DNA of 64,000 bases from Enterovibrio calviensis DSM 14347 (lineage in GTDB: Bacteria; Pseudomonadota; Gammaproteobacteria; Enterobacterales; Vibrionaceae): contig NZ_JHZA01000007.1 in NCBI RefSeq assembly GCF_000621165.1, positions 372,001 to 436,000 on the forward strand, written 5' to 3'. The position numbers and the translations under genes are program-made. Below are positions 1 to 64,000 of this stretch, one piece after another (the first letter of the stretch is position 1; every line of letters begins with the position of its first letter). The notes beneath the pieces were generated by a model. It ran no database searches. It saw only the letters and a list, made by a program, of their open reading frames with translations, and was not told where the DNA came from.

Positions 1-354
1 GACGAATATGTGTTTTGTACGGTATCGGGTTTGTTATCCGAGTATGTTTCGCTTGATCCCCTCGCGACATTTAAAGAGTCCGAAGGGCTAACTCTGGTGC
101 TACGCAAAGTGGTGGCTGATCAGGAAAATTTGAGCTATGAAAGTGTATTCAAGGGGATCACGCTCACCGTGCATTCTAGTTTAGAAGCCGTGGGGTTAAC
201 CGCTGCAGTGTCAACAAAATTGGCTGACAAAGGGATCAGTGCCAACGTGATTGCCGCTTACTTCCATGACCATATTTTTGTTCAAGCAGATAAAGCGACA
301 CAGGCTCTTGCCGCGTTGAATGAATTCACCGCTAACCCATCGGCTTTGACGTAA
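1..354 (+). CDS. ACT domain-containing protein (5' end outside window)
   Basis: The frame is open from base 1 (D-E-Y-V precede the first possible GTG at 10) and stops at TAA 352-354, so the true start lies upstream. About 117 residues are visible. The second half (ITLTVHSSLEAVGLTAAVST, then a KGIS.NVIAAYFHDHIFV stretch) has the strand-helix-strand pattern and the HDHIFV ending of small stand-alone tandem-ACT proteins of about 130 residues, which bind small ligands such as amino acids. No catalytic domain is visible, so a ligand-sensing role is inferred. Its 3' end overlaps the convergent gene at 332-655 by 23 bp. Confidence 0.7.
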   Translation, partial: DEYVFCTVSGLLSEYVSLDPLATFKESEGLTLVLRKVVADQENLSYESVFKGITLTVHSSLEAVGLTAAVSTKLADKGISANVIAAYFHDHIFVQADKATQALAALNEFTANPSALT

Positions 355-655
355 TAATGGGTTGCCCTTGGTTGAGCACCACAAAGTACGCCCCTTTAAT
401 GAAAACCCCTAGCAATGTTTCACTGCTGACATCATGCCAAGTCGACGTGGACCTTGCTGATAGAAAACCTTCAATGTCAGTAAGATGTACGACTTGCTCA
501 TGATTCAAAGCTTGCCGCGCCACAAATCCACCAAACGGATAATAAATCAGGCTGCCGTCTTTAAGAAAAGCAGGGATAAGTACGGGATCGCTCGGTAGGT
601 TTTCGTCCCCGAGCACAACCGTTTGATGATCAGTTTGGTATCGAATTGCTGGCAT
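332..655 (-). CDS. hypothetical protein, 107 aa
   Basis: A 107-residue soluble protein with no signal peptide, membrane segment or cysteine motif. It is rich in beta-prone stretches (DGSLIYYPFGGFVARQAL, GVFIKGAYFVVLNQGQPI). I do not recognise the family. It converges on the ACT-domain gene with a 23-bp overlap of stop regions, which is common for real convergent genes, and it is the only long frame in this stretch. The roughly 275 bp upstream (656-930) hold no other gene but contain a short pentanucleotide repeat. Function unknown. Confidence 0.5.
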   Translation of the reverse strand: MPAIRYQTDHQTVVLGDENLPSDPVLIPAFLKDGSLIYYPFGGFVARQALNHEQVVHLTDIEGFLSARSTSTWHDVSSETLLGVFIKGAYFVVLNQGQPIITSKPMG

Positions 656-854
656 AATAAATACTACTGGTTATATATACAGTTATTTTAGACCGTAACG
701 CAACGACGGCAAGTCATTTTTGAAATATTGCTTTTAAACATGGAAAGATGAAAACACCATGATAGAAAAAGCGCTAAGTTTTGCGCCTTGCTTAGTTGTA
801 AGATAAGACTGAGAGGTGATTTGACAAGTCACGTGACATGACGATTGTGTGAGG

Positions 855-874
855 TGAGTTGAGTTGAGTTGAGC
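855..874. repeat. pentanucleotide short tandem repeat (TGAGT)4
   Basis: Four consecutive TGAGT units lie in the intergenic region between the genes at 332-655 and 931-1437. The tract is downstream of the latter gene and upstream of the former. Such tracts can vary in length by slippage, but four units is short. Confidence 0.6.
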
Positions 875-930
875 ACTATTTGGATAGGACTATTTGCATA
901 AGTGAATGGAACGACCTTCAAAGCTAGGCG

Positions 931-1437
931 CTAATGGCGTGACTCGTGGTGACTAAGTAGCATGATGATGTCATCAAGCATGTCCTTCTCACCGTGTTTC
1001 GTCGCGGGATAATCAGTATGAACATCAATATTGTCGGCGAACTTGCGATAGTACTTAGGAAGATGGGACAAAATGTAGTCTGAACATTCTTGCTGCTTGT
1101 TATGAATAAAGTTGTTTATGATTCGCTCGTAGCCCTCCACAACATCATTCCCTTCTGCATTATTAACAAAGAACTCAGCTTTGTTGTCAATCAAGAAACG
1201 AATATATCTGTTTTCGGTCAGATACTTATCAAGCAAAGCTTGGCGAATGCATGACAGAATGATTTTGGCGGCGCGTTTAGGTTTGATATCGCCACTGTCA
1301 CGCAACGTCTCTAGAATTCTATCTTCTAGGTAAGCTTGATACTTATCATTGCCGAAGAAGTCAGATTCAACACGATCGAAGAATTTCTCGTATTTTTTTT
1401 TCTGAACCCAGTTTGTCAGAATCCATTTCATAGTCAT
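931..1437 (-). CDS. hypothetical protein, 168 aa
   Basis: A 168-residue hydrophilic, charge-rich, probably helical protein (starts M-T-M-K-W-I-L; a start at the second Met is equally possible). There is no signal peptide, no hydrophobic segment and no recognisable catalytic motif; Tyr and Asn are frequent. A D-I-K-P-K-R-A-A-K stretch near residue 50 could form a basic helix. I do not recognise the family. It is monocistronic on the minus strand with more than 280 bp of non-coding DNA on each side. This pattern is common among accessory genes of unknown function in Vibrio. Confidence 0.5.
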   Translation of the reverse strand: MTMKWILTNWVQKKKYEKFFDRVESDFFGNDKYQAYLEDRILETLRDSGDIKPKRAAKIILSCIRQALLDKYLTENRYIRFLIDNKAEFFVNNAEGNDVVEGYERIINNFIHNKQQECSDYILSHLPKYYRKFADNIDVHTDYPATKHGEKDMLDDIIMLLSHHESRH

Positions 1438-1763
1438 ATCACACCGCTATTAACACTCGAAAATTACCACCAATACAGGCGGTGAGATCGATTGAATGCG
1501 AAAAAATGCGTTTTACTCAGCACTTTTTCGATGCCATTTGAAAAGTGGTTGCATCCTATGCATTTATTACGTGATTTACATCGATATGGATGTCAAATAC
1601 ACCCCTGCATCATAAGCGTTCATGTGCATATTTGCGACGTTTGTCCGGTACAAGGTGTTGCGTTTGCTATTTAATGGCGTAGACAAGTGAGTCATATTTC
1701 TGAAACATAAGTGAAATAGGGAATCCCCCAAACGATCGAAAGATGCTCAGTATAGGAGACATC
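1438..1763. other. intergenic region, no gene seen
   Basis: Divergent promoter region between the 931-1437 gene (minus) and the 1764 gene (plus). A 60-codon frame at 1492-1674 (plus) has no ribosome-binding site and an unconvincing Cys/His-rich composition; I treat it as chance. Confidence 0.5.
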
Positions 1764-2045
1764 ATGACGCTATTTACGCTTGGCAGGAAAACCATCATCA
1801 ACGAGTCTTCGTTAGAATACAGTTGGGTTCGACAACAAGTAGAAGAAGGCACGGAGAGAGAGAGCATTCTTTCGTCTATTCAGCAGTGCTTTGGAGGTGA
1901 TGAAGAAACAGCAGTGTTGTTTTTCAATATCGCCATTGGGGAAAGTTCACCGGGTGTACTGCTATCTCACCTTCGGATTTCTAACTGGAATATCCCGAGC
2001 GAAAGTGAAGACAACGCTGATAGAAATATCACCAGTTACGGATGA
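1764..2045 (+). CDS. hypothetical small acidic protein, 93 aa
   Basis: Start chosen at ATG 1764 because AGGAG (1754-1758) sits five bases before it; the in-frame ATG at 1743 has no such site. The product is acidic and soluble, with a run of Glu residues (VEEGTERES) and an N-terminal half that could form helices. No signal peptide, cysteine pair or known motif is visible. It is flanked by intergenic DNA upstream and a convergent zinc-ribbon gene downstream. I do not recognise a family. Confidence 0.5.
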   Translation: MTLFTLGRKTIINESSLEYSWVRQQVEEGTERESILSSIQQCFGGDEETAVLFFNIAIGESSPGVLLSHLRISNWNIPSESEDNADRNITSYG

Positions 2046-2090
2046 ACGGTAGCCTTGGACAGAGCGCCGCCCTGCCCATATCCGATCTCG

Positions 2091-2297
2091 CTATTGTTTG
2101 AACAAGTCCATGACTAATGGCACAACCTTTATCCAAACCAAGGCACCAATTCCTACCCACACAGCTAACCAAAATAAGCGGCCCAACCACGTGTTACGAG
2201 AATGATATCGAGCAGGATCCGGTTCTCCGCATCCTGGGCATGAAAGTGCACGCTTGGAGACTTGTTTATCACAAACAGGGCAAGCAATTAATGGCAT
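2091..2297 (-). CDS. zinc-ribbon protein with one membrane segment, 68 aa
   Basis: Residues 6-9 (CPVC) and 20-23 (CPGC) form the two knuckles of a zinc ribbon of the double-CxxC type, followed by a hydrophobic helix at about 38-62 (LGRLFWLAVWVGIGALVWIK). This layout, an N-terminal cytoplasmic zinc ribbon anchored by one C-terminal transmembrane helix, is common in small bacterial proteins of unknown role. It is the first of three cysteine-rich miniprotein genes on the minus strand between 2.1 and 3.6 kb, but gaps of several hundred bases argue against one operon. Confidence 0.65.
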   Translation of the reverse strand: MPLIACPVCDKQVSKRALSCPGCGEPDPARYHSRNTWLGRLFWLAVWVGIGALVWIKVVPLVMDLFKQ

Positions 2298-2660
2298 GGT
2301 AACTATCTTCCTTTGATCTTTATTTTGTTTTCAGCAATGTTATTACGTCACGCCCTTTGGCTCTAGCGCTTTTGCGTAAAATCCTGTCGTTTAACTCAAG
2401 ATGCAGTGAAATCAACGCTCGTTGCATATAAAAGGCGCTTTGAGAGAAGATTTGACGACGGCATCTGGCTTCAGAATATATCGCACAGACGTATCCCCCT
2501 TGTTTGCTAAGACATTTGGTTTATTTGAACCACAATGGTTGGGGTAATAATTGTCCATATTTAGTCATAGTTTTGTGGAATTAATATGGCAAACACCTTT
2601 AAAGTTATAGTGCGTTAACGTTAATAAAAAGAGCACTAATCACTCTTTTCCAGAACACTA
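2298..2660. other. intergenic region, no gene seen
   Basis: AT-rich spacer separating two cysteine-rich miniprotein genes. No open frame with a plausible start and ribosome-binding site, and no clear terminator or repeat. Confidence 0.5.
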
Positions 2661-2882
2661 TTAATCACCAAAGTCATGCACACCTAACTTCAATATATCT
2701 GATGCATCTACCCACTCTACTTGACCACACACAGTGCAAGTACATTCAGATGCCTCAGCAAAACGTTCGTCTTGCGGTGGTGCCGTCAGTGCTCGAATAG
2801 CAGGATCGTGATGGGCTTTCTCTCGCACCTCATGCCCCGTTTCTGCTTCGCAATTGCGGCAATACCATGTATGTACACTCAT
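2661..2882 (-). CDS. small cysteine-rich protein, 73 aa
   Basis: Two cysteine pairs, CRNC (residues 8-11) and CTVC (about 50-53), with nearby His residues, suggest a zinc-binding fold. The protein is soluble and acidic and has no signal peptide. A GGAG-type sequence (CTCC at 2891-2894 on the plus strand) lies several bases before the ATG, supporting the start. I do not recognise a named family. The spacing of the cysteine pairs differs from that of the neighbours at 2091 and 3350, so these are not simple duplicates. Confidence 0.55.
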   Translation of the reverse strand: MSVHTWYCRNCEAETGHEVREKAHHDPAIRALTAPPQDERFAEASECTCTVCGQVEWVDASDILKLGVHDFGD

Positions 2883-3349
2883 GACTTTCTCCTTGGGTAT
2901 AAACTCCTTTCTCGCGGTGAGTGTAATTTCATACTGGGGTTCATTTCTGGTTCATTTTTGAGACAATGATAAAATTGTCACTTTTACAGCATCACGCAAA
3001 CTTTGCCACCCATAAGTAATCCTTATGTGAATGCTCATTTATCTGAACAATACCCTCGAACAATATGAATATTTATTACTATCAAGCATTTGGGCGTAAC
3101 CTCACTGCGGCAAGAATTCAAACAGAAGGCTCATGATTTTTAGCCTTACAACGCCTATTCTCTAACGTTTTTATGAGTGGGTTTCAAACGTACGTTTGTC
3201 TGAATTGAGAGAGGAGTGTCGCTAGATAGTGCGAAATGAAGAAAGACCAGTTGAAAAGGTATACACGCTAAAACAAGAAATGAATGCCAGTGGGTACCTT
3301 GATTGAGATACGTCGAAATAATGAAAGCGAAGACTCAGGCATTAGCGAA
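2883..3349. other. intergenic region, no gene seen
   Basis: About 467 bp without a credible gene, promoter motif or repeat. AT-rich in the first half. Confidence 0.5.
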
Positions 3350-3568
3350 TCAATGTAGCTTGTCCGTACAAGTGCCGTTCACCTGAACGGGTGGACAACT
3401 CACGCTGCCATATGAGCAGAACACGCAACAGCCGCCTTCAGCCACCAACAATACTTCATGGCAATTTTCGCATTCATAATGCTGCTTAGACTCCCCTATG
3501 GGCATAAGCTCTGTCTTCTTGTGACCACAATTTGGACACGTCACATCTGACTTCAATATAACTTTCAT
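3350..3568 (-). CDS. GDCCVxC-like cysteine-rich small protein, 72 aa
   Basis: The sequence carries CPNC (residues 11-14), CENC (33-36) and a GGCCVFCSYG stretch (about 45-54), followed by two more cysteines. The last stretch matches the motif of the small GDCCVxC-domain proteins with Gly in place of Asp. Eight or more cysteines in 72 residues point to metal binding or a redox role. The family sometimes occurs near heavy-metal transport genes; here the neighbours give no such hint. Nine to ten bases separate the GAG-type ribosome-binding site from the ATG. Confidence 0.6.
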   Translation of the reverse strand: MKVILKSDVTCPNCGHKKTELMPIGESKQHYECENCHEVLLVAEGGCCVFCSYGSVSCPPVQVNGTCTDKLH

Positions 3569-3734
3569 TAATTCTCACTGCGTAATGAAGGGAACGTATT
3601 TGTACTCTCTTCATTAAGCGTGGAACATACCTCTCGCTCTTTCCACTTTAGATTTAAGAACCAGTCTGAAACAACATTGCTACTGGTGATCTAACGAATC
3701 ATTAATGTCTGTTTAAACTGCTATTTGTATAGAC

Positions 3735-3760
3735 ATAAAAAACCCCGTTTTCACGGGGTC
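3735..3760 (-). terminator. rho-independent terminator of the ABC transporter gene
   Basis: Inverted repeat ACCCCG / CGGGGT (3742-3747 and 3754-3759) with a TTTTCA loop. On the minus strand the stem is followed directly by a run of six T. It lies 25 bp after the stop of the ABC transporter. Confidence 0.85.
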
Positions 3761-3784
3761 ATTCAATGTATATACAGTGGTGTA

Positions 3785-5584
3785 TTAGCCCACTTGCAAG
3801 TTGCCGTATAAGGTTTGATAAACACCATCTTCATTTACAAGATCTTGGTGATTACCGCATTGTGCGACCTTGCCATCTTCAAGCACGTAAATCAGATCCG
3901 CTTGTTTAACCGCAGATAAACGGTGTGCAACAATCAGAGTTGTTCGACCTTGCAAGAAGTTGTTCAACGCGTCATGCAGTGCCGCTTCTGTCGCGGTATC
4001 CAATGCTGAAGTCGCTTCGTCCAGAATAACAAACTTAGGATTGGTCAAAATCATACGAGCGATGGCGAGGCGTTGACGCTGCCCTCCTGACAACTTCAGA
4101 CCTTGGCGACCAAGTTGAGACGAAAGACCGTCATCCAAACGTTCAACCACATCGCTCAATTGGGCAATTTCCAGTGACTTCCAAAGTTGTTCATCGGAAA
4201 AATCGGTTCGCCCTAACGTCAGGTTTTCTCGCAGAGTATCGTTGAATATGATCGGTTGCTGTAACACAACAGCAGTATGCTGACGAAGTGTCTCGTAGCC
4301 TATGTCTTCAACACTCTGACCATTGATAATGATGTCACCATCATTTTTACGGTATAGGCCCAATAGCAGCTGAATCAAGGTCGACTTACCGCCGCCAGAA
4401 GCACCAACCAGGGCAACGCGCTTACCAGCAGGTATCGTCAGAGAAAGCCCGTTCAACACGGCTTTTTCGCTGTTGTAGCCAAAGGTTAGGTCGCGACATT
4501 CGACACCAAAAGTATCAAGTTCAACCAATGGGTCTTGCTTAGAGACACTTTTCGGCTCTTCATCTAAAGCGAGTAAACCGTTGAGTCGTTTCATTGCTGC
4601 TGATGCGCTAAACCACGCGTACTGAATCCCTAGCAACTCTTGGATTGGGCCAAGCATGAACCATAGGTAACCGAATACCGCAAAGATCTGACCGATGGTT
4701 AAGTCACTAAACAACACCATCAGCATTGCGGCGGCGCGAAATAACTCAAAACCGATCAGGAACATCAAGAACGACACGCGACTCGCTGCTTCTGATTGCC
4801 ATGCGTATTTGTCAGCGTCATGGCGAATTGATTCGGCATCGCCCTTCAATACATCGAGATAAGCGCGCTCACGGTTAGCCGCACGAAGTTGATAAATGCC
4901 GTCGAGAGTTTCCACCAAACGCTGCTGAAAACGCTCAAATGATTGGTTCTCGGCTTTCTTGAGGTGTTTTACACGCTGCCCCATTTTGCGCGACAGGAAG
5001 ATAACCAATGGGTTCACGAGCAGAATGAAAAGGCCAAGCGCCCAATCAAGCCACAATAGAATCACTGCCGTACCAAACACTGTCAGTACGCCAACCACAA
5101 AGCGGCTTAAACTGTTACCAATAAACGAGTCAATGGTTTCTATATCGGTGACAAGATGAGAGCTCACACCACCACTGCCGCGCTCTTCGAACTCTTTCAT
5201 GCTTACACGGCCGAGTTTATCCAGAAGCTGCTGACGAATAAAACAGGTAATCGATTTAGACACTAAGGTAAATTGGCGGCTCTGCCATATGTTCAGCGCT
5301 TGGCTTGCAATACGCATGACAACGACAAACAGCAGTACCATGACAATATAGCTTGCGGGTTGCTGCAGCGATTCCGGCAGCAAGTGATTGAAGAATTCAA
5401 CACCGTGAGCTGGCTTATTCAGCAGTACTTCATCGACCATCAAAGGCATAAATAGCGGGATTGGCACACTGATCAGCGTGGCGCATACCGCAATAAAATT
5501 AGCAAATATCAGCTGCTTTTTGTGCTGCTTTGCTTGATCGATTAACCATCGCGTTGAAAGCGTTGTTAAAACTGCATTACTCAC
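3785..5584 (-). CDS. ABC exporter, fused permease-ATPase (MsbA-like half transporter)
   Basis: A 599-residue half transporter: an N-terminal ABC transmembrane domain with about six helices (residues 20-310), then an ATPase domain with Walker A (GASGGGKST), signature LSGGQRQR and Walker B followed by DEATSALD, and the H-loop (VAHRL). This is the type I exporter architecture, working as a homodimer to export lipids, drugs or siderophores. GTG at 5584 is chosen because GGAG lies five bases before it; an in-frame ATG at 5650 adds 22 polar residues and overlaps the upstream terminator. It follows hutA in the same direction, 111 bp apart, with a terminator between. The substrate cannot be told from sequence. 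Confidence 0.85.
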   Translation of the reverse strand: MSNAVLTTLSTRWLIDQAKQHKKQLIFANFIAVCATLISVPIPLFMPLMVDEVLLNKPAHGVEFFNHLLPESLQQPASYIVMVLLFVVVMRIASQALNIWQSRQFTLVSKSITCFIRQQLLDKLGRVSMKEFEERGSGGVSSHLVTDIETIDSFIGNSLSRFVVGVLTVFGTAVILLWLDWALGLFILLVNPLVIFLSRKMGQRVKHLKKAENQSFERFQQRLVETLDGIYQLRAANRERAYLDVLKGDAESIRHDADKYAWQSEAASRVSFLMFLIGFELFRAAAMLMVLFSDLTIGQIFAVFGYLWFMLGPIQELLGIQYAWFSASAAMKRLNGLLALDEEPKSVSKQDPLVELDTFGVECRDLTFGYNSEKAVLNGLSLTIPAGKRVALVGASGGGKSTLIQLLLGLYRKNDGDIIINGQSVEDIGYETLRQHTAVVLQQPIIFNDTLRENLTLGRTDFSDEQLWKSLEIAQLSDVVERLDDGLSSQLGRQGLKLSGGQRQRLAIARMILTNPKFVILDEATSALDTATEAALHDALNNFLQGRTTLIVAHRLSAVKQADLIYVLEDGKVAQCGNHQDLVNEDGVYQTLYGNLQVG

Positions 5585-5643
5585 TGTATCTCCAAACTTT
5601 TCATTTTCGTTATTATTTTGTTGTTTCGGTATAAGTGTAACCG

Positions 5644-5672
5644 AAAACACCCCAGCAATGCCGGGGTGTTTT
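5644..5672 (-). terminator. rho-independent terminator after hutA
   Basis: Ten-base arms AAAACACCCC (5644-5653) and GGGGTGTTTT (5663-5672) around a nine-base loop. On the minus strand it lies 24 bp beyond the hutA stop and ends in T residues. It separates hutA from the ABC exporter. Confidence 0.85.
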
Positions 5673-5695
5673 ATCGTATTACGCTTCGTGTTTCG

Positions 5696-7888
5696 TTAGA
5701 AAACGTATTCGGCTTCTATACCCCAATTACGTCCAGATTGAGTACGACGATCAAGTCCTTCAGTATCAGACTCTGCACCAATCAGATTTGTGTATTCCCA
5801 ATACTTCTTATCGAATGCATTGAATAGACCCGCTCTTACGGTCAAATCAGTCACAGGACGGTAGTAAGCCGTGATATCGGTGACAGCGTAACCCGGAGCG
5901 GAAACGTTATCAGTATCGATGTTTGCATTGCTCCAATCAGAATCAGACTTACCGGCAACGGCTTTAACCGCAACTTTACCACCGTAAGTGCCTTCTACAT
6001 TGGCATAACCCAACGCGAAGTAAGCAGATAGCGGAGAAACGGTATCCAGTGCTTCACCGTTCTCTTTGTCTTTACCCTTGGTGTACGCAACACTGAAATC
6101 TGAGTAAGTGCCTGTTGGTGCGTTCAGGAGCACATCCAACGCCAGTTGTGCTTTCAGCTCTGCACCATAGATTTCAGCTTTGCTGATGTTTTGCTTTGAC
6201 CACAACTCCTTACCTTCACCATTGTTGTCAGCAAGCTTGGTGCTTTCAATGAAGTTCTTGTAGTCGTTGTAGTACACTGCAAAATCAAATCGGCCGAAAT
6301 CTTGAGTAATACGTAGGCCCGTTTCGTAGCCAACACTCTCTTCTGGTTTCAAGTCTGGGTTTGCTTCATAAACCGCACCATAGGCAGCATCGGTTTCATA
6401 GAAGTAGTACAGATCTTGTAACGTCGGTGATTTGAAGCCTTGGCTCACATTGGCATAGCTGCTAAGACGCTCTGTCCAATGATAGACTGCACCTAACTTA
6501 GCAGTGACAGCGTCACTTTCTGAGTTGGCATAATCGCTAGTGCCTTTCGGCTCAGCCTTGAAGCTGTCATAACGAAGGCCTGCGTTCAGAACTAAACGTT
6601 CTTCAAGAAGAAAAGCTTGGTCTTGAACAAAAATACCCCACTTCACCGACTCCGCATTCGGTACGTCGCCCGCTTTGTCGACGTGTGTACCCGCCTTAGA
6701 TCCTTCTAAATACATGTCACGATAATCGAGCGTGAATTCATTAGTAATGTAGTTTACGCCGTAGCTGATCTCGTGGTAGCTCGTTGCTAGCTCAAAGGCT
6801 TTGTCGAACTGAGCATCAAATTGCGTGCTCTTGTCTTCGCCATTACGCACTCGCTGGCGGTAACCGTGACCAAACGATGTTGGCGGCTCAGGGGTTTCAT
6901 CAAACGTGTTGTGTAGACTTTCACTTTCCAGTGCGGTGACTTGCCACTTCAATCGGTCAAACGCAGTGGTATTAGCTTGCCAATCGTGCTCGAAAGTGAC
7001 GCGTTTACGCTTATCTTCGTCATTCGCGCTGTTTCGCGTATAGACAAAGCCCGGCATGATTTCATAACCTTCATTCGAGCTGATCAGGCCATCGGCCTCA
7101 CGATTGAAAATTTCACCGGTCAAACCGATGCGATGGTCATCATTAATCTGATAAAAGGCTTTCAATAGAAGGTTATCAGAGTTGATATCAAACGGATCGG
7201 CTTGGCCACGCTCGCGGCCTTCAATGTCCGCGCCGCTGCTGTGCGTTTGGGTTTCATGGCCATCACGATGCGTAAAGATCAACAACGTATCAAGGTCGCC
7301 CGTGCGGTTGGCAATCGTCGCGGTAGCCTTATAGCTTTCGTCAGCGCTGTAGTAACCAGTTTTAACGCTGGCATATGTGTCATCACCTTCCGGTGCCAAC
7401 AGATCTTCTGGGTTCTTGGTGCGAATAATCACAGCACCTGCTAGCGCATCACTACCGTAAAGGCTCGAAGATGGCCCTTTGTTGATTTCGATACGCTGCA
7501 ACGTATCTGTTTCAACGTTGTTGTTATATTTGCGCATAACATCTGCGCCTGGGTCGAACGAGACAGGCTGCTCAACACCATCAACCATGGTTTTTACGTA
7601 ATTTTCGCCCAAACCACGGATATTAAATCCTGAGTTACCGAAACGTCCTGTGCCTGGCATAGAGACGCCGGGTTCGTTCGCAACGGCCTGCTCCAAATCT
7701 TGGGCAAGGTTTTCTTCAATATTCTTACTGTCGACAACATCGACAGAAACGGCAACATCACTGATGCTCTGCTCGCTACGTGTTGCGGATACAACGACTT
7801 CATCAAAAGTGTACACATCCTGTGCGGCTGCACTTCCGGCGCATAGTAGTCCCACGAGAAGCGCCAGCTTGTTCTTCTTGATTGTCAT
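5696..7888 (-). CDS. hutA: TonB-dependent haem receptor HutA
   Basis: A 730-residue outer-membrane receptor. The signal peptide (MTIKKNKLALLVGLLCAGSAAAQ) is followed by a TonB box region (TFDEVVVSATRS), a plug domain with a GFNIRGLGENYVKTMVDGVEQ-type core at about 95-120, then the beta-barrel ending in aromatic F (EAEYVF). GFKSPTLQDLY and NPDLKPEES correspond to the FRAP and NPNL regions of haem receptors. The start at 7888 begins a clean signal peptide; an ATG 13 codons upstream does not. It lies beside hutZXW and the tonB/hutBCD operon, which provide energy and onward transport. A weak Fur-box-like sequence lies upstream. Confidence 0.9.
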   Translation of the reverse strand: MTIKKNKLALLVGLLCAGSAAAQDVYTFDEVVVSATRSEQSISDVAVSVDVVDSKNIEENLAQDLEQAVANEPGVSMPGTGRFGNSGFNIRGLGENYVKTMVDGVEQPVSFDPGADVMRKYNNNVETDTLQRIEINKGPSSSLYGSDALAGAVIIRTKNPEDLLAPEGDDTYASVKTGYYSADESYKATATIANRTGDLDTLLIFTHRDGHETQTHSSGADIEGRERGQADPFDINSDNLLLKAFYQINDDHRIGLTGEIFNREADGLISSNEGYEIMPGFVYTRNSANDEDKRKRVTFEHDWQANTTAFDRLKWQVTALESESLHNTFDETPEPPTSFGHGYRQRVRNGEDKSTQFDAQFDKAFELATSYHEISYGVNYITNEFTLDYRDMYLEGSKAGTHVDKAGDVPNAESVKWGIFVQDQAFLLEERLVLNAGLRYDSFKAEPKGTSDYANSESDAVTAKLGAVYHWTERLSSYANVSQGFKSPTLQDLYYFYETDAAYGAVYEANPDLKPEESVGYETGLRITQDFGRFDFAVYYNDYKNFIESTKLADNNGEGKELWSKQNISKAEIYGAELKAQLALDVLLNAPTGTYSDFSVAYTKGKDKENGEALDTVSPLSAYFALGYANVEGTYGGKVAVKAVAGKSDSDWSNANIDTDNVSAPGYAVTDITAYYRPVTDLTVRAGLFNAFDKKYWEYTNLIGAESDTEGLDRRTQSGRNWGIEAEYVF

Positions 7889-7937
7889 GATCTTCACTCT
7901 TTTTTTAGGCAATAAAAGGCCGCTCACGCTGAATTCA

Positions 7938-7962
7938 GCACGATAGAATTATTATTTTTATG
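7938..7962 (-). promoter_or_regulatory. possible Fur box upstream of hutA
   Basis: On the minus strand the stretch AATAATAATTCTATCG resembles the AT-rich Fur consensus built from GATAAT units. It lies 50-75 bp before the hutA start, where an iron-regulated promoter is expected. The match is imperfect. Confidence 0.35.
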
Positions 7963-7979
7963 GGTTACGTTGGTGTTTG

Positions 7980-8003
7980 AAGGCTCTGAAGACACAGAGC
8001 CTT
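7980..8003 (-). terminator. terminator-like hairpin after hutZ
   Basis: Arms AAGGCTCTG (7980-7988) and CAGAGCCTT (7995-8003) with a six-base loop, 12 bp after the hutZ stop. The T-run after the stem on the minus strand is weak. Confidence 0.6.
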
Positions 8004-8014
8004 TATCGAGAAAA

Positions 8015-8545
8015 TTACATTTTCTCTTTCATTTTCTGAACGTGACCTTCGTTGAGGTGCACGACAGAAAGCATATCTTCGCCTGTTACATCAAACGCTT
8101 GTCCGAAGCCTTTCACGTAACGGCCGATAACTGGGTTAAGGCGGTATAAACGGAAATCACCCAGTTGACTTAGGTTGTCGATCATCTCGCCTAGGCGTGC
8201 TTGCATCACTTCGATGCCCTGCTGCCATACGGCTGATTCACGCTCAATAAGCTCTGCATTGGTATCAAACGACAAACGACGGCGAGCAAAAATAGAACGC
8301 GCTTCGCTCTCGTCTTCAATCATCATGATGGAAACCGCTTTGCTCACTTTCAAGTTTTGACCGTGAGTCGCCAAATCACTGACAAGGATGTAGTAACCCT
8401 GCTCAGAAAACGCGAATGGCGCATAACTTGTGTGAGGCTTGCCGTCTTTATCAACGGTACCCAGTTGAAGGGTTTTACGCGCATCACGAAACTCTTGAAT
8501 TTCTGGACCTAGGCGATTTTGTAGACGCTCTGCCTTATCAATCAT
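8015..8545 (-). CDS. hutZ: haem utilisation protein HutZ
   Basis: A 176-residue cytoplasmic protein of the pyridoxamine-oxidase-like split-barrel fold (HugZ/HutZ family) that binds and degrades haem. In V. cholerae HutZ the haem ligand is His170 and Asp132 of the other protomer supports it; here D130 and H168 have the same 38-residue spacing, so I assign these as equivalents. The gene overlaps hutX by four bases (ATGA), so the two are translationally coupled. It is the last gene of the hutW-hutX-hutZ operon, with a hairpin terminator 12 bp downstream. Confidence 0.93.
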   Translation of the reverse strand: MIDKAERLQNRLGPEIQEFRDARKTLQLGTVDKDGKPHTSYAPFAFSEQGYYILVSDLATHGQNLKVSKAVSIMMIEDESEARSIFARRRLSFDTNAELIERESAVWQQGIEVMQARLGEMIDNLSQLGDFRLYRLNPVIGRYVKGFGQAFDVTGEDMLSVVHLNEGHVQKMKEKM

Positions 8546-9066
8546 TTTGCCAACTCCTGTTTCATGGCATTAAACAGTTCGATTTGCTCGGGGAATAGTT
8601 GACGCTTTTTGTCTCGACCCAAGTAAATCTTAAATACACAGTGACCAGTGCAGTCGAAGAAACCAATGTAGTGACTTTCTGTACCACGGAATGGCTTACT
8701 CACGAACACAATGTCAGAAACTAGCTCTAGACGAAGGTGACCGTGTAACTGACCTTCACGACCCATTAGGTTGTAGTAACCGTGGGCGAATTTTCCTTTA
8801 GGAAACGCAGCTTTGAATTCAAACACCGAACCGCCGGAGTGAACGATAGTCGTCACTTTGCCCCAGCTAGGCATCACTTCTAAAATGCTTTGAGCTAACT
8901 CACCATCAGCACGCACAACCATTTCTTCAGGCAGTGCCAGCGTGATTTCGCCTTCCGTCAGGTTCAAGCTTTCCACCATGTTTGAGACGGGAGTGTGAAC
9001 ATCTTGAGAAAGGTAGTCAGCGACGCGTTGCTTGGTCTCTGACGTGACGATAATCGCTTGTTGCAT
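8542..9066 (-). CDS. hutX: cytoplasmic haem carrier HutX
   Basis: A 174-residue protein of the ChuX/HutX family. In Vibrio it takes incoming haem and hands it to HutZ. Visible family features are the central GGSVFEFKAAFPKG and GKFAHGYYNL stretch and the FDCTGHCVFKIYLGRD stretch near residues 137-152. A GGAG ribosome-binding site (AGGAG on the minus strand, about ten bases upstream) supports the ATG at 9066. It sits between hutW (96-bp gap) and hutZ (four-base overlap). HutX and HutZ are probably co-expressed under iron control. Confidence 0.92.
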   Translation of the reverse strand: MQQAIIVTSETKQRVADYLSQDVHTPVSNMVESLNLTEGEITLALPEEMVVRADGELAQSILEVMPSWGKVTTIVHSGGSVFEFKAAFPKGKFAHGYYNLMGREGQLHGHLRLELVSDIVFVSKPFRGTESHYIGFFDCTGHCVFKIYLGRDKKRQLFPEQIELFNAMKQELAK

Positions 9067-9162
9067 TTTGGTACTACTCCTATGAAGCGGCGTGTGCCGC
9101 TTTACTATTCAATTCTTTATTCAGTGCATCTTGCACTTAACATCATGCGCGATAACGCAGTA

Positions 9163-10605
9163 TTAGGACGCCATTGATACAGGCATTTTCTTGCTCGGCA
9201 TCATTCCAGAGGGCATTCCCCCTTCACGCATCGGCGGTGTTTGACCTGATGTCCCTTGAAGCACCTCAATAAGGTTTTGAGCCAATGTCACACCCCAGAA
9301 TTGCCCCGCAACGGTCAATGTCAAATATCCACGACCTTCTAGATCGCTTCCGCTTCTTTCAAGATAGACGAGGCCGTTGCGCTCCCAGGTTTCAAACAAA
9401 GGTGTCAGTGCCGCAAAGGTCCCTGCGCCAGCAACACGATCCAGCTTGTGCTGCGCTAGAACACCCGCATCGAAGCCACATTTTACTTCCGCAGAAACAG
9501 CGCGATTAGCAGGTGCCATTGTCATCATCATGACAGGGTAACGCTTATCGGTTATCGCAGAGATATAAGTGTCCATATCTCGGGTTTGCATCATCTGACA
9601 ACCATTAACGTTACCGCCTGCACCTGCACCTAAAGGCATAATTTCTGCAGTGGTTTTTGCCAGTGAGTTATAAATACTGCGTTCACGATTATCAGACGCC
9701 CAGTGATTAACACTTAGACGCTTTTGATGATGCTTGGCCATGAATTTCACGCCCATTTCGAACATGGTCGCTTTCATTTGTGTGTCAGCGGGATGTGGCA
9801 GTTTGCCCTGCTCAACCATCTTCGCCATGGGTAAACCTTGCATCTCAATCAGCTGATACAAGTCCACACCATGTGCACCTGATTCTAGGTAGTCCTCAAG
9901 ATCTTGCTGCCAAATATCCAGAGTCTGATGAGGCAAGCCGTAAAGCAGATCAAGAACAATCGGCGCTGCGTTGTAGGAAACCAAATTTTGAATGGTTTTG
10001 AGTACTTCTTCGCGCTCATCAAAGCGTTTTGCGCTCTTGCGTACGGCGGTATTAAAGCTTTGAACACCAAATGAGAAACGGTTAACACCGCCCTCAAGCG
10101 CTGCTTCAAACTTCTCAGGACCAAATCGGTTGATGCGGCCTTCTAGCGTGATTTCGCAATCTGGTGTGAGCGGAAATTGGCTGCGAATATCAGACACGAT
10201 GGTACGAATTTGGTCTGCCGACAAATCCGTAGGCGTTCCGCCACCGATATACACCGCTTGGAACGGTGCGGCTTGCGTCCAAATTTGAGATGCTTTCCAA
10301 CGGATCTCTTCACGCAGGGCTTCAACGTAACTTTCAATTAAAGACTTGCTCGACGCGTATTGGAAAAAGTTGCAGTAAGTGCAACGAACGCGGCAAAAAG
10401 GAATATGGATATACAGACAACGCGGTGCGAGTGCACTTTGCGGTTTCAAGGCGTGTGCCTTTTCGAGAGAAGTCTGGATTTCTTCCCCTTTAACAGCGTG
10501 CATCATGCCACCAGCATGTGGGCTTTTTTTGCGCTGGAATGCAAAACGTAATGGATCTGGGGTTTGTTGCCCCACGAGTTCTACATTGTGTAAATCAAAC
10601 TTCAT
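9163..10605 (-). CDS. hutW: radical SAM haem-utilisation protein HutW
   Basis: A 480-residue HemW-like radical SAM protein. The CxxxCxxC cluster motif is C71-C75-C78 in CRVRCTYCNF, and YIGGGTPT (about 110-117) follows as in HemW-type proteins. Related enzymes (ChuW/HutW) open the haem ring by radical chemistry without oxygen, so this is probably the oxygen-independent partner of HutZ. The C-terminal tail (after about 460) is Met/Pro-rich and low complexity, unlike HemW. The start is taken at 10605, giving MKFDLHNVEL; an upstream alternative at 10644 would add 13 residues. Divergent from tonB across 166 bp. Confidence 0.88.
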   Translation of the reverse strand: MKFDLHNVELVGQQTPDPLRFAFQRKKSPHAGGMMHAVKGEEIQTSLEKAHALKPQSALAPRCLYIHIPFCRVRCTYCNFFQYASSKSLIESYVEALREEIRWKASQIWTQAAPFQAVYIGGGTPTDLSADQIRTIVSDIRSQFPLTPDCEITLEGRINRFGPEKFEAALEGGVNRFSFGVQSFNTAVRKSAKRFDEREEVLKTIQNLVSYNAAPIVLDLLYGLPHQTLDIWQQDLEDYLESGAHGVDLYQLIEMQGLPMAKMVEQGKLPHPADTQMKATMFEMGVKFMAKHHQKRLSVNHWASDNRERSIYNSLAKTTAEIMPLGAGAGGNVNGCQMMQTRDMDTYISAITDKRYPVMMMTMAPANRAVSAEVKCGFDAGVLAQHKLDRVAGAGTFAALTPLFETWERNGLVYLERSGSDLEGRGYLTLTVAGQFWGVTLAQNLIEVLQGTSGQTPPMREGGMPSGMMPSKKMPVSMAS

Positions 10606-10697
10606 CGCCTGAAACGACCTTCTACAGACAACAGCACCACACAACGGCCTGTTTTCAATTCGTTTTCTATCTTATGCATATCAAACGATAATGCAAC

Positions 10698-10712
10698 TGA
10701 TAATTGATCTCA
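10698..10712. promoter_or_regulatory. Fur-box-like site in the hutW/tonB divergent promoter
   Basis: TGATAATTGATCTCA matches 11 of the 14 specified bases of the 7-1-7 Fur consensus TGATAATnATTATCA, and a further GATAAT lies 12 bases upstream (10686-10691). It lies between the divergent hutW and tonB starts, where Fur control of haem uptake is expected. Confidence 0.6.
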
Positions 10713-10771
10713 TTTTTATTTCATGCATAATGCACTCAGTTTCAGCCGTTTTCACGATGTAGGAGAAAAGT

Positions 10772-11572
10772 GTGAACGCTCGACGGTACGTTGTTTGTGG
10801 TGTCGTTTCAGTTGCACTACACAGTTTGGCTTTGTATGCACAACAGCCACCCACACCCGAATTTTCGATGAGTGATGCCCAAACGGGTCATCGTGTAGCC
10901 ATTCAACTTGTGGCCGCGGCGACGCCAAAGGCACAGCCAGAAGAGAAAGTCGAAGAGAAAGAACCGCCCGCTCCTGAGATTCAGGAGAAGCCACCTTTGG
11001 TCGAACCGACTCTTAAACCCTTGCCTCCCGAAAAGAAACCCATCGTAGAAGCCAAGGTCGAAAAACCGTTACCAAAACCGATCCCAAAACCGAAGAAGGT
11101 TGAGCCACCTCAGCCTAAAAAAGAAAAGCCTAAGCAGGTTGATGTGCCGAAGCCAAAAGCTGTTGAAAAGAAAAAAACAGAAGTAGAACCGGTTGAGAAA
11201 AAGCCGGTAGTAAAGCCTGAAGAAGACGCAGACAACAAGCCACAAGACAAAGTGGCGGATGCGCAAATGAATCAGGCCAAAGACAGCGCACCCGTGCTCG
11301 TTGAACGCCCTGCTTTTAAGGTGCGTCCAAGCCAGCCTAAGTATCCACGTATCGCTAAACGTAGAGGTATGGAAGGCAACGTTTTAATTGAAGTTTGGTT
11401 GGATAAAGAAGGCAATCAAACCGATCAAAATATTTTGAAGAGTTCCGGTTTCAAGGAGCTTGATACCGCAGCCTTAGACGCCGTTAAAAAATGGCGCTTC
11501 AACGGCTACAAACAAGATGGTGTGGCTCTTGCGCACCGCGTCAGAATTCCTGTTCGTTTTAATCTGGATTAA
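10772..11572 (+). CDS. tonB: energy transducer TonB (haem-locus TonB1 type)
   Basis: GTG start at 10772, preceded by AGGAG (10761-10765). The 266-residue protein has one N-terminal membrane helix (about 7-24, VCGVVSVALHSLALYA), a long Pro/Lys/Glu-rich linker (55-165, with repeated PKP and KKP units) that spans the periplasm, and a C-terminal TonB domain (RPSQPKYPRIAKRRGMEG onward, ending VRIPVRFNLD). It couples proton-motive force from ExbB-ExbD to outer-membrane receptors such as HutA. First gene of a tight six-gene operon (tonB-exbB-exbD-hutB-hutC-hutD), three bases before exbB. Confidence 0.95.
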   Translation: MNARRYVVCGVVSVALHSLALYAQQPPTPEFSMSDAQTGHRVAIQLVAAATPKAQPEEKVEEKEPPAPEIQEKPPLVEPTLKPLPPEKKPIVEAKVEKPLPKPIPKPKKVEPPQPKKEKPKQVDVPKPKAVEKKKTEVEPVEKKPVVKPEEDADNKPQDKVADAQMNQAKDSAPVLVERPAFKVRPSQPKYPRIAKRRGMEGNVLIEVWLDKEGNQTDQNILKSSGFKELDTAALDAVKKWRFNGYKQDGVALAHRVRIPVRFNLD

Positions 11573-11574
11573 TC

Positions 11575-12306
11575 ATGTTGGATCTACAATTTTTCTCATC
11601 CATTCACGCTCAACTGGGCATCATGACTTGGCCTTTAACGCTGCTTTCAGCGCTCACGCTTATGTTGATCGTCGAACGCCTTCTGTTCATGGCTTTAAAT
11701 ACTAAGACTCACAGTAAGAGCCTTCAAAAACAGATCTATACCCTATCGCTCACTAACGATGAAGAACTCGACCGTTACGTCGAGATTCATCAGCATGAAA
11801 AAAGCACCTTGTCTCAAGGGCTTTGTATGTTGATCAGCCATCGCCAGTTTACAAAAACGCTTCGTGAAGAAGCAGTAAGTATCTGGCTACAAAAGAAGCG
11901 TCGCCAGTTCACGTCAGGACTTAAGTTACTCAACATCATTGGCGTTCTGAGCCCACTCATCGGTTTGCTGGGCACGGTACTGGGTCTGATTGAAATGTTT
12001 AAAGGCTTATCAGCCACACAAGGCGGCATTTCTCCCGCTGAATTGGCAGACGGTTTAGGCCTTGCGATGTCTACCACAGCCGCGGGCTTGTTGATTGCCC
12101 TACCCGCCATAGCTTCATCGCAAGTCTTCACGCTTTGGGCGGATCGCACACTGACAAAGATCGAATACGTGTTGAACCACTTCAACTTGCACCTTGCTGG
12201 TGTGTCTTTCGACGAAAGTGAAATGTGTCGCGCGAAAACCACCCAATGCGCCCCTTGTGCAAATCCTGTTGTGCCATGTCCAAACGTGCAGGATGGTGCG
12301 GCATGA
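11575..12306 (+). CDS. exbB: TonB-system proton channel protein ExbB
   Basis: A 243-residue inner-membrane protein of the MotA/TolQ/ExbB family: a first helix at about 17-37, a cytoplasmic loop, then two helices (115-140 and 160-185) bearing GVLSPLIGLLGTVLGLIEMF and the GLAMSTTAAGLLIALPAI core typical of the family. With ExbD it forms the proton channel that energises TonB. The stop codon overlaps the exbD start (ATGA at 12303-12306). The C-terminal tail contains a Cys-rich stretch (CRAKTTQCAPCANPVVPC), which is unusual for ExbB. Confidence 0.94.
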   Translation: MLDLQFFSSIHAQLGIMTWPLTLLSALTLMLIVERLLFMALNTKTHSKSLQKQIYTLSLTNDEELDRYVEIHQHEKSTLSQGLCMLISHRQFTKTLREEAVSIWLQKKRRQFTSGLKLLNIIGVLSPLIGLLGTVLGLIEMFKGLSATQGGISPAELADGLGLAMSTTAAGLLIALPAIASSQVFTLWADRTLTKIEYVLNHFNLHLAGVSFDESEMCRAKTTQCAPCANPVVPCPNVQDGAA

Positions 12307-12719
12307 TCCGTTCTCGTTCAGACAGCGAAATCAGCACATTCACGCCTGATCTTACGCCGCTGCTGGATATCATTTTTATTGTGATGGTGTTTCTTCTGCT
12401 CACGGCAAATGTCGAATTCAAGAGCATGGAAATTGCGATTCCCCAAACGCAAGACTCCGGGGTATTGGCGTCACCAGAACAGCAGATGATTGCCATCAAT
12501 ATTCTTGCAGACTCTCCAGCTTGGGCGATTCAAGGACAGCCAATCGATAATTGGTCTTCGTTTACGGAAACCCTTTTAGAAACGATTAACGCTAACCCGA
12601 ATAAGACCGTTGTCATTGCTGCCGACAAAGACGCTGCCGTAGAAGACATGCTGAAAGTTTTAGCCTTCATGCAACAAAATCAAATTACTGCCACTAACAT
12701 TGTGATGGAAGAAGAATGA
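12303..12719 (+). CDS. exbD: TonB-system protein ExbD
   Basis: The start is taken at ATG 12303, overlapping the exbB stop; a longer frame from 12225 would add 26 residues of exbB out-of-frame sequence. The 138-residue product has a short cytoplasmic N-terminus, one membrane helix (about 19-40, LLDIIFIVMVFLLL) and a periplasmic domain. D22 in the helix is the position of the proton-path aspartate of ExbD. The stop overlaps the hutB start by four bases (ATGA). Confidence 0.94.
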   Translation: MIRSRSDSEISTFTPDLTPLLDIIFIVMVFLLLTANVEFKSMEIAIPQTQDSGVLASPEQQMIAINILADSPAWAIQGQPIDNWSSFTETLLETINANPNKTVVIAADKDAAVEDMLKVLAFMQQNQITATNIVMEEE

Positions 12720-13585
12720 ACACTAAAAAATCATTTAAAGCACTCTCTCTTACCGTGTCTTTATTACTAAGTCCTTTCGCCGTTGCTGATGAAACGCGCA
12801 TTATCAGTGCAGGTTCAACCGTCACTGAACTACTGTTTGCCCTCGGTGCTGATGAGCAAGTGGTTGCTATTGACCTAACTAGCCGCCACTACCTTGATGA
12901 CAGAGATATTCCCGTATTGGGGTACCACCGACAGCTTGCTGCAGAAGGTCTGTTGGCATTAAGCCCTACCCATCTGCTTGGTTCACCTGATATGGGCCCA
13001 GACACCACGCTTCAACTGCTTAAACAAGCTGGCGTTAACGTTGAAACTCTGCCTACCGGCAATTCGGTTGACGCCTTCAACGAGCGTGTTGATACCATTG
13101 CTGAGCTAACCAACACTAAGGTTCAAGCAGAGACCATCAAAGCCAACGTTCAAGCACAAATGACGAAATTGGAAACGCAACAACCAGATAATGCCCCTTC
13201 CGTGCTTTTCATGATGCTTTCTGACGGTCGTCCAATGACGGTTGCTGGCGCTCAAACGACCGTAAACACGGTTATTGAGCTGGCAGGTGGCGTTAACCCT
13301 GCAGCGAAAGAAAGCACCAGTTACAAACAGCTTTCCGCGGAAGCCATCGTTAAGATGCAGCCAGAGTACATTCTGGTATCAGACCGTACGCTAAGCCAAA
13401 TTGGTGGTTTGGACGGTATGTTAAAACAACAACCTTTGCTGGCAGCGACGCCTGCATTTCAAAACAATAAGGTGATTCCAATCAAAGGCCATTCAATCCT
13501 TGGTGGTTTCGGGTTGGCGAGTCTAGAACTTGCTACCTCTCTGAATACCCGCATCAACGACGATATCGACCACGCAGCGAAGTAA
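12716..13585 (+). CDS. hutB: periplasmic haem-binding protein HutB
   Basis: A 289-residue periplasmic solute-binding protein of the TroA-fold haem-binding (PhuT/ShuT/HmuT) family. The signal peptide is clear (cleavage after LLSPFAVA). Tyr70 in the GYHRQLAAEGLL stretch corresponds to the axial haem-ligand tyrosine of this family. It receives haem from the HutA receptor in the periplasm and gives it to the HutCD transporter. It is translationally coupled to exbD and followed 10 bp later by hutC. Confidence 0.93.
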   Translation: MNTKKSFKALSLTVSLLLSPFAVADETRIISAGSTVTELLFALGADEQVVAIDLTSRHYLDDRDIPVLGYHRQLAAEGLLALSPTHLLGSPDMGPDTTLQLLKQAGVNVETLPTGNSVDAFNERVDTIAELTNTKVQAETIKANVQAQMTKLETQQPDNAPSVLFMMLSDGRPMTVAGAQTTVNTVIELAGGVNPAAKESTSYKQLSAEAIVKMQPEYILVSDRTLSQIGGLDGMLKQQPLLAATPAFQNNKVIPIKGHSILGGFGLASLELATSLNTRINDDIDHAAK

Positions 13586-13595
13586 ACTAAACACC

Positions 13596-14648
13596 ATGAA
13601 CGAGTTAATTACGCGTCGCGTACCTATGAAATGGATGCTGCTCATCGCATCCACACTGCTTTACGTTGCTATGGTCAGTTCCATTACATTGGGCCCGATG
13701 GACATCAGCTTCACTGATAGCTTGAAAGCCCTAATACCTAGTGCATTAATTCAAAGTGACCTTCCCGATTATGTGGGCGTTATTATCCAGCAAGTCAGGT
13801 TACCTCGTACGCTGTTAGCTATCGCGGTAGGCGGCATTCTTGCCATATGTGGCGCTGTTATGCAGGGGCTATTCAGAAACCCTCTTGCTGACCCTGGCAT
13901 TATTGGTGTATCCGCCGGTGCATCATTAGGTGCGGCTATTGCGATTGTTTTGTTTGGCGGGATGATCGGTCACACGGCCCTTCTTACTCTCGGAACCGTT
14001 CCTCTTTTTGCGTTTCTTGGCGGTGCCCTAGCGACGTTTGCCATTTACTATATGGGCACGAACAGTAACGGGACATCTGTCACCATCATGCTTTTAGCGG
14101 GTGTTGCTCTTGGCGCAATCGCCGGAGCAGGTATGGGCTTGCTTAACTACTTTGCAGACGATCAAGCACTTCGTGACCTTTCACTGTGGACCATGGGCTC
14201 TTTGGCCGGCGCTTCATGGGACTCCATTGCGTTCGCTTATGTTTCCCTTTTCTTACTGGCATTTTTCTATCAAAGAAATGCAAAAAAGCTCAATGCACTG
14301 CTTCTCGGTGAAGCGGAAGCGCGTCACTTAGGTATTGATGTTCAGTCACTCAAACGTCAATTGATCTTACTGACCGCCGCAGGTGTTGGCGTCACCGTTG
14401 CACTCTCGGGCATGATTGGCTTCATTGGATTGGTTGTTCCGCATATCGCGCGCATGCTGACTGGCCCAGACCATCGCTCGTTACTACCCGTTTCGCTTGT
14501 ATTGGGTGGCCTTATCTTGCTTGTGTCAGACATGATCGCGCGCACCATTGTTGCCCCACTGGAAATTCCCGTTGGTATCGTAACGGCGGCGATTGGCGCA
14601 CCATTCTTTCTTGCTTTACTGCTGAAACAACGAGGAAGGTTAGCTTAA
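13596..14648 (+). CDS. hutC: haem ABC transporter permease HutC
   Basis: A 350-residue FecCD/BtuC-family permease with about ten hydrophobic helices. Family landmarks include the VRLPRTLLAIAVGG stretch (near 68-82), the FRNPLADPGIIGVSAGAS segment (about 95-112), and the LLLGEAEARHLGIDV coupling region that contacts the ATPase (about 235-250). It forms the membrane channel for haem with HutD. ATG 13596 begins ten bases after the hutB stop, and its TAA shares its last base with the hutD ATG. Confidence 0.94.
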   Translation: MNELITRRVPMKWMLLIASTLLYVAMVSSITLGPMDISFTDSLKALIPSALIQSDLPDYVGVIIQQVRLPRTLLAIAVGGILAICGAVMQGLFRNPLADPGIIGVSAGASLGAAIAIVLFGGMIGHTALLTLGTVPLFAFLGGALATFAIYYMGTNSNGTSVTIMLLAGVALGAIAGAGMGLLNYFADDQALRDLSLWTMGSLAGASWDSIAFAYVSLFLLAFFYQRNAKKLNALLLGEAEARHLGIDVQSLKRQLILLTAAGVGVTVALSGMIGFIGLVVPHIARMLTGPDHRSLLPVSLVLGGLILLVSDMIARTIVAPLEIPVGIVTAAIGAPFFLALLLKQRGRLA

Positions 14649-15412
14649 TGAGTATCGATATCCGCGGTGCGTCGCTAACAATGGGTAACAAGGTTCTCTT
14701 AGACAATGTGAATCTGCGTTTTAACTCCAGCGAACTCACGATCATTCTGGGGCCCAATGGAACAGGTAAAAGTAGCCTTCTCAAATTGCTTAGTCGCGAA
14801 TGGAAATGTGATGGCGAGCTTTCCTTCTATGGGAAACCGGCGAAAGAATGGAAACCAGAAGTGTTGGCGCAATCCGTCGGCATACTTCCTCAATCGAGCA
14901 GCCTGACGTTTGGTTTTACGGTCAGAGAGGTTGTGGAGCTCGGTGGTCTAGCGCTGAGCGCCTCTAACCAAGAGATACAAGAGATCGCCAGCTACAACAT
15001 GACACAAACTGATGTCTTGCACCTGTCAGAACGGTTATATCCGAGCCTTTCAGGGGGCGAAAAACAGCGTGTTCACCTAGCACGCGTTTTAACACAGATA
15101 TCAAAGGCAGACAGAGACACCGTACTGATGTTGGACGAGCCTACCTCCGCATTGGACATTGGCCATCAGCACAAAACGTTGCGGCTTGCTAAACGTTTGG
15201 CAAACGAGGGATCGGCTGTGATCGCCGTGATCCACGATCTAAATCTTGCCGCTCAGTATGGTGACCGAATCATTATGCTAAACAACGGCAAAATTGAAGC
15301 TGATGGCACGCCTGAGTCAGTGCTCAGTGCTACCAATATCGAGTCTGTCTACGGTTGGCCTGTGGACGTCATGCCGCACCCACAACATCAATACCCTGTC
15401 ATCTTGGCGTAA
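14648..15412 (+). CDS. hutD: haem ABC transporter ATP-binding protein HutD
   Basis: A 254-residue ATPase: Walker A GPNGTGKSS (about 35-43), Q-loop near LPQSSSLTFG, signature LSGGEKQRVHLAR (about 137-149), Walker B LMLDEPTSALD (about 159-169) and an H-loop in VIHDLNLAA. It powers haem import through HutC. The start overlaps the hutC stop by one base (TAATG). It closes the operon; a hairpin lies about 30 bp after the stop. Confidence 0.94.
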   Translation: MSIDIRGASLTMGNKVLLDNVNLRFNSSELTIILGPNGTGKSSLLKLLSREWKCDGELSFYGKPAKEWKPEVLAQSVGILPQSSSLTFGFTVREVVELGGLALSASNQEIQEIASYNMTQTDVLHLSERLYPSLSGGEKQRVHLARVLTQISKADRDTVLMLDEPTSALDIGHQHKTLRLAKRLANEGSAVIAVIHDLNLAAQYGDRIIMLNNGKIEADGTPESVLSATNIESVYGWPVDVMPHPQHQYPVILA

Positions 15413-15440
15413 TGCCTTTCAACTATCACTATGCTGTACC

Positions 15441-15470
15441 CGACGCCTCATAATTTGGGGCGTCGTCTTA
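15441..15470 (+). terminator. probable terminator of the hut operon
   Basis: Arms CGACGCC (15441-15447) and GGCGTCG (15459-15465) with a T-poor tail (TCTTATT), 29 bp after hutD. Confidence 0.5.
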
Positions 15471-15644
15471 TTGCCGATGAATCACCTAGGACAGCTATCG
15501 TGGTATCTTAACGCGTTGTTTTTAGTTATCGCTAGGCGCATTTTTGCAACGACTTCATCGCTTAACGAGACTACGCTTTAGAAAAACCACTCGCGCACGC
15601 TGAGTGCATCGTTGCAACACGATTTCGGTTAGACTTTACTTGTC

Positions 15645-15704
15645 TATACCCAAGCAACCTGAAGATGCTCGCTGAATCCTGCATCTTCAGGTTGCTTGGG
15701 TATA
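15645..15704. repeat. inverted-repeat element, copy 1 (24-bp perfect arms)
   Basis: The left arm (15645-15668), beginning TATACCCAAGCAACC, and its exact reverse complement (15681-15704) enclose a 12-base loop, TCGCTGAATCCT. The loop sequence CGCTGAATCCT recurs in copy 3 (33460-33622), showing common descent. Other copies are at 24952-24999 and 44135-44206. Confidence 0.9.
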
Positions 15705-15734
15705 TGAATATTAACGAACTACAAGGATCACAGA

Positions 15735-16763
15735 ATGATTCGTACGGGTATTGTTGGCTTTGGCTTTTCGGCACAAACATTCCATCTGCCGTTTCTCTCT
15801 GTACTGCCAGATTTTAAGCCAGTCGCAGTCGTGTCTTCAAATCGCACGCTTGTCGAAGAGAAGCTGCCAAACGCAAGTTATTACTCAAACATTGAAGAAA
15901 TGCTTCGAGATGCTGACCTTGACCTCGTTGTTATCACTACCCCAAATCACACACACTATGAGTTCGCGAAACAAGCATTAGAAGCTGACTGCCACGTGTT
16001 GCTGGAAAAGCCGTTCGTGGTAAACAGCGGCCAAGGACTGGATCTTCTTCGTATCGCGAACCATCGCGGCAAAGTATTGTGCCCTTATCAAAACCGACGT
16101 TGGGACGGTGATTTTCTAACCGCCAAAGAACTCATTGAATCCGGAGAGCTGGGCAACGTTCGTGTTTTCGAATCTAACTTTGATCGCTTTCGTCCCGAGG
16201 TGAGACAGCGCTGGCGTGAACAACCCGGTGAAGGCGCAGGAATTCTATATGACTTAGGTTCTCACCTTGTGGACCAAGCCCTGTTCTTATTTGGCGAACC
16301 TAAATCTATCACTGCATGCTGCAAGTCAATGCGTGACCAATCCCAAGCAACTGACTATTTTAGAATGACCCTGCACTACTCGGACAAAGAAGTCATTCTA
16401 AGCTCTAGCCCTTTTCGCTCAGGTACAGGGGCAAGATTTGTCATCCAAGGTGACAAGGCGACGTTCTCTTGTTCAGGCTTAGACGTACAAGAACAACAAT
16501 TACGTGACGGTGTCACGGCGACTTATTCTGAGTTTGGCCGTCAACAGCACCAAGGTAAGCTTGAAATAGGTGACAACGTCACTGAAAAAGATGTTGAATT
16601 AGAATTCGGCTGCTACTCAGAGCTATTCGCAAGATTAGCCAGTGCGATTCTTAACGGCACTCCGACCCCCGTAGATACCTATGACGCTGTTAAAGTCATC
16701 TACGCGCTCGAACTGGCTCAACATTCATCAGAAGCAGGAAAAACTGAGCGCTGGCAATTCTGA
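15735..16763 (+). CDS. Gfo/Idh/MocA-family NAD(P)-dependent oxidoreductase
   Basis: A 342-residue oxidoreductase: an N-terminal Rossmann domain (TGIVGFGFSAQTFHLPFL) and the EKPF motif near residue 95, with the C-terminal dimerisation/substrate domain (LYDLGSHLVDQALFLFG near 173-189). The family oxidises or reduces sugars, inositols and related compounds with NAD(P); the substrate cannot be told. It is close to the YdgJ-type group in length and motifs. It starts 31 bp after a repeat element and stands alone. Two matS-like sites (16504, 16570) lie in its coding sequence. Confidence 0.85.
   Translation: MIRTGIVGFGFSAQTFHLPFLSVLPDFKPVAVVSSNRTLVEEKLPNASYYSNIEEMLRDADLDLVVITTPNHTHYEFAKQALEADCHVLLEKPFVVNSGQGLDLLRIANHRGKVLCPYQNRRWDGDFLTAKELIESGELGNVRVFESNFDRFRPEVRQRWREQPGEGAGILYDLGSHLVDQALFLFGEPKSITACCKSMRDQSQATDYFRMTLHYSDKEVILSSSPFRSGTGARFVIQGDKATFSCSGLDVQEQQLRDGVTATYSEFGRQQHQGKLEIGDNVTEKDVELEFGCYSELFARLASAILNGTPTPVDTYDAVKVIYALELAQHSSEAGKTERWQF
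16504..16516. other. matS-like MatP binding site 1
   Basis: GTGACGGTGTCAC is an exact match to the matS consensus GTGACRNYGTCAC (MatP binding). It lies in the oxidoreductase coding region (R-D-G-V-T codons). Confidence 0.75.
16570..16582. other. matS-like MatP binding site 2
   Basis: GTGACAACGTCAC matches the matS consensus exactly. It lies only 66 bp from site 1, in the same gene (G-D-N-V-T codons). Confidence 0.75.
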
Positions 16764-17139
16764 TAACAGCGACAACGTCATTATCGCCCACTTTCAATAT
16801 CCAAAGTAAGTGGGCGATATACAGAACGAGGTTGAACGAATCCTCGCAATCCCGATACCCGCGATCGATACCAATGCCTCAGGCACGACTACCAAATCGA
16901 ATATCCTTATCGGCTGACGCTTTCACGCCCTCTCTTACTGACATATGTTGTAAACGCATGCCGTACGAAGAGAATACTGTGCAACAACTTAAAGTTATAG
17001 TGCGCAAAGGTATCCATACTAGAACCTGTGTCATGGCACCTTAGATGTGACGCGTCGCCCCGCAATGCCCTGCCTCACTAGAAATTTAGGAACAAAAAAA
17101 CCTGCACGAGGCAGGTTTTATCGATTGCATTCTTTTCAA
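16764..17139. other. intergenic region, no gene seen
   Basis: Contains an 11-bp-arm hairpin (ATCGCCCACTT 16783-16793 with its complement 16808-16818), which lacks a T-run but lies just after the oxidoreductase stop, and the chrA terminator. A 70-codon frame at 16832-17044 has no ribosome-binding site and is not accepted. Confidence 0.5.
17096..17119 (-). terminator. rho-independent terminator of chrA
   Basis: Arms AAAACCTGC / GCAGGTTTT around ACGAG (17097-17119). On the minus strand the stem is followed by a run of T. It lies about 20 bp after the chrA stop. Confidence 0.85.
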
Positions 17140-18291
17140 TTAGAACATGCTGCCCGTAACCACATATGCCAACATACCAGCGAGTAGCCAGAATACACTG
17201 AGATTGAACTTACGCAGTACAGCGAACCCAACCACTACTGCAATGATATCTGCAACGCCATGAACCGCAGACATCCATACTGGTTGATAGAACGCGGCAA
17301 CCAATAGACCAACGACCGCGGCATTAATGAGTACGACTGAACCAGCAAACTTGTTGTGGTTCATAACGTTTTGCCACACAGGCAATGCTGCAAATAAAAG
17401 CAATGCGCCAGGTAAAAAGATCGCGACGGTAGCAATGACACTACCCACAACAGGGTGAATACCATCCATTGACGCACCAATGTAACTCGCGATGGTGAAC
17501 ATAGGACCAGGGACTAACTGAGCCGCTGCGTAACCTTCTACAAGCGCATCACCAGAGACAGCATCACCGATCAATGGTTGTAGCAATGGAAGCACTACAT
17601 GCCCTCCACCAAATACGAAGCTACCCGCTTGATAAAAATGATTGAACATACTGATCAATGGTGCACTGGTCAGTGTCGGCAACACCAGCAAGGCTACAAA
17701 TGCACCGAATAGAACAAAAGTCTGCGTCAGGCTTTGGTCTTTACTGACACTTGTTTCTTGAGATTGTGGCTTGCGAATAAAGATCCAACCTAGCACGCCT
17801 GCAATCACAATAGGCATCAACTGCGCCAGCAAGCCTGCTTGCCAAAGAATCCAACCCGCAGAACCCGCACAGACGGCAAGTGTCGCTGCATTGGTAATGA
17901 ATTTCTTGGCCATAGTCCAAATGGCGTCTGCCACAACCACGACGGCAAGAAGCTTGGCGGCAGTGATCAAAATCGTTAACCAAGTGGCATCACCCAGTTT
18001 TGCGCTGTATATCGCAGCGAGCGTCAATAGAAGGAAAGAGGGAAATGTAAAACCGATAAACGCTGCAATCGCGCCCAAATACCCCGCTCTGTGGTAACCA
18101 ATAAACATACCCAATTGGCTGCTCGCGGGTCCTGGGAGAAACTGACAGAGGCTTAAAGCCATGGTGAACTTCTCTTCCTCAATCCATTTACGCTTATCAA
18201 CAAACTCGCGCTGAAAGTAACCGATATGCGCGACAGGCCCCCCAAAACTCATACAGCCTAGAACCAGAAAACGAATGAAAACTTCAAGCAT
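17140..18291 (-). CDS. chrA: chromate transporter ChrA
   Basis: A 383-residue CHR-family membrane protein with two homologous halves. Half one shows SFGGPVAHIGYFQREFV (about 15-31) and QFLPGPASSQLGMFIGY (about 50-66). Half two shows FGGGHVVLPLLQPLIG and AAQLVPGPMFTIASYIG. These paired motifs identify the two-domain CHR superfamily, which exports chromate and may move sulfate-like oxyanions. About ten helices are predicted by eye. It diverges from a LysR-family regulator across 659 bp, so that regulator may control it. Confidence 0.9.
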   Translation of the reverse strand: MLEVFIRFLVLGCMSFGGPVAHIGYFQREFVDKRKWIEEEKFTMALSLCQFLPGPASSQLGMFIGYHRAGYLGAIAAFIGFTFPSFLLLTLAAIYSAKLGDATWLTILITAAKLLAVVVVADAIWTMAKKFITNAATLAVCAGSAGWILWQAGLLAQLMPIVIAGVLGWIFIRKPQSQETSVSKDQSLTQTFVLFGAFVALLVLPTLTSAPLISMFNHFYQAGSFVFGGGHVVLPLLQPLIGDAVSGDALVEGYAAAQLVPGPMFTIASYIGASMDGIHPVVGSVIATVAIFLPGALLLFAALPVWQNVMNHNKFAGSVVLINAAVVGLLVAAFYQPVWMSAVHGVADIIAVVVGFAVLRKFNLSVFWLLAGMLAYVVTGSMF

Positions 18292-18950
18292 TGCAATTAC
18301 ACCTCAATTATTTTGCTCAATTCTACCGAATTAACCCCCATTGATAGAAACAATTCATATCAATCCAAACTATTAACTAAATCGATATGCAAGTAATAGC
18401 CGTTATCAATCTTCCTCTTTTATGTTACCAAGATCGTTAAGATCCGTCACTTTGTTACATATGTATGTGAGCACACACTAACATCGACATTCATTGTTTC
18501 CCACACAAAACAAATCGATTTATATTCATTTTATTCAGTTAGTTAAGTCAATATTTGAAATTGAATTTTGACTGGAATGATAACGTAATTTACTTTCAAA
18601 ACACGATCTTGTAACAGTATTGAGGTCCTCTCCTATCGCTGTGATGATCACTTATTGAGTTTTCGTAGAACGAGGTACGCTAACCGAGAAACCCCCTATT
18701 GGTGCGACGAGCATGAAACAGTGAATCCCGAAAAGTACAAAGTTTGACGTCTTACTGAAGTCAGAAAACAAGACTTCACCACTGCTAAAGCGAATGGGGA
18801 GTGTTTGAGAAAATCGGAGATGTGCCTTGGGCTTTTACAGATATAAAGTGAGAGGATAAGTTTAATCAATCTTAATTGTGACAACGTCACTCTGAGATTA
18901 AACGTTAGTTGTGTTACGCTATCCTCTTCTCATCAATGAAGAAATTATGC
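18292..18950. other. 659-bp divergent intergenic region (chrA / lysR)
   Basis: No gene seen. The part nearest chrA (18300-18580) is very AT-rich and probably holds its promoter. A 64-codon minus-strand frame (18696-18890) has no ribosome-binding site and is not accepted. Near the lysR end lies matS-like site 3 (18878-18890). Confidence 0.5.
18878..18890. other. matS-like MatP binding site 3
   Basis: GTGACAACGTCAC, an exact match to GTGACRNYGTCAC, intergenic, 61 bp before the LysR start. Confidence 0.8.
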
Positions 18951-19859
18951 ATGTTAGATCATCTTCAACAAATGGTTGTTCTTGCTACCGTGGCACACGA
19001 ACAGCACTTCACTCGTGCAGCAGAGTTTTTGGGTATTTCGAAGTCTCAGGTGAGTAAGCAAATTCGATATCTGGAAGAAAGACTCGGCGTTCAGCTTGTT
19101 CAGCGTAATACACGATCAGTGTCTTTAACGGAAGCTGGTAAGCAATATGCAGCCTTTGGACGTCAAATTGTTGAAACCATGCAGGATGCAGAGGCAATGG
19201 TCGCGGGCTACCGCAACGAAATATCTGGCCGGTTAAAGATTGGCGTCGCACAATCGTTTGGAAATATGCAGATCACCCGTCTTCTTTCTTCATTCCAAGA
19301 GCTTTACCCTGCCCTTGAGTTAGAAATACATCTTTTCGATCATCGTCCTAATCTTGTTGAAGATGGGTTTGACTGTTGGCTAGCGATTCATGAACATCCA
19401 CCAGAAGGCATGGTGGCGAGAAAGCTCGGTGATTGTCAGTTTCAAATTGTTGCCGCCCCTTCTTATCTTGATGTGCATGGCGAGCCCACGCATCCCGCTG
19501 ACCTGCGAGAACATAACTGCATTACCTACCAAAGCGTTCAACGCACTTATGACCAATGGCCATTTCAACGAGATGGTAGCGAGCAGTCCGTAACAATAAG
19601 AGGCTCATACCGCATCAATAACGCTCCAGCCGTTTTGGAAGCGGCAAAGTCAGGCGTCGGAATTGCCTATATCGCGACGTACTTACTTGGTGATGAAATC
19701 GAAAGCGGTCAGCTGAAAGTGATCATGCCAACCTGGACACCGACAATGAAGTTACCCGTTTATGTGGTTTATCCAAGAAGGGAGTTTCTCGCGCCCAAAG
19801 TCAGACACTTCGTTGATTTTCTTTCTGAAAATATCGATATAGGCAATATCAAAAAATAG
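18951..19859 (+). CDS. LysR-family transcriptional regulator
   Basis: A 302-residue LysR-type regulator. The N-terminal winged helix-turn-helix runs about residues 4-62 (HFTRAAEFLGISKSQVSKQI, then LEERLGVQLVQRNTRSVSLT). The rest is the periplasmic-binding-like effector domain (substrate binding inferred from family only). ATG 18951 gives the usual LysTR length; in-frame alternatives at 18936 (ATG) and 18909 (TTG) would add 5 or 14 residues. It diverges from chrA, the usual arrangement of a LysR gene with its target, so chrA or another target in this region is the likely regulon. Confidence 0.88.
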   Translation: MLDHLQQMVVLATVAHEQHFTRAAEFLGISKSQVSKQIRYLEERLGVQLVQRNTRSVSLTEAGKQYAAFGRQIVETMQDAEAMVAGYRNEISGRLKIGVAQSFGNMQITRLLSSFQELYPALELEIHLFDHRPNLVEDGFDCWLAIHEHPPEGMVARKLGDCQFQIVAAPSYLDVHGEPTHPADLREHNCITYQSVQRTYDQWPFQRDGSEQSVTIRGSYRINNAPAVLEAAKSGVGIAYIATYLLGDEIESGQLKVIMPTWTPTMKLPVYVVYPRREFLAPKVRHFVDFLSENIDIGNIKK

Positions 19860-19903
19860 TTAATGGCCGTCACTAGAACGCCGACAATTTTTGAGAATAC
19901 AGC

Positions 19904-19933
19904 AAAAAGGGAGTGACACTGTCACTCCCTTTT
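19904..19933 (+). terminator. terminator of the LysR gene, containing matS-like site 4
   Basis: A long hairpin with arms AAAAGGGAGTGAC / GTCACTCCCTTTT around ACT, followed by T-rich sequence. It lies between the convergent LysR and PlsC genes, so it can serve both strands. The stem centre is the matS match at 19913-19925. Confidence 0.8.
19913..19925. other. matS-like MatP binding site 4 (inside a terminator)
   Basis: GTGACACTGTCAC matches the matS consensus exactly and forms the loop-proximal half of a terminator stem. Confidence 0.7.
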
Positions 19934-20003
19934 CTTATTTCATTTACCTGAACAGACAAGACGACTAGCAACAAGCCTAACTTTGTCTTTAAGATACCTG
20001 TCT

Positions 20004-21116
20004 TTAGATACCTGCCTTTTTATCCGTTGGCATGGCGTACATCGACCTTACAATTTGTGCAACGCCATCCGGTAGCGCCGATATCTTGCTATCAAACAAT
20101 TGGCGATCGCTATCAGTAATCGACGCATGATCTTTACCTGCGGCGATATAGTTCGACGGGAACAAGTGGTAATTTTGATAAATCTGGCGGTCGATTTCAG
20201 CAGCCAGCGCATCGGGCGTTTCAAAGTCATTTCCAATCACATCACCAAAGGCAACGTGGATACGTCGTTTTTGACCGACAATACCTTGAACGATACTTTC
20301 GATGTCTTCGAACTCACCTTTTTCGTATCCACCATCTTCTTGCTTACGGTAAAGCTCATTCGCCTTTGCCGCATCACATGGGTCATTCTCGTAAGAGATG
20401 GTAATTGGAACAATACGTAGCGAAGCAATGTAGTCAGCAAAAGCAATTTTCTGACGACGACCTTCAAAGTGGAACATTTTTAGGATGGCAGGCTCGGTTT
20501 TGTCGTTGCCGTCTTTCGCTCGCCCTTCTTTTTGAGCAATCCAAACCGATTGATTCTCATCGATTGAGTGCTTGATATACGCAGAAAGTTGTCCCAAGGC
20601 TTTCATCATTTCTCTTGGGCCTTTGGCAGAACGTTTAACAATAAAGCTCTTGTTGAGCTTCATCAGTTCTGTTGCACAAGGCTTTTTGAGTAGATTGTCT
20701 CCAATCGCGATTCTTAACGTATCAAAACCATTTACGTACAAGCACCAATTGACCATCGCAGGATCCATGGCGATGTCACGATGGTTTGAAACAAACAAGT
20801 AACTCTGGTTAGGGTCTAACTTATCCAAGCCACTTGTTGTAAACCCTTCAGATGTATTTTTGATCATAGACTGCATGTAGCTTGCAACGTTCATTTGAAC
20901 ATCGCTGACAGTTTTGACTTTATTCCATTTTGTCAGGAGGTAGTGTTTCACTAAAGGTTTGATCAACCAACCCACAACGCCTGATAGTTTGGGGAAGCGA
21001 TACTTTAGGATCGCCGAAATAAATTCTTCGTCATTAACCAAGCGCTCGATAGCACCAGGTACTTCATCATCACGATAAGGCCGAATTTCTAAAAAAGGAT
21101 CATTTGTTTGAGGCAC
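20004..21116 (-). CDS. PlsC-type acyltransferase family protein
   Basis: A 370-residue protein with 1-acylglycerol-3-phosphate acyltransferase features: NHRDIAMDP (about 111-119), and EGRAKDG (about 197-203), corresponding to the family EGxR motif. The first motif reads His followed by Asp six residues later, not five as in the classical HX4D; this spacing variant is noted. No signal peptide is seen; it probably sits at the inner-membrane face and acylates a lysophospholipid or related glycerolipid. It converges with the LysR gene and diverges from the 21338 gene. Confidence 0.72.
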   Translation of the reverse strand: MPQTNDPFLEIRPYRDDEVPGAIERLVNDEEFISAILKYRFPKLSGVVGWLIKPLVKHYLLTKWNKVKTVSDVQMNVASYMQSMIKNTSEGFTTSGLDKLDPNQSYLFVSNHRDIAMDPAMVNWCLYVNGFDTLRIAIGDNLLKKPCATELMKLNKSFIVKRSAKGPREMMKALGQLSAYIKHSIDENQSVWIAQKEGRAKDGNDKTEPAILKMFHFEGRRQKIAFADYIASLRIVPITISYENDPCDAAKANELYRKQEDGGYEKGEFEDIESIVQGIVGQKRRIHVAFGDVIGNDFETPDALAAEIDRQIYQNYHLFPSNYIAAGKDHASITDSDRQLFDSKISALPDGVAQIVRSMYAMPTDKKAGI

Positions 21117-21337
21117 GAGACTCTACTTTCTCCGTTGAAAAACCGCGTCATTCTACGCTGATATGACTTTTCGAACATTGTTTTGGTCGCCATTCAGAAC
21201 AGGTTGGAGGTCTTACCTCCCTTACTTTTCATCAAATCGTATCAAATTGTACGTTAATCGCTCGATAAGATTCTCACCGCTTGATCTAGGTAACAAAACA
21301 AAAGACTATGTGCGCGTCAGATCAAGAGAAATATGCC

Positions 21338-22006
21338 ATGAAGCAAGCCATCGAATTTAATCACTACCACGCCAAAACCATGATCATCGGAGCACGTAAA
21401 AAGCAGCCTTTTGCAAGCTATGTGTTTGTGCATAAAGGTACGGCGTTAGTTAGGCTCGGAAAACATGAACTTCCAATTTGTGCCGACCAAGGTTTTTGGT
21501 TGCCAATGGAGTGTCTCAGTGCAATCACTGTTTTGAAAGGCTCCGAAGTTTCAACCTTAAACTTCTCAGTCCGTTCGATTGCTTCTTTACCGACTCAAGC
21601 CGGTTTTGTTGAATCATCGTCTTTAATAAAAGGCATTGTGGAACAGTTAGTCGAATACCAAAAGCGTAATGAAGAACAGTGGGATAGTCCTCACGGAAGA
21701 CTGCTTCGCTGCGCAAGAGACTTCTTGTCGACCTCGATGCCTTCAGATTGTAATACCGATGTATTCCGCCATTTATTGTCGTCACTAGATGCCTTGAACA
21801 AAGGTCATGCTTTGTCAGACACTCAACGCGACGAATTAAAGCGAGCACTTGGAATTTCTGACGACGATATCGCGATTCAGTTGCGCGTTCGCGAATGGGT
21901 TCGCCTTCATAAGTCAGGGCGCACATTTGCTAAAATTGCTGCCGATGTGGGTTTGTTAGAATCTGAAGTTAGCCAATTGCTCGAACACATTGCAGGTATT
22001 AGTTAG
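21338..22006 (+). CDS. AraC-like regulator with degenerate C-terminal HTH
   Basis: A 222-residue protein with an N-terminal cupin-like segment (about 20-65, IIGARKKQPFASYVFVHKGT then LGKHELPICADQGFWLPM), as in AraC-family regulators, and a C-terminal segment (about 150-215) with SGRTFAKIAADVGLLESEVS, which resembles a helix-turn-helix but is shorter than the usual two AraC helices. ATG 21338 is chosen because a GAGA-type site lies about nine bases upstream; the ATG at 21308 has no such site. A member of an AraC-like group is likely. Targets unknown. Confidence 0.6.
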   Translation: MKQAIEFNHYHAKTMIIGARKKQPFASYVFVHKGTALVRLGKHELPICADQGFWLPMECLSAITVLKGSEVSTLNFSVRSIASLPTQAGFVESSSLIKGIVEQLVEYQKRNEEQWDSPHGRLLRCARDFLSTSMPSDCNTDVFRHLLSSLDALNKGHALSDTQRDELKRALGISDDDIAIQLRVREWVRLHKSGRTFAKIAADVGLLESEVSQLLEHIAGIS

Positions 22007-22058
22007 GGCAGGCGCCCTAACCGTTTCATTCAAATCGTTAGATAGTTCGATAACGTAA

Positions 22059-22547
22059 TTATTGAATGGGAACCTGCATTTGTAGCAAAATCTCGGTGTT
22101 GGTGTCTTCATGCCAGCGCATATCAAACCGATACCGAGCATCACTGATATTTGAATCCGTACTAAAACTGAAATTCAAACCATGATTCAGAATCCAATCT
22201 TCAGTTGAACTGTCTTTTAGTGACAATCCTTGGTACTCGTCTGGCTTCCAAACACCAAATCCGTAATAAGAGTTACCCGTCGTGGTCGTTAAATACTTCG
22301 GCGCATCTAAGCCGTATTTCCAGCCATCCCAAATCGAAGGTAGCACAGTATCTTCAATCGACCATTCAATAACACTGGCTTCGTAGGATTGGGAAAAGTT
22401 AATTTGGTAAGCCCCTCCATCTTGAAGAGAAGAAGGTGATCGTAAGTTCAAGCGCGTTTCATCAATGGCAGCATGAGAAAGTGACGCTGTCACTAATGTT
22501 ACAAAAGATACGCCAATTATTTTAATTTTTATAGTCAAAGGGAACAT
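22059..22547 (-). CDS. exported hypothetical protein, 162 aa
   Basis: A signal peptide (KIKIIGVSFVTLVTASLSHA, cleavage after about residue 26) is followed by a beta-rich region with repeated W, Y and G (NSYYGFGVWKPDEYQG, WILNHGLNFSFSTDS), ending LLQMQVPIQ. It is therefore probably periplasmic or outer-membrane associated. I do not recognise the family. Convergent with the AraC-like gene. The matS-like site 5 overlaps its signal-peptide codons. Confidence 0.55.
   Translation of the reverse strand: MFPLTIKIKIIGVSFVTLVTASLSHAAIDETRLNLRSPSSLQDGGAYQINFSQSYEASVIEWSIEDTVLPSIWDGWKYGLDAPKYLTTTTGNSYYGFGVWKPDEYQGLSLKDSSTEDWILNHGLNFSFSTDSNISDARYRFDMRWHEDTNTEILLQMQVPIQ
22481..22493. other. matS-like MatP binding site 5
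   Basis: GTGACGCTGTCAC matches GTGACRNYGTCAC exactly, within the signal-peptide codons of the 22059-22547 gene. Confidence 0.7.
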
Positions 22548-22665
22548 ATTACCCTATCAAATGATGATAACGGAGGTACAAGACGCACCTCCAAATCGAA
22601 AAGATATATTGTTGTCGTTCTAGTATTTCTTTTTAAGAAATCACTTAGCTAACGCAAAGTAATGC

Positions 22666-23187
22666 TTACACAAGAAAGTCTTGATATTTAATCTTTGCGG
22701 CAACCGATGGAGTTGTCAGACTATCAATACTTGATCCATTCTCTAGTTTGTTTCGAATGTCTGTGCTTCTTACGGGAACCACTTCTGGGCAAGCAAGCAC
22801 GCTCCATCTGCGCACAATATCTACAGAACGAAAAAACTTGTTAAAGCTTAAAAAATTATCAGGCCCCAGTACAAACGTGAGTTCCGAAGTGGGATATTGG
22901 TTCTGAATATGTTCCATTAATGCCCATGTCGTCACGGCACTGCTTTGCCCTAGATTTTCCTCGTCCGTGCACAGTGACAAATTGCGACATTCAACATCGC
23001 CAATAAATCCCTCAACCCATTGGCAACGTTTAGTGAAGTCTGCCATTTTCTTACCCCAGGCATGCGAATAGCTCGGGACAAGCAGTACAAGGTCAAAATG
23101 AGAGAGGCGTTGCAATACGCTTAGATGCCCAAGGCTGGGTGGGTTAAACGCACTTCCAAAGATGGCGATTCGTTGAGGTCTATCCAT
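22666..23187 (-). CDS. nadD: nicotinate-nucleotide adenylyltransferase-like protein
   Basis: A 173-residue nucleotidyltransferase of the NadD/NMNAT class. The nucleotide-binding motif is GSAFNPPSLGHL (about 11-22, a HIGH-like SLGH), with GPDNF near the middle and RSTDIR near the C-terminus (equivalent to the ISxTxxR motif). It makes dinucleotide NAD precursors from ATP and nicotinate mononucleotide. The divergent neighbour is nadE, the next step. Start at 23187 has AGAGA five bases upstream; ATG 23199 adds four residues. It is shorter than chromosomal NadD of about 210 aa, so a paralogue is likely; the symbol is given with that caveat. Confidence 0.65.
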   Translation of the reverse strand: MDRPQRIAIFGSAFNPPSLGHLSVLQRLSHFDLVLLVPSYSHAWGKKMADFTKRCQWVEGFIGDVECRNLSLCTDEENLGQSSAVTTWALMEHIQNQYPTSELTFVLGPDNFLSFNKFFRSVDIVRRWSVLACPEVVPVRSTDIRNKLENGSSIDSLTTPSVAAKIKYQDFLV

Positions 23188-23458
23188 GTTTCTCTGCATT
23201 GTTCTTTTTTGACAAAGGTTTATCTATTGATACTTAATCGAGCCTCAAGGTTCAATCAATTTTTCATATCGGCCTTATTAAGTGAGTAATTTATCTACAG
23301 ACTCACACTATTGTCTATTCTTGCCAGCAAAAACCTCCTAAACACGCGCAATTGGGTCTAAATTTCAATCAATGGCACCATCCCTTATTGAATGTTCATG
23401 ATTTTGCTCACAAGATATTGCAGAATAGACAAAACGTGTTTACGAGGAACCCCACGAC

Positions 23459-24295
23459 ATGGAACAAGCGATCCGCGCAGAAATGCGAGTACTCCCAACA
23501 ATCGACCCTGCTTTTGAAGCACAACGCCGTATCAACTTCATAAAGAAGCGTCTTATCGATTCAAGAACGCGCTCATTGGTGCTTGGGATTAGTGGTGGTG
23601 TTGACTCTTCAACTTGTGGTCGTCTTGCGCAATTGGCGGTAGACCAGTTAAACCAAGAAACTGGCACTGAAGATTACCAATTTATCGCTGTGCGTCTTCC
23701 TTACGGCATTCAAAAGGACGAAGATGAAGCACAACTGGCATTGAGCTTTATCTCTCCTTCACAATCTGTAAGTGTGAATATAAAAGATGGTGTTGATGGT
23801 ATTCATGCCGCTACGTTAAGTGCCTTAGATGGTACCGGACTGACACCGACAGACAGCGCCAAGCTAGATTTCGTTAAAGGTAATGTCAAAGCGCGTGCTC
23901 GTATGGTCGCACAATACGAGATTGCTGGCCTTGTGGGCGGCTTAGTGTTAGGCACTGACCATTCAGCTGAGAATATTACTGGTTTCTACACCAAGTTCGG
24001 TGACGGTGCCTGTGACCTTGCACCACTGTTTGGTTTGAGTAAACGTCAGGTTCGCCAACTTGCACAACATTTAGGTGCGCCAGACGTACTGGTCGTCAAA
24101 ACACCGACAGCTGACTTGGAAGAACTTGATCCGCAAAAAGCCGATGAAGATGCGTTGGAGCTAACTTATGATGAGATTGACGATTTCTTGGAAGGCAAAG
24201 ATGTGGCTCAACGCGTGACAGAACGATTGGTACATATTTATACCGTGACTCAACATAAGCGTCAGCCAATCCCTACCATCTACGATGACGAGTAA
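23459..24295 (+). CDS. nadE: ammonia-dependent NAD synthetase NadE
   Basis: A 278-residue N-type ATP pyrophosphatase. The P-loop-like SGGVDSS lies at residues 45-51 ([10 protein letters not shown]). TDHSAEN and [20 protein letters not shown] follow, typical of the short ammonia-dependent NadE class without a glutaminase domain. It converts deamido-NAD, ATP and ammonia to NAD. It diverges from the nadD-like gene, so two NAD-synthesis steps share this 271-bp promoter region. A strong terminator follows about 40 bp after the stop. Confidence 0.94.
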
Positions 24296-24334
24296 GCGGT
24301 CATAACGTGAAATGATTGCTTACTGATAAACAAC

Positions 24335-24363
24335 AAACGCGCCTTGATGGCGCGTTTATTTTT
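24335..24363 (+). terminator. rho-independent terminator of nadE
   Basis: Arms AAACGCGCC (24335-24343) and GGCGCGTTT (24349-24357), loop TTGAT, then ATTTTT. Confidence 0.85.
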
Positions 24364-24387
24364 GCATGCTATACATTGGTCGTTTGA

Positions 24388-24924
24388 TCAATAGCGACCA
24401 ATTTTATCGCCTACTTCAATCAGCATATCAAGCTCCCACCAAATCATTTCACATAGTCCATAACGATATGTGGCCTTCCGAAACGCTGCATGCTCTGACT
24501 GATACATGGCATATTTACCACGGTGGAAAAGTCGACACGCTTTGACGTTAGCGAGCCTATCACATGCCTTTACAATGAGGGCTAATCTTGCAGATTCTTC
24601 GGACTCATCTAGTTGAACTAATCGCTGATGAAGTTGCTGTTTTTTGGTTTTCCGATCCCCTTGCAATGGATCAGTTACATAGCTAACAGACAATGCGATT
24701 GATTCACCGAAGTCATGTACCAACTCGTCAACACTAGTTGTTGTGTCTTCAAGAACATCATGCAGTTGGGCAACGATCATCGCATTGATGCCAAATGGCT
24801 GTGCCAGTCGTTCGACATCGTCTAGGTGAACGTAATAAGGGAATTCGCCATAACGTTGTCCTTCATGGCGGGATCTTGCAAATGATTTGGCGAGCAACAA
24901 ACGGTTGTTCAAAGCGATACCCAA
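24388..24924 (-). CDS. HD-domain hydrolase (SpoT-like metal-dependent phosphohydrolase)
   Basis: A 178-residue HD-fold protein: H33, then the HD pair H55-D56 in AQLHDVLEDTTTS, then KACDRLANV as the distal Asp, the metal-binding residue set of the SpoT/Mesh1-type hydrolase domain. It could hydrolyse ppGpp-like or other phosphorylated nucleotides; no synthetase domain is present. The start is a TTG at 24924 with weak ribosome-binding support; it could begin slightly downstream. A repeat element lies just upstream (24952-24999). Confidence 0.68.
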   Translation of the reverse strand: MGIALNNRLLLAKSFARSRHEGQRYGEFPYYVHLDDVERLAQPFGINAMIVAQLHDVLEDTTTSVDELVHDFGESIALSVSYVTDPLQGDRKTKKQQLHQRLVQLDESEESARLALIVKACDRLANVKACRLFHRGKYAMYQSEHAAFRKATYRYGLCEMIWWELDMLIEVGDKIGRY

Positions 24925-24951
24925 AACGTTAATATGAACAGTAAATCACCA

Positions 24952-24999
24952 TATACCCAAACAACCTGAAGATGCTCGATTTTAGGTTGTTTGGGTATA
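24952..24999. repeat. inverted-repeat element, copy 2
   Basis: Left arm TATACCCAAACAACCT (24952-24967) and right arm AGGTTGTTTGGGTATA (24984-24999), 16-bp perfect arms, enclosing GAAGATGCTCGATTTT. It is the same family as copies at 15645, 33460 and 44135. Confidence 0.9.
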
Positions 25000-25081
25000 G
25001 AATAAATAAGTGATTCCAATATTCATAGATTATCGCTAGGAATATAAAAAAGAAAACGGCCAATTATTGGCCGCTTTCACA

Positions 25082-25234
25082 TTAATCATCTTTTTTTGAT
25101 GCTTCGCGCTCTCGGATTTCATTCGCCACTAACATAATGGCTTCTCCGCTACTCATGCCTTGCGCCATCAATGCGTGAATACGATCTGCTGCAACTTGCT
25201 GCTCTTCATGCGTCAATCTTGGCATACTGCTCAT
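25082..25234 (-). CDS. yoaH: YoaH-family (UPF0181) small protein, 50 aa
   Basis: Found by translating the minus strand: [13 protein letters not shown], then [22 protein letters not shown], ending in S-K-K-D-D. The LTHE(E)QQ...MAQGMSSG(E/Q)AI.LVA pattern matches E. coli YoaH closely. GGGG lies six bases before the ATG. Function unknown in the family. It is a single gene between the HD hydrolase and the TraF-like gene. Confidence 0.85.
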
Positions 25235-25299
25235 ACGCGACCCCAAATTCTTTCGTTAAGAAGCCGCGTATTCTACTGCCCTAGCCTTGCAATGTCACC

Positions 25300-26469
25300 T
25301 TAGAAGGTAAAAGAGAGTTGCGCAGAACCGCCGTAGCTGTTGTTGTCACTGAACTGAGCAGCGAGATCGAAGTGAACGGTGTTGAAAGGAGACAAACCTA
25401 AGCCCATCGTTAGTGTTCCGTCCAACGTATCTTCTAGGTCTTCGATGTAACCACCTCGCACTTGCGCCCAGCCCCAAGCATCAAATTCGGCGCCCAGGCG
25501 AATGAGTTGGGTGTTATCTTTAATTGCAGGTCCACTGGTTGCAGTAAAACGCTTTTGCTCGTTCAAATCGATATCAACAGCGACTGTAAAAAGATGAGTA
25601 ACAAATGCCCCACCGACCGTATACAAAGGGCCAATTTCATAGGTGTAATCTCGGGTGAAGTTCACCGTCTTAATATCTTTCTCAATCAGGTTTTTCGCGG
25701 CAAAACCTAACCGGAGAGGTCCACTTTGCCAAGCGGCACCGAGATCGATATTAAATGCACTTTCTTCTGTTTGGTTCGCATCTGAATCCCAATCGTCAGC
25801 CTCAAAGTCATTGATCGAAACTTCATAATGATAGGTGTAGTATTTCTGCGATTTAGGTGTAACACCAAGTGCGATTCGCTGACCAGCCAATTCAACGTTA
25901 CCCGCCAGTGCGAGGCCCACATCAACCACGCCAAACGCCAAAACGCGCGCTTTAGATGTCAATGTTGGTGCTTGGCCTGAACCGACATTCTCTATGGCTG
26001 TGATATCTGCATCTTCCACTTCCGGGATAATCACCGCTTCGGTGTAGCCTTTAACATAGAAGTTACCTGAAATGGTCGATGTGGGTATCGCTATCGCCCC
26101 ACCAACCCCACCACTGGCATAAGCCACTTTATTTTGCAGATTTTCAAGGGCATTGGCCGTTGCCGATATGTTATCTGGATTCTGAGGGTCGTTTGAAAAG
26201 CTATCAAATACTCCGCCAAAGTCTTCCAACGCATCGACAAATTCATCAGGATCACGATACTGAATACCAATAACGGGAAGCAATATGCCAAATGCCGCTT
26301 CAGGTTCTAAAGCCACCAATGCGGGATTATGAAAACCGGCGGTTAAATAACTGGAAGCCGCGGTGCCCGCTCCTCCCATCGCATCTATTCGTGTATCAAT
26401 ACTGTAGTTTGCTGCAAAAGATGATGCAGACACTAAAGCCAAACTCGTCGCGACTATGCTTTTCTTCAT
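25300..26469 (-). CDS. TraF-like (TraF_2) outer-membrane protein
   Basis: A 389-residue exported protein: a signal peptide MKKSIVATSLALVSASSFAA (cleavage about 20), then DTRIDAMGGAGTAASSYLTA, typical of the TraF_2/OmpP1-like beta-barrel family, and alternating beta-strands to an ATYPICAL aromatic end (AQLSFTF). The name TraF derives from plasmid transfer genes, but chromosomal members are probably outer-membrane proteins of unknown function. Start at 26469 opens the signal peptide, with AGGG close upstream. It follows vxrC after 272 bp on the same strand and may be part of the vxr regulon. Confidence 0.7.
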   Translation of the reverse strand: MKKSIVATSLALVSASSFAANYSIDTRIDAMGGAGTAASSYLTAGFHNPALVALEPEAAFGILLPVIGIQYRDPDEFVDALEDFGGVFDSFSNDPQNPDNISATANALENLQNKVAYASGGVGGAIAIPTSTISGNFYVKGYTEAVIIPEVEDADITAIENVGSGQAPTLTSKARVLAFGVVDVGLALAGNVELAGQRIALGVTPKSQKYYTYHYEVSINDFEADDWDSDANQTEESAFNIDLGAAWQSGPLRLGFAAKNLIEKDIKTVNFTRDYTYEIGPLYTVGGAFVTHLFTVAVDIDLNEQKRFTATSGPAIKDNTQLIRLGAEFDAWGWAQVRGGYIEDLEDTLDGTLTMGLGLSPFNTVHFDLAAQFSDNNSYGGSAQLSFTF

Positions 26470-26741
26470 AACCCTGAATTCCATGTCTAAATGTCGATGA
26501 AATGGAGACTCATACCCGTGCTCGCACACGCTATCTCTCTGTTTAATTACTAAAATAATGGTAGTCGACGAAATGAATCACAATGGAGACATGTGCCAAA
26601 GATGTGACACCACTCATGAGCATGAGAGTGAATGAAAGGGATTGAAGAGATTGAGGAAGTGTTATTAATCCAAGTGATCTTAATCGAAAGGGTTCAACTT
26701 GGTTGGGTATGAGGCGAAAAGCGTCATTGGGGAAGGTGCGC

Positions 26742-27638
26742 TTATTCAGCCGTATTCTTGATTGAGAACTCTTTTAGATCAATGTCAGGCAAATCAATGG
26801 ACCTTGCAATACGCTGCACGTCTTCAAACAAAATCGCACCCTGCCATCTTCTTTCAATCAGAGCGACGGAAAACCAATATTGCCCATTAGGCACATCGAT
26901 AACAGGTAACGATGTAGGCAGATTTTTGTCCTTCTCTTCAGACCATATTGGCGCTTCATCTGCATCAGATTGTTGATACAAATTCATCGATAGGAATGGT
27001 CGTGGACATGTACTTTTCAAATCAGTAGTTGGGGCGATACGCCAACTTCTGCTGTCCATCCAACTTATTTTTTGTGTCGCGTCTGGCTCGCCAATCAATA
27101 CCCAAGAAGACCAGCTTTCACCTTCGCTAGACGTTAGAGCAAGCTTATAGAGCCCCGCATGAACCATGCCCGAAACAGCATCAAATTCAAGTTTGAATTG
27201 ATTCCCGCTCTCTTCATCCATATCGGACAGAATTAACGATTTTTCAGGCCACTCTGCGAAAGACAGTTTTGATACGCCAGTTTTAGAACTGCCATAGATT
27301 GAAAATTGATAGTAGACGCGGTTCGGTGTTTGCACTGTCTCTCTGCGTATGACAATGCTTTGTAACCAACTCGGCAGAGACAAACTGCTTAGACTTCTCC
27401 CACAATCTTCACTGATCGCCAACGACAATAAATCAGTGAGATGATCATGTTCTGTTTGTGTTTTGTTTTGTTGCCAAGCTTCAACCATTGCATCGAAGCT
27501 CTGAGCGGTATTCCCTTCCAATAGACGTTGGTGAGCGGATGTCAGTGCATCAGCGCCACTGAACCAAGCTGCCAATGCATGGGCTGGCAGTAACAGGGTC
27601 ATCGTCAATGTAATGGATTGAATTACCGCTCGAACCAT
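26742..27638 (-). CDS. vxrC: DUF2861-type protein, VxrC-like
   Basis: A 298-residue exported protein with a signal peptide (QSITLTMTLLLPAHALAAWF) and no cysteine or catalytic motif visible. Its place directly after a VxrB-like response regulator, with a one-base overlap (TGATG at 27636-27640), matches the vxrABC order of V. cholerae, where the third gene is a DUF2861 protein of unclear function in cell-envelope stress. The symbol rests on synteny as well as general appearance. It could be a periplasmic partner of the sensor. Confidence 0.7.
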   Translation of the reverse strand: MVRAVIQSITLTMTLLLPAHALAAWFSGADALTSAHQRLLEGNTAQSFDAMVEAWQQNKTQTEHDHLTDLLSLAISEDCGRSLSSLSLPSWLQSIVIRRETVQTPNRVYYQFSIYGSSKTGVSKLSFAEWPEKSLILSDMDEESGNQFKLEFDAVSGMVHAGLYKLALTSSEGESWSSWVLIGEPDATQKISWMDSRSWRIAPTTDLKSTCPRPFLSMNLYQQSDADEAPIWSEEKDKNLPTSLPVIDVPNGQYWFSVALIERRWQGAILFEDVQRIARSIDLPDIDLKEFSIKNTAE

Positions 27639-28309
27639 CAGTGATTTTTCATCCTGTAACCCACGCCCCGAAGTGTTTCGATTTCAATCTCTGGTAGCTT
27701 TTGGCGAAGTTGAAGAACATGAGTATCCACCGTGCGAGTGGTTGGATAGTGGTTATAACCCCACACTTGATCTAACAGTTCGTCACGCGTAAATACGCGA
27801 CCCGCATTTCTCGCCAAAAAAGCGACCAGATCGAATTCTGTGCGCGTGAGTATCACTTCATTTTCACAGTAAATAACACCGCGTGTGGCTAAGTTGATTC
27901 GTAAAGCGCCCACCACAATATCATCCGCTTCCGATTCTTCCTCTTCAGACGCAGGCTTACGCAAGTGAACGCGAACACGCGCGAGCAACTCTGCTTCAGC
28001 GAAAGGCTTAGTCATATAGTCTGTTGCACCAGAATCTAGGCCACCGACACGATCACGAACAGAAACCATGGCAGTTAACATGATGACTGGAACATCTTTA
28101 ATCTTCTTCCAGTTAGGAAGCCAAGTCATCGAATCGCCGTCAGGTAGCTGTCGGTCTAACACGACTAAGTCTGCGTCAGCCCACAATGCTTCTACTTTAC
28201 TCGCTCTATCGGCGTATAAGCATTTGTATCCGTTTTGCTCTAGGCTGGCTAAAAGACCATCAGCCAAGTTTGCGTCATCCTCAACGAGCAACAGTGTCGT
28301 TTGGGTCAC
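27638..28309 (-). CDS. vxrB: response regulator VxrB (OmpR/PhoB type)
   Basis: A 223-residue two-domain regulator. The receiver domain has the acidic pocket (VEDD at 9-12) and phosphoacceptor D52 in VVLDRQLPDG. The C-terminal winged helix runs about 130-220 (TRTEFDLVAFLARNAGRVF, then YNHYPTTRTVDTHVLQLRQKL). GTG 28309 is chosen as start because GGAG lies seven bases before it and the receiver begins in the usual place; the longer frame to 28348 adds a non-family extension. It overlaps vxrA by 29 bp and vxrC by one base, one operon. Confidence 0.9.
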   Translation of the reverse strand: MTQTTLLLVEDDANLADGLLASLEQNGYKCLYADRASKVEALWADADLVVLDRQLPDGDSMTWLPNWKKIKDVPVIMLTAMVSVRDRVGGLDSGATDYMTKPFAEAELLARVRVHLRKPASEEEESEADDIVVGALRINLATRGVIYCENEVILTRTEFDLVAFLARNAGRVFTRDELLDQVWGYNHYPTTRTVDTHVLQLRQKLPEIEIETLRGVGYRMKNH

Positions 28310-29720
28310 AAGGTATCTCCAAAATAAATGTAGTTGGAGGGCCAACAAGTCTTAACTTGCCCCCCATCCTTTCAATCATTGATTCAACTATCGTCAAGCC
28401 AAGCCCTAAGCCTTGAGCACTAACAAAAGGTTTGCGAATCGTTTTCCAGTCTTTTCCGGTCAACTTTCCTTGATCCTGAACTTGGATCTTAAGTAAACCG
28501 TGGCTAATTTCGGCAACCACCTTAACAGGCGCTACACCATATTTCTTTGCATTGCTTATAAGGTTGTCTAATGATGTCGTCAACCAATAAATGTTAACTG
28601 CAACAGTACCATCTTCTTTGACAAGCAATTCAACGTCACGTTCTTCACAAAGGTAACCAAGCCATTCTGCAAGGGATGGTATTTCCTCTCTCACCAATTG
28701 CTGCTGATTTGATTGCAAGTAATCTTTGCTTGCCTCGGCCAATTGCTTCAAACGCATGGAGTCTTCACACAAACGACGAAATTCGTCATACAGTGGCTCG
28801 GGCAGACTATCAAATTTACGGCGAAAACCTTCAACCGTCATCGATAAGCTCGCAATCGGTGTGCGCAATTCATGCGTTAGGATCTGAAGCACTAACATGC
28901 GCTCTTGCATCAGTCGACGCTGAACCGTCCATCGGTTGAACACCCAACCCGCTATCCAAAAAAGGTTGATCACCGCCAGTGCAAAGACCAGTTGCGACCA
29001 GTAAGACGGAGCTTGTTCTAAATTCCAACAAACATTGCCAATCCGCGATAAACAATACCCGTTGTCGCTTGTTGGAGACGCGACCAAGTCATGTTGTTCT
29101 ATAAGCGGAAGCCATACTTCGGATCCATAGATCTGATACTGACCACCCGTTCTTACCCAGAGCTCTTCACCAGACAATATGGATTCCGCGCCGCCATTAA
29201 GCGCCATGATACCGGTTTCCGGCATTCGCTGAAGTTTACCGAGTAACCTATCAGGTGGCGCCAATAAGCGTTCTTTAATGTGGAAAAACCTCAGTAACTC
29301 ATCTCTGCGCTCTGGGAATTTATCGACATATTTGTTTGCATAGCTTCCCCCTCCCGGATGGATGAGATTTGAACGAGAAAACCACACCGACGGCAGCCGT
29401 GTGTTAAAACACAGAGCACGAGTAAACACTAAAGGGTCTGTGACCAAAGGGCTAACAGGCCAAGCACCTTTACATTTTTCCGACGCTTGGTAGAGCCGTT
29501 TAAGATCTTTCAACGGATATTGTGAAGACTGAGGTAGCAAGCTGTCTGGGACAAGTAGCGGTTTAGGATATTCACTGTGAATGGAGTTTAACGCATACGT
29601 TGCCATCGGCGGCTCTGCTAAGAGTGACGACCTAAAGGCACTGAGCTGTTCAGAGAATGAGCCGCTTGCCAATACCTGAGGACTGACGATGGCTAGAATG
29701 ATGAGAAGAAACGTTCGCAT
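28281..29720 (-). CDS. vxrA: sensor histidine kinase VxrA (DUF3404 sensor)
   Basis: A 479-residue kinase: signal peptide (1-19), a periplasmic DUF3404-type sensor region (20-240, with HPGGGSYANKYVD at about 121-133), one membrane helix (242-262), and a kinase core with the phospho-acceptor H283 in LTHELRTP, an N-box (NLISNAKKYG) and a GLGLGLTIV G-box. This is the sensor of the Vxr/Wig system, which in V. cholerae responds to cell-wall stress and controls type VI secretion and biofilm. It forms an operon with vxrB and vxrC; pntB lies upstream, with a terminator between. Confidence 0.9.
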   Translation of the reverse strand: MRTFLLIILAIVSPQVLASGSFSEQLSAFRSSLLAEPPMATYALNSIHSEYPKPLLVPDSLLPQSSQYPLKDLKRLYQASEKCKGAWPVSPLVTDPLVFTRALCFNTRLPSVWFSRSNLIHPGGGSYANKYVDKFPERRDELLRFFHIKERLLAPPDRLLGKLQRMPETGIMALNGGAESILSGEELWVRTGGQYQIYGSEVWLPLIEQHDLVASPTSDNGYCLSRIGNVCWNLEQAPSYWSQLVFALAVINLFWIAGWVFNRWTVQRRLMQERMLVLQILTHELRTPIASLSMTVEGFRRKFDSLPEPLYDEFRRLCEDSMRLKQLAEASKDYLQSNQQQLVREEIPSLAEWLGYLCEERDVELLVKEDGTVAVNIYWLTTSLDNLISNAKKYGVAPVKVVAEISHGLLKIQVQDQGKLTGKDWKTIRKPFVSAQGLGLGLTIVESMIERMGGKLRLVGPPTTFILEIPCDPNDTVAR

Positions 29721-29785
29721 GGCGAGAGAATATCATCAAAATATGACTAATTGTCAGTACTTTGTCAGAGTCTCACAAAATAAGA

Positions 29786-29808
29786 AAAGGCCAGCATTCG
29801 CTGGCCTC
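29786..29808 (-). terminator. rho-independent terminator of pntAB
   Basis: Arms AGGCCAGC (29788-29795) and GCTGGCCT (29800-29807), loop ATTC, then T-run on the minus strand. It lies about 35 bp after pntB. Confidence 0.85.
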
Positions 29809-29842
29809 GTATTCACTGTGAGTCAAAATGTAAGCGTTAAAA

Positions 29843-31228
29843 TCAAATCGCTTTAGCGATTGCCTCAACACTTTCTTTTGCATCACCAAATAGCATCGCT
29901 GTGTTCTCTTTAAAGAACAATGGGTTTTGAACACCCGCGTAGCCTGTGTTCATTGAGCGCTTAAATACAATCACGTTCTTTGCATTCCACACTTCAAGAA
30001 CCGGCATGCCCGCGATCGGGCTATTTGGATCTTCCATTGCTGCTGGGTTAACGGTGTCATTAGCACCTATGACCAATACCGTATCTGTTTCTGGGAAATC
30101 CTCATTGATTTCATCCATTTCCAACACGATGTCATAAGGTACTTTCGCTTCAGCCAACAATACGTTCATGTGTCCAGGTAGACGACCCGCTACAGGGTGA
30201 ATACCGAAACGAACATTGATGCCTTTTGCACGAAGCTTAGCGGTGATGTCGTGCACTGGGTATTGCGCCTGAGCAACCGCCATGCCGTATCCCGGTGTGA
30301 TAATCACTGAGCGTGAGTCTTTCAACATTTCAGCCACTTCTTCGGCCGAAATTTCTCTGTGCTCGCCGTATTCAACGTCGGTCGCAGTGGAAACTGTCTG
30401 ACCGAAACCACCCGCGATCACGCTGATGAAAGAACGGTTCATTGCCTTACACATGATGTAAGAAAGAATCGCCCCCGAAGAACCCACCAATGCGCCTGTG
30501 ACGATCAGTAGGTCGTTTGCCAGCATGAAACCTGCCGCTGCCGCTGCCCAACCTGAGTAAGAGTTCAGCATTGAAACCACAACTGGCATATCCGCACCAC
30601 CGATGGATGCAACCAAGTGATAACCAAACGCAAAAGCAATTAAGGTCATAATGATCAGAGCAAACAGGCTGCCATCCGCCTTCACGAAGTAAAGCATCAA
30701 CAGTGTTGAAACCACAATCGCAGCCAAATTCAGCTTGTGCTTGTGTGGAAGGTTTAACGCTGAAGACGAAATAATGCCGCGTAGTTTACCAAAGGCAACA
30801 ATCGAACCTGTAAAGGTTACCGCACCGATGAAGACACCCAAGAACACTTCCACCATATGGATAACGTGCTCAGTGTGCGCGAATTCGCCGCTGTATTCTG
30901 GCGGAGCTAGAAAACTGTTGAAACCAACAAGAACCGCCGCCATACCTACGAAGCTGTGAAGTACAGCAACGAGTTCTGGCATTTCAGTCATTTCAACTTT
31001 CTTGGCGTAGTAAATACCAATGGCACCACCAATGATCATCGCAATGATAATCCAAGTTATGCCTTGTGAGTATGGGCCAAAGATAGTTGCTATCAATGCA
31101 ATCGTCATACCCGCGATACCGTAATAGTTACCGGCTCTCGCTGACTCTTGTTTGGACAATCCCGCCAAACTCAAGATAAAAAATAGTGCCGCAACAATAT
31201 ATGCCGCTTGTGCTAGTCCTGCAGACAT
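29843..31228 (-). CDS. pntB: NAD(P) transhydrogenase subunit beta PntB
   Basis: A 461-residue beta subunit: about nine membrane helices (1-260), then the NADP-binding domain with [19 protein letters not shown] (about 313-331) and [12 protein letters not shown] (about 390-401), the NADP-binding signature of transhydrogenase dIII. It makes NADPH from NADH driven by the proton gradient, in complex with PntA. It starts 15 bp after pntA, one operon. Confidence 0.95.
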
Positions 31229-31243
31229 TCCTTGTTACTCCTC

Positions 31244-32800
31244 TTAATCTTTACGGAACATTTCAAGCATGCGCTTGGTGACGGTAAATCCGCCAAAAAT
31301 GTTGATGCTTGCAATGAGAACCGCAATAAATGCGAGGAAAGAAACAACACCATTGCCTTGACCGATTTGCAGCAACGCGCCCACAACAATAATGCCCGAG
31401 ATCGCGTTGGTGACAGACATCAACGGTGTATGCAGCGCATGGGTGACATTCCAAACGACGTAGTAACCAACAACACATGCCAATACGAATACGGTGAAAT
31501 GCGACAAAAATGCTGGTGGCGCAACGGAAGCAACCCAACCAAACGCACCCAACGCAGCAACCAAACCAACCAGTTTTTTCACTGGAGATGTCGGCTGTTC
31601 TTCTTTCACGGCTTTTGCAGCTGGCGCTGCTTCAACTTTCGCTTGAGGCTGAGCAGACACTTGAATTGGAGGAGCAGGCCAAGTGATTTCGCCTTCCTTA
31701 ACGACTGTTACACCGCGAAGTACAACGTCTTCGAAATCGATGTCGATGTTACCGTCTTTCTCTTTACACAGAAGCTTCATCAGGTTGACAAGGTTCGTGC
31801 CGTAAAGTTGGGAAGATTGGGTAGGTAGGCGGCTGACCATGTCTGTGTAACCAACGATTTTCACGCCATTATCCGTTACAACGACTTTGTCTGCTTCGGT
31901 ATATTCACAGTTACCACCGTTAGCTGCAGCGAGATCGACAATCACGCTACCCGCACTCATTGAATCCACCATTTCTTTCGTGATCAATTTCGGTGCTGGG
32001 CGGCCAGGAATAAGCGCCGTTGTAATAATGATGTCTACATCTTTTGCTTGTTCTGCATATAGCTCTGCGGCCTTGCGATTGAAGTCGTCTGACATTTCCT
32101 TCGCATAACCATCGCCACTGCCCGCTTGTTCTTCGAAAGCAACTTCGAGGAACTGCGCGCCCATACTTTCTACTTGTTCTTTCACTTCAGGGCGAACATC
32201 AAAAGCACGGACGATAGCGCCAAGACTGCCTGCCGCACCAATGGCGGCAAGACCCGCGACGCCAGCGCCAGCAACGAATACTTTTGCCGGTGGAACCTTA
32301 CCTGCGGCGGTGATTTGACCCGTAAAGAAACGACCAAACTCATGGGCGGCTTCTACAACAGCACGGTAACCGGCGATGTTAGCCATTGAACTCAACGCAT
32401 CTAGCGCTTGTGCACGTGAGATACGTGGCACGGCATCCATAGCAAGAACGTTGATTTTCTTTGAGGTGAGTTGCTGCATCAGTTCTTCATTCTGGGCTGG
32501 CCAGATAAAGCTCACAAGGGTGGCCCCTTCTTTGATGCGCGCTATTTCGTCAACACTGTCATCTGCATTTTTCACAGGCGCGTTAACTTTGAAGATGATG
32601 TCTGACTGCCAAACGGTATCGGCATCAGTCACTGTTGCTCCAGCCTGCTCGAAAGCAGCGTTGTCAAAACTTGCTAGTAAACCAGCATTATTTTCTACAA
32701 CAACCTCGAAGCCCATTTTGATCAACTGCTCAACCGTTTTAGGGGTAGCAGCCACTCGCGTCTCGTGCGCAAGTATTTCTTTTGGAACACCAATTTGCAT
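31244..32800 (-). CDS. pntA: NAD(P) transhydrogenase subunit alpha PntA
   Basis: A 518-residue alpha subunit. The N-terminal NAD(H) domain starts [16 protein letters not shown] and carries [18 protein letters not shown] (about 172-189, Rossmann glycines). A linker rich in Ala, Pro and Lys (about 378-410) leads to the C-terminal membrane segments (about 420-510). AGGGA lies six bases before the ATG. pntB follows in the same operon. The pair sits next to vxrABC, the same order as in V. cholerae chromosome II. Confidence 0.95.
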
Positions 32801-33121
32801 AGTAAGTCCCTGACTATTGGCAATGGAAGTGATTTGTTTGTATCGAACTGAAAAGGCTTAATCAAGCGATTTGTAGTAAAAATACAAAAATAATCAGTAA
32901 CAAGCGTAAAACAAAATAAATCTTAATGACTTTTAGTAATAAAATAACGTCATTTATTTGTGGACAGAGGTCATACCTCCGCAATAGCGCTAATGTTAAA
33001 GTACTGATTAGATGTTAATTTCGCTGCAAAACTTTATGATCAAACAAACTTTCAGTCTGAATACCAACACTTGGTGTACTTTTTTACCTGAAGTGAAGCA
33101 ATTTGCGTTGATCTCAATCAT
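32801..33121. other. intergenic region upstream of pntA, no gene seen
   Basis: AT-rich promoter region for pntAB, also the 3' side of the HlyU-type gene. No other signal beyond a short 5-3-5 dyad at 32967-32979 (GAGGT/ACCTC), which is within chance. Confidence 0.5.
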
Positions 33122-33397
33122 CTAGCTAAACATTCTTTCGCCCATCTGATCGATAAATAGTTGAGACTTTTTAATCATCAGGTCGGTAGCTCCGGCTTCG
33201 CTTGGAAGCAGATCTGAGCGAATGAAATTGTGTGTTTTGATCTCGCCATCGAACTCTTTACAAATACGACCGCAAATTCTGAATTGACCACCCTCAGACT
33301 TTGGTTCTGGATAGATTGAATATCCTTTGTATTCCGTTGGTTCAATTTGCTTACTTGGTTTTTCACTGTCGCCAAACAGCCAGCTAAACAATCCCAC
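33122..33397 (-). CDS. HlyU-family (PF10115-type) protein, 91 aa
   Basis: A 91-residue protein starting MGLFSWLFGD and carrying EYKGYSIYPEPKSEGGQFRI and HNFIRSDLLPS, then LFIDQMGERMF at the end. This is the pattern of the small proteins annotated as HlyU transcriptional activators (PF10115), common in Vibrio and marine proteobacteria. The family name is historical: the well-studied HlyU of V. cholerae is an unrelated ArsR-type repressor, so a DNA-binding role is not shown here. Monocistronic. Confidence 0.75.
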   Translation of the reverse strand: MGLFSWLFGDSEKPSKQIEPTEYKGYSIYPEPKSEGGQFRICGRICKEFDGEIKTHNFIRSDLLPSEAGATDLMIKKSQLFIDQMGERMFS

Positions 33398-33459
33398 TTA
33401 ATGTCCCTCTCAATGTTTACGGTATGGTAAACATACTGACGAAGTGCAGTGATCTTGTC

Positions 33460-33622
33460 TATACCAAACAACCTGAAGAATACCTTCCTTAAAGCGAGTT
33501 TACTGACACTTTGTTCGGTGTTGTCCCTTTTTGATCAGGCTCACTACCTCAGCAAAGGGACGCCTTGATCATCGCGCGAGTCAATTTCGCTGAATCCTAG
33601 ATCTTCTGGTTGTTTGGGTATA
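33460..33622. repeat. inverted-repeat element, copy 3 (long form, 163 bp)
   Basis: The left end TATACCAAACAACCTGAAGA (33460-33479) and right end TCTTCTGGTTGTTTGGGTATA (33602-33622) are inverted relatives of the short copies. The 120-bp interior contains a secondary inverted repeat (GTCCCTTTTTGATCAGGC and GCAAAGGGACGCCTTGATCA). It ends in CGCTGAATCCT next to the right arm, the loop sequence of copy 1, which suggests that copy 1 is a deleted form of it. No coding capacity. Confidence 0.85.
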
Positions 33623-33724
33623 TTGATTTAAGGGCACAGTATGGGCAAATAGGCAGGTATTATTGAAGGGTGTTAAGCAAACGGCATTTCTCAAAAAGAG
33701 AGGTTGCCACAGCGGCTAAAAACA

Positions 33725-33756
33725 AAAAACGCCGGTTCGTCACCAGCGTTTTATAA
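33725..33756 (-). terminator. terminator-like hairpin of the 33793 gene
   Basis: Arms AAACGCCGGT and ACCAGCGTTT with one mismatch around TCGTC, with T-runs on both sides. It lies about 40 bp after the stop on the minus strand. Confidence 0.7.
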
Positions 33757-33792
33757 ATCGTATCGGATGTCTTACAAATTGCAGTGTAAAAA

Positions 33793-33984
33793 TTAACGGA
33801 TTAGCCCGATATCGCGCTTAATGTGTTCTGGCAAGTCGTTGGTTGAACGAATCGCTTTGTTTACATCGTGCTTGCGCAGTACGTCCTTCGCATGGGCAAT
33901 CAATCCTTTGAAAGTAACCGCATAGTTTTTTTGCACTTTTTCAACAGAAGTCATGGACGGGCCAAAATCTACAAACTGCGTCAT
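33793..33984 (-). CDS. DUF1127-like small protein, 63 aa
   Basis: A 63-residue basic protein ending LPEHIKRDIGLIR, close to the C-terminal (I/L)xxDIGL motif of DUF1127 (YjiS-like) small proteins, which in several bacteria bind RNA and affect small-RNA or phosphate regulation. The N-terminal part (Q-F-V-D-F-G-P-S-M-T) is not typical of the family. Function inferred only weakly. Confidence 0.5.
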   Translation of the reverse strand: MTQFVDFGPSMTSVEKVQKNYAVTFKGLIAHAKDVLRKHDVNKAIRSTNDLPEHIKRDIGLIR

Positions 33985-34242
33985 TGTTGCCTCACTATGT
34001 GATTGTCTTTTCGAAACAAATAGTAGTCATAAACTAAGCGTTTATGAAATGACATTAATTACTCATTAAGATTAGATTTTCTAATGTGACTGCTAATTTC
34101 GAGGTCCCCCAACACGCTGTTCATAGACGATGCGCAAAGTGTTAAGCATTGAAACCTTAGCGCTACGCATTAACTAATTTTATTTATCATTGCATTTTCA
34201 TTCTGGTAACATCTTGCTTTAACAACTGCGCTTGAGGCGATT

Positions 34243-35151
34243 TTGCTCTCCTTCATATCTAAACACTCATCACTTCTACTTTTACTTGCAGCCTTCGTCG
34301 GTTTTGTATTTCCCACGCAATCAGCAGCTGCACTTCCCTATTTGCCTTATGTATTGTTTGCCTTGATGCTTTTTACACTGATGGGCATCGATCAACGTAT
34401 GTTGGTAAAAGCGCTGTTTAATCGTTCTGCTTGGGGGTATTCATTAGTTCATGGCGGAGTGACCACGTTCATCGTTTCATGTGTCGCTTTAGCATTTGGA
34501 GCGAGTACAGAACTGCTTTTGGCTGTGACGGCTGTGTGCGCGACAGGTAGCTTATTTGCCACCCCAGCAATTGTGCGTTCAATGGGGTTTGAACCTTTAA
34601 CCGCGATGGCTTTTACTATTGCTAGCACCTTAATGATGCCAATCATTTTATATCTTAACCTTGCGGTATTCAGTGGTGACGACTTCTCGCTCGATTTACA
34701 AAGCTACTGCTTACGAATGGTCATATTCATATTCGGCCCAATGGCAATGGCTTACTTCATCCACAAGAATGTCGCAAAGAGTCACCTCTCCCGTATTCAC
34801 AGTAAACTTGCGCAGTTTACGATTATTTTGGTCTTCAGTTTCCCATTTGGTTTATCCGGTCAATTTCGCCTGCTTTGGGACAATAACAGGGACTTCGCCA
34901 TCAATATGCTGTTTTTGGCAGTGGGCATTTGCGTATTGTTCTTCGTGATTGGATTACTTTTTTACTGGCGCAAGGGGAAAGAGCAAGCCTATGTGGCTGC
35001 GATTACGTCGGGGAATAGAAACGTGTTACTAACTTACTCGGTAGCAGGCGTTTTTTTGGGTCCCTTGTACTTACCCCTCATCGGTGCGTTACAACTGCCC
35101 ATCTACTTGCAACCTATTGTTGTCAAGTTTTTACTCAAACGAATACCTTAA
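34243..35151 (+). CDS. bile-acid/sodium symporter (BASS)-like permease
   Basis: A 302-residue membrane protein with about nine or ten helices. Conserved points: an N-terminal helix, then HGGVTTFIVSCVALAFGAS and CATGSLFATPAIVRSMGF at about 68-110, and TSGNRNVLLTYSVAG near the end, which match BASS-type transporters. TTG 34243 is the likely start: GAGG lies six bases upstream and no ATG follows within the first helix. Substrate unknown. Confidence 0.65.
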   Translation: MLSFISKHSSLLLLLAAFVGFVFPTQSAAALPYLPYVLFALMLFTLMGIDQRMLVKALFNRSAWGYSLVHGGVTTFIVSCVALAFGASTELLLAVTAVCATGSLFATPAIVRSMGFEPLTAMAFTIASTLMMPIILYLNLAVFSGDDFSLDLQSYCLRMVIFIFGPMAMAYFIHKNVAKSHLSRIHSKLAQFTIILVFSFPFGLSGQFRLLWDNNRDFAINMLFLAVGICVLFFVIGLLFYWRKGKEQAYVAAITSGNRNVLLTYSVAGVFLGPLYLPLIGALQLPIYLQPIVVKFLLKRIP

Positions 35152-35659
35152 CGCTAATTAGGCACAACCGTGAATTAACACGTTCACAGTAATGCTTCAT
35201 GATCCTAAACTAGCAAGATTCCGAGATGCCATGTATTGTTTGGTGGGCCCAACCAATCTGTAATATCTGTAATATCTGGCATTTTGGGTGAAAGCGGCAA
35301 TTCAGCCGCTCACTACCGGAACAAAATAGACTAACGATAGCCAAGCACTTACCCAAAAAGCGATCAATCCAAAGTCTAACCAATCACGTTTCTCTATCAT
35401 GACGTTATTCCTTCTTGTCGTATCTCTGCCTTAATTCTTATATCGACAACTCAGTTAATTACTTAAATGAATTGTGCGTATAAGTATTGAGTCCTTCGCA
35501 TAGCGTTTTAACGCCTTCATTTCATAGACGGCAAAAACTCGCCATGTTTCCCAAACAATGCAATTTTTAGGCACATTTGTGATTTAGAACTCAAAAAACA
35601 GGAAGGTAATTGAAGATAGCGGCACGAATCGCCGCTAAATCAACCGATTAGTTGGAATG
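35152..35659. other. intergenic region containing one very short gene
   Basis: The only gene seen is the 32-residue frame at 35302-35400. AT-rich stretches otherwise; the part nearest 35660 has no clear terminator. Confidence 0.5.
35302..35400 (-). CDS. predicted small membrane protein, 32 aa
   Basis: Found by reading the minus strand: M-I-E-K-R-D-W-L-D-F-G-L-I-A-F-W-V-S-A-W, followed by L-S-L-V-Y-F-V-P-V-V-S-G. AAGGA lies about eight bases before the ATG. One hydrophobic helix (residues 8-29) with a charged N-terminus (cytoplasmic by the positive-inside rule). It is an intergenic frame with good Shine-Dalgarno support, but too short for statistical confidence. Similar single-helix miniproteins act on transporters or kinases; function unknown. 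Confidence 0.45.
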   Translation of the reverse strand: MIEKRDWLDFGLIAFWVSAWLSLVYFVPVVSG

Positions 35660-37408
35660 CTAATCTGAGGAACAAACAGGACAAGGGACATAATTCGCGC
35701 AAGTGGTCGGCATCACGGCAAGGGATTCTTGCGCTCTGGCATACTCGATAAAGCTCTCTGACAAGGTGACGTCAATAGAGAACGGAGGCTCTGCGAGATG
35801 TTTCAACGAGTCGTAGCCCTCTTTACCTTGCGAAGTATAAGCCGATGAAACAACGGTATAAACGCTATCGGGCTCTATGGCTAGCCATTCGCCATCTTGA
35901 TTAAGGTACTCAAGAACCGTAATGCGTTCACCTTTTGGCTTGTCACATTCGTAGCGGTAATTTAGACCCGCAGTATATGGAAAGCTTCCATCACCCGTAC
36001 CTTCAATACAGTTGTTCGTTGCGTTATCGATCGCCCCTTCGAGGGCTTGCATCACCTGAAGCCCTGTCGGCTTATACAACATCAGATCGATAGCAAAAGG
36101 CAACAGACGACCCGCCACTTCTGCAGCAGTCAACTTGCCTTGCTCTAAACTGACACGCACACCACCTGCATTATGAATGGCAAAGTCCACTTGGTGACCG
36201 CGCTCGCGAGCCGCATACAAGAAGCCTTCACATACTAGCGGTGCGATTTCGCTTCCCCCTTTCTCATCGGGAACACGAATATGACGCAAACGAGCTGGTA
36301 ATCGAGTGACAACGTCACTCTTTAATTTCTCAACGGCTGGCTTATATCGCTCATTTAGGACTGTTTTTATCTCTTCATCACCACGGCAATGGAGGACATT
36401 AGGTTGTTGCGCCAAGTACTCTTTCGCTAGGGTAAATGCTTCTGCGGGTAAACGTTGATCCCATGAAGCGTCCATGGCCAAGCTGCGTCCCAGCATCAGA
36501 TAGTTACCGCCACTGTAATCAGACACTCTACCTTGCGCATCTAGCGTAACGCGTAACTTACCCAGCGCAAAAGAATGACAGCCCGCTTGTACCACCAGCG
36601 TGTCCTGAATTAATCGCCCATATGACCCCATGTCACCTAAGCCGAGGTTACTAAAGTCCCCTTGCAATACGTGGCTGTGACCACCAACGATGACAGAAAG
36701 CCCATCAACCTCTTCTGCCATTTTTAAGTCCTGATCGTAACCAAGGTGGCTAAGCAGAATGATGTGATTAGTGCCAAGGTGCTGTTTGATGTGCGCAACG
36801 GTATCCACAATCGTTTGCTTGGCATTCATGAACGGCGTATCAGCATCAGGCATCGCGATGTCAGCCATCTTGTCGAGAGCAACACTAAATATCGCGACAT
36901 TCTGATCGCCAAACTGCTTGAGCATCACACTCGCGATCTTGTTAACGGGGTCGTATGGAAGCAGTTGACGCTTGCCCTTCACAGGGCACGGTTTTTGATC
37001 GCACTCATTGCTGACATCCCAATTTCCTGCAAGTAGTGGGAAATTGATTTGGTCAAGAAGGCGCGACACGGATGCGTTGCCAAGATCGAGCTCGTGGTTG
37101 CCTAACGCCATGGCATCAGGCCGAAGTAAATTGAGCATTGTGGCATTGGCTTCGCCTTTAAAAAGGCTGTAATACAAGGTGCCTTGAAAGCAATCCCCCG
37201 CATGTAGAAACAAGAAACCATCTGTTGTTGACGTCGTTTCTTCTTTGAAAGATTTAACCACGGAAGAAATACGCGCAAATCCGCCGACATTTGCATAGAT
37301 GCGTTCATCGAGACCAGGAATTGCCAATGACATAGGCGTCGGTTCGAAATGGGAGTGGGTATCATTGATGTGCGCGATAGCAAGCGTTATGGACGTGAAG
37401 TTAGGCAT
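35660..37408 (-). CDS. UshA-family 5'-nucleotidase/metallophosphoesterase without signal peptide
   Basis: A 582-residue metallophosphoesterase: HINDTHSH (about 13-20), GDCFQGTLYY, GNHELD, HLGYDQD and GGHSH metal-binding motifs, then the C-terminal 5'-nucleotidase domain (after about 330, with DFAIHNAGGVR and VVSSAYTSQG). ATG 37408 has AGGA five bases upstream. No signal peptide: the first metal motif begins at residue 13. It probably acts in the cytoplasm on nucleotides or nucleotide-sugars. The C-terminus ends with a cysteine cluster, CANYVPCPVCSSD, not typical of UshA. Confidence 0.82.
   Translation of the reverse strand: MPNFTSITLAIAHINDTHSHFEPTPMSLAIPGLDERIYANVGGFARISSVVKSFKEETTSTTDGFLFLHAGDCFQGTLYYSLFKGEANATMLNLLRPDAMALGNHELDLGNASVSRLLDQINFPLLAGNWDVSNECDQKPCPVKGKRQLLPYDPVNKIASVMLKQFGDQNVAIFSVALDKMADIAMPDADTPFMNAKQTIVDTVAHIKQHLGTNHIILLSHLGYDQDLKMAEEVDGLSVIVGGHSHVLQGDFSNLGLGDMGSYGRLIQDTLVVQAGCHSFALGKLRVTLDAQGRVSDYSGGNYLMLGRSLAMDASWDQRLPAEAFTLAKEYLAQQPNVLHCRGDEEIKTVLNERYKPAVEKLKSDVVTRLPARLRHIRVPDEKGGSEIAPLVCEGFLYAARERGHQVDFAIHNAGGVRVSLEQGKLTAAEVAGRLLPFAIDLMLYKPTGLQVMQALEGAIDNATNNCIEGTGDGSFPYTAGLNYRYECDKPKGERITVLEYLNQDGEWLAIEPDSVYTVVSSAYTSQGKEGYDSLKHLAEPPFSIDVTLSESFIEYARAQESLAVMPTTCANYVPCPVCSSD
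36306..36318. other. matS-like MatP binding site 6
   Basis: GTGACAACGTCAC matches the matS consensus exactly. Inside the UshA-family gene (S-D-V-V-T codons on the minus strand). Confidence 0.75.
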
Positions 37409-37557
37409 GATTTCCTTTATGCGTTTCACAAAACAAGAGTGTATCAAACTCTGAGTCTAGAGAACACATATCACAGTTTTGTTGCAACTCACTTTATTAA
37501 CCCCAGCAAGGACTACCATCAAGGCCAGCCAGCACAAGGCTATTGCCTCTTTATTAT

Positions 37558-37601
37558 GGGAATTGAGGGTAACTAAATTAGGGGATTTGAGGGTAACTAA
37601 A
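37558..37601. repeat. pair of 20-bp direct repeats, 24 bp apart
   Basis: GGGAATTGAGGGTAACTAAA (37558-37577) and GGGATTTGAGGGTAACTAAA (37582-37601) differ by one base. The second copy runs into the 3' end of the 37578-37829 frame, so it overlaps the C-terminal codons of that gene. It probably arose by a local tandem duplication. Confidence 0.7.
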
Positions 37602-37829
37602 CGCAATAAATGAGAAGAATTTCATCGCTCCACCAAGCAGCAAACTGATCATGGCGGCATACCACCATTTCATTTCTTCTGTTGAGAGACTTTGGATATT
37701 GAAGAGAACGACATTCAACCGATGCCATTTATGGGTTCGAAAAGCATATTGGAAAGCACACCGCACCAGCATCACTAATCCTGTGACCAACAGAACTGTT
37801 TCAATCGCGTGTGCAATGACTGGCAGCAA
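37578..37829 (-). CDS. hypothetical membrane protein, 83 aa
   Basis: An 83-residue protein with two hydrophobic helices (about 5-24, HAIETVLLVTGLVMLVRCAF, and 55-78, WWYAAMISLLLGGAMKFFSF), with a basic loop between (FRTHKWHRLN), the positive-inside pattern of a two-helix inner-membrane protein. TTG 37829 is assumed as start. Not recognised. Its last codons overlap one copy of a direct repeat. Confidence 0.45.
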   Translation of the reverse strand: MLPVIAHAIETVLLVTGLVMLVRCAFQYAFRTHKWHRLNVVLFNIQSLSTEEMKWWYAAMISLLLGGAMKFFSFIAFSYPQIP

Positions 37830-38034
37830 ACCGTGTACCTACCTTTTTCCTCGAATAGTGAAAATAGTACAAAAGGGCAGCGAATATTCAACGTTTTATT
37901 CACATTGAAATGAGAGTTCGTGAAGTCAGATGAATAATCCGATCATAAACACGAAGGTGCACATCGATGATCATTCAATGATGAAAAGGAACAAAAGGGC
38001 AACACCCGTGCCCTTTATACCCAGCGTTCTTTAC

Positions 38035-38874
38035 TCAATCGGTTAATACGCCATTCTGGTAGTCGCGAACAGCTTGGTTAATTTCATCCATTGAGTTCAT
38101 CACAAACGGTCCGTAGTGCACCACAGGTTCATCAATAGGTAGACCCGACAGAATCAGCGCCCCGGCATCTTCTGAAGCAGTAAGCTCTAGTAAGTCCCCT
38201 GCCGAAAGCTGAACCATGTGTCCTTGATTAACTAACTGGTTTGCAATATCAATCGTTCCTTTATAGACATACATGTTCATTTGATAGTCTGATGGCACCG
38301 CTAGTTTGCGCGTTTCACCCGCACTTGCACGCCAATCCGCAATAAATGTTTCAACGCCTGTCGATTGTAGAGGTCCAACAACTTCCGCAGTGTCTTCAGT
38401 CGCGCTTCCAGAAATCACGCGTAGAAGGTTGTTCTCTGTCCCGTATTCATTGATTTCGGGCGCTTGAAAATCATGATATTGCGCTGGATTCATTTTCTTT
38501 GCCGCAGGCAAGTTAATCCAAATTTGGAATCCGTGCAGCTCACCATCATTCATGATAGGCATTTCGCTATGAATCACGCCTTTTCCTGCAGACATCCATT
38601 GAGCGCCACCACTACTCAGCTCGCCGACATTCCCCATATGGTCTTTATGCTGAAAATGCCCTTTCAACATATAGGTCAGTGTTTCAATACCACGGTGAGG
38701 ATGCGGTGGAAAACCACCAACGTAATCATCCGGATTGTCGCTTTTCAATTCATCGATCATCAAGAAAGGGCTGAATTTCGAATCGTTAAATCCATGTACA
38801 CGACTGATTTTAACGCCGTCTCCATCTTTTGATGCATGAGATCGAATAACGCGCAGTACTGTTCTGATATTCAT
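38035..38874 (-). CDS. pirin-family cupin protein
   Basis: A 279-residue bicupin of the pirin family: metal ligands H58, H60 (FPPHPHRGIET), H102 and E104 (GVIHSEMP) are present. Bacterial pirins (YhhW-type) can act as quercetin dioxygenases, but their native role is often unknown; a few bind metal to regulate transcription. The ATG is preceded by a GGAG-type site (AAGGAG on the minus strand) eight bases away. Monocistronic; the flanking regions carry no other gene of related role. Confidence 0.85.
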   Translation of the reverse strand: MNIRTVLRVIRSHASKDGDGVKISRVHGFNDSKFSPFLMIDELKSDNPDDYVGGFPPHPHRGIETLTYMLKGHFQHKDHMGNVGELSSGGAQWMSAGKGVIHSEMPIMNDGELHGFQIWINLPAAKKMNPAQYHDFQAPEINEYGTENNLLRVISGSATEDTAEVVGPLQSTGVETFIADWRASAGETRKLAVPSDYQMNMYVYKGTIDIANQLVNQGHMVQLSAGDLLELTASEDAGALILSGLPIDEPVVHYGPFVMNSMDEINQAVRDYQNGVLTD

Positions 38875-39195
38875 AACTTTCTCCTTAATTAGCGTTATTC
38901 TAGTGCTGGGTGGAGCGTAAAAAAACTAGGCTACGAGGAACAAGTTGTTCTGATTTTTCGAACAATCACTGGTTGTTTATCACGATAAACAAAGGATATT
39001 GCTTCTCAGCACGTAAATTATTTGCTGTTCCCACGAGTACATCTTTGATACCTATACCCTAAGAGCCCCCTAACAACCGACTAACAAACTGAAGGAGCTT
39101 GAGGGAAATCTTCCGGTTCAAGTTATGAATACGCGATAGAAGGAAGTTACTCAGCGTGTAGCTAAGGGCAAATGTACAATTCAAGGATGAATTTA
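38875..39195. other. intergenic region, no gene seen
   Basis: Divergent promoter region between the pirin gene and the DUF4336 gene. No repeat or clear operator. Confidence 0.5.
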
Positions 39196-39876
39196 ATGAT
39201 CGAATGGAAAGCCAATCACCTTTGGTATCATGACGATAATTTCCGTTGTTTCGGCGTCGATATCGGGCAACGAATGGCGGTCATACGTCTGGCTGATGGC
39301 GAATTGTTGGTGCATAACCCCTGTGAGTTAACAGAACAACTCAAAAGCCAAATCAATGCGCTTGGCAAAGTACGTTGCGTCACGACAGCCAACCACACAA
39401 TGCATCAATCATTGTCAGACTGGTGGCTGACATATTCAGAAGCGTATTTCTATTCTGCTCCTGGTCTTGCCACGAAACGTTCTGACATTGGGTTTGATGG
39501 CGAACTAACGTCAAAGTCTTCCCCTGTGTGGCGAAACCAACTCTATCAAACTGTTTTACGTGGCAATGATCAGCGTGAAGATGTCGTTTTCTGTGACCCA
39601 ATAAGCCGAACGCTTGTCATTGGAGAAAGCATTATGCTTTTGAACAAAGGATGTCTAATACGGAAACTGGTGGGCAAATCAACAGGGTGTCACATCCATG
39701 CCCGTGTTCCTTTCTATGAGAGGTATCGTGTCACCGATCCCAAGCTGCTACGGCGTTCTCTTCAAGAAATACTCACGTGGCCTTTTGACCATATCCTTCC
39801 GGTTCACGGCGACCCCATCGAAGGCGATGGGAAGAAAAAACTCGCAGCAGCATATGGCTGGGTGCTCAACCATTAA
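39196..39876 (+). CDS. DUF4336-type protein (metallo-beta-lactamase-like)
   Basis: A 226-residue protein. The order ..VHNPCELTEQLKSQINALG.., ..ANHTMHQSLSDWWLTY.., ..DPISRTLVIGESIM.. and ..ILPVHGDPIEGDGKKKL.. is that of DUF4336 proteins, which have the metallo-beta-lactamase fold with a degenerate metal site. ATG 39196 is chosen because AAGGA lies eight bases upstream; ATG 39187 and 39172 are less likely. Function unknown. Confidence 0.65.
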   Translation: MIEWKANHLWYHDDNFRCFGVDIGQRMAVIRLADGELLVHNPCELTEQLKSQINALGKVRCVTTANHTMHQSLSDWWLTYSEAYFYSAPGLATKRSDIGFDGELTSKSSPVWRNQLYQTVLRGNDQREDVVFCDPISRTLVIGESIMLLNKGCLIRKLVGKSTGCHIHARVPFYERYRVTDPKLLRRSLQEILTWPFDHILPVHGDPIEGDGKKKLAAAYGWVLNH

Positions 39877-39972
39877 CACCCTAAAAATCACAGGAAAGTA
39901 ATTCATAGCCCTTTGTATTCAAGTCGCTATAATTGGGCATAATTTTTTCACCCGTATCAACAGAAGCAGTTC

Positions 39973-40896
39973 ATGAAACAGAATATTTTAACCTTTTTCA
40001 AAGGAATGGCGATGGGAGCGGCAGACGTTGTTCCCGGCGTTTCAGGCGGTACAATCGCTTTCATTACCGGCATCTATGACACCCTGTTAGAGAGTATTCG
40101 TCGCGTTAACCCTTCCCTATTTTCACTATGGCGAAAAGAAGGCTTTTCCGCGGTATGGAAACACGTCAACGGTACGTTTCTTTCTTCATTGTTGGCAGGC
40201 ATTCTCACTGCAATTCTCACGCTGGCAAAAGCTGTTTCTTATGCGCTAACTGAACACCCTATCGTGATCTGGTCGTTCTTCTTTGGCCTGATCGTCGCCT
40301 CAGCGATACACATGATTAAGCAAGTCGAACGCTGGTCAGTCAAAGAAATCCTCTTTGCGATCGTCGGTGCCGTCTTTGCCTACAGCATCACAGTGGCCAA
40401 TCCGGTCTCTATGGAATTCAACATGCTGACGGTATTCATCGCAGGTTCCATTGCTATCTGTGCCATGATTCTGCCAGGGATCTCTGGCAGCTTCATTCTG
40501 TTGCTTCTTGGTATGTATGGCCCAGTGCTAGATGCAGTGAAGAGCCTCCAAATCCCGATTCTTGCTCTGTTTGCTCTTGGCTGTTTAGTCGGCCTGTTAA
40601 GCTTCTCTCATGTGCTGTCTTGGCTGCTGCGCTGTTACCGTGGTTTCACCATCGCCTTTTTAACGGGCTTATTGATTGGTGCGCTAGGCAAGGTATGGCC
40701 TTGGAAAGAAGTCATCAGCTTCCGTACAAACTCTTCGGGTGAACAAGTGCCTCTTATTGAGAAAGCCCTATCGCCAATGGCGTTTGAAACCGCCACCGGT
40801 CAACCGTCATTGTTGCCAATTGCACTTGTGATGATGGTCGTAGGTTTTGGACTGGTTCTCGGCCTCGAAAAAGTCTCACAAAAACTCGAAGACTAA
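39973..40896 (+). CDS. popT: DUF368 undecaprenyl-phosphate translocase PopT
   Basis: A 307-residue membrane protein with about eight helices and two halves carrying the same motif: GAADVVPGVSGGTIAFITG (about 16-34) and ICAMILPGISGSFILLLLGM (about 167-186). This duplicated PG(V/I)SG motif marks DUF368. The V. cholerae member (PopT, VCA0040) recycles undecaprenyl phosphate across the inner membrane and is needed in alkaline conditions. It is preceded by a short spacer and followed by a strong terminator, so it is monocistronic. Confidence 0.85.
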   Translation: MKQNILTFFKGMAMGAADVVPGVSGGTIAFITGIYDTLLESIRRVNPSLFSLWRKEGFSAVWKHVNGTFLSSLLAGILTAILTLAKAVSYALTEHPIVIWSFFFGLIVASAIHMIKQVERWSVKEILFAIVGAVFAYSITVANPVSMEFNMLTVFIAGSIAICAMILPGISGSFILLLLGMYGPVLDAVKSLQIPILALFALGCLVGLLSFSHVLSWLLRCYRGFTIAFLTGLLIGALGKVWPWKEVISFRTNSSGEQVPLIEKALSPMAFETATGQPSLLPIALVMMVVGFGLVLGLEKVSQKLED

Positions 40897-40947
40897 TTTC
40901 CATCACTTTACCGTTCCTCTTTACGCGAACGAGTGTCAATCAATAAC

Positions 40948-40975
40948 AAGGGGCTGCTTAGGCAGCCCCTTTTCT
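40948..40975 (+). terminator. rho-independent terminator of popT
   Basis: Arms GGGGCTGC (40950-40957) and GCAGCCCC (40962-40969), then TTTTCTT. Confidence 0.9.
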
Positions 40976-41061
40976 TATCACTAGTTTCAAGACCTTACTC
41001 ACATAGCGTCACCAGAGAAAGTGATACACTTTTTAATGTTCATTCCTCAAAAATAGTCATC

Positions 41062-41514
41062 ATGAAAACCAGCTTTGCAATCGGTCGTCGTTTCGTCGAT
41101 ATTATTTTTGTCATCGTTTTTCTAGCTATCGGTTATGTTTTTGCTGACCGCTTTCTCTTTTCAGCATCAAGCGAAACCTTCATTGAAGAGGACTATTGCA
41201 CGCTTGGCACCATGACCTGTCATTTTCCATCTGCCAACGCGCTCTTATCTACCAATAGCGTTAAACCCTTAGTGCCATCCCAACTCGATGTGACTATTGC
41301 TGACAGCAACGCACCGCATCTGCTGCTGGCCTTAGAAGGTGTGGAAATGAACATGGGCATATATAAGCTCAAATTGACGCGGTCTATAAACAATCAATTC
41401 ACTGGCGACGTGATGCTACCCATTTGCATGGACGACGAAATGACATGGCGAGGCACAATAAGTAGCCCAGATAACGCCACTATATTGCCTGTAGAAATAA
41501 GGATGAAACGATGA
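41062..41514 (+). CDS. membrane-anchored hypothetical protein of copper-delivery cluster, 150 aa
   Basis: A 150-residue protein with an N-terminal signal-anchor helix (about 9-28, VDIIFVIVFLAIGYVFADRF) and a periplasmic domain with two Cys (CTLGTMTC at about 44-51) and two near the end. The ATG at 41062 is chosen; the longer frame from 40933 would run through the popT terminator. It overlaps the SCO gene by four bases (ATGA), so they form an operon, which suggests a role in copper handling or oxidase assembly. Not otherwise recognised. Confidence 0.6.
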   Translation: MKTSFAIGRRFVDIIFVIVFLAIGYVFADRFLFSASSETFIEEDYCTLGTMTCHFPSANALLSTNSVKPLVPSQLDVTIADSNAPHLLLALEGVEMNMGIYKLKLTRSINNQFTGDVMLPICMDDEMTWRGTISSPDNATILPVEIRMKR

Positions 41515-42095
41515 AAACCAAAATCATCATACTGGCGCTAGCATTGGTGGCGGGATTGGGCGCTCGGTATATGGTCGAACAAAACCAAACACCCGACATT
41601 GTTGTGGAGTTGGGCAAATTACAAAGTGGTGACCAAACAGTCCAACTTTTTGATACCACGGATGAAAGATTACGCGTTCTCTATTTTGGCTATGCACATT
41701 GTCCAGATGTTTGCCCAACGTCGCTCGCTATTCTTTCGGCGGCTTTGAAGTCATTACCCGAAGAAACATTAGCAGGCGTACGCCCCATTTTCGTTACCCT
41801 CGACCCGAAGAGAGATGACGCAGACGTGGCGAAAGAGTATGCAGGCTATTTCCACCCAATGCTTGAAGGCACGAGCGGTAGCGTGGAAGCCATTGACGCG
41901 TTGGCTAAGAAATATGGCGTGCTTTACCAAATCACAGAATTAGAAGACTCGGCAATGGAATACGCCGTTGACCACAGTTCCTACTTCTATTTCTTGAAAC
42001 CAGATGGCACCTTAATTGAAAAAGTGCCACACACTTTGAACCCCAACATGGTGTCTGATGCTATCGAACGTTTAGGCCCGAGTGCTAAGCGTTAA
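41511..42095 (+). CDS. SCO1/SenC-type copper chaperone
   Basis: A 194-residue thioredoxin-fold protein with a signal anchor (about 5-22). Copper ligands are C64 and C68 in GYAHCPDVCPT, and H155 in AVDHSSYFYF, the three ligands of SCO proteins. It delivers copper to the Cu-A centre of cytochrome oxidase. It is coupled to the upstream gene by a four-base overlap and followed by a PCuAC chaperone, so both copper donors are in one operon. Confidence 0.9.
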   Translation: MKTKIIILALALVAGLGARYMVEQNQTPDIVVELGKLQSGDQTVQLFDTTDERLRVLYFGYAHCPDVCPTSLAILSAALKSLPEETLAGVRPIFVTLDPKRDDADVAKEYAGYFHPMLEGTSGSVEAIDALAKKYGVLYQITELEDSAMEYAVDHSSYFYFLKPDGTLIEKVPHTLNPNMVSDAIERLGPSAKR

Positions 42096-42195
42096 TAACA
42101 GCCATCTTTTCCGCGTTCTCTATGTGTTCCACGCTGAACCCATGCGCCGAATGTGAGTTTTTACCGAAAACTGAATGTTAGAAAAAGGAGTTTCG

Positions 42196-42657
42196 ATGAA
42201 ACCAGCCCCCCTGATATGTTCATTACTCGCTGGAGTATTCTCATTATCAGTCAATGCAGCCATTGAACTGACTGACCCTTATGCGCGAGCAACACCGCCA
42301 AGAGCGCCCAACAGCGCTGCGTTTATGATCATTAGTAACACAGGCAGTGAAGCAGTCAGTTTGATCCGTGCCGAAAGCCCCGCAGCTGGAACCGTCGAAC
42401 TTCATAACCATGTAATGGATGAAGGCATGATGAAAATGCGACAAGTTGACAGCATTGAAGTACCCAGCCACGGAAAAGCAACCTTAGAGCCTGGTGGCTT
42501 ACATATCATGCTGTTCGATCTCTCTGCCCCATTAAAAGATGGCGAACGCCTTCCTTTAACTTTGCACTTCTCAAATGGTACAGAGGTCACACAATCTATT
42601 CCCATTACGAGGGCAATGGTTGAATCAAAAATGAAACACGGCCACGATAGTCATTAG
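42196..42657 (+). CDS. periplasmic copper chaperone PCu(A)C
   Basis: A 153-residue exported protein: signal peptide (1-21, LAGVFSLSVNA), then the Cu(I)-binding set H70, M81, H103 and M105, which fits the H-x10-M-x21-H-x-M motif of PCuAC exactly. AGGAG lies five bases before ATG 42196. With SCO it delivers copper to cytochrome c oxidase Cu-A. It is 100 bp after the SCO gene and likely in the same transcript. Confidence 0.92.
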   Translation: MKPAPLICSLLAGVFSLSVNAAIELTDPYARATPPRAPNSAAFMIISNTGSEAVSLIRAESPAAGTVELHNHVMDEGMMKMRQVDSIEVPSHGKATLEPGGLHIMLFDLSAPLKDGERLPLTLHFSNGTEVTQSIPITRAMVESKMKHGHDSH

Positions 42658-42849
42658 AAATTGCTAAAATTCTAAGTATTTATGCTGACGTGTGACTTAG
42701 ATTTTTGGGCAGTATCAACATTGAGGCGTACATCAAATGCCATCTGGCGGCAAAATAGTGATTCGCAGTCTATGTTTATACTGCAACCAGTTATTCAACA
42801 GGTAAAAAGCAGTAAAAGGCAACCCAACAAAAACAATGAGGTTTTAACT

Positions 42850-43095
42850 ATGAAAATTCGTCTTCTAGCGTTAGCAGCAATTGCATCCAGCGCAGTTCTA
42901 GCTGGTTGTTCAAACAACTCAGCGCTTGAGCAAAGTGTTGCAGATCTGTCATCTAAAGTAGATTCTCTTTCAAACCAAGTTTCTTCTCTACAAGGTGATG
43001 TTGCTGATGTAGCAGCTGCAACCGCTTTATCTTATGACGAAGCAGCACGTGCGAACGAGCGTATTGACAACATGGCGCAGTCTTACACTAAGTAA
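42850..43095 (+). CDS. lpp: murein lipoprotein Lpp
   Basis: An 81-residue lipoprotein with a signal peptide and lipobox LAGC (C20), then a heptad-rich helix (SSKVDSLSNQVSSLQGDV) that forms the trimeric coiled coil, and a terminal Lys (K81) that is linked to peptidoglycan. GAGG lies upstream of the ATG. It is convergent with an L,D-transpeptidase gene whose enzymes make this link. Confidence 0.9.
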   Translation: MKIRLLALAAIASSAVLAGCSNNSALEQSVADLSSKVDSLSNQVSSLQGDVADVAAATALSYDEAARANERIDNMAQSYTK

Positions 43096-43113
43096 GCCGT
43101 CTTGTAAGTCTCT

Positions 43114-44058
43114 CTATAATTCAGCGGCATCTTCGGATGCCGCTTCGCTTCCCAGCTCTATCGGCATTCCTGACTGCACAGCAAGTGCCGCTCTATAGCG
43201 ACTCTCATTCATTTGATTGCTCTTGAGCCAAAGTGACGTTCTGCTATCAGGCAGTGTCAGCATTCGCGTTCCCGCTTGTTCTTCATCCAATGATAATGGC
43301 CTATGGGCTTCTACGTACACAGCACCGTCAGGCTCATAGCTGGTTTTTACAGGCTCATTGATCACGCGAACTTTTTCGCCCACGTCCACTTCATCGAATA
43401 ACCACACGATATCTTCTGGTCGCATCCGAATACAGCCAGAGCTCACACGCAATCCAATACCGAAGTCCTTGTTGGTTCCATGAATCAAATAAGTGCCTGT
43501 TCCGTAAGCCAACCTTAAGGCATGCGTACCCAAAGGATTCTCAGGCCCTGCTGGAACAATATCAGGCAAAACAATGTTTTTGGTTTCTAAGTATTCTTGG
43601 CGAATACTTTCTGGCGGCGTCCATGTGGGATTTTCTCGCTTCTGGCTAATCTTGGTTTTCATGATTGGCGTGTCTCGCCCTATTCGCCCAATACCAATAG
43701 GAAAAACGTTCACTTTCCCTATCTCAGGTTCAAAATAGTACAAACGTAATTCCGCAAGGTTAATCACCACGCCTTCGTAATCAACGTCAGGCAAAATGAG
43801 CTGTTGGGGAATAGTCACAAAGGTGCCAGCGTCAGGAAGGTAAGGATCAATGCCAGGGTTTGCGGAAAGTAAGGCTAAAAAGCCGACGTTATAGTGCTTG
43901 GCGATGAGCTCTAAATGCTCTCCCTGCTTAACAACATGAATTGTATTCTCGCCAATTAGGCGCGTGTTTTCTTCAGGCCAATCATATTGGTTTGCTTGAA
44001 GTGTCGTCGGCAAAATGAAAGCACTTAAATACAAAAACGGTCGAAGCATCGAATTCAT
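43114..44058 (-). CDS. LysM-containing L,D-transpeptidase (ErfK/YcfS/YbiS-type)
   Basis: A 314-residue periplasmic enzyme: signal peptide (1-22), a LysM-like domain (about 38-86, HVVKQGEHLELIAKHYNVG), then the YkuD catalytic domain with H193 and C209 in HGTNK..RVSSGCIRMR. These enzymes attach Lpp to peptidoglycan or cross-link peptidoglycan. It lies next to lpp in convergent orientation. The last 20 residues are acidic. Confidence 0.92.
   Translation of the reverse strand: MNSMLRPFLYLSAFILPTTLQANQYDWPEENTRLIGENTIHVVKQGEHLELIAKHYNVGFLALLSANPGIDPYLPDAGTFVTIPQQLILPDVDYEGVVINLAELRLYYFEPEIGKVNVFPIGIGRIGRDTPIMKTKISQKRENPTWTPPESIRQEYLETKNIVLPDIVPAGPENPLGTHALRLAYGTGTYLIHGTNKDFGIGLRVSSGCIRMRPEDIVWLFDEVDVGEKVRVINEPVKTSYEPDGAVYVEAHRPLSLDEEQAGTRMLTLPDSRTSLWLKSNQMNESRYRAALAVQSGMPIELGSEAASEDAAEL
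43123..43144 (+). terminator. hairpin terminator candidate for lpp, inside the 3' end of the L,D-transpeptidase gene
   Basis: AGCGGCATC (43123-43131), TTCG loop and GATGCCGCT (43136-43144): perfect nine-bp arms with a stable TTCG tetraloop, 28 bp after the lpp stop. It lies within the last codons of the convergent gene. The T-run is poor, but the stem is strong. Confidence 0.55.
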
Positions 44059-44134
44059 GAAACAAAAATCTCTTAGTCTTATTCTATCTAGATAGCAGGA
44101 AAGGAGCAGTGTTCATCACTTAATAATAGATATA

Positions 44135-44206
44135 TATACCCAAGTAACCTGAATATGCTCGATTTCAGAGGCTCTCAGAGAGAGCATCTCAGGTTGTTTC
44201 GGTATA
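44135..44206. repeat. inverted-repeat element, copy 4
   Basis: Left arm TATACCCAAGTAACCTGA (44135-44152) and right arm TCAGGTTGTTTCGGTATA (inverted, mismatched; 44189-44206). Inner sequence has a secondary dyad (GCTCTCAGAGAGAGC). The least perfect of the four copies, as if older. Confidence 0.8.
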
Positions 44207-44340
44207 TCACGTCATCCCCACTGCACTTGCAACTGGCCTCGTCGAAAAGCCAAACAAATGTTGATTTTATCTCGACACTGAAACACACGGTAAAATGGCG
44301 TTATATGACCAAATAACCGCAAGATGGACAGACATCCAAG

Positions 44341-44757
44341 TTAGAAGTAGATACGCAGACCAAGGGAGCCTTCAAGTTTCAACGCGGAATCTTCCTGCCA
44401 GTACCATACGGTTCCTGCTTCGCCGTAAAGTTCTATATTCCCTCGTCCCATGGGTGTTGCTACGCCAACACCCGCCCTTGGTCCCCATTTATGTGTTGAA
44501 TCATCAACCCATTGAAAACCACCAAAGCCATACAAAGAAAGTGGCAGATATTCAGGCCGCGCTAACCAAGGACCAAGATCCCACATGCCATCAATCGCTG
44601 CTCCTTTCTCTTCAATCCCCAAAGAAACTCGCATCGCACTTTGTGACACTGTCACGCCAGACATTGGCGTTCCGAGAAAAACCCCAGCAGAAAAACCTTG
44701 CGACGACGCAGACATCGCTGGCAACAACAGTGCCAGCCCAATGAGATAACGCTTCAT
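44341..44757 (-). CDS. small outer-membrane beta-barrel-like protein, 138 aa
   Basis: A signal peptide (1-18, IGLALLLPAMSASS), then Gly/Tyr/Trp-rich alternating strands (YGFGGFQWVDD, GRGNIELYGEAG) and a C-terminal aromatic Phe (LRIYF), the end signal of outer-membrane barrels. At 138 residues it would form a small eight-stranded barrel. matS-like site 7 lies in it. Not recognised as a named family. Confidence 0.55.
   Translation of the reverse strand: MKRYLIGLALLLPAMSASSQGFSAGVFLGTPMSGVTVSQSAMRVSLGIEEKGAAIDGMWDLGPWLARPEYLPLSLYGFGGFQWVDDSTHKWGPRAGVGVATPMGRGNIELYGEAGTVWYWQEDSALKLEGSLGLRIYF
44643..44655. other. matS-like MatP binding site 7
   Basis: GTGACACTGTCAC matches the matS consensus exactly. 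In the coding sequence of the small barrel protein. Confidence 0.7.
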
Positions 44758-45085
44758 TTTAAATTTCCATTTCTTGTGCCCAACTCAACGTCGAAAGGCA
44801 ACCAAACTCATATCACTAGTGGGATATTAACACTTCTCAGCATATTATCAGTGGCTATTCCGTAAAAGGCCTTATTGGTTACAAAACAATCGCTTCAGCC
44901 TTAAAATTAGCGCCAACGCTCACACCTTTTGCCATTGGTCACAACTGCCATCATCCTTTACACCTTTTTTCCCGTAGTACGTAAACTTATGAAAGAAAAC
45001 TGTCGCTATATAGGTCTTTGTAGCGAGAGATAGTTTTATTGTTTGCTTAACGCACCAGACCAATGCTGACTAATGGAGATCAACA
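44758..45085. other. intergenic region, no gene seen
   Basis: Divergent promoter region between the small barrel gene and msrP. No repeat or clear operator. Confidence 0.5.
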
Positions 45086-46105
45086 ATGCTGATTCGAGTA
45101 CCCAAGAAATCCGAAATAAAAGAGCATGAACTGACTCCAGAGTCTGTTTACCACTCTCGTAGAGACATATTGAAGAAGCTCGGCATTGTGACGGCAACAT
45201 TGCCCTTTGCAGCGCAGAGCCAAGCCAACATCTTTGATATTTTTGGTGGTGATGACGAAAAGAAAGCAGACGTTCTTTTTCAACGGTCAGCATTAACTGG
45301 TCAACCTAGTACTTATGGAGCAGGTCTCCCTCTCACGCCTGAAAACAAAGTACTTACCTATAACAACTTCTACGAGTTTGGCACCGGGAAAAATGACCCT
45401 GTCGACAACAGTCAATCATTCAAGGTTGATCCCTGGAAACTGGAGGTGACGGGGTTAGTTAACAACCCAATCTCGTTAAGCTATGAAGACTTGCTCAAGC
45501 GTTTCACCCTAGAAGAGCGTCTCTATCGTATGCGCTGTGTTGAAGCTTGGTCGATGAACATTCCTTGGATTGGTTTTTCGTTGGGTGATCTCATTAGAGC
45601 CGCAGACCCTCTCGGAAGCGCGAAATACGTGGCCTTTGAGACGCTATACGACCCTAAGCAAATGCCCGGTCAAGCATCTCAATTTGTAGGCGGCGGTATT
45701 GATTACCCCTATGTTGAAGGTTTACGCCTCGACGAAGCCATGAATGATCTCACGCTCCTAAGCGTCGGCTTGTATGGCCAGACCCTTGCCCCACAAAATG
45801 GAGCACCGGTTCGTTTGGTTGTGCCTTGGAAGTACGGGTTCAAGAGCATCAAATCGATTGTTAAAATCCACTTGCTTGAATCCCAACCTGCGACCACATG
45901 GAATCTACTTGCCCGTCACGAATACGGCTTCTATGCCAACGTGAATCCGCAAGTTGACCATCCGCGTTGGAGCCAAGGTTCAGAGCGCTTCATCGGTGAA
46001 GGTTCGATTTTCAGCTCTCGTCGCCAACCGACAGCCATGTTCAACGGCTATCAAGAAGAAGTCGCGAGTTTATATAAAGGTTTGGATTTGAGGTCTAACT
46101 ATTGA
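45086..46105 (+). CDS. msrP: periplasmic methionine-sulfoxide reductase catalytic subunit MsrP
   Basis: A 339-residue molybdopterin enzyme of the YedY class. A twin-arginine signal is present (SRRDILKK at 24-31, then hydrophobic [16 protein letters not shown]). C151 in [14 protein letters not shown] is the Mo-ligand cysteine. It reduces protein methionine sulfoxide in the periplasm with MsrQ as electron donor. msrQ starts inside the stop codon (TTGA at 46102-46105), so they are coupled. The start AGATCAAC has a GGAG upstream (46 bases shorter frames not needed). Confidence 0.94.
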
Positions 46106-46722
46106 AGCCATTGACAGCAAAGCACATTGTTTGGGTCAAAGCATTAATCCATGGCATCAGCCTGTTGTTTTTCGCCAACCTGGTTTGGTTGGTGTTAAAC
46201 AACAAATTTGGTGCAGATCCCGTTGATGGCATCACACATTACACGGGCATCGCCGCACTCAATACTCTGATGGTTACCATGTTCATAAGCCCAATTGCGA
46301 GATATGCAAAACAAGGGCTGTTGATCCGCTGTCGTCGTGTTGTCGGGCTATATAGCTTCTTTTGGGCAACACTACATTTATTAACCTATCTCGCACTTGA
46401 TTTGACCTTCAGCTTTTCACTGTTAGGCAGTGAAATTCTCAGCCGTCCTTACCTTACCGTCGGCGCGATTTGTTGGGTTATTCTCTTTGCCTTAACAGTC
46501 ACATCGACATCTCGCATACAACGTAAAATGGGGGCAAAATGGCAAAAGCTTCACCATTACGTCTATTTGGCGCTTGTCTTAGCGCCAATCCATTTTTACT
46601 GGTCATCAAAGTCCGAGCTAATTGAGCCAAGCATCTATTTTTTGTTGGCGATTTCTTTACTCGCCGTTCGCTGGAAAACCCTTAAAAGAATCGTATTTCG
46701 GCCTGCCCTCAAGCGAGGATAG
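46102..46722 (+). CDS. msrQ: haem-containing electron donor MsrQ
   Basis: A 206-residue membrane protein with six helices of the ferric-reductase-like YedZ family, carrying His residues for b-type haem (e.g. [35 protein letters not shown]). It transfers electrons from the respiratory chain to MsrP. It starts with TTG at 46102, overlapping the msrP stop, a typical coupled start. Confidence 0.92.
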
Positions 46723-46836
46723 CCTCACTTTTGAACGCTTCACCACAATTAGGCATCTGAATTAGTGCAAATTTCTATTTTTTGCCATACTTTAGGTAAC
46801 CCTTTGTCGTGAAGCTTGTTTTTGGAGTAGGCTTTT

Positions 46837-47466
46837 TTGCTGGATGAACTTATTTCACAAAGCTTACGAGACTTTCAATTAGACTGTCTCAGTTTCTGTG
46901 AACACCATTATCCAACGATTCATAATCGCGGGATGAAAGAAAGCCATCTCGGTAAGGCATTGGCGCGTCGTATCATGCACTCTTACGATAAGCTAGACAT
47001 AGAAACCACCTGTCGGTCTGTCGAAGAATCCAACACCACCAAGCAGTTGGTGTTTCTCATTGACACCCCTGAACATCAAATCTATATCGTTGCACATCGT
47101 CTCATCAGCGCAAACCTTGCGTGTCGTAAAGCTATCGTTAACGACATGAAGTGGACACTTGACCATCTCGAAGGATCCAATGACAAAGAACGGCGAATCA
47201 TTGTTATCGCTGACCACTGGATCGATCGTTCAGTCGCGAGTAAATCTGTACCCAGTTGGTGGCTGGGACATCAACCTATTCATCAAGCCGATTTTGCCGC
47301 ACAAGGTGTCAAACTTGTCGACGCAGAGCACTCTCTCGCGGGTGATATTGAGGTAGTGTGTGAAATAGCAGGTGGACGACATCGTATCTATCACCCGCTC
47401 CATCGCCAACGAGACGGGTTGCCGCTATATAAATACCTACTGTTAACAGCCACATATCCGTTATAG
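46837..47466 (+). CDS. hypothetical protein, 209 aa
   Basis: A 209-residue soluble protein, His-, Lys- and Arg-rich, with no signal peptide or membrane segment. The TTG at 46837 is assumed as start, with GGAG 10 bases upstream. Segments such as KQLVFLIDTPEHQIYIVAHR and KERRIIVIADHWIDRS show alternating hydrophobic strands, so an alpha/beta fold is probable. Not recognised. It stands between msrPQ and the MATE gene, same strand. Confidence 0.5.
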   Translation: MLDELISQSLRDFQLDCLSFCEHHYPTIHNRGMKESHLGKALARRIMHSYDKLDIETTCRSVEESNTTKQLVFLIDTPEHQIYIVAHRLISANLACRKAIVNDMKWTLDHLEGSNDKERRIIVIADHWIDRSVASKSVPSWWLGHQPIHQADFAAQGVKLVDAEHSLAGDIEVVCEIAGGRHRIYHPLHRQRDGLPLYKYLLLTATYPL

Positions 47467-47545
47467 AGGCTGAAAGACTTCACTCTCGTTGCCGTATTAC
47501 TGCATTCTCAATGAATAGTATTTCACCTTTCACGCCGGAAACGCC

Positions 47546-48904
47546 ATGACCGCCGAAGTAAATGCCAACGATAGCCTCTTGCGTGATGCGCCGATCATAA
47601 ACCTCTTTCTTCGTTATTCACTTCCCACTGTCGCCGCCATGATGGTGACTGGCATCTATGTTGCTGTTGATGGCATGTTCATCGGTCATTTCGTTGGAGA
47701 AGGTGGCCTTGCAGCCATTATGCTCGCTTATCCAATTGGCTCGATCCTATACGCGCTGGGCAACATGATTGGCATGGGTGCGGCATCGTTGGTGTCGATT
47801 CACCTTGGAAGCGGAAATCCTAAATCAGCACAACAAGTGGTGGGCAATGCCTTTTCACTGTCATTGCTAGTCAGTGTTGTCGTTTCTATTTTTGGCGTCA
47901 TATTTTCAAAAGATATTGTTCACGCCTTAGGTGCTCAAGGACATGTCGCCGAAATGGCTGTGACCTATCTGAAATGGTATTTCGGCATGGGAACCTTTGC
48001 CCTCCTCTCTATGGCATTTTCAATTTTGCTAAGAAACGATGGGCAGCCAAACCGCGTCACCGCAATCATGATTTTAGGTGGCGTACTCAATATCTTCTTG
48101 GATTGGGTATTCATTGTTCTTATTCCTTGGGAGCTTAAAGGCGCTGCCATCGCGACCATGCTGTCCCAACTAGTGACGGCGTCACTTTGTCTTTTCCACT
48201 TTTTCCAACCCTCCACTCGTCTTCGTATTACGTGGCAATCGATTGTTATTAAGAGTAAAACCCTCACTGACATTATGCAGCTCGGTGTTCCGGGTTTGCT
48301 TATGTACCTGTATTTATCCGTGGTTCTTACGTTGCACAACATGGCGTTCTTGTCATTAGGCAGCACGATTCATGTGGCGGCCTACGCGGTAGTCAGTTAC
48401 ACAGAAGCATTCTTCTACTTAGCGTTTGAAGGTATCGCTTTGGGTATGCAGCCTATTACAAGCTTTAATCTTGGTGCGAAAAGAATGGACAGGGTGATTG
48501 AAAGTCGCAATATCGCGTTTGGCGCGGCGCTACTTGTCTCCATAACGGGTTTGTTGCTCGTTTATGTATTTCCCGAAGCCGTCATCTACGCATTTGCGGG
48601 AGATAGCCCTGAGCTCGCTGAGGTGACCAAAGAAGGTATGTATTTGTACTTCTGGGGCTTACCGACCGAAGCCTTGTTGCTTGTTGGCGCGATTTATTTT
48701 CAGTCCATCAACCAAGCGACAATTGCCAATTGGTTGACGGGCGGTAAACTGGTCATCATGGCAGTGATGCTTTTTGCCATGACTAAACTCGTCGGCACCA
48801 CGGGCGTTTGGATTTCTCTGGCATGCACTAGCACATTGCTGTTTGTCTGGATGATGTGGAAGCTCTACCAAACACGGCTCTCAACACAGTCAGCTACGCC
48901 CTAG
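47546..48904 (+). CDS. MATE-family multidrug efflux transporter
   Basis: A 452-residue membrane protein with twelve helices in two bundles. MATE features: ..LRYSLPTVAAMMVTGIYVAVDGMFIGHF.. at the N-terminus (about 23-50) and PITSFNLGAKRMDRVIESR (about 307-325), the usual QP..S.N.GA motif. It exchanges Na+ or H+ for cationic drugs. Substrate unknown. matS-like site 8 lies within it. The stop is followed 33 bp later by an AEC transporter. Confidence 0.9.
   Translation: MTAEVNANDSLLRDAPIINLFLRYSLPTVAAMMVTGIYVAVDGMFIGHFVGEGGLAAIMLAYPIGSILYALGNMIGMGAASLVSIHLGSGNPKSAQQVVGNAFSLSLLVSVVVSIFGVIFSKDIVHALGAQGHVAEMAVTYLKWYFGMGTFALLSMAFSILLRNDGQPNRVTAIMILGGVLNIFLDWVFIVLIPWELKGAAIATMLSQLVTASLCLFHFFQPSTRLRITWQSIVIKSKTLTDIMQLGVPGLLMYLYLSVVLTLHNMAFLSLGSTIHVAAYAVVSYTEAFFYLAFEGIALGMQPITSFNLGAKRMDRVIESRNIAFGAALLVSITGLLLVYVFPEAVIYAFAGDSPELAEVTKEGMYLYFWGLPTEALLLVGAIYFQSINQATIANWLTGGKLVIMAVMLFAMTKLVGTTGVWISLACTSTLLFVWMMWKLYQTRLSTQSATP
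48173..48185. other. matS-like MatP binding site 8
   Basis: GTGACGGCGTCAC matches the matS consensus exactly. In the MATE coding sequence (L-V-T-A-S-L codons). Confidence 0.7.
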
Positions 48905-48936
48905 TTATTTTTTCTTTTCATCACTAAGGAGCATGG

Positions 48937-49818
48937 ATGCTCGAAAAAGTCGTCAGTATTCTGTTTCCGGTTTTTGCTGTGGTCATCGCGGGATTCTTTG
49001 TAGGGAAAGGCTTTAAACCCGACATGCGCCATATCAACCGAATCAACATTGATTTAATGGTGCCCTGTTTAGTCTTTACAACACTCTCCGTTATGCCAAT
49101 GGGTGGCGAACAAAACGCGTTGTTTATTGCGGCGGTCATTGCTGTTTTGCTTCCCGGCATACTGATGATACCCGCGTGTAAAATACTCAATATTTCCTAT
49201 AAAACATGGGCGCCACCGCAAATGTTCCGCAACAGCGGTAACCTCGCGATTCCTTTGTTTGGTTATGCGTTTGGCGCCAGTGCCGAAGCACCCGCCATTC
49301 TGCTGTTTGTTGTGTCCATGATGCTTCACATTACGGTTGGGCTGGCACTTCTGAGTAACAGTGAATATCGATTCCACCAGATATTCAAAATGCCCATTTT
49401 GATTGCCGCCCTACTCGCGTTGATGTTTAACTTCAGTGGAATAATCGTTTGGAAGCCGCTGAATGATGGCATGGTACTGGTTGGCAGTGCTGCCGTGCCC
49501 GTGATGCTGATTTCGTTAGGCGTGCAGTTAACAGCCATTCAATGGTCTGGATTGGGTGTGGGCTTGTTGAGCACGGCGCTGAGTTTGGCGACAGGCGCCG
49601 CCAGCTTTGCTGTGATTTACTTTTTCGTTCCTCTCCCGCCAGAACATCTTCGTATGATGCTCTTGTTTGCCATGCTGCCACCGGCGGTGATGAACTTCTT
49701 GTTTGCAGAACGTTTTCAGGTAGGGCCCGACAAAGTGGCTTCGATGGTGCTGTTTGGTAATTTCCTCACCATTGTCACCTTGCCTGCACTGCTCATCGCC
49801 GCTTTTGCATGGTTCTAA
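48937..49818 (+). CDS. AEC-family (auxin efflux carrier-like) transporter
   Basis: A 293-residue membrane protein with about ten helices in two halves. The N-terminal ..LFPVFAVVIAGFFVGKGF.. and the NSGNLAIPLFGYAFG stretch (about 91-105) are typical of AEC permeases, which move organic anions or act with decarboxylases. The ATG is preceded by AAGGAGCATGG, giving a fair ribosome-binding site. It follows the MATE gene by 33 bp and may be cotranscribed. Substrate unknown. Confidence 0.82.
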   Translation: MLEKVVSILFPVFAVVIAGFFVGKGFKPDMRHINRINIDLMVPCLVFTTLSVMPMGGEQNALFIAAVIAVLLPGILMIPACKILNISYKTWAPPQMFRNSGNLAIPLFGYAFGASAEAPAILLFVVSMMLHITVGLALLSNSEYRFHQIFKMPILIAALLALMFNFSGIIVWKPLNDGMVLVGSAAVPVMLISLGVQLTAIQWSGLGVGLLSTALSLATGAASFAVIYFFVPLPPEHLRMMLLFAMLPPAVMNFLFAERFQVGPDKVASMVLFGNFLTIVTLPALLIAAFAWF

Positions 49819-49850
49819 CTCACCCAACCTGACCCAATTTAACTACCGCG

Positions 49851-49893
49851 CCAACACTGGATCTATAAGAGCGATTCTTACTAGATCCTGTGT
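49851..49893. repeat. long hairpin between convergent AEC and SgrR-like genes
   Basis: Arms AACACTGGATCTATAAGA and TCTTACTAGATCCTGTGTT are complementary except for two mismatched or bulged positions, around a loop GCGAT. It lies 33 bp after the AEC stop and 42 bp before the SgrR-like stop. It could act as a terminator without a T-run, or be a small repeat element; no second copy was seen in the window. Confidence 0.6.
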
Positions 49894-49934
49894 TGATACT
49901 GGCGTCGGTTTTGGTTTTGGCGTATTGAAAAAAC

Positions 49935-51653
49935 CTATAGCGCCGGCTTTTTCCAGACAGATTTAAAATCGAACCACCCCACTTTGTTCGACGACACGTC
50001 TTCGAGTTCGCGGCCATCTACCACGCCAAGCCAAATATGAAATAGAGGGATGATTTGCGCCGATTCCACCAGCATTTTACCGATCACTTCCGCATCGAAA
50101 TGCGTCTCGTCGCCAGATCGCCATGCCGTCATTTTGTCAGTAATTTCACTAAACTCCGCCAAAGGCATTGCCGCCGAAAGGTGAGAGAAATTCAATAGCC
50201 AAGGCAAAATTGCATCACTGCGCTTATTGCCTAAACTCATGCCGCATAACCATATATCGACTTTTTTGGCGTGCTTGGGAGACATGATGTCTTCGTATGG
50301 CACAACGTCAATGTCCAAGGTTATTCCGTCCGTAGCGAGAAGCGATTTGAGCGCTTTTGCCATTAATGGAAATAGAGGGTTATCCGATTGGTGTGCCAGC
50401 CTTACTACTTTTTGCTCAGGCGCAGACACATCCGAGTGAGAAACATTGGTGTGAATCCAGCCTGGCAGCAATCCATAAGCATTGGTTAAGCGGTATTCTC
50501 CAATCCCACTTTCTGCCAAATGCGGCAGTAAACGCAACGAAGAAAGGCGATCACTGAGATAGGACGCCCAACGTGGATCTTTAGCAATGCCATTGTTGCG
50601 GTTTAATAACAGGTAGTTACACCCTTCATCTAACGCTAAGCGTTCTTTGGTGCCGCTTTGCAGGATTCCTTGTCTCGAATCGAGGGCCGTGGGATCAAGT
50701 TTGGCCGTAGGCTGTAAATAGCACATAGCAGCGCTATCCAATACCCAAATTTCGATTTCATCCGTCAATGCTCGAAAGCCAAAATACTGATCATTGGCTT
50801 TCAATACTAACTGATGGCTGTTGTTTTCCACTACGCGATATGGGCCAGTACCAACGGGAAACAACTCACTGGTTTTCGACTCAGCCGCTTTCTTTGACTG
50901 AATGGAGGCCATCGGTACCGCTAACGTATCTGGTAAGCGTCGATCGGGGCGTTTTAGATGAAAATCAATCACGTTGTCAGCGGGGGCGTTAATCGAATCA
51001 ATATGTGAAAAATACACATTGTTGCTTAAGGCTTGTAGAGACCAAATGACATCGTCGGTATGTAACAGATTCCCATCATGAAATCGCACCGCTGGCCTGA
51101 GATAGAAACGCCAATGCGTATCAGATAGTGCCTCCCAATGATGAGCGAGATCTGCTTCGACTTGTTCCGTCGATTCATTGAAGCGCGTTAAACCATTGAA
51201 TATCTGAGTGATCAAATGCTGTTCAGAGCGTCGTAGTGGTTTGGCCGGGTTCAAACACGGAAAAGCGCGGTAGTAAGGAAGGCGAATGATTTGCTTCCCT
51301 TCTTGCGTCGATACACCGAGTTGCTCTTGAATCAACTGCGCCAGTTTAGACGCGTCGTTCCCCAGATCCTCAAGGGCGGCATCGAGCTTTCCATCTTTTA
51401 CCCATTTTCTTACGCGCTTCATTTGCAGATCAGAATCACTGCGATGGAATATGAGTTGGCTCTGTTTGCCTCGGCCTACAGCTGGCTCCCAGCTTAACCA
51501 CCCATGTTCTGCCATTTTGCTGAGAACCATACGGGCATTTCGGCGAGTACAACTGAAAATTTCAGCCATATCTTGGAGGTTTGTATCACTGTCTTTGCCA
51601 CCGAAATGGGCATAGACCTTAGAAAACTGAGTTTGAAGACGCTGTCCTGACAT
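49935..51653 (-). CDS. SgrR-like transcriptional regulator
   Basis: A 572-residue protein with an N-terminal SgrR-type winged helix (about 1-110; DTNLQDMAEIFSCTRRNARM, SKMAEHGWLSWEPAVGRGKQS) and a C-terminal periplasmic-binding-like domain of the SBP_bac_5 type (about 140-560; NAPADNVIDFHLKRPDRRLPD). E. coli SgrR regulates sgrS under glucose-phosphate stress; the target here is unknown. ATG 51653 is taken; a TTG seven codons upstream is possible. Divergent from the 51861 gene. Confidence 0.8.
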   Translation of the reverse strand: MSGQRLQTQFSKVYAHFGGKDSDTNLQDMAEIFSCTRRNARMVLSKMAEHGWLSWEPAVGRGKQSQLIFHRSDSDLQMKRVRKWVKDGKLDAALEDLGNDASKLAQLIQEQLGVSTQEGKQIIRLPYYRAFPCLNPAKPLRRSEQHLITQIFNGLTRFNESTEQVEADLAHHWEALSDTHWRFYLRPAVRFHDGNLLHTDDVIWSLQALSNNVYFSHIDSINAPADNVIDFHLKRPDRRLPDTLAVPMASIQSKKAAESKTSELFPVGTGPYRVVENNSHQLVLKANDQYFGFRALTDEIEIWVLDSAAMCYLQPTAKLDPTALDSRQGILQSGTKERLALDEGCNYLLLNRNNGIAKDPRWASYLSDRLSSLRLLPHLAESGIGEYRLTNAYGLLPGWIHTNVSHSDVSAPEQKVVRLAHQSDNPLFPLMAKALKSLLATDGITLDIDVVPYEDIMSPKHAKKVDIWLCGMSLGNKRSDAILPWLLNFSHLSAAMPLAEFSEITDKMTAWRSGDETHFDAEVIGKMLVESAQIIPLFHIWLGVVDGRELEDVSSNKVGWFDFKSVWKKPAL

Positions 51654-51860
51654 AAAAGGGGAACCTAATTTCAACCAAATTGGACGCCGTAACTTCCTAT
51701 TTTACTGAATATTCTTGGAATGCCTACTGTTATACTCGCGCAAAAAACGACCAAACCCCCAATTTGTTTCCTCATTTTTTCTCTTGAGGATTGTTATTTG
51801 GCGCTATAGAGCTATTATCGAGGCTCAACTGCAAGAGGCCGAGCTGGCACAGGAGCAAAC

Positions 51861-52373
51861 ATGAGTGACGCTGCTATTCTTTCCCATTTTCACAAAAAAC
51901 AATTTTGGATGGCGAGCCACGTCAAAAACGCTCAGTTCCCCACACCAGAAAGCATTCAAGGCTTAAATTTCTACAAAGCGTCTGAGAAAAACCCATCCAT
52001 CATTGAGCATCGCGCCAACGCGCCCGTGAATGATAGTTACACATTCTATGCGGTAGATTGTCACCCGCTGATGGTGAGATACGCGCGAACGTTGGCTCAG
52101 AAGTGGCCAGAATCTGAAAGTGCATCATTGCTCGAATTTCTATCACAGCTATCACTCACCGATATTCCAACACCAGATGGCATCAACGTTTCACTGCATG
52201 TCGCAATGCAATCAGGAAAGCCTGTTGCCACAGGCATGATTTTTAGCAGCCTAGAAGATGGCCAATCGGTGGTTGGTTTGTACGACATATTTGGTATGAA
52301 CGATGAAGCCACAGCGACTATGCGTGCTTACTTGGAAGGTCAGACAGACAGCGAAGTGTTAGTTAGCGAATAA
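51861..52373 (+). CDS. hypothetical protein divergent from SgrR-like gene, 170 aa
   Basis: A 170-residue soluble protein with AGGAG (51850-51854) six bases before its ATG. The second half has a beta-alpha pattern (INVSLHVAMQSGKPVATGMIFSS) that may be part of a small alpha/beta or acetyltransferase-like fold, but no diagnostic motif is visible. It diverges from the SgrR-like regulator, so it may be its target. It is followed by a strong bidirectional terminator. Not recognised. Confidence 0.5.
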   Translation: MSDAAILSHFHKKQFWMASHVKNAQFPTPESIQGLNFYKASEKNPSIIEHRANAPVNDSYTFYAVDCHPLMVRYARTLAQKWPESESASLLEFLSQLSLTDIPTPDGINVSLHVAMQSGKPVATGMIFSSLEDGQSVVGLYDIFGMNDEATATMRAYLEGQTDSEVLVSE

Positions 52374-52392
52374 GTGCGGGCAATACCCAAAT

Positions 52393-52424
52393 AAAAAAGC
52401 AGAGCCAAATGGCTCTGCTTTTTT
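52393..52424. terminator. strong bidirectional terminator
   Basis: Perfect 14-bp arms AAAAAAGCAGAGCC / GGCTCTGCTTTTTT, loop AAAT. The T-run and A-run flank it on both sides, so it terminates both strands. Confidence 0.92.
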
Positions 52425-52601
52425 ATTTCAATTCGGTATAGCTGAGACTGTGTTCTACAGTATTCGCTCGTGGCATCTCGGAGACACTAGCACCTGTCAA
52501 ACCATGCTTATGTCTTTGAAATATCACTTCTGCTTTTCAAGCAGATAAAAAGCTGCTGATAAAATAGGCTCAAAAAGTGTGTTTAACAGCAGGCTTTCTA
52601 A

Positions 52602-52679
52602 TTATGCACGTGAAGCGCGTTCTTTCTTTACGATCAAAAATGCAGCAAAGACGAATGCGACGACAAGAATGGTTTCCAC
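52602..52679 (-). CDS. predicted small membrane protein, 25 aa
   Basis: Found on the minus strand: GTG start at 52679 with AAGGAG six bases before it, then M-E-T-I-L-V-V-A-F-V-F-A-A-F-L-I-V, K-K-E-R-A-S-R-A, stop. It is a single hydrophobic helix (residues 3-17) with a basic tail on the C-terminal side (cytoplasmic by the positive-inside rule). Strong Shine-Dalgarno and clean hydrophobic pattern; such short proteins cannot be assigned to a family by eye. It lies in a 597-bp intergenic region with no other gene. Confidence 0.55.
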   Translation of the reverse strand: METILVVAFVFAAFLIVKKERASRA

Positions 52680-52970
52680 AAGATGCTCCTTAAGGGGTTA
52701 GCGCAAAATAATGTTATTTGAATAAGGTCAACAACCATTGGCTGTTTTTTCGGCTGCGAGTATAACCAAAAATCGTTACCAAATCTTGCCAAATGTTAAA
52801 TAAATTCCACCAACATTCGTCTCAAATATGATTTCGTGAGACACCTCAAAAGTGCAATCAGACGCTCATCAAGAATAATCACTAAAAGCGCATGATTTAC
52901 AAAAGATAAAACCCCAGAGTTCACCCATTTAGGCAATTACTCTGAGGTTTTGTATAAATGAATTTTTACA

Positions 52971-54200
52971 CTATTGAATGGCAGCGCCAGCCTTCGCCCA
53001 TTGCCCTAACACATCACGTTCTTCTTGCGTCATTTGGGTTAAGTTCCCGAGCGGCATGATGTTTGTATCGACAGACTGAGCAACTATTCTCATCGCTTCA
53101 CGTTGTATCTGTTCTGGCGTATCGAGCATGACGCCAGATGGCGCAACAGCAAATGCAGGATGCGTGGGTGATTGAGAATGACATGTCGTGCAGCGAGCCT
53201 GAATGATGGTATTCACCTCAACAAAAACCTGCATAGAAGGCGACAACGCCGCTGTATTTTGAGACACACTCTCAGTGTGTGCGTGCAAATCCACCGCCGG
53301 CGATGAATTGGATGGCGCAGACACATAAGCCAAACAAATCATTCCTAGTGCGGCTGCCGGTAAGGTCCACGCATATTTTTGACTACCATGACGCGTGTTA
53401 AAATAATGCCTAACCAAAACGCTCAATAACGAAAGACCTGCTAGCACGGCCCAATTAAATTCATGGCCATAGGTGCTGGGGAAGTGATTGCTGATCATAA
53501 TGAACAGCACAGGGAGTGTCAGATAGTTGTTGTGTCGCGAGCGCAGCAGTGCTTTAGCAGGCAAGCTAGGATCAGGTTCCCGGCCTTCTTCGATAGCCTT
53601 CACTAAGGCTCGTTGCCCCGGCATGATCACGCGGAAGACATTACCCACCATGATGGTACCAATGATCGCGCCAACGTGAATGTATGCCCCGCGTCCACTG
53701 AACACCAAACTTAGCGCCCATGCCGCAAATACCAACCCAACGAACAGTGCCAGACCCAATAGCATTGGTTTCTTGCCTAGCGGCGAATCACATAACACAT
53801 CGTAAATGAACCAACCTGCCACCAGCGACGCAATACCTATCATGACAGTGGTACTCGCGCCAAACTCCGATCCGGGTTTCACCAAGTAAATATCAGCGTT
53901 CGCATAGAACACGATAAAGAGTAGTGTCATGCCTGTGATCCACGTGAAGTACGCTTCCCATTTAAACCAATGTAAGGTTTCAGGCATTTTTTCTGGCGCA
54001 AGTTTGTATTTTTCAAGGTGGTAAATGCCGCCACCATGAATCGCCCAAAGCTCTCCGGATAATCCGTCTCTGGGATTTTGTCTATTAAGGTTATTTTCTA
54101 GCCAAACGAAGTAAAACGACGCGCCAATCCATGCCACGCCAGTGATCATGTGCATCCAGCGCACCGCTAGATTGAGCCATTCCGTGATATAAGGATCCAT
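52971..54200 (-). CDS. puuD: membrane urate oxidase PuuD (urate hydroxylase, cytochrome c fusion)
   Basis: A 409-residue protein of the PuuD class: an N-terminal membrane region with about eight helices (WMHMITGVAWIGASFYFVWL near 15-34) and a C-terminal cytochrome c domain with haem-binding CTTCH (about 337-341) and a candidate axial Met near 382 (IMPLGN). PuuD oxidises urate to 5-hydroxyisourate, passing electrons to the c-type haem. AAGGAGG lies seven bases before ATG 54200. Last gene of the minus-strand purine operon; replaces a classical uricase. Confidence 0.9.
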   Translation of the reverse strand: MDPYITEWLNLAVRWMHMITGVAWIGASFYFVWLENNLNRQNPRDGLSGELWAIHGGGIYHLEKYKLAPEKMPETLHWFKWEAYFTWITGMTLLFIVFYANADIYLVKPGSEFGASTTVMIGIASLVAGWFIYDVLCDSPLGKKPMLLGLALFVGLVFAAWALSLVFSGRGAYIHVGAIIGTIMVGNVFRVIMPGQRALVKAIEEGREPDPSLPAKALLRSRHNNYLTLPVLFIMISNHFPSTYGHEFNWAVLAGLSLLSVLVRHYFNTRHGSQKYAWTLPAAALGMICLAYVSAPSNSSPAVDLHAHTESVSQNTAALSPSMQVFVEVNTIIQARCTTCHSQSPTHPAFAVAPSGVMLDTPEQIQREAMRIVAQSVDTNIMPLGNLTQMTQEERDVLGQWAKAGAAIQ

Positions 54201-54374
54201 AGTTCCCTCCTTCCTGAACAACGTCGCTGGTCAACCGAATCACCTCACATTTCATCACCGGTGATCGTGTCACCTAGAGAGCATGTATTCGCTGACGTTG
54301 TCCCTTTTGTCTTTTTCAGATATTGGTACTCACCTTAACCAAAGCAGTTTTTCTGTTACTTTGGCCAATTCACG

Positions 54375-54914
54375 TTACAAATCAGGTGCCAATATCACAC
54401 GTGTTTGTTCTGAAAAGAAAAACTCGTCACAGTTATTACCTTCACCCTCGCGGTCTACCACCAAGAACTGATCCTTGGCTGTCAACGCCAATACGGGGTG
54501 ATGCCATACGCCACAGTGATAATTCACGCCTTGCGTACCTTTGGCATAGAACGCCTTAATCTTATAAGGATCAGGTCTTTCCCCTATCGCGGCGACAACG
54601 ACAAGATAGTCGTTACCCAGAAGAGGCATAAAAGCTTGAGAGCCTTTTGGGTGACGTTCAAGCATCTGTATGGAAAGCGGAAAAGTGAGAGGCGTCGCTT
54701 CGAAAATATTGATGATCACACGACTGCCCTCGTCCACTTGCGTGGTGGCAAGTTTATGGAAACGGCGTGTTGAACCATTGTTAATCATGAAGAACTCTCG
54801 CTCCCCAGTTTCAATAACATCACCAAAAGGGGCAAACGCTTCTTTTGTTAACGGCTCAGGCGTTAATGTGATGGCAATTTCAGAAGCTGTCTCTTTTTCC
54901 ATTTCCGTATTCAT
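54375..54914 (-). CDS. allA: ureidoglycolate lyase AllA
   Basis: A 179-residue cupin-fold enzyme of the AllA family: ..LTKEAFAPFGDVIET.., ..INNGSTRRFHKLA.., ..NIFEATPLTFPLSIQMLERHPKGSQAF.. and the GVNYHCGVWHHPVLAL stretch (about 131-146), which carries the His residues of the active site. It splits ureidoglycolate to glyoxylate and urea. The start is uncertain: ATG 54914 is taken, a later ATG at 54902 or the upstream TTG at 54935 is also possible. It starts 30 bp after alc. Confidence 0.88.
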   Translation of the reverse strand: MNTEMEKETASEIAITLTPEPLTKEAFAPFGDVIETGEREFFMINNGSTRRFHKLATTQVDEGSRVIINIFEATPLTFPLSIQMLERHPKGSQAFMPLLGNDYLVVVAAIGERPDPYKIKAFYAKGTQGVNYHCGVWHHPVLALTAKDQFLVVDREGEGNNCDEFFFSEQTRVILAPDL

Positions 54915-54944
54915 CCCTATGACGGTCTGCAACAAGTATTCTTA

Positions 54945-55937
54945 TCAACCCGATTTTCGACCAATAAGTCGCACTCGACTGATGCCACCGTCAGGGAAAA
55001 TATTCACCCTGACGTGAGATACCGCACCCAGCGCATTAAGCTGATCGGTAAATTGGTGAATGTTGTCTGCCGATAACTTCTGGCTTGGCAGCAGTTCGCG
55101 CCAGAACAAACTTTGTGTAGCGACTTGTTCGTCTGTTCCACCGCTCACGGTCGCCGCTTGAAGAGAAACACTGTCCGGATAATTGCCCTTGAAGTGTGCA
55201 GTATCAATCTCGATGCGATCGATAGTACCCGCGTGACCCAATGACAAAATCACCCAGTCATTCCCGGGTACGCGCCGACGCGCCGTTTCCCAGCCATCAC
55301 CCATATTCACGCCGCGTCCTGGCATAATGAGGTTACTCATATGACCAAAGTGTTGATCATTACATGCCAGCGCTCTTCCGCCATTTTCAACAGCAACAAG
55401 ATCTAACTCAGTTTCAGGATGCACACGCTCCCAATCGATCTCCGGATAACCATGCACACGTAAACGCGCGACGCCGCCATCGGGATAAATGTGGAAACGA
55501 ACATGTGTAAAAACGTTTGGCGAGGAAATATCAGCAAAATGATGGCTATCGCCATCGAGGCTCAGTGACGGTAAAACTTCAGTCCACTGTTGATGAGAGT
55601 CAGGGTCACCCTCTGGGGAGTAGCATGCTTCTAAAGAGGCTGAAGGCGGGTAATTCCCAGTAAAGTGAGAAGTATCAATATCTACCCCTACAATCTTACC
55701 TGCGAGTCCAAGCCTAACAACACAGTAGTCATGGCCTTCTTCGCGCTTGCGACGCGACTCCCAGCCATCCATCCACTTCCCATTATCGTCATAGACATCT
55801 TCTTTCCATTGCGCGGGAGCATCATCCAGCAGGCGTTGCTTGTCGGCAAAAAAGTCATCGGTGGCAAAAATTGCCTTTGCCCCTAGCCGATGGCTAGCAA
55901 GATTGACGAGTTTGGTGAATTCAGGACGATTATCCAT
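54945..55937 (-). CDS. alc: allantoicase
   Basis: A 330-residue enzyme made of two related domains. The matching segments are DGWESRRKREEGHDYCVVRL with GLAGKIVGVDIDT (about 55-87), and DGWETARRRVPGNDWVILSL with GHAGTIDRIEIDT (about 218-250). Each is followed by H-F-T-G-N-Y-P or H-F-K-G-N-Y-P, and by a HVRFHIYPDGG / HVRVNIFPDGG motif. This duplication is typical of allantoicase, which hydrolyses allantoate to ureidoglycolate and urea. ATG 55937 is chosen (AGGA ten bases upstream); a longer frame would add 43 residues. 185 bp after uraD. Confidence 0.92.
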   Translation of the reverse strand: MDNRPEFTKLVNLASHRLGAKAIFATDDFFADKQRLLDDAPAQWKEDVYDDNGKWMDGWESRRKREEGHDYCVVRLGLAGKIVGVDIDTSHFTGNYPPSASLEACYSPEGDPDSHQQWTEVLPSLSLDGDSHHFADISSPNVFTHVRFHIYPDGGVARLRVHGYPEIDWERVHPETELDLVAVENGGRALACNDQHFGHMSNLIMPGRGVNMGDGWETARRRVPGNDWVILSLGHAGTIDRIEIDTAHFKGNYPDSVSLQAATVSGGTDEQVATQSLFWRELLPSQKLSADNIHQFTDQLNALGAVSHVRVNIFPDGGISRVRLIGRKSG

Positions 55938-56122
55938 TTCATTGCTTCCTTTATCGTATATATCCAAGACATTGCTTTGACACAAACGTCCATGAATACA
56001 AAAGGTCGCGTCTTTTTCCCTTTCACTGTGGCGAGAAACCAAGAATAGATTTCTGGCGAGCTTCAATTTGCGAGACGCTGTAAACGCCGCTATCTCATCA
56101 AAAGAAAACGGCGACCAGAGAG

Positions 56123-56638
56123 CTACAAATCACGTAGCCTGAACAGAGCGATTTTGTTGATTTCCGCAATCGCTGTGTTGAATTCGGTCGTGAGATCGTT
56201 GTTCAAACGACGATCAAATGCTTCCAAGATTGCGTGACGATTTGCCCCTTTTACCGCCATGATAAAAGGGAACGAAAACTTCTCTTTGTAGCGTTGGTTA
56301 AAATCCGTGAAACGCGTGAATTCTTCTGGTGTGCATTGGTCAATGCCCGCGCTCGCCTGCTCGCTGGTTGATTCTGTTGTTAATTCCCCAGCCTGAGCAG
56401 CGCGTCCCGCCAGATCGGGATGCGCCAATATCACCTGCATTTTTGAGTCGGTATCAGCATTGTTCAAAACGTTTGCCATTCGAGCGTGCAGCGTATCTTG
56501 ATCATCACATGAAGCATCAAGCCCTCCACCATAAGCCTGCGCAGCCACCCATGGGCTATGTTCGAAAATGCCACCGAACGTCTCAATAAATTGTTCTTGG
56601 GTTTGCTCACTCGGGCGGCATGTTGAAAATATGGCCAT
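56123..56638 (-). CDS. uraD: OHCU decarboxylase UraD
   Basis: A 171-residue enzyme. The HPDLAGRAAQAGELTTESTSEQ stretch holds catalytic H73 and the family signature. ..FTRFTDFNQRYKEKFSFPFIMAVKG.. (about 107-131) is the second conserved block. It turns 2-oxo-4-hydroxy-4-carboxy-5-ureidoimidazoline, formed by UraH, into S-allantoin. It starts nine bp after puuE in the same operon. Confidence 0.94.
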   Translation of the reverse strand: MAIFSTCRPSEQTQEQFIETFGGIFEHSPWVAAQAYGGGLDASCDDQDTLHARMANVLNNADTDSKMQVILAHPDLAGRAAQAGELTTESTSEQASAGIDQCTPEEFTRFTDFNQRYKEKFSFPFIMAVKGANRHAILEAFDRRLNNDLTTEFNTAIAEINKIALFRLRDL

Positions 56639-56646
56639 TACGCTAC

Positions 56647-57579
56647 CTACTCCTTGGTCATCGATGGGTGCGGATGATGTTTGTGCCAGTGCTCGGCAAT
56701 ATCAACACGACGCGTTATCCATACATTGTCATGTTGTTTCACGTATTCTATAAAGCGCTTTAACGCTGCCAATCTTCCCGGCCGTCCAATTAGCCGGCAA
56801 TGTAAACCAATCGACATCATCTTTGGTGCGTCCTGCCCCTCTTCATACAAGACATCAAAACTGTCTTTAAGGTATTGGAAGAACTGCTCGCCGGAATTAA
56901 AGCCTTGAACCGTTGAAAAACGCATGTCATTGGCGTCTAGCGAATAAGGGATCACAAGCTGAGGCTTGCCTGGTGGTGTGCCATCTTCATGCCAATAAGG
57001 AAGATCATCGTCATAGGCATCGGAGTCATACAGAAAACCGCCTTCTTCAGCCACCAGTCTACGTGTGTTCGGACTGGTTCTTCCTGTGTACCAGCCCACA
57101 GGGCGCTCGCCCACCACGTCCTTGATGGCCTTAATGGCTTTCTTCATGTCAGCGCGCTCGTCGTCTTCACGTACATATTGGTAATCAATCCAACGATAAC
57201 CGTGGCTGCAAATTTCATGTCCTTCATCAGCCATGGCCTTTACCACCTCGGGATTTCGTTCTGCAGCCATACCCACAGCAAAAATGGTCAGTGGTATTTC
57301 GTGTTGTCTAAACAAACGCAGTACGCGCCACACACCCGCTCGAGATCCATACTCATACATCGATTCCATGCTGATGTGTCGAACACCTGCCAAAGGCTGG
57401 GCTGACGGAATTTCAGAGAGAAACGCTTCTGACTCTCTGTCACCATGCAGAACGCATCGCTCACCACCTTCTTCAAAATTGAGTACGAATGAAACCGCAA
57501 TTCTCGCCTCTTCAGGCCATCGCGGGTGAGGTGGATGGGCGCCATAGCCTTTTAAATCTCGAGGGTAGTCACTACTCAT
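56647..57579 (-). CDS. puuE: allantoinase PuuE (polysaccharide-deacetylase fold)
   Basis: A 310-residue metal-independent-type allantoinase of the carbohydrate-esterase 4 fold. Typical are YGAHPPHPRWPEEARIAVSF (about 12-31), NFEEGGE (about 34-40) and EICSHGYRWIDYQY (about 122-135). It opens allantoin to allantoate. ATG 57579 is chosen because AGGA precedes it by six bases; 57585 and 57597 are also in frame. First gene of the minus-strand operon puuE-uraD-alc-allA-puuD. A hexanucleotide repeat (CAAAAT)3 lies about 33 bp before the start. Confidence 0.92.
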   Translation of the reverse strand: MSSDYPRDLKGYGAHPPHPRWPEEARIAVSFVLNFEEGGERCVLHGDRESEAFLSEIPSAQPLAGVRHISMESMYEYGSRAGVWRVLRLFRQHEIPLTIFAVGMAAERNPEVVKAMADEGHEICSHGYRWIDYQYVREDDERADMKKAIKAIKDVVGERPVGWYTGRTSPNTRRLVAEEGGFLYDSDAYDDDLPYWHEDGTPPGKPQLVIPYSLDANDMRFSTVQGFNSGEQFFQYLKDSFDVLYEEGQDAPKMMSIGLHCRLIGRPGRLAALKRFIEYVKQHDNVWITRRVDIAEHWHKHHPHPSMTKE

Positions 57580-57610
57580 CGCCATTCCTATCAACATATC
57601 AACGCAAAAC

Positions 57611-57629
57611 CAAAATCAAAATCAAAATC
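57611..57629. repeat. hexanucleotide repeat (CAAAAT)3 near the puuE start
   Basis: Three CAAAAT units, about 33 bp before the puuE start codon, in its probable 5' untranslated or promoter region. Short tracts of this type can change length by slippage. Confidence 0.6.
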
Positions 57630-57817
57630 AATGACAAACCGACCGCCGACTTCCCCATCAATTATTACGACATATGCATAGAGAGTAGATAGTCGAGAAC
57701 TCGATGTTTATCGTTCGTCACCGAGAAGTTCGAGAACAAATGGAACAGTGTTCCGTCCATATCAGCAAAACAAAGGTTACGCCTTTCTCGGCATAAGCAC
57801 ATTTTTAGTATTGCATT

Positions 57818-57827
57818 TTGTATACAA
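57818..57827. promoter_or_regulatory. TTGTATACAA palindrome, possible GntR-type operator
   Basis: A perfect 10-bp palindrome in the puuE/uraH divergent region. TTGTATACAA resembles half-site pairs of GntR-family (FCD-type) regulators, and GntR proteins control purine catabolism in some bacteria. A short palindrome can arise by chance. Confidence 0.3.
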
Positions 57828-58162
57828 TTTACAAGAACAAGTTAACAAAATGTTGCCGCCATCATGTTTGTGACAATTTAATTCTTTCCCGCTTACTGCT
57901 CATTTTATCGCCTAACTCTATGCTCCAAGCGCTTTCTTCTGTATTTCTCACAATTAACACTGCGTAATTTTTGACCTTTACAAGACTTAACTATTGTGTA
58001 CATTTTGATTTATAGATGTGCACACATCATTAAGTGAGTTGGTCACTAGCTCAGTTAGTATTCATCGCTGATTGCCTAAAATCGGCAATCAAATTGAATA
58101 CATCGCACGGGTGACAAAGCAATGCATTAAGAAAAAACGGTTCATAGAGGGACACGACCAAT

Positions 58163-58516
58163 ATGGGAAAGTTGACAACACACGTACTCGATACAAGCCA
58201 CGGAAAGCCAGGCTCTGAGATAGAAATCGCGCTGTTTAGGGTGTCTAGTCATGGATTGGAACATGTCATCACGACCACAACCAACCAAGATGGAAGAACC
58301 AATGAACCCTTGCTTGAAGGTGATGCCTTTCTGAAAGGTAAATATCAACTTCAATTCAATACCGCAAACTACTTTCACCGCACGGGCGTCGCCTTAAGTG
58401 ATATCCCTTTTCTTGATGACGTGGTGATCAGATTTGGGATCGACGACCCAAGCGCTCACTTTCATGTTCCTTTGTTGGTTTCGCCCTACAGTTTCTCGAC
58501 TTACCGCGGAAGCTGA
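58163..58516 (+). CDS. uraH: 5-hydroxyisourate hydrolase UraH
   Basis: A 117-residue transthyretin-like protein: N-terminal LTTHVLDTSHGKPG (about 4-17, with active-site H7), GRTNEPL (about 44-50), and C-terminal SPYSFSTYRGS, the YRGS end that marks HIU hydrolases against transthyretin. It converts 5-hydroxyisourate to OHCU. AGGG lies about ten bases upstream of the ATG. First gene of the plus-strand arm, divergent from the puuE operon. Confidence 0.95.
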   Translation: MGKLTTHVLDTSHGKPGSEIEIALFRVSSHGLEHVITTTTNQDGRTNEPLLEGDAFLKGKYQLQFNTANYFHRTGVALSDIPFLDDVVIRFGIDDPSAHFHVPLLVSPYSFSTYRGS

Positions 58517-58658
58517 TCACAGCAACAAAGGAAACAGCACAGTGACAAGCGACAGTTTCGCCTGTCGCCAACACCGTAAACTCGAATAGGACTTCAGCGA
58601 CATAGAAACCTCGCCGTAACGCCTAGTGCAATTGGATGGAAACAACAGGAAGGAAATC

Positions 58659-59999
58659 ATGGATAAGAAAAGCACTGTTGAACAAACATTAGGAAAGAGT
58701 GGCTTTCTCGAGCGCTTCTTTAAGCTCAGTGAGCATGGGACATCGATCAAAAACGAACTGATTGGCGGGATCACCACCTTTGCCACCATGGCATACATCA
58801 TTTTTGTGAACCCCAATATTATGTCGGCTTCAGGGATGGATCCCGGCGCTCTGTTCGTCGCGACCTGTATCGGTGCAGCCATTGGTACGATGATGATGGG
58901 CTTATTCGCCAACTGGCCTGTAGGTCTCGCCCCGGGTATGGGTTTGAATGCGTTTTTCGCCTTCACTGTGGTCGGTGAAATGGGCTATAGCTGGCAGGTG
59001 GCACTTGGCGCGGTATTCATTTCCGGCGTGATCTTTGTGGGCTTGAGCGTATCGCGTGTTAGGGAGTGGATCATAGAAAGCATCCCCTCAAGCTTGCGTT
59101 ACGCCATGACCGCAGGTGTTGGTCTGTTTCTTGGCATTATCGGTCTAAAAAGCGCAGGCATTGTTGTTGGCAGCAACGCCACGCTGGTCACTTTGGGGGA
59201 TTTCACTCAACCAGAAGCCATACTCGCCGCCGCCTGTTTCTTTATCATTTCAGTGCTGGCGGTCAAACAAGTTTTTGGCGCTGTGCTTATTGGTATTTTC
59301 AGTGTCACCTTGATTGGCCTTGGCCTCGACCTGTTTGAATACAATGGCATTTTCTCCGCCCCACCGAGTATCGCCCCAACCTTTATGGCGATGGACATTG
59401 CAGGCGCACTGAACGTGGGCATGATCAGCATCATCCTCGCCTTTCTCTTTGTAAACATGTTTGATACCGCCGGCACACTGATGGGTGTCGCCGAACGCGC
59501 AAACCTTGTAAACAAGAAAACTGGCAAAATCGATGGCCTGCCAAAAGCATTAAAAGCCGATAGCCTGTCCAGTGTTATTGGTGCCTGCTTTGGTTGTCCG
59601 CCAGTGACCAGTTATGTAGAAAGTGCGGCGGGTGTGTCTGCGGGTGCGCGTACAGGCTTATCTGCCATTGTGGTGAGTTTATTGTTCCTCGCCGCGATTT
59701 TCCTCGCGCCCTTAGCTGGCATGATCCCCGCTTACGCAACGGCTGGTGCTCTAATTTATGTCGCTTTTCTTATGATGAGCAGCATCAAAAATGTCAACTG
59801 GGATGATTTTACTGACTCTGTTCCCGCGGCCGTCACCGCACTCATGATGCCATTGACATTTTCTATCTCCAACGGCATCGCACTCGGCTTTATCACTTAC
59901 ACCGTGCTCAAAGCGGGAACCGGAAAATTCTCAGATATATCCATCGCGATGTACGCATTAAGCATTCTTTTTGTGTTCAAGCTCGTTCTTCTGGGATAA
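58659..59999 (+). CDS. NCS2-family purine permease (AzgA/GhxP/AdeP-type)
   Basis: A 446-residue membrane protein with about twelve to fourteen helices. GGITTFATMAYIIFVNP (about 33-49), APGMGLNAFFAF (about 90-101) and GCPPVTSYVESAAGVSAGARTGL (about 310-332) are signatures of the AzgA-like purine transporters (adenine, guanine, hypoxanthine). ATG 58659 is chosen because AAGGA precedes it by six bases. It probably imports a free purine base to feed the pathway. Followed by a strong terminator. Confidence 0.88.
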   Translation: MDKKSTVEQTLGKSGFLERFFKLSEHGTSIKNELIGGITTFATMAYIIFVNPNIMSASGMDPGALFVATCIGAAIGTMMMGLFANWPVGLAPGMGLNAFFAFTVVGEMGYSWQVALGAVFISGVIFVGLSVSRVREWIIESIPSSLRYAMTAGVGLFLGIIGLKSAGIVVGSNATLVTLGDFTQPEAILAAACFFIISVLAVKQVFGAVLIGIFSVTLIGLGLDLFEYNGIFSAPPSIAPTFMAMDIAGALNVGMISIILAFLFVNMFDTAGTLMGVAERANLVNKKTGKIDGLPKALKADSLSSVIGACFGCPPVTSYVESAAGVSAGARTGLSAIVVSLLFLAAIFLAPLAGMIPAYATAGALIYVAFLMMSSIKNVNWDDFTDSVPAAVTALMMPLTFSISNGIALGFITYTVLKAGTGKFSDISIAMYALSILFVFKLVLLG

Positions 60000-60005
60000 C
60001 AAAAC

Positions 60006-60034
60006 AAAGGGGGCTATTTAAGCCCCCTTTTCAG
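60006..60034 (+). terminator. rho-independent terminator after the first NCS2 permease
   Basis: Perfect arms AAAGGGGGCT (60006-60015) and AGCCCCCTTT (60021-60030), loop ATTTA, then TTCAGTTTT. Confidence 0.9.
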
Positions 60035-60146
60035 TTTTAGATATTTGATTTGGTTCAAATTGACATCAGCCCCCTATCATCAGGGATAACGGAAATTTCA
60101 CCATCATCGCTGCTAGCATCAACACAAGCAGCAAGAGGAATACGTT

Positions 60147-61583
60147 ATGAAACTGCTCTACGAGTTAAACGACAGGCCAGCAGCAGGCTCAACATTTCTG
60201 CTCGCGCTACAACATATGCTTGCTTCCATTGGCGGCATCATTGCGGTTCCTCTCATCGTCGGTGGTGCCATTGGATTGCCCGCGGGTGATATCGTTACGC
60301 TGATCAACGCTGCACTATTCGTGTCTGGCGCGTTTACCATCGTGCAATGCATTGGCATCGGCCCTGTGGGTATTCGATTGCCCGTGGTCATGGGATCAAG
60401 CTTCGCTTTTTTAGGGATAGCCATCGGGATAGGTAAAGCTGACGGAGTCTCAGGCATCATGGGGGCTGCCCTTGTCGGCGCCTGTATGGTAATCGTTTCG
60501 GCTTTCTTCATGGAGCAGATTAGAAAACTATTTCCTCCCGTTGTCAGCGGTGTCGTCGTTACCCTCATTGGTTTAACGATCTTACCTGTTGCCATGAACT
60601 GGATTGGCGATGCGCCAGCCGGTAGTGATCAATTCGCCACGCTGCCCAAACTGTTTCTTGCTGCTATTTCGTTACTGGTTGTCCTTTTAGTGTCCACCTA
60701 TGCCAAAGGCGGCGTCGCAGCATCCGCCATCGTGATTGGCCTTGCAGGTGGTTACCTTGTCGCACTAAGTATGGGCATGGTCAACTTGGATCAACTCCAT
60801 AAGTCCAGTTGGTTTGCCACACCAGAGCCGCTCAAATTCGGACTGACTTTCTCTTGGCCTGCCATCGTCGGAATGTGCCTTGCTTACATCGTCGTTATTG
60901 CCGAGGCGACAGGAGATTTCCTTGCACTCGCCAGTAACTGTCATCGCACCATTTCTGGTAAAGATCTAAAACGCGGCCTGTTAGGTGATGGTATCGGGAG
61001 TGCCGTAGGTTCATTATTTGGTGCTATGCCACTGGCGTCATTCAGCCAAAACGTTGGCATTGTCGGCATTACGGGTGTTGCAAGCCGGTTTGTTGTGGGC
61101 ACAACAGGTGCGCTGCTGATCCTTGCGGGTTTATTCCCTAAATTTGGTGCATTAGCCGTATCAGTGCCGAAGCCAGTACTGGGTGGTGTCGGCTTTATCA
61201 TGTTCGGCATGATTGCGTACGCAGGTATCCGCATGCTGGTTAAAGCGGCCGATACACGCCGTAACGCATTGGTTATATGTGTATCGCTCGCGGCAGGTTT
61301 AGCCGTCACCATCAAACCTTCGTTGCTTCAACATTTACACCACGATGTCGCACAGCTTCTCCACTCGGGGATTACTACAGGTACGATTGTCGCCGTGATG
61401 CTGAACCTTGTTCTGCCTAAGTCGAGAGAAGATGTCACTGCCGAAAAAGAAGCGGAAGAGGAAGAGATGAACAGTGAATACACTCAGCCATTGAGCGAAG
61501 ACACCGCAGAGCCGGCGATGGCTAGCGCGTCTGCTGAACACAATGATCTTCCAAATGATGACAGCTCGAAACCGTCAAATTAA
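60147..61583 (+). CDS. nucleobase:cation symporter-2 (urate/xanthine permease, UacT/XanQ-like)
   Basis: A 478-residue NAT/NCS2 transporter. It carries the QH pair in LLALQHMLASIGG (near 20), a conserved ..AEATGDFLAL.. (near 253) and the NAT signature SFSQNVGIVGITGVASR (near 300), typical of xanthine/urate transporters. The C-terminal tail is an acidic 60-residue stretch (about 425-478) with no membrane segment. It imports urate or xanthine with a cation. GAGG lies about eight bases before the ATG at 60147. Own promoter likely, since a terminator lies upstream. Confidence 0.9.
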   Translation: MKLLYELNDRPAAGSTFLLALQHMLASIGGIIAVPLIVGGAIGLPAGDIVTLINAALFVSGAFTIVQCIGIGPVGIRLPVVMGSSFAFLGIAIGIGKADGVSGIMGAALVGACMVIVSAFFMEQIRKLFPPVVSGVVVTLIGLTILPVAMNWIGDAPAGSDQFATLPKLFLAAISLLVVLLVSTYAKGGVAASAIVIGLAGGYLVALSMGMVNLDQLHKSSWFATPEPLKFGLTFSWPAIVGMCLAYIVVIAEATGDFLALASNCHRTISGKDLKRGLLGDGIGSAVGSLFGAMPLASFSQNVGIVGITGVASRFVVGTTGALLILAGLFPKFGALAVSVPKPVLGGVGFIMFGMIAYAGIRMLVKAADTRRNALVICVSLAAGLAVTIKPSLLQHLHHDVAQLLHSGITTGTIVAVMLNLVLPKSREDVTAEKEAEEEEMNSEYTQPLSEDTAEPAMASASAEHNDLPNDDSSKPSN

Positions 61584-61602
61584 TACGTGATGCAAAACCT
61601 AT

Positions 61603-61626
61603 CGCCCCGTTTGCTCGGGGCGTTTC
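61603..61626 (+). terminator. rho-independent terminator after the second NCS2 permease
   Basis: Arms CGCCCCG (61603-61609) and CGGGGCG (61616-61622), loop TTTGCT, then TTTCC. Confidence 0.75.
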
Positions 61627-61696
61627 CGTCTTTAAACCGTCACCTACCATCGGCTTCAAGATGAACGTCAATTTTCACATCAAAGGATCAACAGAC

Positions 61697-63055
61697 ATGG
61701 CGACAACATGGATAAAGTCCCCCCTCGCAATATGGACTGGCACTGATGAAGACGCATCAGGCGGCCTTGTCGTACATGGCAACACGATTGCTGAATTGAT
61801 AGCGAAAGATGCCACGCCTTCCATGCCTATCGATCACATTGTCGATGCCAAAGACCATGTCGTGCTGCCAGGCTTGGTGAACGCCCATCACCATTTTTAT
61901 CAAACCTTGACCCGAGCGTATCCCGACGCCTTGGACAAGGAACTCTTTCATTGGCTCAAAGCCTTATATCCCGTTTGGGCAGGTCTTGATGAAGAGATGA
62001 TGCGATTAGGTACACAACTCGCGAGTGCAGAGCTTTTGCTATCTGGCTGCACCACAGCGTCTGATCATCACTACTTGATCCCCGTTGGTCTCGAACATGC
62101 TATCGACATTCAAGTTGAAGCAACCCGCGAACTCGGGCTGCGCACCGTATTAACCCGCGGATCAATGAGCTTAGGCGAAGATCAAGGTGGACTGCCGCCA
62201 CGACACACCATTCAAACTGAGCAAGCCATCATTGATGACAGCCTGAGGTTGATAAATAAATACCACCAGCCTGAATTCGGTGGCATGACACAAATCGCCC
62301 TCGCCCCTTGCTCACCCTTTTCAGTCACTACAGAATTAATGAAAGAAACCGCACGCGTGGCCAAACAACACAATGTCATGCTGCACACCCATCTTTGTGA
62401 AACCATCGACGAAGAAGACTTTTGTTTGGAAAAGTTCGGCCTTCGCCCCGTTGACTATCTCGAAGATGTCGGTTGGTTGCATGATCGCACTTGGCTGGCG
62501 CATGGCATCCATTTCAATGACGAAGAAATCAAACGCCTAGGGAAATCTGGCATCGGCATTTGCCACTGCCCAAGCTCCAACATGATGCTGGCGTCTGGCA
62601 TTTGCAGAAATCTAGAATTAGAAGCCGCAGGGGCATCTGTGGGGTTAGGCGTGGACGGCTCAGCATCTAACGACGGCTCAAACCTCGTCAATGAATTACG
62701 AATGGCCACGTACATTCAGCGGCTTCGGTACGGTTCAGCCAACGTCAGCCATCTTGACGCCTTTCGTTGGGCAACACAGGGTTCCGCAAAAAATATCGGA
62801 CGCAATGACATCGGCACCCTTGCTAAAGGTATGCTGGCGGACATCGCCATGTTTAAGCTCGATGAAATCCAGTTCTCTGGCAGTCACGACCCATTAGCAG
62901 CGCTTGTTTTATGTGGCGCACATCGTGCAGACAGAGTCATGGTTAACGGGGAGTGGCGAGTAAAAGACGCTAATCTCATTGATGTAGACACCCAAGAATT
63001 GATGATAAAGCATCGGGCAGCCGCAAAAAGGCTGGCGGGAAAAGCCGAGCGTTAA
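61697..63055 (+). CDS. 8-oxoguanine deaminase (amidohydrolase)
   Basis: A 452-residue TIM-barrel amidohydrolase. The HxH metal motif is in VNAHHHFYQTLTRAYP (about 62-77; H64 and H66). ..HTHLCETIDEEDF.. (near 235), ..HGIHFNDEEI.. (near 270) and ..GLGVDGSASNDGSN.. (near 320, metal Asp) match the 8-oxoguanine deaminase / cytosine-deaminase-like group. Closest group by motifs is 8-oxoguanine deaminase, which yields urate and ammonia; a guanine deaminase or another s-triazine-type activity cannot be excluded. ATG 61697 is chosen. It is the last gene of the cluster. Confidence 0.8.
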   Translation: MATTWIKSPLAIWTGTDEDASGGLVVHGNTIAELIAKDATPSMPIDHIVDAKDHVVLPGLVNAHHHFYQTLTRAYPDALDKELFHWLKALYPVWAGLDEEMMRLGTQLASAELLLSGCTTASDHHYLIPVGLEHAIDIQVEATRELGLRTVLTRGSMSLGEDQGGLPPRHTIQTEQAIIDDSLRLINKYHQPEFGGMTQIALAPCSPFSVTTELMKETARVAKQHNVMLHTHLCETIDEEDFCLEKFGLRPVDYLEDVGWLHDRTWLAHGIHFNDEEIKRLGKSGIGICHCPSSNMMLASGICRNLELEAAGASVGLGVDGSASNDGSNLVNELRMATYIQRLRYGSANVSHLDAFRWATQGSAKNIGRNDIGTLAKGMLADIAMFKLDEIQFSGSHDPLAALVLCGAHRADRVMVNGEWRVKDANLIDVDTQELMIKHRAAAKRLAGKAER

Positions 63056-63594
63056 ATTGACATTGTTACAGTCGACAAATAGGTTGTTTCCGCAGGTAAT
63101 CCCACGTCTATTTTCTTGTTGTTGAGAAAATCAGCCTATGGGTCGAACACCCAATCGCTCACTTCTCTCCCCATAACGTGGAGCCTTCTATCGTGATCCT
63201 TCTCAGAACAGAATACATCCCTCCTCCAAAGAAACAGGAAAAAGACCTAAGACAATAATGCTCAACGCCTTATTTATATTAAGTTAAAGAAGATTGGGGG
63301 CAATAAACTAGAGGCATATAGGCGTATCAAGCAGCACAGAACAACCGGATCAAATTAATAGGTTAGAATATTATGATATATCCATATACCCAGAGTTTCA
63401 TATAAAAGACATCCCAAGAATGCGCTTTCATAGATAATCCTCGCGGCCGTACGCAACACCATGACAGTCGTGTTTCTCCTAGTGATGTGCAACTAATTTA
63501 ACGTTCATTTTTGCTTCCAACGTGCGAGTTTCGACCTTCCTTGTTGCTAGTGGCCAAAACAATAAATAAAAAACATGCGAAGAAGGATATTTCA
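63056..63594. other. 539-bp intergenic region, no gene seen
   Basis: No credible frame. It contains a short fragment (TATACCCAGAG near 63385) that only partly resembles the arm of the repeat family. No terminator with a T-run was seen after the deaminase gene. Confidence 0.5.
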
Positions 63595-64000
63595 ATGTCA
63601 AAAAGGCTCATCTTGTCATCGTTCGCGTTATCATTCGCCACGCTTATGACACCAACAGTAAACGCAGAGTGTTTAGGAAACGTCTACTCGATCAATGGTG
63701 GTCGGGGCGACGTCGGTTTTTTTCTTGATATTAAAGAAACAGATCGATTAACTGGCTATGCCGATGCCAAAGAACGCGCAATTATCAATTCTCGGGCAGC
63801 ATTTAGTAGTTCTGCCATGGCCTATGAACCCACTCTTAATCGAACCTACTATGTTAGTGTCATCCGCCCCTCCAAATACTATGTTGAGGATGCAGAAAGT
63901 TATGTGTCATCCGATGATTTTAAAAAACTCCCGCTTCACGCTTCAGGTTCATTGACCAATCAACTTGCTTACTATGACCACGATAGCCAGCTACATACCG
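63595..64000 (+). CDS. secreted protein, 3' end outside window
   Basis: ATG 63595 has AAGGA about seven bases upstream. The N-terminus is a signal peptide (ILSSFALSFATLMTPTVNA, cleavage near residue 24), followed by ECLGNVYSINGGRGDVGFF and a stretch rich in Tyr, Ser and Asp. No stop is reached by base 64000 (135 codons). It is an exported or surface protein, but too little is visible to name a family. Confidence 0.55.
   Translation, partial: MSKRLILSSFALSFATLMTPTVNAECLGNVYSINGGRGDVGFFLDIKETDRLTGYADAKERAIINSRAAFSSSAMAYEPTLNRTYYVSVIRPSKYYVEDAESYVSSDDFKKLPLHASGSLTNQLAYYDHDSQLHT

Follow-up and report, generated by a model that had tools for sequence, protein, structure and literature searches.

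Vibrio cholerae has one MatP, carries matS sites in the terminus of its second chromosome, and has dif2 within the resulting domain (PMC4177673). The survey table of PMC10945525 (Table 1) gives 14 matS in 452 kb for this chromosome, or 3.1 per 100 kb, with higher values for two other Vibrionales, Photobacterium angustum (18.8 per 100 kb) and Aliivibrio fischeri (12.5 per 100 kb). Here we describe a matS array in a 64 kb window (the whole stretch of DNA that was analysed) from a marine bacterium of the Enterovibrio/Grimontia clade. The array belongs to a known kind of Ter macrodomain, dense but not of record density. We regard it as very probable that these are the matS sites of the chromosome 2 terminus macrodomain, bound by MatP supplied from one matP gene near dif1.

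A pattern scan of the window found nine exact copies of the matS consensus, GTGACRNYGTCAC, while 100 dinucleotide-preserving shuffles of the window contained a mean of 0.01 and at most one. The preliminary description had reported eight sites, far above chance; all eight coordinates are exact and the excess over chance holds up, but a ninth site at 6504-6516 had been missed. With up to two mismatches allowed, the window has 28 matches where 7.6 would be expected. Just one of the 28 departs from the consensus at a single position (GTGACAGCGTAAC, or GTTACGCTGTCAC on the other strand, at 5880..5892), and this 13-mer is identical to one upstream of the bacterium's own matP. Seven of the nine exact sites lie within ORFs and two are intergenic, one between a divergent and one between a convergent gene pair. 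In a separate megablast search of window positions 16000-40000 against plasmids, we obtained 10 records with one match of ~3 kb each (pntAB where annotated); in the Vibrio record, the annotated region listed no features.

For conservation in Ter2 we used 12 of 17 relatives, leaving out three without a match to the dif pattern (G001, G005 and G011) and two with one match each and broken assemblies (G016 and G017). The first site, GTGACAGCGTCAC at 6504..6516, lies in a TonB-dependent receptor gene (ORF 5696-7927, minus strand), +11.3 kb from dif2, and is exact in 3 of 12 alignable relatives. Two sites exactly 66 bp apart (16504..16516 and 16570..16582) share a Gfo/Idh/MocA oxidoreductase gene (ORF 15735-16763, plus strand), and are exact in 12/12 and 11/12 relatives, respectively. 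The site at 18878..18890 (8/9 alignable relatives) separates a chromate transporter gene (minus) from a divergent LysR-type regulator gene (plus), and that at 19913..19925 lies between convergent LysR-type (plus) and acyltransferase (minus) genes; it was scored as kept in 5/8 alignable relatives, a count that omits a sixth relative (G007) with an intact site beside an alignment gap. Further along, 22481..22493 (5/11) falls near the 5' end of an ORF without a Pfam match (22059-22547, minus), and 36306..36318 (10/12, with 33/33 third codon bases kept) in a 5'-nucleotidase-like gene (ORF 35660-37447, minus). The last two are 44643..44655 (5/12), in overlapping ORFs on the plus (44295-44744) and minus (44341-44757) strands, and 48173..48185, in a MatE transporter gene (ORF 47546-48904, plus) and exact in one of four alignable relatives.

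Although the turnover of single sites is high, with the exact site retained in 87 of 129 alignable site-genome cells, the 13-mers are conserved across the 12 relatives well above their flanks, isolated half-sites and synonymous positions. The half-sites of the bacterium's own matS are conserved in 201/262 cells (77%) vs 340/1696 (20%) for GTGAC/GTCAC occurring alone in that region, and third codon bases within matS are kept in 154/168 cells (92%) vs 9196/18127 (51%) elsewhere, all such cells (as for the whole sites) coming from related genomes and so being non-independent. The third-base test stands in for a comparison with codon-shuffled genomes. Its total includes the frame 44295-44744 (plus), which is probably not the true reading frame, since 94% of its third bases are kept elsewhere too. 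At the 66-bp pair, all 71 third-base cells are kept vs 1490/3247 elsewhere in the oxidoreductase gene, and the spacing is exactly 66 bp in 11/12 relatives; we found no description of a matS pair at this distance in the literature searched. The Ter2 stretches of 13 genomes hold 131 exact matS in 1.26 Mb, vs 3 in C4:1-300000. The matS 13-mers are under selection as DNA sites.

The whole genome contains 47 exact matS in 5,503,346 bases, against 2 for the pattern read backwards, and their spread is not uniform; finding nine of the 47 in 64 kb has a binomial p of 4e-9 under a uniform spread, a post hoc value because the window was picked for its sites. Contigs C3 and C4, which carry the best dif-like sites, one each, hold 33 of the 47; the other 14 are on eight further contigs whose chromosomal placement is not known. 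A third dif-like match is on C14. The dif-like site on C4 (C4:367209) is 4.8 kb from the window edge, and GC skew changes sign at this dif2. KOPS motifs, whose consensus we took to be GGGNAGGG, are oriented 16 to 2 ahead of the bin that contains dif2 and 0 to 4 beyond it. A nearby dif, sites placed around the skew switch, a non-uniform spread and a matP gene had all been named as things to look for, and each was found.

Similar clustering is seen in a relative assembled in three contigs (G009). On its chromosome 1, 16/21 matS are no more than 200 kb from dif1, where 2.23 would be expected (1.7% of random points reach this count), and on chromosome 2, 12/20 are no more than 130 kb from dif2, where 2.96 would be expected, although that cluster is only loosely centred on dif2, since 10% of random points reach at least 12 sites within 130 kb. 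We assign the window to chromosome 2 because its orthologous region is on the 1.76 Mb contig of G009 (C2), while dif1 and matP are on the 3.76 Mb contig (C1). The location on the smaller replicon was thus read from relatives, the bacterium's own assembly being in 28 contigs; in one draft relative (G013), both dif-like sites are on a single 3.2 Mb contig. The second chromosome, which the preliminary description had thought probable, is thus supported; the genus, which it took to be Vibrio, was not right.

The matP gene (PF06303, E 1.4e-41) is at C3:429867-430118, and matP is present in all 18 genomes of the genus. Of 80 Vibrionaceae matP loci, 78 have an altered matS, with GTTAC as one half, 36-60 bp ahead of the gene; none of the 80 has an exact matS there. 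Within this family, the palindrome contains the inferred -10 box. Among 75 distinct upstream sequences, a -35 TTG (T in 74, T in 75 and G in 75 of 75) is found 17 bp before TACRCT inside the candidate operator. That the ten fixed operator positions do not vary follows from choosing the rows via the operator pattern; the independent facts are the 78/80 match and the -35 TTG.

Across the order, 75 of 94 matP-bearing genomes have a similar palindrome ahead of the gene, a further 3 have it with one mismatch and 16 lack it (78 of the 94 were scanned anew, 15 had already matched earlier, and G000 was read separately), while in a control interval even a one-mismatch palindrome occurs in 0/78 genomes. 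The candidate operator is present in Vibrionaceae, Enterobacteriaceae-like and Pasteurellaceae-like families. The match in E. coli is weak alone, with 60 of 200 shuffles of its 12-kb stretch equally good. The RNY centre is retained in 37 of 59 unmismatched palindromes. Outside the bacterium's own family the GTTAC half is found in 44/48, and we therefore rejected the idea that the -10 box alone forces this half. Among single changes from matS in the Ter2 of 13 genomes, the GTTAC variant is the most frequent (34 vs at most 4 for any other), although genome-wide counts of the variant (13 and 18) are not far above those of the reversed control (6 and 10). What is conserved across species at the matP promoter is a palindrome of MatP's own site type. 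The literature searched contained no description of the GTTAC variant and no report of MatP repressing its own gene through a matS at the matP promoter.

Could the array palindromes serve another DNA-binding protein with the same consensus, such as a restriction-modification system or a transcription factor? According to the review in PMC3116907, matS and the SlmA site have the same four outer bases. Of the nine sites, two are intergenic, and one of this pair lies beside a LysR-type gene where two genes diverge. However, the other seven are in ORFs, one of the intergenic sites is between convergent genes, and SlmA is described as binding outside Ter, at a half-site that differs from that of matS. 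Neither a regulon nor restriction would explain why, on both replicons of G009, the sites crowd into the dif regions, and we rejected both on the ORF locations and this clustering. The genus also has matP in every genome, and another protein is very unlikely. Seven sites in ORFs, and a sequence that fits common codons, would also suit a by-product of chance or of preferred codons in terminus genes. This is the least probable explanation of all, being contradicted by the shuffles (0.01), the reversed pattern (2 genome-wide) and the conservation of half-sites and third bases.

For the palindrome on the promoter of matP, it is possible, if somewhat doubtful, that it is the site of another regulator or a bare -10 element. 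Such a reading would suit the fact that none of the 80 Vibrionaceae loci has an exact matS at this place, and the broken RNY centre in 22/59 palindromes across the order. Against it, the right half (GTMAC) is unneeded by a -10 box, yet is part of the pattern matched by 78/80 loci, and as far as can be read from the sequences, most palindromes outside the family come after a -10-like box, which in three other families is just above them. The palindrome also shares the 13-bp geometry of matS, its GTTAC form is the commonest Ter2 change, and self-regulation is frequent among ribbon-helix-helix proteins. We lean towards MatP repressing its own gene through this one altered matS.

By analogy with known systems, MatP from the single matP near dif1 would bind the chromosome 2 matS sites. 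As in E. coli and V. cholerae, it would hold the terminus near mid-cell and would remove MukBEF, allowing XerCD/FtsK to resolve the sister termini at dif2 at division. The local density and the fixed 66-bp pair could be used to probe how matS spacing affects MukBEF. A self-operator, if true, would matter more than the array, and would contrast with a review that describes MatP as without effect on Ter macrodomain gene expression (PMC3116907), although a matP deletion could not reveal an effect on matP itself. From sequence, it seems rather likely that MatP is an autorepressor and that the GTTAC NNN GTMAC at its promoter is a selectively weakened matS sensing free MatP, with the number and density of matS sites, such as those of this array, setting MatP supply. 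MatP would occupy the genomic matS first and its own weaker operator next, shutting off matP, and therefore the number of matS would set the supply of MatP. If so, titration would give a protein that organises the chromosome a feedback on its own supply, and a conserved self-operator would explain how cells suit that supply to matS sets differing widely among species.

MetJ, Arc and CopG/ParG are small dimeric ribbon-helix-helix DNA binders that repress their own promoters through palindromic operators. Unlike these, MatP is known for organising the chromosome, and its operator would be an altered copy of its structural site. As a Ter2 domain the array itself is well supported, and its genus is absent from the published survey table (PMC10945525). 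C4 has 17 exact sites in 226 kb (7.5 per 100 kb; the contig ends 8.4 kb beyond the last), counting the exact consensus only, whereas the MEME-based search of Table 1 in PMC10945525 gives V. cholerae TerII 3.1 per 100 kb. The preliminary description called the array unusually dense, which is true relative to E. coli, but the same table offers precedents among the Vibrionales, and we rejected an unprecedented density: the Ter regions of Photobacterium angustum and Aliivibrio fischeri are rich in matS and denser on average than this Ter2, which therefore sets no record. The E. coli Ter macrodomain has an identical 13-bp consensus and a density that also rises toward dif (PMC10945525), although its Ter has a mean of 3 per 100 kb, whereas the window has nine sites in 42 kb and a pair 66 bp apart. 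With V. cholerae TerII the domain shares one MatP, matS in the chromosome 2 terminus and dif2 inside the domain, but it belongs to another genus.

Nine exact matches to the MatP-bound consensus matS (GTGACRNYGTCAC) were found by pattern search in the 64 kb of the window, against a mean of 0.01 in its dinucleotide shuffles. The preliminary description listed eight of these correctly, but overlooked a ninth at 6504. The whole genome (5,503,346 bases in 28 contigs) contains 47 exact sites, compared with two matches to the reversed-pattern control. Contig C4, which carries the window (C4:372001-436000), has 18 of them and C3 has 15 (33 together), while the remaining 14 are spread across eight contigs.

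The preliminary description placed the window in a replication terminus, and counterparts of the landmarks it named (a nearby dif-like site, a GC-skew switch and a matP gene) are all present. Using a dif pattern composed from known dif sequences, we found a dif-like site with one mismatch (dif2) at C4:367209-367234, 4.8 kb left of the window, and another with no mismatches (dif1) at C3:411239-411264; matP is located on C3, 19 kb from dif1. Along C4, GC skew stays positive as far as 360 kb, is close to zero in the bin containing dif2 (360-380 kb) and negative beyond. The polar KOPS motifs number 16/2 (forward/reverse) before this bin, 2/1 within it and 0/4 after it. Distances from dif2 to the nine window sites range from 11.3 to 53.0 kb, and four more matS are found within 40 kb on its opposite side. 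A third dif-like site, with two mismatches, occurs on C14 (L018; G000:C14:79192-79217), a 103 kb contig that also carries one matS; it possibly reflects a XerCD-using mobile element, a further replicon or chance.

We compared 14 sites of the chromosome 2 terminus (Ter2) with 12 relatives, giving 168 site-genome cells, of which 129 were alignable; the exact matS is kept in 87 of these. The E. calviensis base is shared at a frequency of 0.91 for the ten fixed positions, compared with 0.71-0.82 for the three central ones and 0.67 for the flanks. Half-sites within matS are kept in 201/262 cells vs 340/1696 for isolated GTGAC or GTCAC, and in the seven window sites within ORFs, the third bases of codons whose amino acid is unchanged are retained in 154/168 core cells vs 9196/18127 elsewhere; these cells share ancestry, so p-values overstate the difference, but the contrast is nonetheless large. 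Of the pair at 16504 and 16570, the first site is kept in 12/12 relatives and the second in 11/12, with the 66 bp spacing exact in all 11 that keep both. All 13 genomes have four to six matS within 6.1 kb, in a cluster 16-35 kb from dif2, some of whose members differ between genomes.

Departures from the consensus are also uneven. The 1.26 Mb of Ter2 from the 13 genomes contains 131 exact matS; among sites with a single change, 34 have G3 replaced by T (GTTACRNYGTCAC), and no other change is seen more than four times (orthologous sites are tallied once per genome, and hence these counts are not independent). For comparison, C4:1-300000 contains three exact sites and one such variant. In E. calviensis, 14 of the 25 distinct places matching GTTACRNYGTMAC are on C3, the contig of dif1; by strand the matches number 13 and 18 vs 6 and 10 for the reversed control, only about a twofold excess. 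The G3-to-T variant looks like a tolerated matS, perhaps a weaker one.

Matches to matP occur in all 18 genomes of our genus sample (E. calviensis included). Exact matS number 32-47 in the 13 genomes of at least 5 Mb, 21 in G007 (4.0 Mb), 6 in G016 and 8 in G017. The two smallest, G001 and G005, retain matP with one matS apiece, and hence reduced genomes keep the protein almost without sites. In G014:C41 (L061, L062), from an assembly that is 87% complete, matP is matched by two pieces that overlap but differ in frame, so this copy seems to carry a frameshift or a sequencing error. In one draft, the two dif-like sites share one 3.2 Mb contig (G013:C38:98770 and 1510431), a possible chromosome fusion or misassembly. 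In G009, a relative assembled in three contigs, the 130 kb on either side of dif2 contain 12/20 chromosome 2 sites (2.96 expected), and the 200 kb on either side of dif1 contain 16/21 chromosome 1 sites (2.23 expected). As many sites surround 10% of random points on chromosome 2 and 1.7% on chromosome 1; the chromosome 2 cluster is therefore a broad one, with dif2 only loosely at its centre.

A variant matS palindrome, a candidate MatP autoregulatory operator, is also found upstream of matP itself (L019 1801-1813; G000:C3:430167-430179 (-)). It lies 58 bp before the start codon in the relative at L127, and in the identical place in E. calviensis. We took the best 80 matP loci from a MatP-alignment scan, all Vibrionaceae and selected by protein similarity alone (palindromes in L127-L206). 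GTTACRNYGTMAC occurs 36-60 bp upstream of the start in 78/80, while an exact matS occurs within 200 bp upstream in 0/80; the other two carry similar sequences, GTTAGGCTGTAAT in Ca. E. luxaltus (G001) and GTTACCCTGTCAC in a Vibrio MAG. Across the 75 distinct upstreams among the 78, a TTG is found at -21 to -19 from the operator (the first T in 74, the second T and the G in all 75), and no other flanking column is more than 77% conserved. This -35 box lies exactly 17 bp before TACRCT (operator positions 3-8), suggesting that the operator contains the -10 box. The last base of TACRCT is T in 74/75, though the matS rule permits C or T; the invariance of the remaining operator columns is by construction. 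Separately, 14/18 genus genomes have an exact matS some 560-600 bp before matP (including L019 2331-2343), which in Ca. E. luxaltus is the sole exact matS of the genome, and four Salinivibrio loci (L138, L143, L144, L194) have one within matP, 73 bp past the start.

The palindrome is not confined to Vibrionaceae. In E. coli K-12, GTTACACGGTAAC lies 25 bp before matP (L207 4461-4473), one mismatch from the form with the RNY centre; anywhere in the 12-kb stretch this is not significant (60/200 shuffles are as good), and its weight is its position. Within the order, matP is present in 94 of 295 genomes, and we examined the 110 bp upstream in 78 of them. GTKACNNNGTMAC occurs without mismatch in 59/78: 11/11 in Vibrionaceae, 14/18 in the Enterobacteriaceae-like f19 (whose upstreams resemble E. 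coli; three further genomes have one mismatch), 19/19 in f27, 15/23 in the Pasteurellaceae-like f9 and 0/7 in four other families. In the control interval (-400 to -290), 0/78 reach even one mismatch. The GTTAC half is upstream in 55 of the 59, the RNY centre is kept in 37, and two are exact matS. Fifteen more genomes fit a tighter pattern, which with E. calviensis gives 75/94 matP genomes with the palindrome, centre free. In f19, f27 and f9, we read it as mostly lying downstream of a -10-like box and covering the probable transcription start.

From earlier work, MatP is known to bind matS, displace MukBEF and connect Ter with the divisome. Given the sites, their position and conservation, matP and the conserved palindrome at its promoter, all established here, we propose that MatP, by way of a weaker matS, may block access of RNA polymerase to the matP promoter, which would turn matP off once the genomic sites are filled. 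The titles and visible abstracts of the open-access literature searched contain no description of such self-regulation: autoregulation in two candidate papers concerns other genes, in another, matP appears solely as a reference for PCR, a MatP condensate paper lacks the terms promoter, autoregul and repress, and a MatP-MukBEF paper lacks autoregul. One review states that Ter gene expression is unaffected by MatP (PMC3116907).

By the published domain rule (no gap of 100 kb), counting only the exact consensus, the C4 domain has 17 matS in 226 kb, or 7.5 per 100 kb, although the end of the contig leaves its right limit open; for Ter2 of G009 the figures are 15 matS, 267 kb and 5.6 per 100 kb. 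In a published survey, matS density increases toward dif in every species examined, and MukBEF exclusion is graded by matS number and seemingly affected by density (PMC10945525). The preliminary description called the array unusually dense; dense it is, but the values in Table 1 of that survey make it an array of a known kind and no record. The C4 domain is denser than V. cholerae chromosome 2 (3.1 per 100 kb) but sparser than Aliivibrio fischeri (12.5) and Photobacterium angustum (18.8); the table lists 6.4 for Salinivibrio kushneri chromosome 2.
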